The notes beneath the pieces are model-generated. The model had not been told where the DNA came from, did not search any database, and worked only from the letters and a program-made list of their open reading frames with translations. 64,000 nt of DNA, from positions 6,008,495 through 6,072,494 of the forward strand of contig KK106982.1 of the NCBI GenBank assembly GCA_000611775.1. Direction: 5' to 3'. Each line of letters begins with the position of its first letter. Within the stretch, counting starts at the first letter, position 1. The translations under genes were made by a program, and so were the position numbers. Below, in pieces: positions 1-64,000 of this stretch. The DNA is from Umbilicaria muhlenbergii. Lineage: Eukaryota > Ascomycota > Lecanoromycetes > Umbilicariales > Umbilicariaceae.

Positions 1-1180
1 ACTGACGCTTCAAGGCTTTCATAAGTAACAGTCAACTTTCTGTGATTGTGTTGTCTTGATCATCAATTCATGCTCAGGTTAAATCATCTGTGTTTGAGAT
101 TAATAAAAGAACCTTGACAGACTTCTTCTTTTTCTGAGATGAGTATACATGTGACACTTCAGTGAATGAGGTGTTCATCAACTGAATGAATGTTTTCACA
201 CACTCCCCTGATTCCCCTGTGAACTCTGAGATTCAGAAAAGTGTCATGATGTTGCTTCACACTTTTCTTGTTATGTCATCTGATTGATGAATAGTGCTGA
301 TGAATATTGATAGATGAGGTCCTGTTGTCATCACTTGTTGCTCATTTACAGCAGGTGTCTCTCATTCTTCAGTGATGACCTCTTTGTAAATATGTGACAA
401 GGAATTTGATTCTCAGTCTGAGGCAACAGGCTTCACTTGAATCAGAGTGACTGAAAGTTCTGTTTCCCTGTTATATGTGTGTCTCTCTGTGTTACCAGTT
501 TCACAGAGGGACCTGAGTGAGTTGTGTTGAGAGTTGAAAAGTGATGATGACTCTCATCATGCTGATGAAATAAGCTTGTCTCAGAAGCTCAGATGATTGA
601 TGTTCTCCTCTGAGTTGTCTTCCTGCTCTGATCTGTTGTTGACTTCATCACATGTTGACAACTGTCTGATCAGCTGTGATCAACTTGAATCCTGTGAGGA
701 CTTCAGTTTTTCTTTAATACTCAGCTGTTCTCAACTGTCACTCTCCCCCTTCCTTATTGACTTCATCCACTTTGATTATCAGTCATCAGTGGCAGTGAGC
801 ATCAGCGATTTAGTGATGAGGATATGAGTTAGTATCATTCACTTAACACTAGCGCAATGCACTCTGATCTGCTGATCTCATGTTGTAGCTCATGGCCGCT
901 CAGAGCGCTTTTATTTGTGCCATTTGTGTATTGTGCAAATGTTGCTTTTATCAATGCTATTATTTCACGCAGCTTTGCCGTGGAAATCCATAAGAGCGCA
1001 TAATGTATACAAGTCAATAACATTGATGATGCCACTCTCAACTGTCAACATCATTATAGTTCACTGAGTGCTAGGTTTATTCCATCTGATTCTTATGATT
1101 TACGTGATGATGTTGTTGAGTTTGCACATTGTTAATTCAGTGCTATGTTCATCTTTCACGTTTAAAGTACTATAAGTGAT

Positions 1181-1235
1181 GAACATTCATTGAACGTACT
1201 TGTTGTTCAATGAACATTGTGTGGGTTCATTGAAC
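1181..1235. repeat. palindromic TTCATTGAA cluster 1
   Basis: Three near-palindromic copies occur within 55 bases: GAACATTCATTGAAC, GTTCAATGAAC and GTTCATTGAAC. The same motif recurs in five other clusters in the island and nowhere that I noticed in the gene-bearing half. The clusters appear to lie at segment boundaries. Confidence 0.7.
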
Positions 1236-2224
1236 TTTCAAGTCATGAGAGAATATTGCGTATAATGCAGACATTGCAAGATACATCTATACATGATTAA
1301 CCTCAAATGACTGTAAACTCATTCATCATCCCTTTCTATGAGGTATATGTGTAGTGCAGGTTGTGAATTGTCTCTTGATCTTTCAATTCACATGTCGTGT
1401 GCTGACTTGTAATCATCACCCTGAACATCATCATCATATGATGCAGCTGCAACTGCTTGAACAGATCCTCAACCTCATACTGCTTCTGTGACTCTGACGC
1501 TGTCATACTCATCATCATCATCACTGCTGAAGCCTCATTCCTCAGCCTGCAACTTCTTGATGTTGATGTTGATGTTACACTCAGCTCCTGCTGAGGTCAC
1601 ACTCAGCTTTCATTGCTCAAATGACATCTAACGCTCAGGAAAGTGCTGAACGATAGAATTGATTCAGTAGTGTAGGCTTTGACTATCAAGAACACATTGT
1701 TAGCCTGATTTGAGCAACATTAAAATGAAGAAAGACAGCCAAAGAGAGAAAGGAATAAATGAGTCATGATTCAAGTGTCACTAACATTGAGAGTGCTAGC
1801 TAGAATGTTGTTACTAATGCATTCACATGTTCAACAAGTCTTTCAAGAATTTAAAAAACTTACATGTTTAGTTCTCCTTCTCTTGAATCTTCTTCTTCTC
1901 TCATAATGCAGTCACTGTCTTCTTGCCTCTGTGAGTATTAATAAATTTCTCATAATTGACCTGATCATTGATGATACTGTTACTCACTCAGAAGCATTTC
2001 ATCTTCATGATGTTCAATTTCACTCATCTTGTGAATTGTGTTCAGTTTCAACCTTAATCAGCAGGTTCTCTACATGGCTTCTTATGCTTCTTCATTTTTA
2101 TCAACAGCATATAAAGGTTCACTCTCTTAATGTTAAAACTGTGCTTCTCAGTGTTGTTGAGTTCATCTGTTGATTCAGAACTGAGCTGATTCTTGACTGC
2201 TGAATGTTTAACATGCCTTGTGAT

Positions 2225-2456
2225 GTTCTATGTCACATTAGCGCTTCATCATAAGTGACAGCTTGATATGTCTTGCCTTTTTCTTGTCTTCATCATTAAT
2301 GTCTTCTTCATCCTTGTCCTCACCCTCTTCTTCACTCTCATTTTCTTTGTTGTCTTCATTGCTGTTTCTCTCAGACTTCTCTTCATCATCACTGTTGTCC
2401 TCCTTACTGCTCTTCAGCTTCAGTCAGTCTTTGTAGAAAGTGCTTCTATTCAGTGA
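2225..2456 (-). pseudogene. acidic, Glu/Asp-rich coding relic
   Basis: The minus strand here encodes a strongly acidic run rich in Glu, Asp, Ser, Asn and Lys (for example SKEDNSDDEEKSE). It resembles the acidic Ser-rich stretch in the relic near 20.3 kb (DRSDEEDSSEE), and a similar run lies on the minus strand near 600-660. I infer that parts of 0.5-2.5 kb are an inverted copy of the same repeat family. The family is not recognised, and no reverse transcriptase, integrase, protease or capsid motif is visible. Low-complexity acidic tracts could also be similar by chance. Confidence 0.35.
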
Positions 2457-5294
2457 TTCTGAGCTAGAAGGGTTGTTTCAATCCCTTGACAAATGCAGTG
2501 ATGAGCTTGAAAATCATTGACTGTTCATCTCATACATTGACAGGTCATTCAACATGTCAGCATATGAGTTGTCAACTGCTTTAACATTCATTGCTTCTTC
2601 AACCTTATTCATTCTGATCTGCTGATGTACCTGGTGTAGCAAAATACTCAAAATAGCAGTTTGTTGAGTCTCAACCTGAGCATACCAAGTGTGTTGTACT
2701 TGATTTCATATAGCTGCAGCATTATGATGTTAGCACACTCTCCCTGTGTCTGAGGTCATCACTTACTCATAACCCTTGAGTCATTAAACCTCTTGAGCTT
2801 AAATACCCCTGATTCATATTCTCTGATGCAATGTGCAATCATTGTTATCATGAAGAGCAATATGTTGACTGGCAGTGAATCAAACATGTCTTTCATATAG
2901 ATTAGGTAGGCTATACTCATATTTGTTTTCATGTACATCATCTGTATTAATCTGTTGATGATGATTCAGGCACAGAATTTAACCTTGAGTGACTGCATCT
3001 TCATCAATCAATGATCAGCACTCAACACAGGTTCAAGTCACTTGCCTTGTCACATGTGAAATTGTCTGTTTCAAGCAATCATTCTGCAAGGTTCCTGATG
3101 TCCTCACATGACATCTGCAGCTGTCAGTCATAAGAGCTGACAATCAACTGTTGTATCTGAGTCATTGAGTGACTGTGAAAGGCACTAAATGAGTCATAGA
3201 GCTGTCAATGTTAATTATGATTTATATAAGAAGTCAGCTCTTCCTACCTTGCAGGCCTTCACAGCAGTGAGAACATTCTGCATCTCAGCATGTTTCTTGT
3301 CTGTGATTGTTCTCATTCATCAAGTCATTCTTGTTCAAGCGTCACTCATTCTGTCACTAAGTCACTGTTTGTTAATATCTGGCCATGAGGTGCTTTCTGG
3401 TTCAGCATTGCTGCTGAGTATTCATGCCTTCAAGTATGCTGTACAAACTGACATCAACAGTTCATGATCTGACATTGAATGACAAGGCCCTCAGCAGAGT
3501 GCCTTTCCTCATAAGTACTGAGTTGAGATATCTGAGGAATTTTCACTATCATAATCTGAATTGAGGTTGTGGTTTTGTGAGGTTGACTTTTCAGTAGAAG
3601 ATGAATGTGAAGTAGAGATCACTTCTCTTGTAAAATGCCTCAGTGATTGCTTCAAATGATATTCAATTGCTGACCTGAACTGTTAAACTGTTAGTATTGA
3701 ATTGCTGCACTCTCTGTGTGATAAACACTTACCCTCATACTGATGCAGTCACCACCTATGAAACTGAATATGATATCATTATCATGCTGTTTCTGCACCT
3801 GCTTTATAACAAGGACTTAACACCTCTTTGATGTCTTCTCATGACTTACAGCCTCTGAATGATCACGCTTCACCTGTAAGTAATTAGGTTTTGCGTTTGC
3901 TTGAATCAATTTAAAGTAAACAGTGTTTACTGTTTGTTCTGTATTCAGATCATGACCTTTCATAGTGCTGATGATGCTCAACGCTGATTGACTGAGACAG
4001 GATGATGTGATAAATATAAAGAATTATTTCATGATGCTGTTTTGAAAGGTTGTTTTGAAAGATTGTTTTGAGAAGGGTGCTGTTATTTCAACATGTCACA
4101 CTGGTAAATTAGTGACGTGTCAGTGAACTAGCAGGAGTTTGTGCAGTCACATGCAGGATTACAAGTAATCTGTTTAATGAACATCAAGAAGATGTTGTGA
4201 GTCTTGACAGTCACTGATACTAAAAATGTGAGCAGTTGACTAAAAATGCCATCACAACAAGAGGTGCTGTGACAGAGCCTTGCAGCCTGTAATCTGTGAT
4301 GTAACTTCAAGACTTTCTCTTCTGATGTGTTATTTCAACCAGTGATCATGATTCTGACAGGCAAGAGATGTACAAGAGATCAGATGCTGCCATTCACAGT
4401 TTCTTCTAAGCCTTTATATTCAAAACAGTAACACAACTGTGTAACACTGACTTCCTCTTGAGCGCTGACGCATTGACTGTGTAGTGTATGCACACCGGCA
4501 TAGTGTCTCACTCAAAGGCTTGAGTGTGAGATATTAGAAGAGAATGAAGTGCACAAGGCCTGAGGCAATACTGATGATGACATGTCTTAATAAGCCATGA
4601 TCACAATCTGATGACAGCAGGTTACACAATGATCTTCAGATTAACAGATATCAGTTTCCTGCTCTTTTGTTCATTGATATTAAGTCAAAACGCCTCAGTG
4701 AAGGCTTTTTCCTCTCAGAATTAAATCTTCCTCATAAACTTCATAGCCTGCTTCATATGATTGAGAATGTTCATCTGATTGTGATACCTACTAATAACTT
4801 CTGTTCAAAGGCTCATTTCCGTCACCATCTAGATGCAATTAGTGATGAGTGAACAATTTTCAGAGTTGACTTTTTATCTAGGAGTAGGTATTTATACTGT
4901 GTTGATGTTAATTTTACAGCAAACATGTGTTGACCTGCTGATTGTTGATCAGGGCATCTACAGATGATTAGATGACTTAATCTTGCAGTGATCCTTGAAA
5001 TGTATCTTGAACACCTGAAATCTCACTCCTTTTGATCATGAAGAAGAAACATATTGACCTCTCAGTGTGCATCTCTTTCAGGGTCATCTTTCATTCCTGC
5101 TCATTTGTGATGTGCATGCTCATCACTCTTTTACACTTATATAATATGACATCCTCATCATCCTGATAGTTCAACTCCCGGGCAATCAATGTCAGGAAGG
5201 TGAGGAAGTTCAAATCATTCACAGTAGTTATGTCCTTTGATGCCTCAGTCTTTAGCAGATCCTGTGGTCTACAGAAGATGCTGTGACATGCATT

Positions 5295-5567
5295 TCAGTG
5301 AACCTGTATCATAATATATTGAATGATTTTTGTTGATTCACCTTTCTTGCTGTCTGTTTGTGAGACGGGTCCTGCGGCTGAACATTGAGATGTGTCAATC
5401 ATGTGACTTGAGATTGAAGAGACTGATTCCTCATGAGGGTTTAATCTTCTCTTGCTCTTCACCCGCCTCCTCTTGTTGTAATTGCACCGTTGTGCCATAA
5501 ATGTGAGGCATTTGTTGCGCCACTTGTCAGAAACGCTGCAGAAGATGTGATCAAATTCATGATACAC
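5295..5567 (-). pseudogene. basic coding relic, unrecognised
   Basis: A 90-codon open stretch on the minus strand carries a Trp-containing segment (SDKWRNKCLTFMAQRC) followed by a Lys/Arg-rich tract (KRRRVKSKRR) that would serve as a nuclear signal. It lies in the segment between repeat clusters 1 and 2, and upstream minus-strand sequence (5.6-6.0 kb) also looks protein-like. I do not recognise the family. It is less CpG-depleted than its surroundings. It may belong to a transposon-encoded DNA-binding protein, but that is a guess. Confidence 0.3.
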
Positions 5568-6065
5568 TGATTTAAAGGCTCATCATAGTAGCTCTTTGAT
5601 CCTGCTTGTGTTTAGTCAGCCCTCTAAGAGACTCAGGTTTCTCATTTGAGTCTGCAGTTGTGTTAATATTAAGGCATACACATGATCATCAATATTAAGG
5701 TGATTGTGTATCAGGTCACTTGTTCATGTCATTGAGTTGACTTTCTTCAGATTCTTCATCATGTAGTTTGTTGAGGATGATGAATAGGTGCTTTTGATGC
5801 AGCATTCAGAAACACACAGTGACCTGATGTTTAAAATGCAAAGCAGAGTCTTTGGTGCTACCAGTTCCTCTGAGACCCTCACTGCGTCTAAATTCAATTA
5901 ATACTTCATCACAGGCAGACGCTGAAGGTTTTGTGACTTCATGAATGAGTTGAAAATTTCAGTAAAGGTCTCTTTATACAAATGATGACAGTATATCACA
6001 CGCCTCTATTTCAGGGACGTCATGATAATCATCATTGTAAACATGTTCAGTCAAATATGCAGTCA

Positions 6066-6140
6066 GTTCATTGAATGAAAACCAACATTCATTGAACTAA
6101 AATCAACGTTCATTGAATGAAAATCAACATTCAATGAATG
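6066..6140. repeat. palindromic TTCATTGAA cluster 2
   Basis: Four copies of a roughly 21-24 base unit (core CATTCATTGAATGAAAATCA) lie in tandem. Each contains the palindrome found in the other clusters. It sits 4.9 kb from cluster 1 and 4.5 kb from cluster 3. Confidence 0.75.
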
Positions 6141-7139
6141 CTATCTCCCTCAACTGTAGTACAACATCACTTGTGCTCCTCACTCAAGAAAGTCCTCTTC
6201 ATAGATTGAATTGTACATGTCTCAATCACTGAAACTGTTGAGATAATAGATAGTCCTCTTACATTCTCAGGTTTTCCCTGTCATCACTGATATGATGTGT
6301 ACGCTCCTTATGATTGTGAACATCATATAGAACCTTTGGCCCCTCACAGACTGAAGATTCTTTGAGGAACACTCTGATCAATCACTCAGTTCAATCATGT
6401 CATGTACATCATGTTGACGTGCCTTGTTGAGTGGTTTGAATAGGTCAATTAAAGCATCAGTATGATGAATGTTCTTTTCCTTGTCATTTCATCACAGTGA
6501 ATCTATCACTGATGCAATAAGCTGTAATTTCCCTGGTAGTCGCCTGTTTAATATGTCAGGTGCATCAGTGATATGATCAGGCTGTTCCTGAATCAGAACA
6601 CAGTCACACCTTCAATTCTCAGACTTGTTTTATCAGTCAGGCGTGCAATATACTCTCTCAGCTATCAGGACTTCAAGGTCATTCACATTCTTCTCATCCT
6701 GTTTTCAGCACTTCAGCGACCCGTGTACACATATGTGATATGATTCAATTCAAGATGAGTCTTTTGCTTTATGATTCAAATCCCTGTCTGATACTGCAAT
6801 GTCATTCATAGCATCTTGATGTTCTTTTACAAAACCTGCCAGGGCATCTAGTAAGCCTGAGATATCAAGGGTATCAGTGAGAGTTAAAACAGAGCATCAC
6901 ACTTTGAGGTTGAGCCTCACTGACTGTATTAGTGAGGCTTCATTTCTTTTTGAGAGGCCTTTCAGCTTCTTGAGTGAATAAGCTCAGCTGAGTTTGATAG
7001 CTGAAGTTATCATTGCATTATGTGATGTTTGGCTGTCCCTGATACCACTGTGTAAGATGATGTCTTCCATAGTCAGTAGTTTCAAATGATGAGTGTTATG
7101 AAGCAACAGTTGTTGTTGAAAGGTCTTCTGCTTGTTTGT

Positions 7140-9345
7140 TCAGTTAAAGTATGCTTTTACTAAGTACTTGTGAGCGGCTTCACTATGTTCTGTATCAACA
7201 TTGTCTGCAGCGCCGTATTTGTGAATGTGTTCAGTGTAGTGAGTCATCACATGTAGTTTTGAGATGTTAAAGTGCCCTTTGTTCATAATAGATTCAGAAA
7301 GCCTCAGATGAAAAAAGACATACTTAAGTCTGTTTATATAAAACAAAGCATGTTGCATGTATCAAAGGATGTCCTCATCATGTGAATGATACTGTGCCAA
7401 AGTAACAAAGTTCATCATTGCTCATGTGAAATGCACTGCTGCAGAAGCATGAGGAGTCAAGAGTGATGCAATTACAAAAATAATCTGAAAAACAATTGAT
7501 CTCTGATCTGCTTCAATTCATTGTTTGACACTGCTGTACTTCATGAATCTTTTTAAGCCTGAGAATGCTGAAATCAGATGAAATCTCTGATCAAGATGAA
7601 TCACCTATAAGGTGAAGTTGATTAAACCTCACACCCTCTTCCTTCTTCTTGCAGTGGAAACACTCTTCTCAATAAGTTCACTCAATCATTAAACTAGGTA
7701 AGTAACCGTCCCTTTCAAGAGTTGATGAAGTACATCAATCATCATGAATTCATGTATGTTAACTTGATGATGAGCTCATGTGAAATTGATGATGAAATGA
7801 ATTCAAGTGCTGTCATTATTCAGTATCTCTTCTTCCTCCTGACGCTGAATTTAATTCATTGTTGTTTGATGAGTTCTTGAAGATCAGTTGCCTTTCAGGT
7901 TTAAAAACTAATTGAGAGAGACTTGACATATAGTGCAGTGTTGATTCATCTTTACCTCTGTGATCAACACCTGTTCCTCATAGTCAATCATGAAGCCTGT
8001 AATAACAGAGTAGCAGCATCTGATCTTCTCATCTGCACACTTTATCAAGATATCCTCTCTAGCAGCTGTCTCAACAGCTAATACTCATCAGTCTTAGTTG
8101 AATTGCTGTGAGCATGTGAAGTACATACGCTTTAGAATCAATGACAGTGTCATATGTCAAACTCTTGCTTTGATGTTATCACTGTCATTCCTCACAATCA
8201 GCAGGAAACTCAGAAGTACTAGATCAGGTCATGTCTGAGAGCGCCTTGACTGTCAGTTCAAATTCCTTATGATTAAATATACTGATCAAGCTGATAGATC
8301 ACCTTGATGCTGTGTCAGAACTGTCTTGTCAGTGAAAATCAACAGTGACACTATTGTTGCATCATCTGGAAGTTTCATCTGTGTCTCTCATCATCAGTCT
8401 TTAGTATGCATCTCACTATAGACCCTCTTGTTTTCAGAGTTATATTGCTGAGTTGAGGCATATGTCAGATTACTGTTGAAGGCTTGATGGCCTAATAAAA
8501 ACTGAAGAGTGTTGATGATGTCTCTGTATTATATGCAATATGCAATGTTCATTACCTCATCATAGGTAGATTTCACTGTAAAGGTCTGAGATGTTCACTC
8601 ATCTTCACCTCTTACAAAGCTGATATCATATGAAATCTGATGTAGCTTATCTAGCCATTCCTCTGCATTCTTGAAACTTAGGAGTGAATGAAAGTGATGC
8701 AGATGAGAATTCTTAAAGAATCTGTTCACACTTCCTTTCATTGCCTGAGTCTGATGCAGTCAGAAAGTGAAGGCATAGTCTGTCTTGCTACAAAACAGGT
8801 GATAATTTATGTTAATAGATGCATTTGTGCTCTGCTTGTGATCATAATTTATAGAGGCCTTTAAATGAGCTGTATTTAAAATGCCTTCAGCTCAGCGGCC
8901 TGTTGCCTCTTGAAATGATTCAACTCATAAGGATGTTGATGTTGACAAAAGATCAGATTGAACTGATATGCCTTCTGCCTGCATTAATTCTTGTTTCATA
9001 AATGACTGTGAATTGATTGATGTTCTTCAGGGAATTGAACGTCCTTGATTGTCAGGAATATTCAGGAGGCTGTCATTCATGTTGACATTGTAATTCATCT
9101 CAAAGTTCATATACTCATTGTCTTGTTCCTCTGATACCTCTTCTGTTTCCTCAGGTATTGTCTTGATAGTCTCTCAGTTTGTGTCATTTTGTTCATTTGT
9201 TGCTAGAGGCATTGATGACAGTTCACATCATGAGATTCTTCATGATCAGTTATGAACATGAACTGAGCACCTTGCTATATGATGTTTTAATGCATTACTG
9301 TTATTCACACTCTTTCTGCAATCATCACACACATGAAACATGCTT
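7140..9345 (-). mobile_element. Plavaka (CACTA-like) DNA transposon relic
   Basis: Read on the minus strand, the parts appear in family order. Near 9280-9345 there is a C2H2-type zinc finger (CDDCRKSVNN, then NALKHHI). Near 8350-8820 comes the central transposase, with EEWLDKLHQI, YRDIINTLQFLLGHQAF and RVYSEMHT, the last two being hallmarks of fungal Plavaka transposases. At 7140-7358 is the C-terminal part (KLHVMTHYTEHIHKYG, DTEHSEAAHKYLVKAYFN). In the family the central block acts in DNA cleavage and the C-terminal block is conserved but poorly understood. Positions where the family has Trp (before TSQTFTV, before YRDII) are TGA here, so TGG to TGA change has broken the frame several times, and a frame change is also likely near 8.2-8.3 kb. 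Terminal inverted repeats were not identified. Certainly inactive as it stands. Confidence 0.75.
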
Positions 9346-9688
9346 CTCAACAAAGCACAAACTGTCTTTGCTAATGTTTGATTGCCTGAGTGTCTAGATG
9401 CAGTGACCGGGATGATGTTTCAATATTAATATCATCAACTCATGATTAGTGTCAACACGGGTGTGGGCTGTATCTGTTTTCAATGAAGTCAGTGTAGACA
9501 TTTCACTCCTCAAGGTGTGGCAGACAACAAAACATGAATAAGCCTTTGAAGAACAGGGAGATCAGTGAGTAATTCACACAACTCCTCAGTGAAAACAGTG
9601 TTGAGAAGTTTGATCTGATGCTCTCAGAGGTGTGTGGGTCAATCAAGACTCTGTTCAAATGCACTACACTCTTGACAACACATCAGAG

Positions 9689-9899
9689 TGAAGCTGATGA
9701 GATGCAGGTGTTGCCTCCTATGTCTTACTATTCATGCTCAGGTCATCAGTCTTCACTTGAGATTACAAGTTGTCACGCACATGAATGCATCTGAGAAACA
9801 TTAAAGGTTAAAATGATATGACTTTCACCTGAGCCACCAGTCTCTTCACTCAGCATGCAGGAGTATCAGGAACGTCACTGACAGCAGAGTTATAATGAC
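9689..9899 (+). repeat. dispersed direct repeat, copy 1
   Basis: About 210 bases beginning GAAGCTGATGAGATGCAGG match 18220-18435 in the same orientation. Differences are mainly transitions with a few small indels. The two copies lie in different cluster-bounded segments, about 8.5 kb apart, suggesting a shared element part. Confidence 0.75.
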
Positions 9900-10239
9900 T
9901 ACAGAGGAGATAAGATGAGTGATCTCTGAGCATGAATTTACATTGTAACAAGCATGTTATGAAGATATCTGAATGTAGAATCATCAGTGACTGTTCTCAA
10001 AGGTGATGATACATCATGTGCCTCATGAAAGAAGCCTCACATGCAGAACAAAGTTCTGAACCAGGATCAGTGATTCTGTGACACAAAGCATTCAAGTTTG
10101 CTTCATGCTTCATATTCATGTTACACTGCATCTACATCTCATGTGCATATTTATATTCACTTACTTGCCTGACAGTCTTGTTGACACTGCTTGTCTTCTT
10201 TTTTACTCATCACACATCTCCTTTCTTCCTCTCTTCATT

Positions 10240-10860
10240 CATTAACTTGCTTAATTATCAAGTCAAGTAAGCTTGTCTTCTCTCTACTCATCAGTCTTCT
10301 TTCTTCCTTTTTCTTAACTTTTCTTTACTCATCAGTCTTCTTTCTTCTTCTTTCTTAAGACAGTAAGTTTGTCTTCTTCTCTTTACTCATCAATCTTCTT
10401 CTTTCTTCCTCAACACAGTAAGCTTGTCCTCTTCTCTCTACTTATCAGTCTTCTTCTTTCTGCCTCAACACTTTTCTACAATTCATGTGTTTATCTGATG
10501 CCTTCTTGATTATTCACTTGACATCATCTTTCTTTCTCAAGACTCTCTTCTTTCCTTCTTGAGATTCTCACTTATGCATTGAACAGAGCATAGTTCACTG
10601 AATGTAATATGATTCATTGAACTGTGCATCTTCTTCTTTCTGTCTCAACATTGTAAGCTTGCTCTCTTCTCTGTACTCATCAGTCTTCTTCTTTCTGCCT
10701 CAACATGTCTTCACAATTCATGTATTTGTCTGATGCTTTACATGTTTACTCATCTGACATTCATCTTCCTTCCTCAAGACTCTTCTTTCCTTATTGAAAC
10801 TCTCACTTATGCATTGAATGAATCATAGTTCACTGAACATCACAAGGTTTATTGAATGTC
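10240..10860 (+). repeat. pyrimidine-rich nested tandem repeats
   Basis: A TCTT-rich block repeats a unit of about 60-70 bases (core ACTCATCAGTCTTCTTTCTT) from 10.26 to 10.45 kb. A longer unit of about 222 bases is then duplicated (from about 10.43 and 10.65 kb), each copy ending in CTTATGCATTGAA and a palindrome cluster. It lies directly before the coding relic starting at 10.94 kb, so it may be the 5' non-coding part of that element. Confidence 0.65.
10593..10622. repeat. palindromic TTCATTGAA cluster 3
   Basis: Two copies (GTTCACTGAATG and GATTCATTGAAC) lie at the end of the first 222-base tandem unit. This is a member of the island-wide cluster family. Confidence 0.65.
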
Positions 10861-10890
10861 ACACAGTTCAATGAATTAAGCTTAATGAAC
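10812..10890. repeat. palindromic TTCATTGAA cluster 4
   Basis: At least five degenerate copies occur (such as AGTTCACTGAAC, AGTTCAATGAATT), followed at once by a short CACCT tandem run near 10.9 kb and then the coding relic. Confidence 0.65.
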
Positions 10891-10938
10891 ACATCACCTC
10901 ACCTCACCTCACCTCTTATCTCACCTCTAACCTTAATA

Positions 10939-12250
10939 TGTCAGCTGAGAATTCAAAGAGAGCCACGGCTTTATTACATAGTGAGGATCAGGTTGATGAA
11001 GAAATTTCAAAGTACAAAAACTTGACAGAGGTCAGGAAGATGATTCCTTGACTCATGAATGATCATATGAAAGAGATTAACAGTGCAATCAAGGAGTACA
11101 TGATCAAGAATCACCTGAAGCAGAAGGAATTGAAGAGCATGTCTGATCAGCAAATGCTGAAACCAATGATTATGATCCTGACTGAACTTCATCATGATAT
11201 CTGAACTCAATACTCTGATAATTTCATCTTCACCATGCTCAAATTCATCATCAGATGAGCGCTGTACAATCAACAACACAAGATGAAGTATTGAAAGGGG
11301 CAGGAGAGTGGCAGAGCATCTGTTAACAAGATGCATCAACCTGCTTCACAACCTTCAGTCAAATTTAAAATGCCCTTTAAGCTGTTGAGTGAATTCAATG
11401 CATACTGATCTGAAACCCCTTTCTCCTCAACATCATCAGCAGTTTCAGTGAACATGAAAGATTTTGAGATCACAGTGCAACTGTTAGATGAGGGAAAACC
11501 CTTCATTATCTCTCATGTCAGTGTTAACAATATCATCTTGAACAATCTGACCTCTGGTCAGACACCTCTTTCACAGATTAATTTCAAGTTGTGATCAACT
11601 GTCCTGATGATTGACCTTGAGTACATTATCACACACTGAATCAAGTACTCCTTCACTGATCATATTGTGAGTGTCAACAGCGCCAGACTTCTCAAAGCAG
11701 TCATCAGTGATGCATGAGTCAGAGGCTTATCAGCTGCCATGTTTAATGTTCATTCATCATCAGTCTCTCACGGTAAGCTTGATCCTCCTGAGGAGTGAAT
11801 GATATGATTGCTGACTCTGTTTATAAACCCTCTTCAGACTTCTCAAGAGCCCTCCCCTCCTAAATCACTGTTGAAGTGATCACTGAGCGGACACAATATT
11901 GGCCAAGGAAGTAGTCAACAAGAAAGCAGATGAAGAAGGCTGCATCAAGTGAGAACTATTTCAACTGATGAAGAAAGTTTCAATGAGGATGTTGTAGATG
12001 CCAGTCAGAATGAGGGTGCTGAGAAAGGGATAAAAGCCACTGAGAACATGTGAGGGGCCAAAAGTCATGAGCTGAAGTTTGTGATTGAGAGTATTGAGAT
12101 CAACAATACAGGGAGGCAGGAAGATGTGAATGCAAATGATGATCAAGACATCAATATGAGGGAGGATGAGAAACTTCTCAATGCTGAAAAGTAAATGTCA
12201 GTTCATGTGGTGAGTTAACTCACTAGTTAATATAAACTCATAGAATGTAT
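10939..12250 (+). pseudogene. N-terminal coding relic of the 10.9-14.7 kb segment
   Basis: The relic begins at an ATG (MSAENSKRATALLHSEDQ) about 50 bases after repeat cluster 4. It reads as a charged protein with a conserved-looking stretch near 11.38-11.60 kb (LLSEFN, SVNMKDFEITVQLLDE). That stretch is paralogous to 19.48-19.65 kb. I do not recognise the family, and no retroelement enzyme motif is seen. Position and strand suggest it belonged with the SNF2-like relic immediately downstream, but whether as one gene or two is not resolvable. Treated as a fossil. Confidence 0.45.
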
Positions 12251-12299
12251 AAGAATATCAACTTTATCATGACTGAATATTTATCTCAAGAGTGCTGAA

Positions 12300-14650
12300 A
12301 AGACTGTGCCTGCTTATTCTGTCACAACCCTCTCAAGGTGACTGACAATGACAAGATTAAAATCACTGAGTTGAAATCCCCCGTGTACTCATACCAAGCA
12401 TTTGGGGTATTCATCATGGCGGAGATGAAATGTTGGCAGGGGGGGGGTTGAAACACAGATGACATGAGACTCAGCAAGGTTTGCAACAATTCAGTACACA
12501 CTGCACTCATGTCACTAACTAAGTGATAGACCATCAAGCAATTAACCTTGATCATGTTAATGTGAATCTTGAAGATTACTCATCACAGTGTCAAGTCTGC
12601 CTGAAAGAAGAAATGAACTGATTTACACCTCACACAGGGCATGAAGAAGGTGCTGCAACAACTTAAATTTATCTGTTCATTCAGGAATGCCTACAGGATT
12701 AAATGCTCTTGCATGAATGCAAGCTCAGTCAATCAGATGATCTTCATTAAAGGATTGAACTTCATTCTGATGCCTGCTGCCCTGATGCTGCAGTGGATGA
12801 ATATGTGTGTGATACATTTGAACCTACAAGATTCTCATTTTGAGTGGCAGATCTGACACGCCTATGAGGATTTGAAACTCAACAAGATCACATCAGCTCT
12901 TTCAGAGACAGATCATCCTCTGATTACGCCTCAACTCCTTGATGCAACAAAACTGAAGGACTCAAAATGAATTGTCTTTGAACAATCAAAGTTGATTTGT
13001 GTCACCACCTCAGGGAGTTATCCTGAGCATGTCATGAAGAAACTTGAACATTGATTTACTCCCGCAAGGTCAACACTCAGAAGCAAACAGCCTTCACAAC
13101 AATGAGTAGAATGACAGCTATGCTGAGGCTGAGTCATCATCAATGAAGCGCATACTCAGTACTCAGCAAGTTCATTTGCTGTAAGGCTCATCCTGACATT
13201 GAGACAGAGTCTCATCCCACGTAAGTGATTTCTGACAGAGACACTGTTTGAGCAATCCTCTGCTCAGATGACACATTGAGCAGGAACATTACAGGATGAA
13301 TCATGAATAATGAAAACCTTGATGTCTGTGTGAAAAGAAAAACAGGCTCACTGCATGAACCTTCACATGTGTATGACTCAGGCACTTGTAGCGCTAGGAA
13401 AGGAGCATCAACACATCATTGAAGATGATGATAAGGGAGGCTGACTCACTGCATCAGAATACATAGTCAACATTTAAAAGGTGATTTCAACCTTATGGCT
13501 AAAGAGATCAGTGAAGATGTTTAAATTTTTCAGTAACTCACTTACTGAACATATCTCAAACATGCATGTTGTTATCAGCTGCAGCCTACCAGAGCAGTTC
13601 TGTGAAATGATCAACAAATCAATGATAACAGCTTTCTTGAAGATGATGAAGAAGCATCAAGTTGCAGTGATGAAATGAGAGGTGACTTGAGGCTTTAAGA
13701 GGAACCCTCTGAAAATAAATGTGAGACAATGAATCAGATGAATATGAAAAGTGAAGATCTTAAGTTCCTGACTCTTGTTGAAGGTGCATCTCATCACAAA
13801 AGACTTGAATTGAACTGCTGAGGAGATTCAGGACAACAGATGAGCAAAAACAGTATTAAATTCATTATATGAGCTGCAGAGTTCAGTAAACTCTCCTTAC
13901 AAAGTGCTGATGATGACAATTGAGGACAAGAAGAACTCCTTAAAAGCTGCAGCTGTACATCACCTCATCACAGAAGAGTGAGATGCAGGTGAAAAAGTAA
14001 TATTCTGCTGCATGTCCTCTGTCAGCGCTTTAATTTTATACTGAGTAAGTTCACCTTTGTGAACCAGCTAACTCTTCTCTGCTGATGAAACAGTGTTGAT
14101 GATGAAGATCTTGATTATTGTGCTGATGACTGATCATGAAGCAGTTCCTCCGCAATGTTATTGAAGGATGATCAGCATTGATGCATGAAAGCCTCTTCAA
14201 GACTAAGGTAATGAAGATCATGAACCTCTTTCAGGAGGAGCTCATGATGTTGACAGCTCATTTAAAAGAAAGACTGCTGACTTACATTGTGTTGATGATG
14301 AAACTTATTGATGTAGGTTATACACTGCACAAGGCTTGAATACAGGTTCAGTTTGAACCTGAATGAATGAAACATGATCAACAACAAGTGAAGAAACAGG
14401 TCAATCAGATTGAGCAGAAGCAGTCAACACTGACATATGCAATTTAATGTCAAGCATCAAATGTAGAGAGGGTCATATATGATCATCAGCATCATCAGAT
14501 GTGATTAATGAACTTAGCTCTTAACACAAAGATGATGACTGAAGATGTGTTTCAATGAGGCTTGCAGAATGACGTCAATGATGAATTACAAATCATTGCA
14601 TCAGAAGATAAGCTATCAGAAGGGCTGAGGCAGGTGAATATCATATGAGG
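12300..14650 (+). pseudogene. SNF2-family helicase relic
   Basis: Three blocks in the right order suggest a SNF2 ATPase. Near 12.39-12.49 kb is SYQAFGVFIMAEM followed by TDDMRLSK, which matches the Walker A region ADDMGLGK with both Gly codons changed by G to A. Near 14.0 kb is AGEKVIFCCMSSVSALI, resembling the start of the C-terminal helicase lobe (EKVIIFCHMPSLSALI type). Near 14.38-14.44 kb is QVKKQVNQIEQKQSTL, resembling motif VI (QxxGRxxRIGQ). SNF2 proteins are ATP-driven DNA translocases. In this context it is probably a repeat-family or mobile-element gene, because the surrounding segment is bounded by repeat clusters. Heavily decayed. Confidence 0.55.
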
Positions 14651-14912
14651 GTGTTAAAGTATTGTCTTGAGCAGTCAGATAACATATCATAATTCACAAT
14701 GCAAGCATACACTCAAGATTAAGAATTGTTTTCTATAATTGTGTCATGAAGTACTGACACTTAATAACAAAGTCAGTGACGTGCTCTTTCATGTATGTGA
14801 AACATAGCATCAGGTATACAGACTGAGCCCTTTTTAAGTTATCATAATTTAAAAGTGTTAGTTTTGAGACCCCTCACATATCATAATGCGTCAACAAACA
14901 GGGGCGGTACCC

Positions 14913-14968
14913 GGTTCATTGAATGCAAAACCGCGGTTCAATGAACGCAAAATGTGGTTCAATGAACA
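14913..14968. repeat. palindromic TTCATTGAA cluster 5
   Basis: Three copies (GGTTCATTGAATG, GGTTCAATGAACG, GGTTCAATGAAC) are spaced about 20 bases apart. This cluster keeps unusual CpG and CGG (GGTACCCGGTTC, CCGCGGTTC), so it may show the least mutated form of the repeat. Confidence 0.7.
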
Positions 14969-15621
14969 TAGAACTTTAATTGCATGAACGCATGCAACTA
15001 AGGTACTTGTCAGCAAAGCTTTATCTCACTTACTCACTGTCTGCTCACTCAATTGAATTAGTAGTCTCATCACATCTATCAATCATTTATCACAACTGCT
15101 CTACATACTACTACGGCCGCACTTTCACCTTAATATTACCAGTGTGATTTGAAATGAGGTCAGTCAATGTGTGATATGAAGTCACTACTTAAGCAAGATT
15201 CAGAAACACAGAGATGATTGCAGTATCTGAGTTGAAGGGAGGATCTTAAACAAGAAAGAAGAGTATGAGAGGAGAAACTGCATGATGATATGAATCATGT
15301 TCAAGCAGAGCAGGCAGTCACTATTGCAGACTTTGACAAGCTGAGTCACAATTTCTATGTTGTTCAGGCTCAATTTCAAGAATTTATGACAAGACAAGAG
15401 TGAAGGCTGAATTACATGCAGTTAACTCACTTTGAATGAAATGAAATGATTATCTTGAAGTCTTATGAGTTGAGATTCAGGTGTATGAAAGTCATGAGTG
15501 AAGATCACTTGTCATATTGTGAAGAGACAGTTGCATGAGATCATCATGATTGAAATCAACAAATCATCACTGACATCATCAGCCTCACACTGAATATTGC
15601 TACGCTGAAGGTATCCTCCCA

Positions 15622-16269
15622 CAGATACAGTAGTCAAGAAATGATGTCATCATGTAGTCAAGAAACAGCGTCATCATGTTGCATTACTCAAGCTCAATGT
15701 GAGGCTGACCTTAATACTTGCAAATAATCAGCCAACATCATTCAAGTTGTGAACCAACAGAGTTTGAAGTGCTCATGATCAGCAACAGTAGAGTCACAAG
15801 CGCTGTTTGCACAGAAAGATATGAGATTCATGAACCTCAATGACCTTGATTGTGAGGCTTCAACATCAAGGAAAAAGTGACACCTCTGTAGCAGCAGCTA
15901 TGTGAATTCAACAAGCAGAGATGATGAGACAGATGATGTCATTCAGATTATTACTTCTCAAGAAACAGCGTCATCATGTAGTCAAGAAACAGCATCATCA
16001 TGTTGCACTACTCAAGCTCAATGTGAGGCTGACCTTAATACTTGCAAGCAGTCAGTCAACATCATTCAAGTTGTGAATCAACAGAGTCTGAAGCGCTCAT
16101 GATCAGCAACAGTAGAGTTGCAAGTGTTGTTTGCACAGGAAGATATGAGATTCATGAACCTTAATGACTTTGATTGTGAGGCTTCAACATCAAGGAAAAA
16201 GTGACGCCTCTGTAGCAGCAGCTATGTGAATTCAACAAGCAGAGATGATGAGACAGATGATGTCATTCA
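15622..16269 (+). repeat. 324-bp tandem duplication
   Basis: Two head-to-tail copies have a period of exactly 324 bases, measured at both ends (GTCAAGAAAC at 15657 and 15981; GATGATGTCATTCA ending at 15945 and 16269). Differences are mostly transitions, plus a short local duplication near 15963-15990. The period is a multiple of three. Copy 2 has an open stretch rich in Ser, Thr, Asp and Cys, so this may once have been a 108-residue protein repeat. It lies directly upstream of the PRP28 fragment. Confidence 0.8.
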
Positions 16270-16439
16270 AACTATTACTTCAAGACTGAGGAGACAACAC
16301 AGCAAGCATTTATCATTATGACATCTGCTCAGGACTCCACTACAGTGAAGAAAACATATGCTTAAATAATTATAAGCTTTACACTCATACCACACCTTCA
16401 TCTTGCGGCAGCAAATGCTTCAAAGTTGATCAGTCTCAA

Positions 16440-17335
16440 GAGCAGAACATGAAGGACCTCAGTTTTAAAGAACTGATTAATAAGATTCTGAATGCCCTGC
16501 CTGTTGCAAACATGAAGCCGGACTCAGAAGAGGCTGAGGATGTCATTGTGATGAGTCAGCACTTAAGTGACAAAGATTATTATAGACAAACAATGATGTA
16601 CACAGCCACTATGCCCTCAGCTGTTGAGCACATCATCAGAAAATATCTACACAGGCCTGCTATTGTTACTATAGGTAACATGAGTGAGGCTGTGAGAACA
16701 ATTGAACAGCGCGTTGAATTCATCAACAGAGAAGATAAGAGGAAGAAACAGCTTTTAAAGATACTGTCTTCAAGGGAATTCACATCTTCAATCATCATCT
16801 TTGTCAATATCAAATGAAACTGTGATGCTGTTGCTAGAGACGTAAAGCATATGAGCTTTTCATCAGTCACTCTTCATGATAATAAAACACAAGAGCAGAG
16901 AGAGGCTGTGTTGACATTTATACACAACAGCACTACTGATGTTCTGATTGCTATGAATCTCATCAGTAGAGGTATTGATGTGCAAGATGTCAATCTTGTG
17001 ATCAACTTTAACATGACAATGAACATCAAGAGCTACATGCATCAAATTGATCATACAAGTCATGCTGACAAAAGTGATGTTGCTATTATGTTCCTTGACA
17101 ATGAGGACGCTGATGTTATGTAAGATTTACTTATCAGTGACTGATGACTTTTGAGCATTTTACTGACTTGATCTCTAGATATGATCTCAAGTAAATGCTG
17201 ATGAAGTTGTTGATCTCAAGGGTTCCTGAGGAGCTTCAGAAACATGAGGCAGCACAACAGAAATCACAGAAAGGCAGCAGGCAGAAGAAGATCAAGAATA
17301 ACAGCAGCTTCACTGACAAGAAAGGCTGACAGTGA
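16440..17335 (+). pseudogene. PRP28: PRP28 (DEAD-box splicing helicase) C-terminal fragment
   Basis: This is a mutated copy of about the last third of Prp28/DDX23, the U5-associated helicase that swaps U1 for U6 at the 5' splice site. Visible are NALPVANMKPDSE, the SAT-region segment QTMMYTATMPSAVE, RPAIVTIGN, IIIFVNIK, QEQREAVLTF, SRGIDVQDV, and a damaged motif VI where the family has HRIGRTGRAGKSG (here HQIDHTSHADKSD). A spliceosomal intron of 59 bases is still present at about 17120-17178 (GTAAGA to CTCTAG), between the codons for DADV and YDLK, so the copy was made from DNA. The C-terminal tail (VPEEL to TDKKG) is included. Nearly every difference from the family is a C:G to T:A transition. 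The N-terminal two thirds with motifs Q, I and II are absent. Confidence 0.85.
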
Positions 17336-18220
17336 TCATAAGCACATGTAGTATTATCATTTAGAACATGACCTTCAGGAGGGCCTCAAGCAAGGTGATT
17401 AAAAATGATGCATTTGTCAAGTTAAAAGAACTGATAAGATCATGACACTCTCATCTCAGAACATATACTCTATACTTGTGTGATTGAGATGCTGTAAAAT
17501 CAGGTGTAGATGAATCAATCAATGATGTTTCTTGCCTTGCTCACCTGCCTGAACTCATCACTCAAAATGTTGTAAATGAGCAAGGCAAGGAACTTCTACA
17601 CCTTCCTCAGCCTCACCCTGAGTCTAGAAAACTGAACTAGCAACTCACATTACAGCATCATAACTTCTCATCATTAGACAGACATCCTCACTACTCAGTA
17701 ATTCACTTCTCACGCAGCACTGTGCTGATTTTCCATGTGATGAGTGATTACAGCTTTGATGGTACAGAGGAGGAGAATGTGGAACTTAAGAAGCTTAACA
17801 CTGAAGTGATATGTCTGATAACATATGTGCTGTTCACGCTGATACAGCCTTGTTAACATGATGTCTAGCTTGAGGATTCTGATAACTTTGAAAACTGAGA
17901 GAAGCTTGTTCATGCTGCAGAAGGCTTGAAAGAAGGCCTCAATTAAAACTTCAGTCCTCAGTTGATAATTGCTACACAGGAGATATATGACTGATTCTTA
18001 GCAAAGTTTTCATTGTTGTTCAGGTATTGAAAGAAATATGCACAGCTTTTCATCAAGTTCTCTCATCAGCAAGTTTGTATACTCAGTGTATGTTGTCAGG
18101 CACCTGTCATTAATCATCATTTTAAGAAATATTCTGAACAGACTTCCTGACCTGACTACATCATGTCATTGCTACAGTTTGAACCCCTCTGTCTTCAAGA
18201 CACAGTCACAAATTCATCAG
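17336..18220. other. degenerate sequence downstream of PRP28 fragment
   Basis: Short protein-like stretches occur on the plus strand (LAHLPELITQNVV near 17.54 kb; FDGTEEENVELKKLN near 17.75 kb) that I do not recognise. They may be further captured or element coding sequence. No RNA gene or regulatory element is seen. Confidence 0.3.
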
Positions 18221-18435
18221 CATGAAGCTGATGAGATGCAGGTGTTGCCTCTTATGTCTTATTATTAATGCTCAGGTCACCAGTCTTCACTTGAGATTAC
18301 AGGTTACCACGCATGTGAATGCAGCTTGACAACATTAAAAGTTGAAATGATATGAGCTTCACCTGAGCCATCAGTCTCTTCTCAGCATGCAAGAAGTATC
18401 AGGAACATCATCAGCTGTGAAGTTGCAATGAATAC
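18220..18435 (+). repeat. dispersed direct repeat, copy 2
   Basis: This is the partner of 9689-9899, same orientation. It starts GAAGCTGATGAGATGCAGG and remains alignable through AGTATCAGGAAC. The divergence is mostly transitions. Confidence 0.75.
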
Positions 18436-18930
18436 TTGCTAAAACTGATCACCTTCTCATGAAACATCTTGAGCTTAAAGTTAACAAAAGAAGTCTTCAT
18501 GATGCTTGAAAACTGACATCACCCTTCTGATCTCATTCACATTATACAGGTGTCTCACTGTCATGATGAAAATATCTTCAGAGTTGATAATCAGGGTTAC
18601 ACAAATGTATCTAGGTTGATGATACAGCTGTTTTGATATGTTGAGCCTTCACTATACAACTATAAGGTGAAATGCACAAAGAATAAGGTAGAAACTCAGG
18701 ATTTCTGCAGAATGATGATCAGTCTCTTTATTCATTAATGTGCAATGAAAATATCTGTGAGTTGAGAGACACTTCAACTCTTCAAATCTCTTTCAATGAC
18801 ATTACAGCTTTCCTTGCCCGCACGGTTTCAACAGATAGCATATACTAATGTAGCAGAACCTCAATCAAGATAATGTGTCAAGATCAAAATTGTGAAGGAA
18901 GTGCACACCCTTGGTGTGTTCTTTTCATTC

Positions 18931-18982
18931 AGTTCAATGAATGTGAGTTTGATTCAATGAACACATCTATCATTCATTGAAC
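18931..18982. repeat. palindromic TTCATTGAA cluster 6
   Basis: Three copies occur (AGTTCAATGAATG, GATTCAATGAAC, CATTCATTGAAC). The cluster lies 4.0 kb from cluster 5 and precedes the last segment of the island. Confidence 0.7.
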
Positions 18983-19033
18983 ATGCTTACAAGTGTTGCA
19001 GAACAGTGGTTCAGATACTTTTCATCATTCATT

Positions 19034-19345
19034 AATTTGTTATCATCAGCAGCAAAACATAAACTCATGACTCACTGCATCAACACTCTCCTTGCCTCTC
19101 ACTACCCTCTTCATTGAACACTATTTTTAACCTTCAAGACATCAACTTCTGCTACTCTCATCAACAATTTCATCATGACTCATACATCAATCTGTTATCA
19201 TCAGCAGAAAAACATCAAATCACAACTCACTTCATCAACACTCTCCTTGCCACTCATTATCCTCTTCATTGAACACTTTCTTTAATCTTCATGACATCAC
19301 CTTCTGCTTCTCTCAGCAACACTCTCATCATGATGATACACTGTA
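19034..19345 (+). repeat. 153-bp tandem duplication
   Basis: GTTATCATCAGCAG occurs at 19041 and 19194, giving a period of 153 bases. Both copies continue through CATCAACACTCTCCTTGCC and CCTCTTCATTGAACAC. As at 10.2-10.9 kb, a pyrimidine-rich tandem repeat sits just in front of a coding relic. Confidence 0.75.
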
Positions 19346-19399
19346 GTAATAGCTCATCATCTGACAGTCACTCTAGAATCTACAGTGAAAGATGAAGTC

Positions 19400-22300
19400 C
19401 TCAAATGAGCAGGAGTGAGACATAATGTTTATCAACCAGATGCATGAAACTCCTTCATAACCTTTCATTCAAACTAAAAAGCACTCAGAGCTGCTGAGTG
19501 AATTTAACAGATGAATCTGAGACCACTTCTCCTATACATCATTAATACTGTCAGTGAACATAAAGGACTATGTGATCAGAGTGAAAATATTGAATGAGAC
19601 AAAACCCCTCACTGTCACTTTACATCAGTGTGAGTGATGTTATACTGATCAGTCTGACCTCATGTCACACAAGTTCATTAAATTCAACTTCCTGCTCAGG
19701 TGATGAAACCTCATTTCAAGCTTATTAAGTCACTTTATTTGCATGCGCATGAATATTATCATCAATTCACAATACTCAACACCCGTGAGAAGGATACAAC
19801 ATCAGAGTCATACAACATGAGCTTAAACCTCAGAGGACTCTTCATGAAGAGTGAGATCTTAAATGACCTGCCTGATCTAAGCGCGCTCTACAACACAGTG
19901 AGAGCTGAAAAGCTGAAGTATGCACATGCAACTGAGCGTGAAATCCTTCAAATGATAAAAGACTACTGAGACAACTGAATAACTCCTCTTGTGTCATCAT
20001 ACTGACTGTTACTCTACGACCTATACCACTTCCTGAGTGATGCTGAGAAGGAGTGCATTCAGCATCAGATTTCATCAGATCTGAGGATCAGGCTGTTTAA
20101 GGTGCATGACCTGAATATTTACTGAGTGAGGAGTGATGACCTTTTCAGACCTTTCAAACCAGTCTCAGCAGTCACATGAGGAGGCGTGACTGACTATGAT
20201 TTTGAATTCAGAGCGGCTAAAGCTTTATATGATAAGTGAAAGAGAGAGCTGAACTCAGAACCTGATCTCATTGAACTCACTGAAGCATTTAAGGACATGA
20301 CAGTGAGTGAAGAGGCTAAAGAGCTGACAGACAGAAGTGATGAAGAGGACAGCAGTGAAGAATCAACTATCAGATCTCAAAGGGAGGATTCAGATGAGCT
20401 CAAGGATCAGAACATCACTGTGAAGAGAGTGAATATAATCAGTCAAGGTGAGATTACTCAAAGTCAGGTCAATTCTGATACTGTGCACACAGCTACCTTA
20501 TCAAGATCAACCTTGATGAATGACTCAGCTTCATCTGCTGTTCAACCTCACCTGTTAACCTCTGGTTACCAGTTTTTGCAAATGATGGCTCATCAGAAAA
20601 GACAGTTTGAGCTCACATGTCAAAACTCACCTCATGACAGCTCACTCACTCAACGCCCTCTGCTACATTTCAATTCACCTCACTCAGTGAGTGAAACATC
20701 AGATCATGCTGAGCTGACTGTATCATTTCTGTCATGAGATCACCTGCCTCACTCAGCTCAGTCAGTCAGGTCTGATAACTTAATTGATACACTTCACCTG
20801 ATGAGTCATTCCACATCAAAAGAACCGTGATCATTACTCATACTCAATCAGCTCTCACTAATCAAGGAATACCTTGCGTTGACTTCATCAGCATTAAGGA
20901 AAGATGAGTTTAACTTCATTAAGCCTGCATTATGCATGACCTCATTGAGAATGAAACTCAGTGCATCAGGCTTTACCGCCAACAATCACTCACCTGCTCA
21001 GATGCGTTCAAAGCCTGAAACCTGATCAAGAATCCTCTCATCACAGCTCATAAGCCCTCATACACCTCATGATGTAACATCAGACATCATTCATCTCACG
21101 GCATCTCAGCTGACTGACATCACAAAGTGAGCTCCTACCTCAGAGCCTACCTGCACCTCAAGAGAAGCAAGGTTGAGGTCAGGTCTTCAGCTTAATTCAG
21201 TGAAACTTAAGATGTTGAAGAAGGATGATCACCTCAACTCTGCATCAGCTGAGGTTCCTGAACTGAAGAGAGTGAAAACAACCATCAAAGAAAGCAATCA
21301 AGAAGGTGAGATCAAGATTTCAGGCTCACCTCATGTTCTGAAGGTATACAAGAAGGAAGGATCAGTCAGAAGAAACATCATCATGAGTCACAAGAAAGCC
21401 TCAATCAATGTGAACTTTGCAGACTGATCAGTCTACTATCATGAGTTCAATTGAAGTTCATATGACATGAAAGACATAAACACAGCTCTGTCAATGAATG
21501 TGAAGCTCACTGACCACCTGATGCAACAAGTGATGAAACAGCTCACTATTAATGATCAAGTGACTTGATACAAGGCAGACTTTGATGCAAACAAAGCTCC
21601 TAAAGTCATATGATACAGTCTGAGCTCAGTCATCAAGCTCAAAGTTCAGTCTGATGAAGAAAACTGAGGAGCCGGATGATACAACCAGGTCTGATGAGGC
21701 CAATATGAGTTCATCAGTGAGGCAGGGGCAAGGAAAGGGGATTCAGTGATATTGAAGAAAGGCGCAGAAAAGAAGGTAAAGAAGTGAAAAGCAAGTGAGT
21801 GAAGTTTGAGTGAGAGGTCATTCATTCAAGGAGACCTTAAATTTGATTACACAGTCACTGTCATGAGGTCCCTAAGGTCAGGTAAGCACCTAGAACTTGT
21901 ACAGCTCATGAAGTCCTCACTGCTGACTGAAAGACCTGCTCAACTGAAGACCTCATGACTGATCATGCAAGAACCAGCATTACTGAGCTCAATGAAGGTA
22001 GATCAACCCTCAGAGATGAAGCTGAGGCTGTTGAGCATGAGCATCAGGTCAGAAGGACAATCTTCAAGTAATACACTTGAAAATCATGACGCGACGGAGA
22101 AGAAGGCAATCAGGAAGGTAGTGAGTGAAGAGGTGACATGAATGAAAAACAAGTTGAAAAAGATCACGCACCAGATGCTCATGATCAATGAAGCACTTCA
22201 GCAGATCTATGATGATGACTGAGACCTCCTCAACATCATTACCTTTTTAAAGCAAATCCAGGCAGACCTGGTCAACTTCATTAATGAGTTCACCATCAAC

Positions 22301-22500
22301 CTCAGTGCTCATCTTGAGGACGAAAGCAAGTCTAGGTTCAACAAGGCGTGATTTATGAACATGTGAAAGAAAGCTCTTGACAGGCATGATTACTCAGGTT
22401 TCATCATTGAAGATGACTGAGAAGGGGTTAGGAAACTGAATGTCTTGATGAGAGAGGATGAAGGGGATAGTCCTCTATCAGAAGGATACAAGGAATAGGG
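19400..22500 (+). pseudogene. acidic Ser-rich coding relic, unknown family
   Basis: A long degenerate coding stretch lies on the plus strand. Its first part (19.48-19.65 kb) is paralogous to 11.38-11.60 kb. Open pieces include a helical charged part (19.70-19.97 kb), a Ser/Asp/Glu-rich part with DRSDEEDSSEE (20.30-20.74 kb) and a Lys-rich part (21.17-21.43 kb). I see no reverse transcriptase, integrase, protease, transposase or capsid signature, and I do not recognise the family. Treated as a fossil: the frame is interrupted many times, mainly through the island-wide mutation process. Confidence 0.45.
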
Positions 22501-22900
22501 AGCAGAAGCAAGTCATTCAGGGGCTGACTTTGTTGAGGAAGGAAGATGTTGGTCAGAGCTTTCAAATGTAGAATAAGTAGCCTAGCATAGATCAATGATG
22601 AGCAGGATGACTGGCTGAGGGAAATATTAATTATGTATATGTGGTGAATGTGCGCTCATGGCAACAACAAGTTGCTAAATGAGTGCTCAGATCTAGAATA
22701 TAAGCGCTAAAACTGTATCTCTCTAAGCGAAAATATCTGAGCGGGCTGCCACTTTGCGGATGAGGGCGTGCTGATTCCCTGAGTACTTTTTTCTTTTTTG
22801 CTCACTTTGTTGTGTGTGCTTGATGTATTGAGCGTGCTCAGTATAGGGGGCCTTCTGTTTCTGTGTGTTTACTTGTTCCAGTCTCAATCTTGATGTTGCG

Positions 22901-23590
22901 GTCCGTAATAGGAAGGCGGCTCAGGAATTTGAAGACTCAACAGCTTCATTCAGTCAGAAGATGACTGAACCTCTGAGATTGACCTTGAGGCTTCTCAGAT
23001 CGCTTTCTTTCTGTTGACAGTTCCTTAATTCTTTTCTCAGATCAACTTTGAACAACCAGGTTCCTATCAGCTCCTCCGTCTCCTCAAACCTCAGGCAACC
23101 TCGTTGATTCGATAGAACAGATGAAGCACAATGAATCTCTGGCTCGTGATTGATGTCTCCCAATTCAGTGGCAATAAATCCCTGCGCAGGTCACCAAAAT
23201 ATGCGCCAGATCAGGGGGGTCCAAAGTATTGGTTGAATTGGTGCATAATCTAGAAGCAAGAAGCCTGCTACGAAGCTATTAAATGTGGCGGCTTACCTAA
23301 GCCGTCCTACAACGCTGAAACCGCTCGATTGCCCAGCCTGATCTGCGTGGCGCGGAACGCCAGGACACCGGCATAGAGCCTCCATCCATTTGGCGGCCAC
23401 TAAGAGCCTCCCAATTTAGAACGGCTTGGTGCGTCCTCGTGGGTGATTTGGTGAGGGCCTGCAGACACTGAAGACGGTGGCGATGGAATTGACTTCAACG
23501 TCGATTCAGGAGGCTTATTATTATTGATGTCCTCAGGCCCTTTTCTTCTTCACCGATTGTCTGAATGACGACTTTCGTCGCGTCCGAATC
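22901..23590. other. intergenic, island edge
   Basis: Composition becomes normal here (TGG, CCA, TCG and CGA reappear). No gene is supported. It contains the upstream region of the gene starting at 23591. Confidence 0.6.
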
Positions 23591-25366
23591 ATGGCGACAT
23601 ATCGGCAGCGTATGATTTCATGGCTAGTCATTGCCAGCCTCGTTGTATCGATAACCTCCACCATTTTACCACGAGCGACCGTCATTCCTGCGCCAGTATC
23701 CATCACTCCAAGCCAGTACTGGTAAGTAAGGTACGCAGGAAAATGGGATGTGTCACTGCTTGGTCGCTGATTCCGGAATAGGGAAGGCAATGACGGCCCA
23801 TGGTCCAGCTTCGCGATACGAGTGGGGACCCCCGCGCAAGACGTGCGAGTCTTCGTTTCTACGCTTACTTCTGCGACTTGGGTCGTGGTTCCCGAAGGAT
23901 GTATTGCGACTGATCCAGCCAATTGTGGGGACCTTCGAGGTGGACTTTTCAAGGTGAACACCTCATCGACCTGGGTAGCCAACCAGTTCTTCGGACTCTT
24001 TTACGACTCCTGGCTCAATTTCACCGGCAATGGCGAGTTTGGATTCGATACTGTTGGGCTATCGTGGCAAGGTAGTGGAGGGCCAACGCTCAATCACACC
24101 GTGGTCGGCGGCATAGCGGACCCGAGTTTCTACCTGGGGAACTTCGGCCTTAGCCCTAGACCGACCAACTTTACCACTTTCAATGACCCTCAACCAAGTT
24201 ACCTCACCCTACTCAAGGATAGCAATGAGATACCGAGTTTGTCCTATGGTATGACAGCTGGTGCGCCATACAGGTACTCTAAGGTCCTCGGAAGCACAGT
24301 GCTTGGCGGTTATGATCAGGGACGATTTGCCCCAGACAGCGGGCTTTCCTTTCCTTTTGGACCCGACCAAACACGGGATTTACTGGTCGGTATCCAAACG
24401 ATCACGAAGACTAGCGCCTCTGGCAGTACGAACCTGTTGCCAAATGGTATATTTGCGGCAATTGATTCGACTGTGGCTCAGATATATCTACCTCAAGCTG
24501 CGGTCACGGCATTTGAGAAGGCTTTCAGTCTTACTCTAGACCCTACCAGTGGACTGTATCTTGTCAACGACAGCTTACACAACGCTTTACTTGCACAACA
24601 AGCTAGTGTCGTTTTTACTCTAGGCAAGGACATCTCAGGGGGCCAAACCGTCCAAATCACGCTTCCCTACGCCAGCTTTGACCTTACTGCCGAAACGCCA
24701 CTAGTGGCGAATTCGAGTCGGTATTTCCCGTTGCATCTCGCCACCAACGATACAGAATATACGCTGGGGAGGACCTTCTTGCAGGAGGCATACTTGACTG
24801 CGGATTACGAACGCATGAACTTTTCCGTTGCGCAATGTACTTGGAGCGCGAACATGACCGAACATATCATTCCCATTTGTTCGTTAAACTCTACAGATTG
24901 TGCGAATACAAACAACAAGAAGACTGGAGGAGGTGGGCTCAGTAGTGGTGCTATCGCTGGTATCGTTGTTGGCGCGGTCGCCATCCTTGCCATCATCGCA
25001 TTACTTATATGGTTCTTGGTTATCCGACCTCGCAAGAGGAGAGTGGCCGAGCTTGAAAACACCGAGGTTAAGAATCGCGAACGACTTAACGGGCACTTTG
25101 ACCCTAAGGATGGCGCTGCGGATGAGGATGCACATAAATCTGTTCCAGGCGTCGAACTTGATGCGGACCAAATACACATTGGGCATGAGATTGGAGGCAC
25201 GATGGTCATGGGGGAAGAGCTGCACGCAGAGGAGCCACCGAGGCCGGTATATGAAATGCCTGGGGATCTACATTATAACGAGGTCCCGTCGCCGCCCGAC
25301 TCCAGTGGGAGAGACCCGATGTCTGCGATCTCTCCTATCAGCCCGACTACGGTGAGTCCGCGATAG
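23591..25366 (+). CDS. aspartic-protease-fold membrane protein, probably inactive
   Basis: This is a 571-residue protein in two exons, 23591-23721 and 23782-25366. The 60-base intron (GTAAGT to AATAG) joins SQYW to EGNDGPW. Residues 8-28 form a signal peptide or anchor (SWLVIASLVVSITSTILP). The lumenal part resembles a pepsin-family (A1) domain: VGTPAQDVRV, a central flap-like part and ILGxxFL-like LGRTFLQEAYLTADYE. A single membrane helix follows (about 385-405, AIAGIVVGAVAILAIIALLI), then a basic stop-transfer RPRKRR and a disordered cytoplasmic tail ending in a Ser/Pro-rich stretch. The usual first catalytic DTGS is replaced by TLTSATW and the second site reads AIDSTVAQ, so proteolysis is doubtful. 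Many NxS/T sites suggest glycosylation. A role at the cell surface is inferred from topology. Confidence 0.85.
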
Positions 25367-26178
25367 GCAATATGAGATTGCTGGTTCTGTTTCGCTTTCT
25401 TTTGAGCTGCTGGACGGAGGGGGCCCTACATCAGAGGTGGGAGAGTCATTCTGTATTTCTGGCTATTGGATATAAAGCCGGCCGATTTATTCTAACGCCG
25501 AACGGGGCTAAAGCGCAGGTACCTCATATACGATATACGAGTAGCGCTTCTTCAGGTTTAATTGGCATCTCGCGTGTTAGCGTGTTTCTCTACGTAACCT
25601 TGTCTGTACATAGATCAATCAAAAGTATCGAACCGCCTCCTGTGATGCTTTCTTATACCAGCGTTCCTATTTGTTTATATTATTTACACAAGTCTGTCTC
25701 CCGTGTCGCTTCTAACCTTGCGCCATGGAGATTGCCACAATCGCTACCTTCAGGCTCGCGTCGCGGTGCTAGAGGACTTGATCCCGAAGCTTCCGGTGAA
25801 TATTTGGGGCGACAATGCCGCCTGGCTAGCTGCTTATCCGGCACTGCAAAGTATCGGTGACCGGGAACGACGGCGCCAGGATGAACCTGGTGACGTGGAC
25901 GACGAAGGGTTGGAGCAGGTGAGGAATAGGCTTTGGGGACTGGATTTGGACAACGTAAGCTGATCTTTGAAGATGTGCAATCGGATAATGCTGGTTAATG
26001 ACAGTGAAGAAAGGAGAAATCCATCCAACCGAAGTCTTCCAAGTGTGCTCATTATCAATATAGCCAGCCGTGAATCCTTGTGCAACAGCGGGCTCCAAAC
26101 CTCAGCGTCACGGCTGTTCAAAAACAATCAAAAAGGGCTTTCCGGGCTCTCAGACCATTAGAACCAACCCCTCCTCCA
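25367..26178. other. intergenic; one doubtful small ORF
   Basis: An 86-codon plus-strand frame at 25703-25963 (start MSLLTLRHGD) has gene-like codon use and an acidic stretch but no recognisable domain and no intron evidence. I do not support it as a gene. Otherwise this is the 3' region of the protease-like gene. Confidence 0.3.
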
Positions 26179-26781
26179 TCAGCCCATGTAGTCCCACTCG
26201 TACATCTCAGAAACCCCCCCACAACCTCCGCACGGTATACTAACGCCATGAGTACACTTCCCGCACTTCCCACAATGCCACTCCCTCCACTCCTTGCACT
26301 CCTTGCACCCCGCGCAATGCCACGTACAATCATCCTGCACCCACCGCCCCCGGCAAAACGAGTAAAACCACGACGCTCGCTTGCTACTCAGCCCATAGCG
26401 AAACAGCGCCTGGACTTGCGCTTTCCCATCAGTCTCCGATCTGCGCGTCGCCTCCGTCATCCCGTTCCAGGCAGAAGCCTAGGCGACGAGGTCCTCGTCG
26501 CCGATACCTTCCATGAAAGCGTCGTTTTTGGGCTTGCTCTTGAAGTCTCCGCGCTTTAGACCCATCAGTCGGCAGCGGAGAGCTTCGGTATCGAGAGTGG
26601 CGAGGTCGGTGACCTTTTCTTTGGCGAGGTGGCGCGCGAAACATGCGTTGGTGTTTACATCTGCGTCCGAATTGCTGAATATGTGGGCGAGGTTGGTGTG
26701 TTGAAATTCGCCGATTCGCCGCCGAGCAGACGTCATTGGGCAGGGGTTTAGGGCAGGGGTTCTAGCGGGAAAAGCAGTCAC
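26179..26781 (-). pseudogene. decayed paralogue of the CXC/Cys-rich protein at 27.7 kb
   Basis: Two adjacent minus-strand open parts (26781-26479 and 26460-26179) match the intact gene at 27736-28507 in order: AHIFSNSD, LDTEALRCRLMGLK, then [40 protein letters not shown] and [11 protein letters not shown]. They are in one frame but separated by an in-frame TAG at 26478-26480. The 5' part coding for the CXC domain has been lost or replaced (MTAFPARTPALNPCP has no counterpart). The copy is inverted relative to the intact one, about 1 kb away. Most likely a local inverted duplication that then decayed. A sequencing error at the stop cannot be excluded, but loss of the CXC region argues for a true pseudogene. 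Confidence 0.75.
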
Positions 26782-27510
26782 GTCATGGGCGTACGTATGT
26801 CTAGGCTTAGCGAAAAGCTCCTAAACATGTATGTTAACGGCTCAAAAGCCTCAAGTTTCTGCTTTCTTCCTTACGTTCATTTTATTCAATTTTGGACTGA
26901 TATTTAGCTAGTGCAATAATACATTTATTTGGCCTCTAAATAATCGTTCTATTCAACATGGTGAAGTTGTATTGGGGGATCTCGGGGCGGGTCTGGAGTG
27001 CTTGCGGTTGGCGGAAGGGAAGGAGTAGATGTGGGTTCGATGGGTTTGGTGAACACTTACCTCCGTCACCACTTTTCCTGTCCCGGTACGCTTGATTGGA
27101 GCATTTGATCCCCTTCCAGCGATATGTGGCTCGTCCATTGCCACATTGATTAAAGATTGCGGGGCCATCCTCCTCGCCAGCACTTGCGGCTTTCTTGTGG
27201 TTTACTCCGGAGTCGAGTTTCTGGGGAAATGAGTTGACTTGATCTCGCGTTTTAGCGTGTTTCCACGTCTCCCTAACGAGGCGCCGTCGAATCTTACCCC
27301 CTTGAACCTACCAAGCACCACTATTATTATCTCGGCCAACCATACAGCCTGACCAGATTCCAAAAGCCTACGAGTAGTCCTCGACATCTTTCTCAAACAA
27401 ATAACTGAAACCCCTAAAAACACGTCTATAGAACTCAATTCAGGAGGGGGGGTATAACTAAAAAATAAATGGGTTTTGGGGAGATGTAGGTAATAATAAA
27501 GAGCTTTTCA
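26782..27510. other. intergenic between inverted paralogues
   Basis: No supported gene. The small open frames on the minus strand at 26.95-27.44 kb have no protein-like features. The far end is the promoter of the CXC gene. Confidence 0.5.
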
Positions 27511-27523
27511 GGGTATATATTAG
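27511..27523 (+). promoter_or_regulatory. possible TATA box of the CXC gene
   Basis: GGGTATATATTAG lies about 215 bases before the chosen ATG at 27736. The frame is open without an ATG from 27488 to 27736, fitting a 5' leader, but an unseen upstream exon is also possible. Confidence 0.4.
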
Positions 27524-27735
27524 CAAATCGCCGAATACTCAATCGAGCACTGAAACTTCCAGAGGTTTCCCACGACCATCACACCAACAGACGACGTCGT
27601 GTTGAGAGCCCTGACGCCGAAGAGAGCTCCCGGTCAAGGAAGATTGAGCAATCCGCTTGGGACGTTGATACTGTCGACGTGCAAGAGCAAGTGGCACAAA
27701 GGATCTTTAATAACTCAGTCAACGGCCGCTATATC

Positions 27736-28507
27736 ATGAGCGATTCGGACTCCAACACCTCAACCTCAGAGCAAGTGGAACGGGTGGTGACCCAGGTGAG
27801 ATATTGCTGCACTCACATACAATCACCAATACCTTCTAACCTCCTTTGCAATGCAGAAACGCCCAGATGAACGCCGAAGAGGATCCTCAAAATGCAAATG
27901 CGGAAACAACTGCTCAACCCGCCGCTGCGCATGTCGTAAAGGTGGCTTAGGCTGCGGACCTTCCTGCGCTTGCACCTCTTGCGAGAACATGCTCAACAGC
28001 CTCGTTCACATCTTCGGCGAAGAAGGTAGGAGCTTACGGGTTACCGATTGCTTCGCGTTGTACCTGTCCAACGGCGATGATACCGACCTAACCGACGATG
28101 ATTTCAAAGACTTGTATTGCCAGCTCATGGGTACAGAACACTTCGATCTCACCCACATACCGGAGGGGGAAGCCTTCCGCGACGATGAATACCTCAAGGA
28201 GTGGAAAGCGACGTGGGTCGGACTGCCGATCCGAGAGCGGAAAGCGCACGTACAAGCGCTTTTCCGTTACGGCTTAAGTGTTGGGCAATCTCCCCACTTC
28301 TACAGGTACAACTATTCGTTCTGTCGAGGGGGTTGGGAGGAGGTTAGTCATACGTGGCATTGTCGCGTTTGCCACGAGTGTAACGATTGGAGAGAGTGGC
28401 ATTGTGGGAAATGCAAGAAGTGTACGTATGGGATCAGTATACCCTGCGACGGGTGTGGAGGCGTTTCGGATTCGTGGCCGCACATCAAGGACGATATTCT
28501 GCATTGA
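27736..28507 (+). CDS. CXC-domain, Cys-rich zinc-binding-type protein
   Basis: Two exons, 27736-27795 and 27857-28507 (intron GTGAGA to ATGCAG, 61 bases), encode about 236 residues. After a short acidic Ser-rich start comes a CXC motif (about residues 30-60): [14 protein letters not shown], then [13 protein letters not shown]. This is like the tesmin/TSO1-type CXC repeat that binds zinc and often DNA. A middle region without known domain follows ([15 protein letters not shown] to ALFRYGL). The C-terminus is a dense Cys/His/Trp module, [26 protein letters not shown] and PCDGCGGVS, with four CxxC pairs expected to bind zinc. I infer a nucleic-acid or protein-binding role. The start is the first ATG giving a plausible frame. 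A decayed inverted paralogue lies at 26.2-26.8 kb. Confidence 0.7.
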
Positions 28508-28992
28508 GTGGTTCGGTATTACAAAAAACCCTTTTTCTTCTATTTTGGTTCAAATATGCCGTCGGGGCCCTCTTTCATCTTTTGTTGAGCTGTATGCACT
28601 TGGAACGCTGAATCAGCGCTATTGGTTCTCAGAACTTATACTCTTCCTATGCTCTTCTTGTGGTCCTGATCCTCGACAATTAAGGGGTTCGCACGAGGTC
28701 AACCATGAGTGTGTGCGGTGGCGCTTTGGGGAATCCGGAGGCGGGCATGCCCGCACCTTAACCTTATTCGGTGTCTCATGCATGACTTAAAGGGCCAATC
28801 GTTTCCCTGGACCTCCATTATCCCCAGGTAGTACAAGATCTATCCATCTATGGCATCATTGGTTGTTTCCCTCCATCGCGGGAGCGCGTGTACTCGTTCT
28901 CAAGTCGTCTTCGATGTACCCTAGGGCATTCCTCTATCCTTGCTACGAGGCCTTCACTCTTATGCTTCTGCCCGATTTCGCTCTTCACAGCC
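28508..28992. other. intergenic
   Basis: 3' region of the CXC gene and 5' region of the anion transporter. No gene or distinctive element is seen. Confidence 0.5.
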
Positions 28993-31166
28993 ATGGCTCC
29001 TGAGAGTGATGACTATACCTGGGAAGGCGTCGAGGGATGGCGGAGTTGGCGACCACATCGACCCGGGCGTGGAATATACCACGATATCAAAAGGCGGCTG
29101 CCATATTATAAGAGCGACATAATAGATGGATTTACCTACCGAATGCTCGCTGCAACAGTGCGAATGTACTTTGTAAAGTTATATTCCCCACGTGTAGGGT
29201 TGCTTTCGAGCAGCGGCTGATGCATTTTTTAGTCTTTTACCTGCCCTCGCCTTTCAATTAGACATGAACCATAATACCGAAGGCTTCTATGGTATCAATG
29301 AAGCGCTCTTCTCTTCTGCGCTCGCGTGTATGGTATTCAGTACAATGGCAGCACAGCCGATCACAATAGTTGGAATTACTGGCCTCATATCGCTTTTCAA
29401 CTATACCATATACGATATTATCAAGCTTCACGACGTTACATTATACCCTCGATTCATGGTATGGGTTGGGATCTGGGCAGCTGTCTCCCACTGGGTGACT
29501 GCCCTCTGCAATCTATGCGACTATATGCGCTTTGTTACGGATTTCTCGAGTAATACTTTTGCTATGTACGTGGGCACAATTTACATAAGTATGCGGACTG
29601 CTTTCTCTCTGCTGAGACCTGTCAAGTGACCTCAGGATACAGTCAAGGGAGTGGAGACCCTAAGCGTGGATTTCTATGACGACCATCCGACCAACGGCTT
29701 CATGTCTGTCATGGTCGTTATACTGTATACTCTGACAATCTTCTTACTGTTTTGTTCAACCCAGCTGTCCGAAGATTACTGTCTGATTATGCTTATCCGG
29801 TTAGTGTATCTCTCCTCAATGCTAACTTTGCGACTCACCGACCTTGATACGTAGATTGGCACCCTTTTCTGGGTAGGGTTCGCGCACATACCGGGGCCTC
29901 TCAAGCGAACGCATATTTCATGTCTACCAGTCACTCGAGCATTCTATCCTACTGTCGACCGTGGGTGGTTGATCGACTTTTGGAATCTACCAGTAAAGTG
30001 GATCTTTGTGGCTCTTCCTATCGGAATGCTAGTCACCTTACTGTTCTATTACGATCATGTACGCAGTGTGCCCCGATGCCTATGGTCAAACCAGTATGCA
30101 CTGATCTCGAAACCGCAGAACGTCAGCAGCTTGACTGCTCAAGCAAAAGACTTCCCCCTTAAGAAGCCCGCCGGCTTTCATTGGGACTTCTTCTTACTCG
30201 GCTGCACATCTTTCATCGCCGGCATTGTCGGCATACCGTTACCAAATGGCCTCGTCCCTCAGGTAGATAGCCTCCGCATGCTCACCTGTAGGCCAATATA
30301 CTCATACCTGTTCAAGGCACCCGTACACCGACGTTCTTACAGACTACGGAGAAGATCTCAAAGTCATTCACACAAATCAAGAAGATGAATCGGAGATTTA
30401 CGAGAAGGAGACAATTCCTGTACGTGTTGTCGAACAGCGTCTCTCACATTTCATCATGGGTCTCGCCATCATCGGCACAATGACCGGGCCTCTTCTGGTA
30501 GTCCTCTCAACAATGCCGCGTGCCGTCTTCTCCGGCGTCTTCCTCGTCGTAGGGGTATGTCATGTCCTTCCATCAAAGTAATCGCTTTCAAGATTGTTGG
30601 CTGACGCAACACCAACCAGTGGGGTTCGATCGAAGGCAACGGCATCACATCCAAAATCCTGTTCCTTTCAAAAGAACACCGCTTCATCCAGCCATCCGAC
30701 CCGCTTCTGAAACTGCGCAAACGACGCATCCTCTATTTCGTATTCTGGCAGCTCCTAGGCTGGGCCTGCACGGTAGCCATCTCCCAGACCATTGCCGCCA
30801 TTGGTTAGTAAACCCTTACCTCTACCCAATCCGTTCACCACCCAACCTATCCCACTTACTGGCCAACGTCTGACCAAGGTCCCACCAGGTTTCCCCGTCC
30901 TCATTGTCGCCCTCATCCCCTTCCGCTGGGTCATCATGCCGAAAATGTTCACCCCCGACGAACTCCAAATCCTGGACGCGCTTACGGCGAATAATCCGGT
31001 GGTGCTGAGTAGTCTGGGCGGCAAGCCGGAAATGCCGGAGGTGGTGCTTGCGGAGAAGAGTAGGGAGGGGAGTGGTGAGGAGAATAGAGGGGAGGGAAGC
31101 GATGAGACGTTGGGGGAGGAGCATGGGAGGGCGGTTCGGGCGGGGGATGCTCGGGGGGAGTGTTAG
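28993..31166 (+). CDS. Bor1-like HCO3-/borate transporter, two apparent frameshifts
   Basis: SLC4/Bor1-type anion transporter of the plasma membrane; in yeast Bor1 exports borate. Exons join well at introns 29178-29232, 29589-29642, 29800-29854, 30059-30118, 30263-30316, 30555-30619 and 30804-30888. Family landmarks in order: RRLPYYKSDIIDG, AAQPITIVGITG, GFAHIPG, FYYDHNVSS, KPAGFHWDFFLLG, GIPLPNGLVPQ, IGTMTGPLLVVL, GSIEGNGITSKILFL, AISQTIAAIGFPVLI. Two places break the frame. Near 29750 the reading frame changes before NPAVRRLLSDYAYP. Near 30322-30328 the conserved APVHTD region looks two bases short (CACAC reduced to CAC). The rest, including splice sites and hydrophobic segments, is well kept. 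So it is either a recent pseudogene or the assembly has indel errors. The C-terminus is a Glu/Gly-rich disordered tail. Confidence 0.8.
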
Positions 31167-33052
31167 GGGTATGGGAGGAGAGATGTGAAACTCGGAGGGT
31201 TGGATGGGATATAGGCAGATTATACTTTAGAAGAGCCGGGGGCTAACCCCATTTGGATGTGGTGATGGTCGTTGGACGTCTATGGTGTGTGTTACTCTCA
31301 TATGCTCCCACGGGGCCCTCCCGGTGTTGACGGAGGCACTTTGCATAAGGTACTGCTTCACACCGTGCATGGTGGTGAGAATTCCCCCGTGGGAGCACTT
31401 CCCAATACGGTAATTCTTAATCTTCGTTGGACGCCGCAGTCTTGTGTTATCTTGCAAGCACTTCAGGGCACCATTTGCCGGCACTTTCGCTTCGGGGCCA
31501 AGTGCCCATGGAAGCCTCCCGCCAAAACTTAAACTAGCAGGTTCGTTCCGCACCCTCATGGAACGTTGCCGGGTCTGGCTTTCGGGACTGAAGACTGCCG
31601 CAACGGATGGGTCAGTCATGGTCAGCTGTGTTGTCCACTGGTATTAGGGCGAGGTGATAGCGAGGGCCTCGAAGTGGTTAGATTGATGGATATCCGGATT
31701 GGGACATTCCTCGCTTCGTTGGACGTCGTTGTTCAAAGCGAGTCTTGGGAAGCTTCCTCGGGCTTCTGCGCTTACGATGGCTATCGGATAAGCGTAGTTT
31801 GGGAGACGTACAGATGCTCATCGCCCAGCACTGAACCTGTAGACGTTCGACAGAAATTGAATTGCCGAGGTGAGAAAGTTGAAGCATGAGCTTTCAATGG
31901 TCATCGTTACTGCGTGATAAACCAGACGAAGAGTTGAAGGTTGATCAAACAACGCCGTGACACGCCTCGCAGTGGTCGTCTTCTACGTGTGTTCGAAGCC
32001 GCAGTTCCTGAGTGCGGAAGCCACGTGCATCTCAAGCTATTCTCCACGTGTATCTAGGGCTGTAGCATCGCGAGTCCTCGAAGTAAACTCTGAACCAAGG
32101 ATGAAATGCGGAGACATCCGACATATCGCTGGCGCCAAGCAGGAATCTCGAGACCACTGGGACTGAAACACGCCATCCCACGCCAAACCAAGCCAAGATC
32201 TCGATGCGGACCCTGAGCAGGCACATGGCCCCTGCTCCATTAAGAGGCTGCCCGTCGCGCCCGTCGTGCTCGTGGTGCCCGCCATTATCGCCAGCCTTAT
32301 CGCCCCTTTCAACCATCTCCATTCTCCAGGTAGTCGTGGACATCTTGTTTGTTTCATCTCAAAGCCACCTTTGGGCGCCATTGCAATTGCTGTTGGTGGT
32401 GGTGGGGTGGACCATCCATCTATTTGACCAGCTGGGTCGCCGAACATAAACTTCATGATCCCGGTGCATCGAGCAAGGGTCCTTGCAGCAACTGGGTTGT
32501 CGTGGACAGCGCGCGCAAACAAGTATAATCACTGACTGGACCGCTTCAAAACCACGCTGTACTGCAGGCAGCGTGCTGCGCATGAGGTCAGGACATAAGG
32601 AACTTAGCGCGCGTCCCGAACGGACCATTTGGGTCTCGATACGAGTAGACGACGAGGTTCACTGCAGCATCATTGCAGGACAGCGCATTTCTGGTAGCAC
32701 AAGCAAGTCCGATTGAGTGGAACCCAAGGAGGCACGTACGGGGCACGGAGTACCAGCATCGCGACTTCGATTCACGAGTAGGATGCCAAAGAGAGCAGTT
32801 GCGATGGAATGAAGCTCGAGTTTTGACTGTGCAAGGACTCCAATAGGATCCCCAGTGGCGACCATCAGCTCTTGCCTTCCTCGCAGCAGCGTGGCATCTC
32901 TGAGTTGTATCAACACGATTTTCATTGTTTGTAGAGGAGGCAGCCCGAAATTTGTCACCAACGCAAGCTCGCAACCTCCATCCCCACTGTGCATAACGCA
33001 TGCTCGCTAATCGACCTGCGGTCTTCGATCTCACCCATCCTGTCCGTTCACG
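31167..33052. other. long intergenic region with a hairpin
   Basis: No gene is supported. A perfect 13-base inverted repeat (TGCTCCCACGGGG at 31303-31315 and its complement at 31385-31397) encloses 69 bases. The decamer TCGTTGGACG recurs near 31269, 31423 and 31714. Minus-strand open frames at 32.0-33.0 kb lack protein-like composition. The right end contains the septin promoter. Confidence 0.45.
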
Positions 33053-34991
33053 ATGGTGAGCTCACCATTGTTCCAGCGTCCGCCAACTCCAGGCCGATCT
33101 TCACCACCGAACGTCTTTGATGTCCCCCTTCCCACGTCACCTGATTTTGCCGATCGGGGTCGATCACATCCACCACGTCAGTCCTCTCTGGGTTTCATTC
33201 GTAGAATGAAATCGGTGGAGCGAGTTACAACACGAAGAAGTTCATCAGGTGGAAAACTGACCAAAAAACAATTGGCAATGGAGAGAGACCAACAGACACG
33301 GGAAGCGACCGCAATTCCTCAACAGCCACCGAGAATACCAGATCTGCCTTCTCCGGGTCGTTTGCAGACTTTTGGAGGTGAAGACGCAAAGCCCCTGAAC
33401 ACGAACGGGCAAGCCGCGACTCCTAGCAAACTGGGACAGTTCAATTCGACCCGCGCAACAGCTGACTTCACCTTTGGTCCGGATGGCTCACATAATATGC
33501 CCGTACCGCCAATTCCACAAAGTCCGTCAGCGGCGCGAGGGGAGTCGGTGGATCCATATGCAAATACAGAAAGCATGACACACCGCGGGCGGTATAGTTA
33601 TGCGAATAGCACCGTCAGTGCTGTCAATAGTCCCAGACGAATGCGGCGGAGGAAAGATCCCACACCATTCAAGTGAGCTAAACATCTTACCTTCCGTCAC
33701 TCACTCATTTAATGCTTACCTTTCTTGAAGTATCCTCATCGTAGGGGCACGCAACTCTGGCAAAACATCCTTCCTCAACTTCCTCAAGTCTTCACTCGTG
33801 TCAGCAGAACGAAACCCCCAGTCTCCAGTTCGCAATGGTCACCACGACACGTTCCAAGCCTCGAAACCAAAACCCTCAAACCCCAACTTCAAATCCCAAT
33901 ACCTCGAAACCGAGATCGACGGCGAACGAATCGGCCTGACACTTTGGGACTCCCAAGGTCTGGAACAAAACGTGGCCGACCTCCAACTGCGCGAAATCTC
34001 CGCCTTTGTCGAAAGCAAATTCGAAGACACCTTCACCGAAGAGATGAAAGTCGTCCGCGCCACCGGCGTCCAAGACACCCACATCCACTGCGTCTTCCTC
34101 ATCCTCGACCCCACCCGCCTCGCCTCCAACCTCGCCCTCGCGCAAAAACCCTCCCACCTAAACGGCGCTCACTCCAACGGCAACCATCCGCACGCCCCCG
34201 GCCCCGACGTCCTGGACGAAAACCTCGACCTCCAAGTCCTGCGCACCCTCTCGGGCAAAACAACCGTCATCCCCATCATCTCCAAAGCCGACACCATCAC
34301 CGTCGCGCACATGGCCGCTCTTAAACAAGCCGTCTGGTCTTCGCTCAAAAAAGCAAATCTCGACCCTCTCGAAGCCCTCGGTCTCGATGACGTAATCGAT
34401 GACCGCGACGACGACCTTACCCACGAACTCCACCTCAACCTCCCCAGCGACGACTCCATTTCCCTTTCTGTTCCCGACATCGACGCCAACCCCTCCACCC
34501 CCGGCCCCACCAAATCCAACTCCAACTCCAAACCCCTACTCCCCACCAACGAACCCACCCCCTCCTTCCCCCTCAGCATCCTCTCCCCCGACCCGGCCAC
34601 CCCGTCCATCATCGGCCGCCAATTCGCATGGGGCTTCGCCGACCCTTACAACGCTGACCATTGCGACTTTGTGCGCCTCAAGGACGCCGTGTTTCGCGAG
34701 TGGAGGGGCGAGTTGAGGGAGGCGAGTCGCGATGTTTGGTATGAGGGGTGGAGGACCGAGAGGTTGGATCGGTGGGCGGGGAGGAGGGGCGGGGCGGTGG
34801 GGGGTTGGGGGGGGAGTGGTGGTGCGGTTGGGAGTGGGAACGGGGGTGGAAGTGGGGTGATGAGTGGGAACGGGGGTGGGGTTGGAATTGGAGTTGGCGG
34901 TGGGAATGCAGTTGGAGCTGGGATTGGAGCTGGGGGGAAGAGGGAGGAGGAGATTGGGATGGCGGTCCCGTATCGGAGTTTGATTTATTAA
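33053..34991 (+). CDS. septin-type GTPase with long N- and Gly-rich C-extension
   Basis: Exons 33053-33672 and 33731-34991 (58-base intron, GTGAGC to TGAAG) encode 626 residues. Residues 1-206 are a Pro/Ser-rich disordered extension with basic patches (RRMKSVERVTTRR). The GTPase domain follows: P-loop GARNSGKTS (about 212), switch DSQG (about 279), the septin G4 signature ISKAD (about 387) and the septin end region GRQFAWG with HCDFVRLKDAVFREW. The domain is interrupted by Pro/Ser/Asn-rich inserts, including one between the G4 region and GRQFAWG. The C-terminus has an unusual Gly-rich tail (about 570-610) instead of the coiled coil of core septins. This fits the divergent fungal septins of the AspE type, though a septin-like GTPase outside the core hetero-oligomer is possible. 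Such proteins act at the cortex and septa. Confidence 0.8.
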
Positions 34992-35731
34992 GGGGAGGGA
35001 CAGAGAAACGAAGGGGTAATGAAGGGGGCTTTTGGGGCGGAGGTAAGAGGGGGAGCTGGTGAGGGGTGAGAGGAGGAGTTTAATAATGCGGTTGGACAGG
35101 TGCAACGATACCCGCGGATTGACGATGGAAAGGAAAGGTATCTTATTCTTTCTGGAGGATGCGGCGCGACCAAGGAGAAGATAAGGTACAGGGCGTTTTG
35201 TGTTCATTTTACGCTGAACGGTGAAGACAGTCACATTCCTGACCATACCCCCTTCATTCCAGCATCCGAATTTTTTAGTCTTTCCCCTGTATGACATAGT
35301 CAATTCCACAACTTTCTGCATTGAGCGCAGCGCAGTCCGTATTAGTTTCGCAATTAGTGTAATACGACTCTACATCTATACTGCGCAAAGTATTTACTAG
35401 AGGGTTAATGATGAATATAACAGGTAAAGATGCCAATACGGACTCTAGTGCCCTTGCCACATGGTGAAAACACCTGGACAGATTCTGTCCATATGGTTTC
35501 ACTGCAATATTACACCATGGTGGGTGATAGCGGCAGTCAAAAGTAGTAGAGAGACAGCGTTCTTGAAGTCACGAATCATCAAACCTCATTGTAGCACGCA
35601 AACGTCCTGTCATCACTAAACTGATTATGTAGTGTACCGCAAGGGTGTCAAGGCATATCGCACTACTTGCGAAAACCTCCATATGACCATTACCACCACC
35701 ACAGCTCCAACTACCTATACACCCCCCTCCC
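34992..35731. other. intergenic between convergent genes
   Basis: Shared 3' region of the septin (plus) and GPI2 (minus). No gene or repeat is seen. Open frames over 34.3-35.3 kb on the minus strand are shadows of the GC-rich septin exon. Confidence 0.55.
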
Positions 35732-37370
35732 TCAATCCCACCTTCCCCCCCTCAGCACCGGCCTCGCCGGATCCCACGGCCCAATCACAACATTCTTATA
35801 CTTCTGCAACCCAATCAACCACCAACTACACCCGCCCATCCCCACCGCCGTCCCCACCCCCCACAACCCCANNNNNCCCGCCTTCCACCCCCCGCCCCTC
35901 ACAAGCGTGACCCCCATCCCCGCCCCCGCGGCCACCGTCAACCCCACCGTCAGCAGCAAATGCCCCCGCCACGAAACCTGTCTCAGATGCCGCCGGAAGA
36001 CCGGAAACAAGCCGAAGACCTCGATGCTGAAGAGGGTGAGGGAGAAGACGTGGGTGGTGCTGGGGAGGCGGGAGGCGAGCACGGTGCTGGCCATGAGGGC
36101 GGCGTTGGTGGAGAGGGAGGCGGGGAATTTCTGCACCCGGTTGGCGTGCCCGTAGTCGAAGAAGAAGACGTTGATGCACATGAGCCAGGTGCTCATGGCC
36201 CAGATCGAGTCGCTCGTGGTGGATTTGGTGAGGGATTTTAGGATCGGCGAGAGGCCGAGGAGCGCCGAGTAGATTAGGATGGCGGATTTGGCCGTTGCGA
36301 GACGTTGTTGGTTGCGGGGGGAGAGGGTGCCGGGGGGGGAGTTGAAGGGGGGGTACGGGCTGTAAGTTGCGAAGGTGGGGGCGCCGGTTGGGTGGCCGGA
36401 GGGGGGGAGGGAGGGGAGGGAGGTGGTGCTAGGGTTGATGCTTGGGAGACGGGAGGGGGAGTGGGAGTGGTGGGCGGAGAAGTTGGAGTTGGAGAGGGTG
36501 AGACCGAGACCGTCGGGTTGGGTGGCTGGAGCGCCGCCAACGGGGGTGCTAGTGCCTAGTGGTGAAGCTCCACTGCTGGCGTTGTCCCCGTCCCAGCCCT
36601 CGGCGTCGCCGTGAGATGTGGATGTAGTTTCGAGAAGTGCTTTGGCTGCTTCTTCCTGGCCTACCCAGAAATCCCATAGTACCCAGCCGAGCACGGTACC
36701 CGCGCTGCCCCAACTGACGACTGAGACGGGAGACACACGTTCTTGGAAGATGCCGACGAAGCAGCAGATGAAGATGGCGACGGAGCAGATGTGTTGCACT
36801 ATTACGGTGGAGTCGGCGACGAGGGGCCAGAAGTCATAAGGGAGGAGGCGCGGGTTGCGTTGAAGGTGGGAGAGGAATGAAGGGGGGTCGGTGTAGTTGT
36901 CTGGGTCTAGATGTGATTGTTAGCAGTGATCTTCAAGAGTACTTTGTATAGTAAGAGGGGCGCATACATGGCTGTTTAACCCATAACAGCTTCTTCCACA
37001 CCCCCTTCCTCCTTCGACTCCCGCTCCGCCCTCTTTCCTTATCGCGAGGTCTTCTCGTCGACTTTCCCGCCCTTGCATTCGCCAGCTCGCCGTTTAAGAT
37101 GCTGCCATTACTTCTATCATGAGCGCCACCGTCGCGCTGTTTCCGTGACAGTTCTTGCGCCAGGAACGCACCTTCGGGGGCGAGGTGATTAGGGTCGGAG
37201 AAGGCTTGATGGGTAGGCGGCGGCTGGGCTTTTAACCCATGGTGGAGAGGAGACGAGGCATGGACTGCCTGGAAAGGTGTCATCGGAAGCTTTCGGGTTA
37301 TCGCAGCTCCATTGTTGGATGTTGAAGGTGTTGTGGCACCAGCCAGGTATGAAGCTGCCGTGTTTGCCAA
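35732..37370 (-). CDS. GPI2: GPI2/PIG-C subunit of GPI-GlcNAc transferase
   Basis: Membrane subunit of the ER complex that makes GlcNAc-PI, the first step of GPI-anchor synthesis. Exons are 37370-36968 and 36906-35732 (intron 36907-36967, GTATGC to TCTAG), about 525 residues. The N-terminal 115 residues are disordered and basic (RRPRDKERGRSGSRRRK). The conserved start of the PIG-C domain is WKKLLWVKQPYPDNYTD with SFLSHLQRN. Membrane helices include ICSVAIFICCFVGIF and VLGWVLWDFW, with a long Ser/Pro/Gly insert in the first half. Later come SAILIYSALLGLSPILKSLT, SIWAMSTWLMCINVFFFDYG, ALMASTVLASRLPSTTHVFS and the end IGPWDPARP. The five Ns at 35871-35875 fall in this exon; the flanking frames agree only if the gap really has about this length. 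Confidence 0.9.
35871..35875. other. assembly gap (five Ns)
   Basis: Five undetermined bases lie inside a C-rich stretch of the GPI2 coding region. The flanks (CCCC runs) suggest a read-through problem at a homopolymer. Confidence 0.95.
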
Positions 37371-37514
37371 GCATGGCCGATGTTCAACAAGCGCACCTCG
37401 TCCAAGCTTTCCCCAAGATCACTCTGATCTGCCCCCACACGCTTGGAGCTCTTGGACGAGTTGGACAGCGGTACTTAACTGGAGGACGGCTATGTGAGGT
37501 CTTCGATCTACACG

Positions 37515-38593
37515 ATGAAAGCTATTGTGATTGACAAGTTTATTAAGGTCTGTCTCCAACTTGTCTTCAACTGTTCTCCTAACTGTCACTTATTATTCTC
37601 CTCTAGAGCTATGCAGACCTCCACGTCTCAGAAGTCCCGCAACCACCGCCGGGTCATGTCACAGTAAAAGTGGAATGTGCGGCACTCAACCATGTAGACC
37701 TGCTCTACGCCCGCGGTCAGCACCAAAACAATACCCAACTCCACAAGCCCCCGTTCACCCTCGGCTCTGAATTCGCCGGCATCGTAACCTCCACCAGCGC
37801 CGACGCTAACTCCAAGTTTCGACCGGGTGACAAAGTCTTCGGGAATGCCTTGGGCGCATTTGCTGAGGCGATCGCTGTTGAAGAGAGGAACATACATAGA
37901 CTTCCGGAAGGGTGGAGTTTTGAAGATGCGTGCGGGTTAGGCGCTACGGCGGGTGTGAGTTATGGGGGGCTACTTGAGCGGGCTAGGGTGCGAGAGGGAG
38001 AGTGGGTCATGATTACCGGGGCGAGTGGGGGCTTGGGGCTCATGGCGATACAAGTCGTAAAGGCGGTCGGGGCGAGGGTCGTAGCGGTAGTGGGTGATTC
38101 AGCGTACAAGAAGGAGAAAGAAGAAGTCTGTAGAACATATGGGCCGGATCAGGTTGTAATTTTGCAGGAAGGTTGGGAGAAGAAGGTCATGGGCATCACT
38201 GGGGGGAAGGGCGCAGATGTTGTGTACGACAGCGTTGGATTAGTAGAATCAAGCATCCGCTGTCTAGCTCACTTCGGTCGCGTGATTTTGATAGGATTTG
38301 CAGGGCGTGGAGGAGAGATGGAGAAAGTCGCTATGAACAGGATCCTGCTGAAACAAGCAGTTGTTATTGGATACAGATTCGGTGAGACAGATCGCAGGAA
38401 CCCTGAGGAGAACAAAAGAGTATGGAAAGGCTTGATGGGCATGACTGCGAAAGGCTTAGTGAAACCAACGGTATATAAGGAGAGATATTACGGATTGGAA
38501 GATGTGTCAAGAGCCATGGACGATCTTGCTGCCAGGAAGGTGTGGGGCAAAGCCGTTGTCCACATCGGGCGAAGGATAGAGCCCAAATTGTGA
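37515..38593 (+). CDS. quinone-oxidoreductase-like MDR enzyme
   Basis: NAD(P)H-dependent oxidoreductase of the medium-chain dehydrogenase family, quinone-reductase branch. Exons 37515-37547 and 37607-38593 (intron GTCTGT to CTCTAG, 59 bases) encode 339 residues. The first exon gives the typical start MKAIVIDKFIK. The catalytic domain shows ECAALNHVDLLYARG, FTLGSEFAGIV and RPGDKVFG. The Rossmann part has GASGGLGLMAIQVVKAVGA (about 150-168), then GADVVYDSVG and GRVILIGFAGR. No structural zinc Cys cluster is present, as expected for this branch. The substrate is unknown; the family reduces quinones and other electrophilic carbonyls. It is divergent from GPI2, with only about 145 bases between starts, suggesting a shared promoter. 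Confidence 0.88.
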
Positions 38594-40266
38594 GGCTGTA
38601 TTTCAAGAGTCTACCTATGTAGTTTGCTTCAGAACGGTCAGGGCCTATCATGTCATGATTGAAAGACAGGCCACGCAGATGACCAGAGGTAGGGAGAAGC
38701 CTTGTCCTAGTCGAGGTTTTAAAGCCATCGTCATCGAACGTCGTGTGAATTTGGCCGGCCCGTGTCCCGTTTCCCGTTTCCCGGGCAATCGGCCGCTTAT
38801 CCAATAATGCCTCCAACTCCGTCTGGGAGCAGCCAGCAAATTCGTGCTACTCCGAGTACGTTCGATGAGGAAAATCAAGAAACCTCAATCGGTCTAGCTT
38901 GGTTCTCTTCAGCAAAATCTTTCTTGGATCCCCTCAGCCTCAGCCCTGTACGCCACTCGGCTGAACCAGAGTGGGGCGACCGGGCGGTTGGAAAGATTGA
39001 AGCACTCGGCTAGTCGCTCACTGCAGTACCTCCGTAGCATCCGAAGATTTAGGCACCAGGCTCAGGCATCAGGCCAAGAATTGAAGGCGGATCATCGACA
39101 CCAGGTAGCAGGAGCTGATGACTCGGGGCGCTCCAGGCCGAAAGAAAGATGCTTCGCAAGGCAGGAGGGATCGGAGTAACTCGCTCTCAATCTACACCCA
39201 ACCCACCGCAACCCCCCTCATGTGGCCCAACCCACATCCACGTGCCAGAACCTGAGTCTCTTTTTCTCTCCAATGCACTACCTAAGCAGGCCGCCTGCCG
39301 ATCCATGTACCAGGAACAAGGCAACAGCAGACAATGTTAACAACATTAGTAAGGTAGGGAAATCGAGCTGTAGGCAAAAATCATTGGCTGAAGGAGTGAG
39401 CAGAACGAACGAGACTGAAAAGTAGAGACGGTTTCCAAGCAGTGAAAGTGTGGGCAGCAAGAGGCAGCATGTGGCCTAGTAAAAATGTAGGAAAGGGGAG
39501 GATGAATTAGGATTACACAGCACGAAGGCCCTGCTCCGGGCTCCCTCCTTGCATGGATCGCGCTGATCTAAGATCTGAGCATGAGCGGTGTGGCATGGCA
39601 CAAAGTGGCTCTTGCATGTTTTTAAAGAAGTTGCTTGCTTTACTATTTGTTACGTACATGTGATGGAAAGACAAACTGCAGTATTGAAAGTGTGACACAG
39701 CGCTTGCCATAATAAGTAAAGTGCAGGCTGCATCCCGACGTCCATCCCTCAATCCTAACTACCTATTGAAGACCTGCACATTATCTGAGTAGACAGACAC
39801 ATTTCCTCACAGGACACGAACACTTGGCCGCATACTTGATCTAAAGGTACATCGTGTCTAGAAACATCCAGCGATGAATACCATCAGTGAAGAACTGTCG
39901 TGCAGTCTGCGCGATAGGGGTCATCAACTTGGTAAAGACAAAGAAAGAAATCTGTGAAGACATGATCGTGTACTTTTGTGCAACAGGGGTGATTACTTGG
40001 GCAAGATTAGAAATGGAAATCAGTGAAGAAGGGCGTGAAAAAGAGCATTAAGACCGTTGAGCAGTCATGGGACAAGTGTGACAGGAAGCAGTCACTTGAT
40101 ATCTCATGCGTTCCTCACCATGACATGATAAAGTCAGGTGAATAGTCCAGCGAACGGAATAAGGTGGCAGTGAACGCTAACATGAGCATCCTTTCAAGAT
40201 GTCATTAGCTCCGACCGCGTCGACGAAGTGCAAAGGATGGAAATCGGACACAAACTGACGAGGCGC
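38594..40266. other. intergenic
   Basis: An 83-codon plus-strand frame at 38762-39013 (PPTPSGSSQQIRATPSTF) looks protein-like but has no recognisable domain or partner exon. Two diverged copies of a roughly 70-base purine-rich unit occur near 39.91 and 39.98 kb. Nothing else can be supported. Confidence 0.35.
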
Positions 40267-42658
40267 TCATCGATTGGCAAGATGCTCCAGTCCATGATCT
40301 TCAGTGTCAAGTAACAAGGGTGATATATCCTGTGGAGCAGCACATGGTACATCGGCTGCACCATCCACACCGCCATCAAGACTGGGACGAGAGCGTTTGG
40401 CTGGGCCAGCTGGAGCAACCGACTTTCTCTTCCTAGCAGGAGCGGTAGACTTCTGTGGCTTACCCTTCTTACGACCTGTGGATCTGCTACCAAAACTCGC
40501 ATCGTTGGGGTCGTCATTGTCTCTGCTGCCGGAGTCCTCTTCAGTGTCGTCAGCATTCCATGCCGATGCTGGTTCTTTCTCTTCTGCCACTGGAATTGTG
40601 CCCGTTGGGGGCACGGTAGCCGCTGAGGCGTTTCCACGAGTTCCATAATCCTGGGCAAGTGCTTGTAGCGAAGCCGCTGCATTACTTATTTCCCGTGACG
40701 GGGAGACCTGGTTAGGACGTGTTCCTGGGCCTGGGACATAGAGCGAGTGCTCAGAGACCGGAATACCTGTTGAGATGGTACCAGAATTCGCACCCAAGTT
40801 TGTCGAAGGTGAGGGTGCGGCAGCACCAGTGGTTATGCTCTCCTTGACATAGCCACTAGCAACCAGCCTATTCGCCGCTTGATTCGACAAGGCAAAGCCT
40901 TTTGAAGGATCCAGCTCTGGCTTTCTGCCACGTCTAAACCCCTGTGGCTTTGCTTTTGGCGTACTAGGCTTCTGTACTGCGGATTTCTTGGAACCAAGTC
41001 CCTGGGTTCCGAACCTTCTACCAGCTTCTAATGCCTCCTCGCTAATGACAGAGGTGGGCATATTCGCCTCCATGATATGGTCATGATACCAGGTCTTTTT
41101 CTTCTCCACTTTAGCCCGTGATGGTCTCTTCACTCTATGGTCAGCCTTTGAATCTTAGAACTGAAGGCTTTCACCTCAGACTTGCCTGTTTCTTTTGCTT
41201 GGGGACGACGTGATTTTGTTCCTGGTAATTAGGGCCGGCACTCTCCAAAGCGCTCTCTGCGTTGTTTTGTCCCTGTCTACTGATTGGTTCTTGGTTAGTT
41301 AGACCTTGTCCCGGGTCACGTGGTATTGCAACCCCGTTGTTGTCCCAAGTCCAATCATGTCCCGTTGCACCAACAGGACCAGATCGACCCGACAATGGTT
41401 TTGTGAAGAGCGTCTTATTTATATCCTTGAACGTTGCTTGTGTAGGGGATTCATACGGTAGTGGACGTATGGCGCCCCACGATGGGTGGGAAGAGTGGCC
41501 GCGAGGACTATAGCCCGTCTGAAAGCTCGCCAACGGTGATGCTTCAGAGCCGATGGGGTAGGTACGATTAATTGGAGAGATAGGTATAGGGCCACTTGAG
41601 AAGTGTCTGCCATACCGCTCCAGGAAGGAGCTGAGCATGAGCTCATTTTCATCCCTCCTACGCAACAGGTCTGCCTTCGTCGCTTGGTATCGAGCAAAAA
41701 CCGACTCGAAGGAGTTCGTTATAAGAGTTGGTTCTAAGCATCCAGGGCTTATTGAATCAGTGCGATGCGGTTGGAAGTGCTGATCCCCTGGGAGAAGTTA
41801 CCCGGTCAGTTACTGTATCACTGCCCTCAATACTTTGAGCTTACCTTGCTGTCCAACTTGATTACCACGAGTATCAGCAAAATTGAGAGGATGGAGAAGT
41901 GTGTCTGTATGGACCGGCCTTGCATAAACAGGAAGAGAGGTTGAGGTGGGCGGATGAAGTGGGAGTGGAGGGGAGAATGCCACAGATTTGAGTGGAGCTA
42001 AGTGCCTCAGACCTGCAACTTGAATACACATACGCTTACGCTCCTGTTCTTTCTCGTATATCTTGATACGCTCTTCTAGCACCATATGGTCGAGCTGAAG
42101 CTGTGTATCCCATCTCTTGTCTCTCTCCTGATCGCGCTTTTCTTGAGCATCGGCTGACAAATCTATGGGTTCCACCATGCTCTTCGTGAGTGCATCCCTA
42201 GCTTCACGACGGGCCGTGTCGTACAGCGCTTTTGCTGCCTGTGGGTTGATAGGTTCATCGCCCTCTTTCCACCCAGGCGGTACTAAGAGACCACCTAAAT
42301 GTACAATTCCAGGGATCCGGTGGGAAGGACCAATCTCATCAGCTCGACGAATGTAAGGGTTGCCCTCATGTGCTTCCTTGCTCTCTATGAGGCTCTGGCC
42401 GGCCCTCTCGAGCTCTGCCTTTCCGTAAGAATGCGAACGCAATATAAGAGCTGGTGGTGGGATCGAGGAGGCGAATTGGTTATTGGAAACTCGAGTGGCG
42501 TCTCCGGAAGTACTACGATTCAAATGCCTCAAGGTCTCCTCGATGGGTGGAACTGGTGCTCGTGGTAGTGGTTGACGCATTATCTGGTTCATTGGAGCTT
42601 CCCAGGTAAGGGATGGATCGCTGCTGTCAAGTCGAGGGAAGAGCTTTCGAGGCCCCAT
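40267..42658 (-). CDS. large disordered nuclear-type protein, unknown
   Basis: Three minus-strand exons (42658-41845, 41787-41175, 41125-40267) join in frame to about 761 residues. The introns are 57 and 49 bases with GTAAGC and GTGAAA donors. The protein is Ser/Pro-rich and mostly disordered. A charged, probably helical stretch lies at about 170-225 (RWDTQLQLDHMVLEERIK, KIYEKEQERKR). A second helical stretch spans the second exon start (ARYQATKADLLRRRDENE, LMLSSFLERYGR). The C-terminal third is acidic, then basic, with clear nuclear-type signals (GRKKGKPQK, ARKRKSVAP, AKRSRP). I recognise no family. A chromatin or transcription role is plausible but is inference only. The start is the first ATG of the long first exon; further 5' exons are possible. 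Confidence 0.65.
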
Positions 42659-42894
42659 CAGACGGTTCGATGAGAGAGGACCGTTGGCTCTACCAGCTGA
42701 AGCTGCTCAATCAACACAATTAGCCAAGCCCGCCAAGCCTGGGGTAGCGCGGTCCTTGCATTTTGAATGCTTGAAGTGGGTTTGCTTGTATATGAGTATG
42801 ACAAGATCAGTTGAACCAGGAGAGTGGGCACACGTACGACTGATTCCAAGACTTCCAGCGCGTAGCTGTCCTCCCTTCCTCGAACTGGTTGGGC

Positions 42895-43140
42895 TCACTG
42901 CCTCCACAAAGCTAGCACTATCCCGACGTCAGCCGCTAAGAGTACTGAAAGCAATGACAAGACCGTCTGAACATACGGCGGCGTGTCATATCTCTCGATT
43001 CTGCGGGCTGGATCATTCAAAGAGAGCTCACTGCTATCGCCAGAGCCATACGTCTTGCCACCGCTCTCCGGGTCAACGTTGGTGTTTCCGGGAGTTTGGA
43101 CGAAGCCACCAGGAGTATGAGAACTGCCTGATGTATCCAT
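42895..43140 (-). CDS. possible small one-helix membrane protein
   Basis: An 81-codon minus-strand frame starts MDTSGSSHTPGGFVQTPG. It has a Gly/Ser/Pro-rich soluble part, then PARRIERYDTPP and a hydrophobic helix (VQTVLSLLSVLLAADVGIVL) near the C-terminus. Another hydrophobic open stretch follows in a different frame (42658-42849), which might be a later exon, but I found no convincing splice junction. No family is recognised. It may be a terminal fragment of a larger gene. Confidence 0.35.
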   Translation of the reverse strand: MDTSGSSHTPGGFVQTPGNTNVDPESGGKTYGSGDSSELSLNDPARRIERYDTPPYVQTVLSLLSVLLAADVGIVLALWRQ

Positions 43141-43206
43141 GCTTGCGACGTGATGTACTCGAGTTGTTAGCGAAGTGAAAGATGCTGACGTAAATTTCAC
43201 CAACAC

Positions 43207-43807
43207 CAGAGGTGTGTTGCAAGCTGGGAGCAGATGTTATGCAAGAAGATCTTAGAGCTCTTTGGAGTAGCAATTCGTGCGATAAAATAGATTCAATGGT
43301 CAGGATATCCAAGATCTGCCATGATGGACATCTGGTGGTTGAGTGGTGTCTTTGTGGATGTTGCACGTTGAGGTCTTGGAAGCGAGCCCTCACAGAATTC
43401 TAGCGCCTAGTGCGCAGAGCTACGACAGCCACCAAAAACAAAACACCAGTATCAACAGCGCTGTCGATAGATTCTACGACTCGCAAAAACTACACCTCAA
43501 AGGTAAGGACCTCATGTCTAACGTATGAAAGCCAATGAAGTCTCTTGATTTCAACTACCTATTCTGGGTCTTTGGGATTTCGAAATTTCAACGGCTTTAC
43601 ATCGGTGAAGCAATGAACAAGAAGTGAACACAAGTGTCCCAATGCCACTATCCGCTCATCTTTGATTTAAGGATCTCAAATACCACTTCATCCTCTGCTT
43701 CTGCTTCCAAGCATATCAAAGCCTTCACCACATCAGCAATAGTCTTGTTTCCAATCCATCTGCAATGGCTATACACTCTCTCTGCGCAGTTAGCTGGTAA
43801 GAAAGAC
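43207..43807. other. intergenic
   Basis: Lies between the possible small membrane protein and the 3' end of the RNA helicase. No feature is seen. Confidence 0.4.
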
Positions 43808-46079
<2,272 letters not shown>

Positions 46080-47211
46080 CTGTACGCTTGTCTAAGGTTT
46101 GGAGAAGGTTCTATTAGCCAATGTGCGCTCAATTGAACGGAGGCAAGTCGCGAGACGGAGATGGATATAGTACGATTTCCACCAAGGAAGAGATGGATTG
46201 GTTCATGATTGGTGTTGTGTGCTTGAGCTTTGTGGAAAGAACGAGCCGTTCTGAGATGGCTAACTTGAGATGCAAGGATGTGATGAAGCACCGCCTTTGA
46301 TACACGAGGATGCGACGGAAATACCATATGAAAGGAAAGACAAAAGATACAAGTGACCTTGTGCCAATCTATGGCGATGCCAAATGTCCTAGACTGGGAT
46401 TTCTTGGTGACGTGGGGATAGCAAAGGTGTTATGCCGTGATTGATAGGTGCAGGACAGTTGAGAAGGATGACTTGATGGGTTGAAGTGCATTGTGGCTCT
46501 GAGATCGTGAGATGGGGCTTACCTTGATGGCACACGAAGATGTTCTGGGCGGCCTTTTTGACGGAGATGGGCTCTCGAAGACAGCAGTTGTGTTGCTTTG
46601 CTTCTTTGAAGCAAGCAAGAAAGGTGTCGAAGACTGTTGTTGGTTCAAAAACGTCAGAAGTGTTGATGAAAACGGTTGGACTTTGAAGTGGTGAGATTCG
46701 CGTTTATGTATGCCCCGATGCCTCGCTTCGCCCACCGTGAATGTCAGAAAAGGGTTGTGCGGCAAGAAGCGTACTCCGTGAATGTTCTTGACGTCAGAAG
46801 AGGGTCTCTCCCACCAACCAACCTATGTAACAACGACAAAGCAAGGAGAAAAACAGGAAAAGAAAGTGCTTACCTATCTACATTGAGGGATATGCCCGCC
46901 CTTACCCTAGGCCCTGTCCAGGATGACAACGACCTTGAGCTTCTGACACCTTCGGTTAAAGTCCCGGCGGCGAAGGGCTCCTCTCCTCTCTTTTCCATTA
47001 AATTCTTGTTGTATATAATCGAAGACAGCGAAAGACCACTCGTGTGGCAGGCCTATGACCTAGAAGTATTAATGTCAGTCTTGAACCACGGCAGCCACAT
47101 GAGTCCAGGATGGATCAAGAAAGTGACAGCATGAAGACCGTTCAAGAACGTTCCCTCTCTTCAACTCCAAACCGATAATATAAGAGTCCCACAGATGGCC
47201 GAGAAGTGGAC
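46080..47211. other. helicase 5' region and intergenic
   Basis: Upstream of the helicase start; probably contains its leader and a leader intron. The plus-strand open frame at 46676-47134 has no protein-like features. No other element is seen. Confidence 0.4.
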
Positions 47212-47512
47212 TCATTCAACAGATATCGCCGTGGAGGAATGAAAGAACCCCTTCCCGGGGATGAAAGATGAGGGTATGGGCCAAGATCTTGGACGTGGAT
47301 AGGAGACGTTGAAACATACCTTATATATACCGTATGAACACGGGGGGCTCTCTAGCCCCTCTATCTTCTCATGCGTTCCTGTGGACTGATTCCTCGGGCT
47401 CTCTCGGCCTCTCCACGTTTGTCGATGGTTGTGCTTTCCGTCAGTTATTTCCTGCGGTTTGGAGGGCCAAAGTACACGTCGTTTCCTAGTTTCTGTGCAG
47501 CCCCGAAAGGAT

Positions 47513-47690
47513 TGATGACTCGGCCTCTCCAGGCGTCCCACGCGAGGCCTTCCAAGCCTAGGAGCGGTCCACCCCGGCCTTTTACCAATGGATGCCCAGT
47601 TGTATTGATGACTCGGGCTTTCTAGACGTCCCACGCGAGGGCTTTCAGCCCTTGGAATGGTCCACCCCGGTCGGCCAGGGAACGGCTCCC
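47513..47690. repeat. direct repeat of about 97 bases, two copies
   Basis: GATGACTCGG, then GTCCCACGCGAGG and GGTCCACCCCGG, recur at about 47513-47588 and 47610-47685. A third, more diverged copy may lie near 47390. They fill the region downstream of the broken SNF2 motif. Confidence 0.7.
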
Positions 47691-47874
47691 CACAGGTGCG
47701 CATCGATGAGAGCCAGCTTGTAGCTGTTTTCCCATAGCCGACCGCGTCGGCAAGTACACCACCTCGAATGTGGCGCGACCTGGTCGCCTTGACCTCCGCG
47801 CGCCAGCTCAGGTGTCTAAGCGACGCCTCCTCATATTCTTGCTCCAAGAAAGGCACGGTGTCGTCGTCCTCTTG

Positions 47875-47970
47875 CTGGACCATCCAGCGCAAAGATCGCC
47901 TTTGCTCCTTGCGGAGCTTCAGCTGGACCATCCAGCGCAAGGATCGCCTTTGCTCCTTGCGGAGCTTCAG
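47875..47970. repeat. 48-bp tandem duplication in the SNF2 fragment
   Basis: Two adjacent 48-base units begin CTGGACCATCCAGCGCAA at 47875 and 47923, with a single difference seen. The unit is a multiple of three and duplicates 16 codons without changing the frame, so it looks recent. Confidence 0.9.
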
Positions 47971-48240
47971 CTCTTTCACAACGCCGTCCGCCTCAACTCC
48001 GACGGGAAAATCCTTTGTTCTTGCTGTGTCTCAACGGTTTTGTTGGCAGCCGGTCCAGCAGAACAGGAGGGTATAACTCACATCTAGGGCTACTGCCCTG
48101 CGTATAGTGTTAGCTAGCCGTGCTCATAGCATTAACAAGAAGTGCAAGCTTACCTCAGGATTTCCATTCGGTCGACACCGTATGGGCTTATAACATTAGC
48201 AAGAAGGATTGGAAAGCTATCTCGACACGAGGCAGTTACT

Positions 48241-48670
48241 TACCCAATGCCCGGGGCTACTGCCCTGCTTATAGCGTTAGCAAGAGATATTCTAGGAGTT
48301 CTCTTAATAGGAGGCAGCGACTTACCCTGTGGCTGGGGCTACTGCCCTGCTGGTTGTTAGCCAAGGTGTGTGACGAGGCATCTCGAAAGGAGGCAGTGAC
48401 ATACCCTGTGGCCGGGGCTACTGCCCTGCACGCCGTGTTAGTCAAATATGTGTGAGGAGGCATCTCGTAAGGAGGCAGCGACTTACCCTGTGGCCGGGGC
48501 TACTGCCCTGCTCGCCGTGTTAGTCAAAGGTGTGTGAGGAGGCATTTCGAGAGGAGGCTGTGACTTACCCTGTGGCCGGGGCTACTGCCCTGCTCACAAT
48601 GTTAGCAAGAAGTATTCAAGAAGTTGTCTCAACAGGAGGCAATGACTTACCCTGTGCCTTGGGCTATAAG
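48241..48670. repeat. 82-bp tandem array
   Basis: The core GGGCTACTGCCCTG occurs at 48254, 48336, 48415, 48497 and 48579, spaced 82, 79, 82 and 82 bases. Each is preceded by CTTACCCTGTGG-like sequence and followed by GTTAG-like sequence. Degenerate copies flank the array at 48087 and near 48660. The core contains the short palindrome GGGC-TACT-GCCC and each unit carries a GGAGGCAGTGACTTACC-like element. It is not a CRISPR: the whole unit is repeated and there are no unique spacers. Confidence 0.88.
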
Positions 48671-49636
48671 CCCATCGACAACTTCTCGTCGAAGTGTCAC
48701 TGACACCGGTGTCCAGGATTTTGTCGACCGCGCTCGATGTGCTGTCGACGACTCCATCGACAGAAAGAAGGTCGAGATGGCTGTGTGGTGATGAGCGTGG
48801 CAATCTGCTAGTCGGGCTGACAAGGTCCATTACTTGGCCGGAGAAATGAGGTTTTGTATATGGAAAAGGGATGGCACGATGGCTAAAAGAATAGAGGATG
48901 CTGTTGCAGCTATACGTGTATCGTCGAGGTCAACCTACTGACTCGTAGTACAGCATATTCGATGGCGATGCGAGGGGATGGAGGACGATGGACTTGGGCC
49001 AGGTTGGGGGATGTTCATGTGTGTTTGAATATCACTTCTGTCCCGGCAATGCTTCACTTTTACAATCTGTGTGGTGGCGCAGGGCTAGCCGAGTTCGCTG
49101 CTTTAACTCGTCGAAACGTGTTCTTGAGATTTTACTTATGGGGGACAATTATAAGAAGATTGTTATTGTTTATTTTGGTTTTACCTAGATGGCATATTGA
49201 GGAAGGGCCTGCACTAGAGAGATCATGAGGAAACCACATCAGGTCCCAGTCCATCTGCCAACCCTACAGTTCCCTGGATGAGGCCGCTTTTTGACTACAT
49301 GAGACCCACGCCCTCCGCGAACGACACCAACACACTGTACGAATAGAAAAGATCTAAGATGTAAACAATGTAGTCGAAATAGAGTGAACGCCGCTTTCTC
49401 GCTACTCTCGGTTGCATGGCCGTAGTCTAAACTGGGAAAAGGCTCTGACTACCGAAAAGCAGTCCTCAACGACGTACCGACTGCCCCTTCTGCCAATTCT
49501 ACTCCGAAGGCTCTAAACATTCGAGGCACCATGTACTCGGATCAACATAATAACCTCTGAATTGCCTCTTGCGTTGCAGCATTGCAGAATGGCGTGCGCC
49601 AACCCTGCTAGAATCTGAGCAAGTTGGGTGTGGCGG
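48671..49636. other. intergenic after the tandem array
   Basis: An 88-codon frame at 48962-49228 is hydrophobic at its end but has no recognisable domain. I see no gene or repeat I can support. Confidence 0.35.
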
Positions 49637-51206
49637 CTAAAAGTGAACCTCGACGCTACCCGAAATGCGGCCGACCTCTTTATCAGCTATCTTCTTACGC
49701 ATCTTTTCCATTGTCTCTTTCCAAAGGTGCGCGTCGTCACCCGTGATACTTAAGCCATTGGTATCAAACAGAAGCTTGTGGGAGACTCGAATACGACGAA
49801 CAATCTGGCACTTGTTGGTAACCGTCGAGTTCGACATTTCTTCGTGGAACGCGTTGCGGAATTGGTAGAGCAAGCCATCAAGGGTCATGATCGAGTTGAA
49901 TGAGAGAAGCTTCATCTGACCCCGCTGCACACCGTGAATGTGCAACGTCGCGGGCATCCATGGTGCTGGCGGGGACGGTTTTGGGTTCGTCCACATTTGA
50001 GGACCAGTGAGCGTATCCCCAATAAGGGTAGGCCAAGCCCTATTGACGAACAACTGAGGACCTGGATCGCGAACAGACACTGTTTTATCTGCTGTGAAAG
50101 ACGATATGCGGGTTTCCGTCGCATCACGATGGCGCTTGTTAGCTTCCGATGTTGGTTGAAGCCCCTCGGGGACTTTGTTGCCGTCGTCGTCATGCTCATC
50201 ATCTGATTCAATCATTTGTCGCTTGCGCTTTGCAGAGGTATGTTGCTGTGTGACGAACAAAATTGAGCCTTCATCTTCTTCATCGTTTTCGTTAGTGCTA
50301 TTCGTATGCTCCTTGGTACTTTTGAGTGGAAATGCCACCATGCACTCATCAATTATGTCTCTGGGAAGCATAGCGATGACCTGTGGCACGATTTTTTCTG
50401 TTTGATGAACATGGCCGTGCATCTTGACCGGCGGCGTATGTTCTTCTCCAAAGTCTTCTTGGGTGTCGTTATCGGAGTGAGCAGGTGCCTCCTTCCAAGC
50501 TGCAATTACGATAGCAACAAGTTCGATGATCCTTTGACTGTCAATACAGCAAACATGCACAACATGAGCTTACATACCTGTCGTTGTCGAGGCCCCAAGC
50601 CAAATTGCCCCGATTGACCAGCAACCCTTCCGCCTCAGCACCCGCCAAGAGACCAAAAAATCTCTCGTTCGCATCGGTCCCTTCTAGAAACGCATATGCA
50701 GCTTCGTTATAAGATTCATAAAGCCATTCGCCTTGGTCCAAGAATCTGATGATTTCCTGTTGGAAACGCAGCCATTCTGCAGACGACATACACAGTTCTT
50801 CCTTCGCCTGGACTAGGGCCAAATTCTGAACAAGACCAGTCACAGTCGTGGCTGGTTTGAGCTTGAGCTTAAGGTTAAGTCGGTCATTAGTCCTAGCCGT
50901 CGTGGATTTCGTGCCAAGAGGAGTCTTGGGGAGATTTGCGATATCGATACCTGATGTGTCTTGGCGTGTACTGTCGAGGTCTGCGCTGTCGATGCCTGTG
51001 ACATTGCTATGATGATTACCGCCAGGCGTCAGTGGGAATTTCCGGCCAGGATCCAGGAAGCCAATGTCGTGGATATCTGGAGGACCTGAACCACCAGTCT
51101 GTACCTCCAAGGGGTTCAATCTGGGAGCTGGACTCCCTTCACCCCCTGGTGTCTTGGGTATATTGAGCCTGGGTAGCGGAGGATCATCGTACGACGACGG
51201 AGACAT
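49637..51206 (-). CDS. hypothetical protein, Pro-rich start and basic acidic middle
   Basis: Two minus-strand exons (51206-50578 and 50537-49637) join across a very short 40-base intron (GTATGT to TGACAG) into about 509 residues. An in-frame ATG at 51302 would add 32 residues. The first 120 residues are Pro/Gly-rich. A helical region follows (LVQNLALVQAKEELCMSSAE, WLRFQQEIIRFLDQGEWLYE). The middle is acidic with a basic nuclear-type signal (AKRKRQMIESDDEHDDDG, ANKRHRDATE). The C-terminal 150 residues look folded (PATLHIHGVQRGQMKLLSF, VRRIRVSHKLLFDTNGLSI). I do not recognise the family. Nuclear location is inferred. No unusual codon use is seen. Confidence 0.6.
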
Positions 51207-51302
51207 GGCAGCGTACGACGGTGATGTACAGAGCGTGACTGCCTCCCTCAGGTTAGCGCGCGGATTGAAGAAGTCACTGGAAACGGCGGAAACATCATAC
51301 AA

Positions 51303-52256
51303 CCAACGATATTCTGGTAGGCTAATCTATTTAGAACTACTCTTCAACAAGCCCAAGTAAGATCTCCTGACTGTCGTTGACGTTATGCCCTCGGTGCGAG
51401 ACGGGATAGATGTTGGACTGAAGTCCATACCCGAACGCGAAACCGCCGAACGCGATATCCCAACCCGCCACCCGACCTCAGCACCCAAACCCAAAACCCA
51501 CGCCAACCCGCCTTGCAAAGCCTCCCCCAAAAAAGAATCAAAAAGTCCACCCACCGCAGCAACCACCAAGACTCGAACCGCCACCCTACTGCCCAAAAAT
51601 TAGAACATCAAAAAGCTCAACCCCAGGCGTCCCTGAGATCTACGAAAACCCGGGATCAAACCGGATTTTCATTGCATTCCGAAGAAGAAGAGACTCTTAA
51701 GTTTGTTACCCCGGGTGCAATTGGTACGTACTCTTTCTGTCTTTCTACACCACGGCTCTTTAATGATGGTTGAAAGCCTATTGTGTTATATATTGCTTTC
51801 TTCGCTGCGGAATAGCGCGCTAACGAGTGGAGCTAGGCTGGTTTGGGGTTATGAATGTTGTGTTATGGACAATGGTACACGGATAAAGTAGGACACAGGC
51901 TCGGAAGGCAACCATTCAGATATGAGGGGTTAAGGAGCTCCTCTGCGGACAGGGAGGCCATTCCATGTTTACGCTTTTGTGATTGAGACCGTAAAGAGGT
52001 CTTCGTACCGTGCATGTTCATGTACATGCTTAGGAGGTCCTATCATAGCTAAGGGGCGTAAAGGTGACCCTCTACAGCCATAAAAAGGTCGATAGCTAGT
52101 ACAAGCAAGACGGGTTTCAAGTGGGTAACTCTCGATTTTACTTTCTGCAAAGTTCTGCTACGTAATTTCGCATATCTCTCCTATCAGTTCCATTTCCACT
52201 CCACTTCCATTACAATCCCCTTTTACTTTTCTGTAGAAGACACCAGCGATGACATT
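51303..52256. other. intergenic
   Basis: A plus-strand open frame at 51385-51603 is Pro/Thr/Lys-rich and disordered, with a plausible ATG but no domain. I do not support it as a gene. The rest is 3' region of the DUF7918 gene. Confidence 0.35.
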
Positions 52257-54071
52257 TCAACCATCCGTCAGATCGAAAACCCGTTTCCCCGCCACTCCGC
52301 CTGAGCTCCGTGCACCTCGTCTCGAACGAGCTACAGGTTTTGGTTGTGGCACAACTTCGCATTGCGGCGATGGTCTCTTGGATGGTCGAGTCGAGACGGG
52401 CGTAGGTATGCGTGCGCTACTTTGTGAGAACTGCGAGGAATTTGCTCCTCGTCTGCGGGTATTAGTTGTCTTTCTCGCCTTGGAGCGTTGTCGAGCCGCT
52501 AGCTGGTCGGCGATGTCGTCCCTTTCAAGCTTTTTGTGTGGTCAGTAGGTACTTTTCGAGAGGAAGTGGTTAGAGTAGAAAGTGGCTTACCTCCATCTTC
52601 TGGATCATGAGCTGTTTCTCAAGCCGACGCTGCTTCTTCTGGAAGTGCTGTTAGAGTATGTACTTTGGCTATGCGGTGATTTGGCTTGCCTCCAGCTCTC
52701 TCAGCTCTTCGTCGTCATCGCCGTCATCTTCATTGTACTCTTCGTTGCCGTTGTCAGATTCTGACGCTGTGCGCTCTAAGGTCTGAAGTATCTGCTGCTT
52801 CACCGGTGCGCATGACTCGACTTCGGCTTCCTCGCTCTTATAACCCGTCAGTCGGTTTTTGCTTCGAACGAGCTGTGTGAAAGCATCTTACCATGTGGAT
52901 TTCATGATTACTCCTCGGTTCTGCAGCATCTGACAATGTCGTAGACGATTGCTCTTGCTTGATAAATACCTCATGTGCCTCCACTTCACCTCTCATGTCT
53001 AATTGTCCAGCCTTTCCCTCAGTAGCCTGGTGGCTCCAATCCTGGTGCCTTTCTTCTAGTTCCCAAGCGCGAGGTCTTGCCTTCGTGAGTCGAGGATCGA
53101 GTATCTTGCGGTTATGAACGCAAAGATCTGGCGGGATTTGATTCGGTACGGAGGGTAGGATGGAGGCCTCCTCGGCGTCGTTCGTTGGCTGGTTGCAAAG
53201 TAAGCCAACATTCTGCAATTGCGCTGTGGACGTGAGCCAGCAGCACCCCAGTTTGAGAGTGGGATGCTTAACTTGGGAGCGATAGTGAAACTCGAATATC
53301 ATTTTGCAATCCAAGTTGTTCGGCCTTTTACTGATCAGATTGGCAACGGAGTCTTGCATCTCTGGTTCCTCCACACGCTCTATCTGCGCAGGTCTGTTTG
53401 ATGGTCATCTTCTGTTCACGAGTGCAGCGTGATGGAACATACTGTATCACGTAGGTATCCTTCCCTAGGTCTTCTTCTCCACTAGGTTGGAGGGATTTCG
53501 CAGGCCAGGCGCACAGCCGCGTACAACGTATATCCTTGATCCGTTCGTTGAGGACTTGCTTGAAGATAACGCGTTGTAGTGTTACCGTGATCTTCCCCAT
53601 GGTTTCCGCTGGACCTGGGCTCGACAGCTGCATGTGTGTGTTGTATGGAACTTCACAATATCAGCCATTGGCCATGGAGGATATGCGCGATGAGGGATGG
53701 AAGGTACTTTGTCTCGGCAGTCCAAAACGGAAGTGAGTTCGCTCCCAGTATCCGCTCGTCGCGTTTTTGCATACACCACTGTTGATCTCTTTGCTTCTGA
53801 CACTTGTTTTCGTGAGGGGCTCTCCTCTCTCGCCAAATCTACATACGCACTTGAAGCCTCCCAGGTCTATCCGAATGTATAATCCGTGCGCGTTATACCA
53901 TTTGAAGTCATCCGACACAGATATCAGGACAGAGATGTTCCCACCTGGGACTGCTTCAATGTACTTTGTCTCTGGCTTGGCTCCAGATCGCAGACTTGAT
54001 ACCACACTGTGCTCAGGGAGTACGGTGTTCCCAACTTTGATTCGCACTTCTAGCCCTTCGAATCGCGTCAT
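52257..54071 (-). CDS. DUF7918-type protein with charged C-terminus
   Basis: Seven exons (54071-53708, 53650-53443, 53393-53273, 53212-52892, 52836-52690, 52647-52591, 52529-52257) give about 496 residues, all in frame. The N-terminal 200 residues match the DUF7918 pattern: start RFEGLEVRIKVGNTVLPEHS, KYIEAVPGGNISVLISVSDD, LYIRIDLGG, KITVTLQRV and IFEFHYRS. The molecular role of this fungal domain is not established. The rest is disordered and charged, with an acidic coil (NEEYNEDDGDDDEELRELE) and a Lys/Arg/Gln-rich helix (HFQKKQRRLEKQLMIQKME), then a basic tail. The intron at 52648-52689 uses a GC-AG pair (GCAAGC to AACAG) and is only 42 bases. The intron at 53213-53272 is a multiple of three and open, so retention would still give a protein. 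A broken paralogue follows directly. Confidence 0.8.
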
Positions 54072-54727
54072 CGTGATCTAGACTACGATGGTTTGCTAAA
54101 TCTCCTGAAAGAGTTATGCTGTGTAATACAATGTTGCAGCTAAAGTTATAGTTGCGAGGGGTATCACGGTGTGTTAAGAGCGTTGAGGGTGTTGAAGAGG
54201 TAAAAAATGTCGGTGTTGACACTACATGCCAAGCTTTTACTAAGCCCTCACTACGCTACAAGCTGGTCAGCACCAAATTCATAGCAATGCCTCCCAGAGT
54301 TGGGAAACACTGATGCAATACACGTCTACGAGGAACCCCAGATAAGGTGAAAGCATTCTCACCATGACTTCTATTTGGGAAAATGTTTCCCAATGTGGAA
54401 AGCTTAATGCAGTCTGCGCCTATGAGAACCCTCAGGAAACAAAAGCGTTACTGAAAGGACCACTTTCTTAGTTACACCCCGTGGTACCTCGTTTCCTCTA
54501 GTTAACTTTGCCAGAAGTGACAGAAACCTCTAGCTGTTGACATGATACATTCAGAAACGTTGATACCATTCCAATAGAGAAAAATGATACTTCTCCTGCA
54601 ACAAGCAGACTGCGAAAACCTGACGGTGCCCGCCTTCGCTTTCCTACTCGCGGTCTCTAGAACGCTGCCTCATCCATGTGTCGCAGCTACTCCAGGTTCT
54701 GAATATTGAGCGCAGCGTCATGTAATG
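54072..54727. other. intergenic between DUF7918 paralogues
   Basis: Two diverged copies of a roughly 45-base stretch (TGGGAAACACTGATGCAAT and GTGGAAAGCTTAATGCAG) lie near 54.30 and 54.39 kb. This is the promoter region of the intact copy. No gene. Confidence 0.4.
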
Positions 54728-56380
54728 CTATCCGTGCCTTTGAAGCTTTGCCAGCTCCTCGTCCAGCTCATCTCGTTCAGCCTACGCCATTAGCAAACTT
54801 TCAAGGACAAGAAACACATGAGCATACCATCAGCTTCTCCACTTTGATTGCTCGATCCAACCCCGCGCGCTTTGCCTGCAGAAGATATCGATTTAGTAGT
54901 ATGTCGGTACTAGTATGCAACAGGACTTACTTTGAGCTCCTCGATCGTGTACGAACTTCCTTGCTCAGGTGAATCGTCGATTGAGTTACGCTCTCGCTTG
55001 ATCTTGACGGCCGAGACCACGATGACATCCTGTATATCCCTTAGCGTACTGAAGGGCATCAAGAGAGAATATCTTACTGCGCTAGCACTCCGCCGTGGGT
55101 CTTCACCAGTGATTGAGGTCTTGGGCTCTTCTAGCTGCGGCTCTCTCTTCATTGCCAATGTTGCTCTTCGTGCTTTTCTTGGCGCGCTGCATACACGGCC
55201 TTGGGGGGCTTCTTCACCTTTGGATGAGGTCAATCTTGGGGTTGAATGAAGTTGATGAGTGGGTTTGTTTGGCACAGGTGTATCTGTAGGAGCAACGATT
55301 GGATGCTGGTCGTCATCTTCGGATTCAGAAGAACTCAACGGCGGCGGACTCCAGGGAGTTTCCCTCGTGTGACTAGAGGGGACTTGCTTGAATCTGTCAG
55401 AGCCGCCTGCGGGACCGACATTCGCGCTTTGAGAGTTCAGGATGCTGGTGTCAGGCAGCTGGATGGCCGTAGGGGTAGCTCCACTTTCCGAAGGCTTGCC
55501 CTGCTGAACGTCATTGTTTTCCTGGCTTCGCTTGACTTCGCTTGACCAACCAAGACTTCAAAGCCAATGCTTGTTTTGCTGTGAGCTCACTGGCCCTCAT
55601 TGAGCGGAGCAGATGCGCGGCGCTCTTCATCATTCCTGCATTTGTTAGTGAGGAGATCGTAAAGTAGCCAGGGCTTTTGGTTTCCTATGCTAACCTGTAG
55701 ACCGATAGTGGAAATCGAAATGCGTCCAACTGCCGCCTACTTTCGAGTCCAGCAGCTCGACCGAAGGCCTTCCCGAACAGCGCCACGCACAGAAGGTATG
55801 TTGGAGCGTGGATCTATAACAGACCGGCTGCGACTGATATGACTGACATATTTGTGGAGCTTCCTCTGTGGCCATGGATGCTTTGTGCCGTCCTCGAGGA
55901 CCTTTCTTCGTATGAAGCTGACGGTAATTGTGCCTAGGCTATCGGCGTCTTCTTGTCCCACGCGGTCAGCACCGTTAATGTGCTAAGTCTTCAGTTAGTT
56001 CTTCTGATGTTGATCTCTACTCCGCGGTTACTCACATTTAGGTCATGAAACTCGAAGTTGGCAGCCGTCCACCTTTTCTGGCGCCAGTTCCACTAACTCC
56101 AAGTTTCCAGCTCGACTGTGAAATCGCTAGGCTCCGCTGGCTTTGGGATCCTTCTTGGAAGTAGAGCAGTTGCTGTACCGAGCTTGACTTGCACCGAAAG
56201 AGCTGTAGCATCACTCCAACGGAAGCTCGAGAGTATCTTAATAGATACACAGAGTGGCACACAATCGGAGACCTCTACGAACTCATTGTTCCTTGTCAGA
56301 TCTCCATTAGGCAGAGTCCGGAGCTCACGCCCATCCGAGCCAGCTTTGATCAAGACTCGAAGGCCGGCTTGTTCGATCAT
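54728..56380 (-). pseudogene. second DUF7918 gene, broken
   Basis: Same domain and layout as 52257-54071. The start is MIEQAGLRVLIKAGSDGREL, then FVEVSDCVPLCVSIKILSSF, LGTITVSFIRR, WTHFDFHYRST, a disordered part, and C-terminal helices (KRAGLDRAIKVEKLM, ERDELDEELAKLQRH). Three lesions are visible. There is an in-frame TAG at 56093-56095 (between ETWS and WNWRQKRW, with no intron signals around it). There is a frame change between about 55740 and 55830. And there is an exact 10-base tandem duplication (CTTCGCTTGA at 55526-55535 and 55536-55545); the frame is continuous across KSWLVKRSQENND if only one unit is counted. GT-AG introns are otherwise preserved. Probably a recently lost tandem duplicate; a shorter protein could still be made from the 5' part. 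Confidence 0.75.
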
Positions 56381-56468
56381 GGTGAGGTAGCTCAGAATAC
56401 GTGAACGGCTAGATCACATAAAAGTGGTGTCTCATGAGGCCAGTATGAGTTATCAAATGGCATGTTCA

Positions 56469-56511
56469 GCAATAATGTAGTGTAATTCGAGCAATAATGT
56501 AGTGTAATTCG
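56469..56511. repeat. 22-bp perfect tandem duplication
   Basis: A 21-base unit starting GCAATAATGTAGTG occurs at 56469 and 56491 without mismatch. It lies in the upstream region of the broken DUF7918 gene. Confidence 0.9.
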
Positions 56512-56809
56512 GATGTTATTGTTGATGTTGTGGAAACCGGAAAGTGAGGTAAATGAAGTAAGGAGCTAGCGAGAATAGAGGACTCGCGTATGAAGCCCTA
56601 CCTCATTTCATGACACTATTATTGTCCCTTGATGCGCAAGTTTTGGACCCATCGCCATGAGCACTGTCGCCGCCAGCACATTGAATTACGATATGATTCT
56701 TCTAATTGTAAGAGAACACCGTGAGAATCACCTAACTAAAAACCCCTGCAGTCACTGCCTGAAACCTAAGGCCCAACCCAAGGTGTGGTTACTGAAATAA
56801 GTCATGAAC

Positions 56810-57070
56810 AGAGACAAGAACGTGTAGAGCGAAGAATAGAGTTGATGAAGAACAGGAGAAGGATGAAAGAAGAATAGAAAAGGAGTAGAAGAAGGATGGA
56901 AGAAGAATAGAAGAGGAGTAGAAGAAGGATAAAAGGAGGATGGAGGAAAAATGAAAGGAGAGTAAAACAAGAATAGAAGAAGAACGAAAGGAGAGTAGGG
57001 GAAAAATAGAAGAAGGATAAAATAAGGGTAGAAGAAGGATAGAAGACGGGTAGGAAAGAAATAGAATAAA
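56810..57070. repeat. purine-rich degenerate minisatellite
   Basis: About 260 bases are almost pure A and G on the plus strand, made of degenerate GAAGAATAGAAGAGGAGTAG-type units of roughly 15-30 bases. Such polypurine tracts can form unusual DNA structure. The hydrophobic Phe/Leu/Ser frames on the minus strand are its translation artefact. Confidence 0.8.
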
Positions 57071-57711
57071 GAAGGACCAATCACATATACCGCTTTCGCC
57101 GTCACATCATCAAGTGGACCCTCAGCTATAGAAAACCATTTCTTCTCCCCCCTACCGCCTGTCGTGTCAACCTGTAGAGTTCGACATCATGGCGAACATT
57201 GTCGGCAAAAGGTATGAGCTAAGGATGCTTATGACAAGGCACCCTATCGTGATCCAAGTCCCACAGCGTGGGCCTTGCCACATGGTGATGTTGAGCAGTC
57301 AAGAGGATACCATCACAAACAGAAGGAAAGGGGGTAATTCTGTTCCAAGCTCTATCGCGAGCTATCCTCATGAGCTATCCTCAACCGCTGTGCCGACACT
57401 GCGAACACAAGCATCTCGATCACAGATCACGACACAAGTTTCGAGGTACGCTGCTTCCGGCTGCCAAGAGATTTACTGTCAGCAACGTCTCTACCACGCG
57501 ATGTAGCAGACTTGTTGGCCATACATGATGTGCGAACAAGCTACTCGGCTTTAGCCATCGATAGGACAAGCCAGTAAAGCCCGCGTTACCCTCCGCAACC
57601 TTAGCCAGAGCGCCACCTCTCACCACACCGCCCTCCCTTCCGACCTACGAAGCCCCAACAGCCACACACGCACCCCCTCCGCCCAGGCTACCCCGTCCCA
57701 CCTCCCCGCCC

Positions 57712-58590
57712 TCACAACCCCTCACCCCCGGCCCACACCCCACACCAGCACCCCGCCTCCGCCATCCCAGCCGTAGCCTTCCACCCCTCCACACACTCCC
57801 AAACCCGACACCCCGCCTCCTCCTGCTCCTCCTCCTCTTTCTCCACCGCATCCCTCCTCAGCCAAGCCCCCACAACACCAACCCGGCCACGATACGCCTG
57901 TTCAGCGAGCCGAACAATACCGCTATACTCCAGCCCCGACCCAACCGCCTCATGCATCCTCTCTCTCCCCGACTTCAACATTTGCGCCACCGCGCGGCTG
58001 AATGCCGAAGAGGAGGAGGAGGAGGAAGAGGAGGATCGCCGGACCTTGAATGGCGGACTACTGCAGCTTTCTTCCTCTTCAATGGTATCCCCACAGGGAA
58101 CCAGCGGTATGGTAGTGAAGGGGGCGATGGTTGTCGTGGTCGTAGTAGTCATGGATGTAGTTTTCGTAGGGGGATGGGTGGGGGCGGAGGTGGAGGTGTC
58201 GCTATTGCGGGAGGTGATCTGAGCGGAGGAGGTGCCGAGGTGGGGGAGGTAGAGGGGGTAGACTGGTAAGGGTGGAGTCAGTAGGTTGGACAGAGGTTAT
58301 CCCCTGTGTAGGAGGGGGGGAGACGGGGGGGTGAGGGGGGGTGAGGTACCATTGCGCGGGGTCAAGGGAGCTGCGTCGTTGCCGGGTGATAGGTCGACTC
58401 GGTCCGGGCAGGATCGTTAGTAGATCCAGTTCTCAATGGGATGGGGAGGGCAGGGCGTAAGTACTCATGCGGAGTTTGAGATCGTTGTTGGTTTGACGAA
58501 GGAGTTCGAGCGGGTTTGCGGTAGTGGAGCCTGAGAGATCTCTCTTAGAGATGGGATGGGAGAGGGTGTCTGGAAGGGATCAACGTGCCT
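57712..58590 (-). CDS. hypothetical disordered protein, 5' end unresolved
   Basis: Three minus-strand exons join well: about 58590-58465, 58397-58350 and 58262-57712 (introns 58398-58464, GTACTT to CCGAG; 58263-58349, GTACCT to ACCAG). They give a continuous GSTTANPLELLRQTNNDLKL, RMIDLSPGNDAAPLTPRN and VYPLYLPHLGTSS. Then follow a Thr-rich run, an acidic patch and a polyserine tract encoded by a GAG/GGA microsatellite. The C-terminal 100 residues are folded-looking (AFSRAVAQMLKSGRERMHEA, GIVRLAEQAYRGRVGVVGAW) with an acidic helix and a Trp/Cys-rich end. I do not recognise the family. The first exon and start codon are not resolved; the candidate start near 58690 (MWRHSHCLPAY) lies in another frame. 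Confidence 0.5.
58311..58346 (+). other. G-run, possible G-quadruplex
   Basis: Three runs of seven G (around 58314-58320, 58325-58331, 58335-58341), flanked by GG, are separated by loops of 3-4 bases. On the minus strand this falls inside the first listed intron of the 57.7-58.6 kb gene. Quadruplex formation is an inference from the pattern. Confidence 0.5.
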
Positions 58591-59183
58591 TGAGATGGGA
58601 GTGCTCGAGCCGCTGCGGGAGGTTGTGGGATTGGGAATGCTGAGCTCAGGATAAGCAGGTAGGCAGTGAGAATGGCGCCACATTTTAGGAAATGCATTGC
58701 TGAGGATTGGAAGTGTAGCAAGGCTTGTGGTAATTCTAGGATGAGTAATAGAGATGAATAGGATGGATGCAGACAAAAGGAGTCTGGGTGCTTGAGCTTT
58801 GAATCTCCCGTTCGATCAATGCTTAATAGTATGGAAAGCCATTGAAGAAAGATCAAAGCAAAGCAAGGAGTTGGAGGAAATCACTCTGTAGATATTTCCA
58901 AATCCAGCAATCCCCAGCAGACGTCATCAACCCGAAGGAACCATCACATGACAAAGGTTAGAGATAAGAAATGAAACGGATAACTCGGCCCTTCGGCCCT
59001 GACTGAATTACGAGGAGCGAGCTCAGTAAGAATTGATATGCTGGGTATCTTAAGGTATGCAGGCAACCCCGTCAAGTACAAACCCGTCCAGTGAAAATGC
59101 GTCATGTTCCCAAACGCCACTTTCGACCCAGTCAACCTTCCAGAAATCAATGCGCCAAGCCGTACAATCGCCATATGTTCAGT
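58591..59183. other. intergenic, possible upstream exon
   Basis: Contains the unresolved 5' part of the preceding minus-strand gene and the 3' region of the carotenoid oxygenase. No other feature is seen. Confidence 0.4.
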
Positions 59184-61269
59184 TCAAGCCAGGAACTTTT
59201 CTACCACCCCTCTCGCTCCCATCCACAGTTTCCAAGCGGGTGAATGGTTCTCAGCCAAACCCTTCGTTGAGGGTAGTGTTCTGACACTCTCGATTGGTCT
59301 CTGGTCCAGAACATCTTCCTCGGAGAACCAGTTCCCATGCAATCCATACGGCACCCGCTGCGGTAGATGCACCTTCGCTACCACATTACTCATAGTTCTG
59401 GCGTCGATGATCCACAGCTCACTCCTAGCAGTGGGCGTGCACTCTCCGTCTGGTCCCAGCTGGCTTTCATCGAAAACGTAGCTGAGGAGCCATCCATCAT
59501 CCTCGCTGACCCCATTCTCGCGCGGCACGAATCGCGGTTCCTGCGCGTACCAGCCCGCGGGCATCTTGAACATCTTGATTGGATCTTTCGGATCATTGCT
59601 GGCGAGTACCTCAGAGACCGTTCTTGTGTCAACACATCCGCTGATTTGGGTCGGTGGATGCCGTTTCCCACGATCGATTAGCGTCTCTACGTCAGCCTTT
59701 ACAAGCGAGTCGATCTTAACTGCCCGACCTAACGCAGCTCCAAAAGATGAGTCGGAAACCGAGCACCCGTAAATGTACTTGGCCGCAGACATCGATGCAG
59801 AGTCGCACAGTGACGGAAATTCGAATGAAATCGCAGAGAGTGCCCATTGGTGTGTGATTATGTTCTCGTGTTTGCGGCTAGTGGAGTTTGCGTTTGGAGA
59901 CGGCGGAGAAAGGGAAAACTGGTAGTAGTAAAGACGGCATTGCTCTTCTTCCTGTTGGTCGGATGGAATTCTGTGTATTGGAACGGGTGCAGCAAGATCA
60001 CCGGCGCTGTAAACGAGCGATGCGGAAGTCAATCGACAGGCGAGCATATTGATTGCTGTAGTCTCCTCAAGCCCCGTAACTGGATTGACCGCCTGAGAAT
60101 CCCATGTATTTGCCGTATGAAAAATACAGCACGAACGGGTCTCGAACCAACGCACTGAGTTCGGCTTGTAGCGAGGGAACACTCCGAAGCGAGAGCGGCT
60201 GGTCGGGTCGTATGCTACTACAGGCTTGTTCTTCGCCAAGTTGAGGGGATCTAGAGAGAGCGGAAGATCGAGAATGACTGTGTGAGTACTGGAAACGCCA
60301 AAATCATGCATCATCTTGGCAGATGTTACACCAGCTACCGAGGTACCGAGGAGACGTGGGCGAGAGGTTGAATGCGGCGTGCATTGACGGGTCGCAGGTA
60401 TGATGGAATAATTAATGTAAGGGGGAACGAAGGTGGAGTGGAAGAGTATGAGCTCTCCAGTCTTCGGATCCACACGGGGCTATCCATAATTAGCCAAGCT
60501 CTCTTCAGAGTGGGGAGGAGAAGCATACATGTGCCGTTGTCCACTCGCGCATGAAATTCAGCAAGCCTCCGCCTCCAAAGCCAGGCTCTACCCTTTCGGA
60601 GATCTCACCCTCTACCGTACTACCGTTGAACCAGCCAACGGTGTCAAGGCTCGGTAAAGATACTCGCATTGGTGGACCGCTCTCGCATGTTGCCAAAGCG
60701 CGTCCATCATGGTACAAAATCGACGTGTTTGCCACGCTTATCTTCTTGATCGCTTGTTGCGAACCGGGCAAGTGTGATAATACAACCAAAAGAATAGCCC
60801 TGAATATCCGCAGAATAATGGTGAGCAGCGAGCTCATCGGGTTAACGAGTGTTGCAATGCTTGGAAGGATTGGCGTAACGAGCGAGGGCGACTTTCGAGT
60901 TGAGATGTAAAGATCAGTTAGAATATACTGGTTGACGAATTCCGGCTGTATCTCTTCTGCCTTTTCGCCAGCTCGTCGGAAGGAGACACCACTGAGCATG
61001 CCATCACCGTCGAACCAATGTGCGTCGCGCCCAAGATCCTCGTTCGAGACCGGGTTACCTCCATTGCGCACGTATTGGCCTCCCGCAAGTTCCTTTGGAA
61101 TGATACCGGAATGGGAGCATGGAACGAGGTGTTGAGTGCGGTGAATTGGGGCGAAATTGCCCGAAAGGTATCTACGGTGCCATGGTCAATTGAGACTATG
61201 CCTGAAGATAGGGATCACTTACGGGTGAACGTGGTCTCTCCTCCTCTTCTTCTCATGGGGAATGTCCAT
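59184..61269 (-). CDS. carotenoid-cleaving oxygenase (CAO-2/CarT-like)
   Basis: Non-haem iron carotenoid oxygenase. Fungal CAO-2/CarT cleaves torulene toward apocarotenoids that become neurosporaxanthin, while CarX relatives make retinal. Exons 61269-61223, 61171-60529 and 60479-59184 encode about 661 residues. The start lies in an ideal context (GCCACCATGG). The N-terminus reads YLSGNFAPIHRTQHLVPC and GGQYVRNGGNP with DLGRDAHWFDGDGML, typical of the fungal torulene-dioxygenase type. The four iron-binding His are visible in family context: TTAHPRVDP, MMHDFGVSS, FHTANTWD and, at the end, PYGLHGNWF. The protein is a little longer than usual because of a Ser/Pro-rich insert near the middle. It is divergent from the phytoene synthase gene. 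CarT versus CarX substrate choice cannot be settled from sequence alone. Confidence 0.9.
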
Positions 61270-62133
61270 GGTGGCAACAGCTGTGGTACGTATCGCCCGG
61301 CGTGACCATGTACATGTACCTTATGCTAATGTAGGCCGAGGCCGTTATGAAACTGGAAGCTCCCTGAGCGCTGCCATGCGAGACCAGATGCATGTGAATG
61401 CCGCCCGTGGTTCAACAAGACGCTTCCTTGGGCACATGCCGCAATGCCAACGGGTTTGATCTCCGGGGAATGAATGACAATGCCAATTGGATCTGGCCGA
61501 CCAATGCAGTTGACATCAGTCATGTGCCCCCGCGTGAATGTTTCCTTCTTTTCCATCGCGCGGCAAGAGAGGCCGTTGATGAGGTCATCCATTCAGACTC
61601 CGCATCTAAACGTGTTTTGGTGCCACTCCGGGGTGGCGCCCCTGTCAGGATCATCCTGGTCGGGTGTGGGACGATGCATCGGGTGCTGCTTTTATGCGGC
61701 CAATTGTGCTTTGGTGAGTGGAGCACTGGCAGATGGGATGCAAATTGTGCAAAAGCGGGTCCAGACCAGGAGTTTGTGCCGCTTGGCTTCTTCGCTTTAC
61801 CTAATCGAGTCATGACCATCGTCGTCACAGCTACCAAGCCTGAGGGGGCGAGTGAACGGAGATGGCGCAGCAGTCAGTCCAAGACCATGAAGAGGGCAAA
61901 AGAGCGGCGGAGTTGACCACGAAGAGTGCATCATTCACTGTTCGATTGACAAAGAAGAGTCCCATATACACGCTTCAATTGACCACCAAGACTGTACCAT
62001 TCACGGTTCGATCCCCGGAGCTACTGCCGCTGTCGTTTCGGCTCCACCACATTCATTTCATTCCCAAACCACTGGCGAAACAATGAATACCAGCGCGCTG
62101 TTCGGTTACTCGTGACGAGTGAGGTACGCAGAG
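61270..62133. promoter_or_regulatory. shared divergent promoter of carotenoid genes
   Basis: 864 bases separate the two divergent starts. The arrangement suggests joint control; in Neurospora and Fusarium the homologous genes are induced by light through the White Collar complex. Several GATC/CGAT-type sites occur (for example TTCGATCCCC at 62007), but I cannot show they are functional. An open frame across 61398-61916 has no recognisable domain and I do not support it. Confidence 0.55.
61913..62011 (+). repeat. three 33-bp tandem repeats upstream of the synthase
   Basis: Imperfect head-to-tail units lie at 61913-61945, 61946-61978 and 61979-62011. Each begins TTGAC, has AAGA in the middle and ends in TTCGA or TTCAA. 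They end 122 bases before the synthase ATG. The unit is 11 codons and falls in an open frame (61862-62086) encoding LTTKSASFTVR-like repeats, so it could be part of an upstream ORF or a promoter array. Confidence 0.8.
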
Positions 62134-64000
62134 ATGGGTTATGCCTATGCGCTCGTGTACGTCTCTGACCTGCCGAAAGGGTCCAGCATCTAACCCTGAC
62201 CGCAGGCATCTGCAATACACCATTCCACCTGCGGTAGCCCTGACCTTCCTTTACCGCCCACTCTGTACCAGCCTCGACATCTACAAGGTGGTCTTCTTGA
62301 TACTCGTAAGAGCTCGGAAACAATCTGAAGTGAATGGCGCTTACCATATTTAGATCGCGGTCCTATCCACAACGCCATGGGACTCGTACTTGATACACAA
62401 GAAAGTCTGGTCATATCCCCCACACGCCGTTCTTGGGCCCACGCTCTTTCGAATCCCAGCAGAGGAGTTCTTCTTCTTTGTGATACAGACCTACAATACC
62501 TCCTTGCTTTACCTGCTACTCAGTACGCCGACTTTTCACCCCATTTACCTATGTGGAAATAAACGGCTTCGTGATGGGAGGCTTTTGTGGTTGTGGGAGC
62601 CACTGGGGCAAGGACTCTTGGTTGGCACTATCTTAGCAGGCTTGTCTATGATTGTGGCTAATGGGGAAGGACTGTACATGGGGTTGATATTGGCATGGGC
62701 CGGTCCGTTCGTTCTGTTGCTATGGTATGTTAGGTCGCCCGCCATTTCCAGAATCGAGTCTGATCTCTGCCCGGTAGGACTCTTGCATACCAATTCATTC
62801 TGGGCCTTCCGCTTTCGAATACTCTCGTCCCGATTGCGTTGCCGACATTGTATTTATGGGTAGTCGACACGTGGGCACTGAAGCGCGGTACTTGGGTTAT
62901 TGAGTCTGGTACGAAGTTGGGACTGCATCTTTGGGATGGCTTGGAAATAGAGTACGGATCCTTCCTTTTAAGTCAGATACCGTACGCTGACCCTGCGCAG
63001 AGAGGCAGTCTTCTTCCTCGTCACGAACATACTGATCGTCTTTGGTCTGGTAGCATTCGACAATGCGCTAGCGATCTTGCAAGCCTTCCCAAATCTTTTC
63101 CCTACAGTCCCGGCATTGCCGTCGCCGGTTCTACTTGTCAAAGCACTATTGATGCCAACAAGCTTATACGATGATAATCGAATAGAAGGGCTGTCACAAG
63201 CCCTTGCGCGGCTGAAACAGAAGAGCCGCAGCTTCTACTTGGCAAGTGGAGTGTTTCAGGGTAGATTGAGAATCGATCTAGTCTTACTGTCAGTACTCTA
63301 GATGTCGGAATCATGACTGCAAGCTGATGTGTTTCCAGGTACTCCTTTTGCCGTGTCGCAGACGACCTGGTGGACAATGCATCGTCACCTGAGGAGGCCA
63401 AATATTGGGTCCATCGGCTCAAACGGTTCCTGAGCTTAAGCTACGACCGATCTCAGCCATCCACTAGGTCTTACATCACGTCTGTGTTTCCTGAGTCAGT
63501 ACAAGCTGCTCTCCTCTTCCTCCCGACAGCCTACCTGTCACTACCGCCTCTCTATGACCTCGTGGAGGGCTTCGTAACCGACCTGAACTTCTCCCTACCA
63601 AGCAACGTCTTTCCCATCTCCGACGAGTCTGCGCTACAGATCTACGCCTCCCGGGTCGCTGGGACCGTCGCCGAATCATGCCTTGAGCTCGTCTACCACC
63701 ACAGCAGCACGTCAACTTCGGAGACAACTCGCCAGGAAATCATCCGTGCTGGAGGACGCATGGGAGTTGCGCTCCAGTACATCAACATTGCACGCGATAT
63801 CGCAGTCGACGCCCGTATTGGACGCGTCTATCTCCCGACCAGCTGGCTCAAGGACGAAGGATTGGCACCATTCGACGTTTTGAAGTATCCAGAGAGCGCA
63901 AAGGTAGAAGCGCTGAGGCAACGATTGTTAGATGCAGCCATGAAAATCTACCACGAAGCCAAGGGAGCTATTGACCGCTTACCACTTGAAGCGAGAGGAC
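62134..64000 (+). CDS. bifunctional lycopene cyclase/phytoene synthase, 3' end cut off
   Basis: Fungal CarRA/AL-2-type enzyme: an N-terminal membrane lycopene cyclase and a C-terminal phytoene synthase that condenses two geranylgeranyl diphosphates. Exons are 62134-62156, 62206-62305, 62354-62724, 62778-62951, 63001-63288 and from 63339 on, all in frame. Cyclase part: [51 protein letters not shown] and its repeat-like second half [20 protein letters not shown] with the conserved acidic [12 protein letters not shown]. Synthase part: [17 protein letters not shown], the first Asp-rich motif [31 protein letters not shown] (second Asp-rich region) and YLPTSWL. About the last 60-100 residues lie beyond the window. 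Expected in the ER or another internal membrane. Divergent from the oxygenase gene. Confidence 0.95.

Follow-up and report, generated by a model that had tools for sequence, protein, structure and literature searches.

The window analysed here comprises 64,000 nucleotides of contig KK106982.1 of Umbilicaria muhlenbergii, and its positions 1-22900 consist mostly of a single copy of a repeat of about 22 kb (800..22762), which has relatives elsewhere in the genome and carries a C>T signature throughout (of the features described here, only the PRP28 fragment is assigned to a strand). The left edge of the repeat is defined by seven of 15 non-self matches, which start at query positions 796-807 with 91-94% identity on contigs C1, C3 and C5, and the right edge, at 22762/22763, was seen in loci L030 and L037. 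To the left lies another mutated stretch (1..800), for which no close copy was found among the 15 non-self matches, these being the best candidates scored, and only 252 bases at 70% identity were found elsewhere. Within the repeat there are two 324-bp tandem units (15634..16281), the same unit occurring 23 times at C4:4533996-4541447 (L033:1997-9448), and a piece captured from the host gene for the PRP28 helicase (16449..18041, minus strand), which comprises the C-terminal part and the 3' flank and matches the intact gene (L025:1758-3350) without gaps at 87.5% identity. In the flank beyond the repeat (22763..23100) the target triplets described below remain scarce, with 1 per 100 bases in 22801-23100 versus 6-13 in 23101-23800; the signature extends some 340 bases beyond the repeat, to around 23100, which is compatible with mutation spreading outward from the repeat, the repeat search having covered positions 1-22900. 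The remaining DNA (23100..64000) is gene-bearing, unaffected and normal in composition, and its part 23500-64000 was used as the control.

The first 22,900 positions are characterized by a peculiar trinucleotide composition. With both strands counted, the ratio of the observed number to that expected from base composition is 0.02 for CGA/TCG, 0.22 for CCA/TGG and 2.81 for TCA/TGA, versus 1.05, 1.24 and 1.14 in the control. Compared with 200 dinucleotide-preserving shuffles, positions 1-22900 contain 9 CGA+TCG (shuffle mean 107.5, sd 8.2), 116 CCA+TGG (mean 474, sd 14) and an excess of TCA+TGA (2331, mean 1778, sd 24), and the deficit suggested in the initial annotation is indeed specific. That annotation described positions 1-780 as devoid of TGG, TCG and CGA, which our plus-strand recount bears out (0 of each, with 2 CCA), and as rich in TGA, which is correct except that there are 52 rather than 51; among the triplets said to remain there, AGG (10), GGG (1), ACG (1) and CAA (9) are present, but GCG is not (0). 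It was also right that TA is not raised and CA is common (TpA 0.51 and CpA 1.59 in 1-22900), and CpG is strongly depleted (0.15).

As the intact parent of the PRP28 fragment resides on another contig, mutations in the captured copies can be polarised. In 15 blocks aligned to the parent gene, 2511 of 2608 differences are C>T/G>A and 97 are other changes; the direction is from C to T, and the change in this duplicated DNA is of nearly one kind only. A composition artefact, or a class of sequence that never held the triplets, for instance a TGA/TCA-rich satellite, might be suggested by the many TGATGA-like runs and by the 324-bp tandem units inside the stretch, but the alignment demonstrates that the triplets were once present and were then changed, which refutes this explanation and leaves it next to no credibility. 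The initial annotation proposed that C is changed where it is followed by CA or GA, and this agrees with the fractions of mutated sites, 448 of 490 for CCA (91%) and 516 of 622 for CGA (83%). They are followed by CTA (232/415), CGT (230/496), CGC (158/487), CAA (158/644) and CAC (8/404). The rule can be sharpened, as the base at +2 is as informative about the mutated state as that at +1 (mutual information of 0.123 and 0.105 bit, respectively, with 0.026 at +3 and 0.003 at -1); a third target, less strongly hit, is CTA. Even in the least mutated PRP28 copy, which is the one in the window, 43 of 47 CCA and 45 of 60 CGA sites have been hit, with 9 of 214 in the four CpA contexts pooled.

Classified by dinucleotide, the mutation rates in the PRP28 alignment are 0.525 for CpG, 0.456 for CpC, 0.192 for CpT and 0.113 for CpA, so that CpA, which could have emerged from the copy alignments as the main mutated site, is the least mutated class. 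The first two values far exceed the other two, as they would if separate CpG and CpC processes overlapped and mimicked a triplet rule. However, A at +2 gives the top rate in all four +1 classes: CCA.914 (other +2 bases.362,.264 and.107), CGA.830 (.464,.357 and.324), CTA.559 (.167,.085 and.070) and CAA.245 (.088,.050 and.020). Outside the PRP28 fragment, copies of the repeat were compared directly with each other, without reconstruction, and mutated sites amount to 371 of 492 for CCA, 7 of 12 for CGA, 591 of 1856 for CTA and 43 of 4187 for CAC, and A at +2 again ranks highest in each class; one rule suffices, and two coinciding processes appear very improbable.

The nonsense codons in the repeats correspond to these products. 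In 150 scored RVT_1 (reverse-transcriptase) matches from all seven contigs we counted 682 TGA, 106 TAA and 15 TAG stops, and in 24 DUF3435 matches 77 TGA, 22 TAA and 1 TAG. Among 20 stretches examined, 12 are AT-rich (GC 0.300-0.395; L030-L040 and L043) and all 12 carry the signature, having been chosen by matching the same repeat or adjoining the window rather than at random. Six gene-bearing stretches (L025-L028, L041 and L042) have normal composition and no signature, and two (L029 and L044) are intermediate or mixed. The PRP28 parent and neighbouring genes are likewise of normal composition; duplicated DNA is affected in the 12 repeat-bearing loci and single-copy genes are spared in the six gene-bearing loci and in the control. 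On the other hand, in a second polarised pair, an old DNMT5 duplicate (L029; 79% identity over 947 bp), the pattern is absent, with C>T/G>A accounting for 66 of 169 differences and 5 of 36 CCA sites mutated, and this unaffected duplicate counts against the expectation that duplicated DNA is hit. The pattern is also absent from a 227-bp DNMT5 fragment in the gene-bearing half of the window (7 of 31 differences).

In our best reading, the region is repeated DNA subjected to repeat-induced point mutation (RIP) with a changed target, and we find it highly probable that a RIP-type mutator that is directed at repeats and changes C to T, with the preferred target 5'-C-(C/G)-A-3', is responsible. The first C of the target is changed on both strands, converting CCA to TCA and CGA to TGA, which appears on the opposite strand as TGG to TGA and TCG to TCA, and a copy would become nearly inert as a target once its CCA and CGA sites were exhausted. 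Same-strand neighbouring mutated sites were at most about 1.8 sd above permutation in each of seven copies, which gives no sign of strand processivity. Part of the mutation may predate the spread of the copies, which may not be fully independent, because in 21 copy pairs the mutated sites held in common exceed the context-only prediction by 28-49 per pair. The intact PRP28 gene has remained unmutated even though its copies retain 82-87.5% identity to it along as much as 1.6 kb, which means either that the process has ceased or that offspring with a damaged PRP28 are lost. An identity limit of about 80% has been given for N. crassa (PMC5381629). The PRP28 copies lie at or above that value, and the unmutated state of the parent gene counts against our reading.

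A different origin of the pattern would be slow decay of methylated cytosines in heterochromatin, in which methyltransferases mark the contexts and spontaneous deamination follows without any directed mutator. The genome encodes three DNA methyltransferase-type genes (DIM-2, RID-type and DNMT5-type), and the strong CpG depletion is also what such decay is expected to produce. Yet the top target, CCA, is not a CpG site, CGC is mutated to a limited extent only, and the per-site rate of hits at CCA exceeds the per-base rate of all other substitutions about 500-fold, an excess steeper than expected of slow deamination. Besides, when seven copies were compared, 5 of the 15 positions that bear other changes had them in a single copy, versus 127 of 789 C/G sites that were hit in one copy only. 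Methylation decay is in our opinion improbable, and pure CpG decay was rejected in view of the prevalence of CCA.

Of the two enzymes whose genes had been suggested as worth looking for, RID and DIM-2, both have homologs here. The RID-type gene, located on contig 4, has open exons with one consensus intron and PF00145 matches in both of them (5.8e-28 and 1.5e-7); the protein ends shortly after this domain, shows no BAH match at E 0.01, and in the PDB retrieves DNMT1, DNMT2 and bacterial methyltransferases (best 3.4e-10). An EQT motif is a mark of RID. The short variable region was assessed by eye, with published descriptions of the Masc1/RID family used for comparison (PMC2432034, PMC7862722). 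The DIM-2 homolog is open over 1323 aa and matches PDB entries 9bap and 9baq (1.1e-178 and 7.1e-178), named DNA (cytosine-5-)-methyltransferase, which we presume to be N. crassa DIM-2; it combines a C5-methyltransferase domain (PF00145, 2.1e-38) with a BAH domain (6.4e-7; 29.7 bits, slightly below the cut-off of 30.8) and is close to the solved DIM-2. We infer that the RID-type methyltransferase would perform the mutation premeiotically, with a target recognition that would depend on A at +2 and not, as in Neurospora RIP, at +1. There is about an even chance that the RID-type enzyme of this lineage reads C-N-A, the register of RIP specificity having shifted by one base. In N. crassa, a second RIP pathway depends on DIM-2. 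The same repeat-directed process might then operate via the DIM-2-type enzyme, with the target reflecting DIM-2, in accord with the long open reading frame of the homolog and with the description of two N. crassa pathways, one requiring Rid1 and the second mechanistically distinct (Badet and Croll, PMC12543289). In the N. crassa crosses re-analysed there, however, the shift in composition disappeared without rid1 but persisted when dim2 was deleted, which makes the DIM-2 route rather unlikely, though less so than methylation decay.

RIP is a premeiotic process of the sexual cycle, and its classical form in N. crassa and most Pezizomycotina is RID-dependent and converts CpA to TpA. Our case resembles it in the near-exclusive C to T change on both strands, many hits per copy, sparing of genes, and RID-type and DIM-2 homologs in the genome, but CpA is mutated least, the products are TCA and TGA rather than TpA, and the stops are mostly TGA rather than TAA or TAG; a classical CpA-directed process was rejected. 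The TpCpG hypermutation of Microbotryum and other Pucciniomycotina (TCG to TTG, CGA to CAA; PMC5381629) is similar in having a triplet target in repeats, but here CGA becomes TGA, and the C of TCG is hit least among the NCG contexts (TCG 141/520, ACG 235/416, GCG 263/414, CCG 257/358), which led us to reject this type as well. CpT-biased RIP in Botrytis, Magnaporthe and Colletotrichum truncatum (PMC4352252, PMC6180176) also shows a shifted dinucleotide preference in ascomycete repeats, but CpT is the second weakest class here. CpG loss with gain of CA and TG is reminiscent of CpG-biased C>T changes in repeats of Tuber, Aspergillus nidulans MATE and Rhizoctonia solani, and of the CA/TG rise in Uncinocarpus reesii; these are described by dinucleotide, and no C-C-A or C-G-A target is named in the accessible parts of the reports (PMC4352252, PMC2621366, PMC7862722, PMC4014442). 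In tabulated data for R. solani AG8, C<->T SNPs are denser at CpC (one per 214 bp) than at CpG (one per 370 bp), although the authors stress CpG (PMC4014442), and a triplet rule could be hidden within such data. The mutated repeats in a lichen paper have GC near 16%, unlike those studied here (PMC12542154). Part of the isocitrate lyase encoded in this genome has its best PDB match in 1dqu of A. nidulans (293 bits), ahead of 5e9f/5e9g of M. oryzae (269) and 5e9h of F. graminearum (265), in keeping with a filamentous ascomycete that is probably not a sordariomycete.

A search for RIP together with triplet targets (CpCpA, CpNpA, CpGpA) returned Microbotryum as the only RIP match, and titles and abstract openings of the RIP papers surveyed named no CCA or CGA target; an earlier mention is possible in Clutterbuck 2011, the main older survey, or in a 2009 Coccidioides genome paper. 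To our knowledge, the determinant of RIP sequence preference is not established. As this genome combines RID-type and DIM-2 homologs with a strong, clean and different target, comparison and swap offer a way to look for the enzyme region responsible for the choice of target.

RIP-like defences are described as having a common CpA preference (Badet and Croll 2025, PMC12543289), but CpT- and CpG-biased cases have been published as well, which suggests that it is usual rather than defining. Standard indices could miss the present pattern, as foreseen in the initial annotation: all 13 AT-rich stretches read negative, with TpA/ApT of 0.48-0.69 and (CpA+TpG)/(ApC+GpT) of 1.62-1.84, against stringent cut-offs of >1.15 and <=0.75 (PMC7882544). 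If the C-N-A reading is true, RIP-proficient ascomycetes with TCA/TGA products could be mis-scored as RIP-negative or merely CpG-decayed, because these indices are built on TpA. In this genome, the ratio (TCA+TGA)/(CCA+TGG+CGA+TCG) separates mutated from unaffected compartments, ranging from 4.5 to 494 in the 13 AT-rich stretches and from 0.41 to 0.54 in the six gene-bearing loci, with 0.46 in the control and 1.5 and 1.8 in the mixed loci L029 and L044.

Triplet counts set the first 22,900 bases of the window apart from the gene-bearing half. Relative to base composition on both strands, CGA/TCG show an observed/expected ratio of 0.02 in 1-22900 vs 1.05 in 23500-64000, CCA/TGG 0.22 vs 1.24, and TCA/TGA 2.81 vs 1.14. 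Because dinucleotides also differ, a second null was made of 200 dinucleotide-preserving shuffles of 1-22900, against which there were 9 CGA+TCG (107.5 expected, sd 8.2), 116 CCA+TGG (474, sd 14) and 2331 TCA+TGA (1778, sd 24). Thus, the loss of CGA/TCG and CCA/TGG and the gain of TCA/TGA, proposed in the initial annotation, hold under both nulls; its counts of TGA, TGG, TCG and CGA for bases 1-780 were correct within one, but GCG, said to remain there, is absent from the forward strand.

Within a genome of 34.8 Mb in seven contigs (C1-C7), window positions ~800-22762 are one copy of a ~22-kb repeat. On the left, seven of 15 non-self matches (on C1, C3 and C5) start at query positions 796-807, at 91-94% identity; on the right, L030 and L037, the two fetched copies reaching that far, place the boundary at 22762/22763. 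The mutation signature extends ~340 bases beyond the repeat edge, and target triplets are back at full density near 23100. A short inverted match lies at the edges (GTGGCAG at 789, CTGCCAC at 22746). A segment of 1593 bases inside the repeat comes from the host PRP28 helicase gene and its 3' flank, the 3' part of this gene having been taken up together with the flank in the form of genomic DNA; the intact PRP28 is located on C3 (L025), surrounded by DNA of normal composition.

Changes were polarised with the intact PRP28 locus as reference, using all 15 alignment blocks with repeat copies among the fetched stretches; they comprise 1446 C>T, 1065 G>A and, for all remaining kinds together, 97. 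The mutated fraction depends on the two following bases: CCA 448/490, CCG 154/425, CCT 140/530 and CCC 29/272; CGA 516/622, CGT 230/496, CGG 152/426 and CGC 158/487; CTA 232/415, CTG 101/606, CTT 57/668 and CTC 46/654; CAA 158/644, CAG 53/605, CAT 29/579 and CAC 8/404. A at +2 is therefore the highest-rate context within every +1 class, and CCA and CGA, suggested earlier from the sequence, are confirmed as preferred targets. A count over 11 of the blocks, with the two gapped and the two short ones dropped, gave the same top ranking. In 800 unique sites of these 11 blocks, the information on being mutated was highest at +2 (0.123 bit), followed by +1 (0.105) and +3 (0.026), and did not exceed 0.0042 at any position from -1 to -3. 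The window's own copy, the least mutated, shows CCA 43/47, CGA 45/60 and 9/214 for the four CpA contexts pooled.

Elsewhere in the repeat, copies were compared pairwise without ancestral reconstruction, and overlapping pairs and repeated tandem units make these counts non-independent. CCA (371/492) and CGA (7/12) rank first, A at +2 is again highest in every +1 class, and CAG (65/6550) and CAC (43/4187) are close to lowest. The differences from PRP28 are that CTA (591/1856) falls below CGT (188/378) and CGC (196/553), and that CCG gives 0/58. Stretch L033 contains 23 head-to-tail units of 324 bp (L033:1997-9448, C4:4533996-4541447), of which 21 are identical to a reference unit with zero CCA, TGG, CGA or TCG; the array looks as if it had been amplified after mutation, with no preferred target left.

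Slow decay, rather than a directed process, could be thought to have produced the mutations. It is argued against by the rarity of substitutions other than C>T and G>A, 0.005 per base over seven full-length copies, since CCA received ~2.55 hits per site (11-block rate), ~500 times that per-base rate. Among 15 positions with other changes, four are common to all seven copies, four are present in each of the three copies covering them, and five occur in a single copy; the last compare with 127 of 789 C/G sites mutated in exactly one copy. On the other side, copy pairs share 28-49 mutated sites above the context prediction, so that part of the damage may be older than the spread of the copies. 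With sites mutated in all seven copies removed, CGA (.645), CCA (.551) and CTA (.390) remain highest and CAC (.018) lowest.

It had been anticipated that standard RIP indices could miss such mutation, and they do. In 13 AT-rich stretches (window 1-22900 and 12 fetched ones, chosen as matching the repeat or adjoining the window), TpA/ApT is 0.48-0.69, (CpA+TpG)/(ApC+GpT) 1.62-1.84 and the composite index -0.92 to -1.30. All 13 fail all three stringent cut-offs of van Wyk et al. 2021 (>1.15, <=0.75 and >0, respectively; PMC7882544), and the control half of the window, at 0.73, 1.18 and -0.45, comes closer to RIP values than any of them.

Genome-wide, 150 scored reverse-transcriptase (PF00078) matches, of 877 candidates seen and on all seven contigs, contain 682 TGA, 106 TAA and 15 TAG stops; 149 have a stop and in 139 TGA exceeds all other stops combined, although matches of one element family are related and hence not 150 independent events. 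On four unmutated host reading frames, the expected TGA share of stops is 74% under the measured context rates vs 2% under a toy CpA rule. The 24 DUF3435 matches hold 77 TGA, 22 TAA and 1 TAG. Four of these tyrosine recombinase matches are stop-free, including C2:2644591-2645539 and C1:10448531-10449236, and the other 20 have stops.

The published preferred contexts, as far as the consulted parts of the papers report, are CpA, CpT, CpG and TpCpG (PMC4352252, PMC2621366, PMC6180176, PMC5381629, PMC4014442, PMC12543289). For Rhizoctonia, C<->T SNPs at CpC are tabulated as dense, with no triplet given in the part seen (PMC4014442). The literature searched, mostly titles and starts of abstracts, yielded no CpCpA, CpNpA or CpGpA as an ascomycete RIP target; CpGpA appears there for Microbotryum as the complement of TpCpG, in the one RIP paper with triplet spelling found.

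A PF00145 profile search of the genome, following the suggestion to look for RID/DIM-2 genes, returned four places. The DIM-2 homologue (C6:814627) has an open frame of 1323 aa, matches PDB 9bap, which we take to be DIM-2, at 1.1e-178, and has a BAH match slightly under the cut-off. The two-exon gene at C4:3522938, with a GTAAGT...CTAAC...AG intron, has PPCQ, EQT and QTRSR stretches, presumably a sign of the RID/Masc1 type, to which we assign this candidate on its sequence; no BAH match was found in it, and the protein ends shortly past the PF00145 domain. A DNMT5-type gene (C5:2349218) has its methyltransferase part followed by a SNF2 domain, and a decayed duplicate (L029, C1:6527376-6527678) is 79% identical over 947 bp to the fetched stretch L028, without the C>T excess of the repeats. 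The RID-type methyltransferase is the candidate enzyme behind the mutation. The process in the window works like RIP, but with a different target context; counter-evidence comes from this old duplicate lacking the pattern, and from the parent PRP28, which is unmutated though the copies are 82-87.5% identical to it.

Two further sequences resemble these loci. Close to one end of contig 7, 235 bp (C7:8059-8293, L044:8059-8293) are 75% identical to part of the RID-type locus (L027:1794-2025), and a 227-bp fragment of the DNMT5-type gene, 85% identical, lies at window 47697-47922, with ~81-bp tandem repeats nearby (~48186-48666). In the same half of the window, at 59184-62863, a carotenoid-oxygenase-like gene (RPE65 family, two frames) adjoins a lycopene-cyclase-like frame (under the cut-off), and together they are likely a carotenoid cluster.
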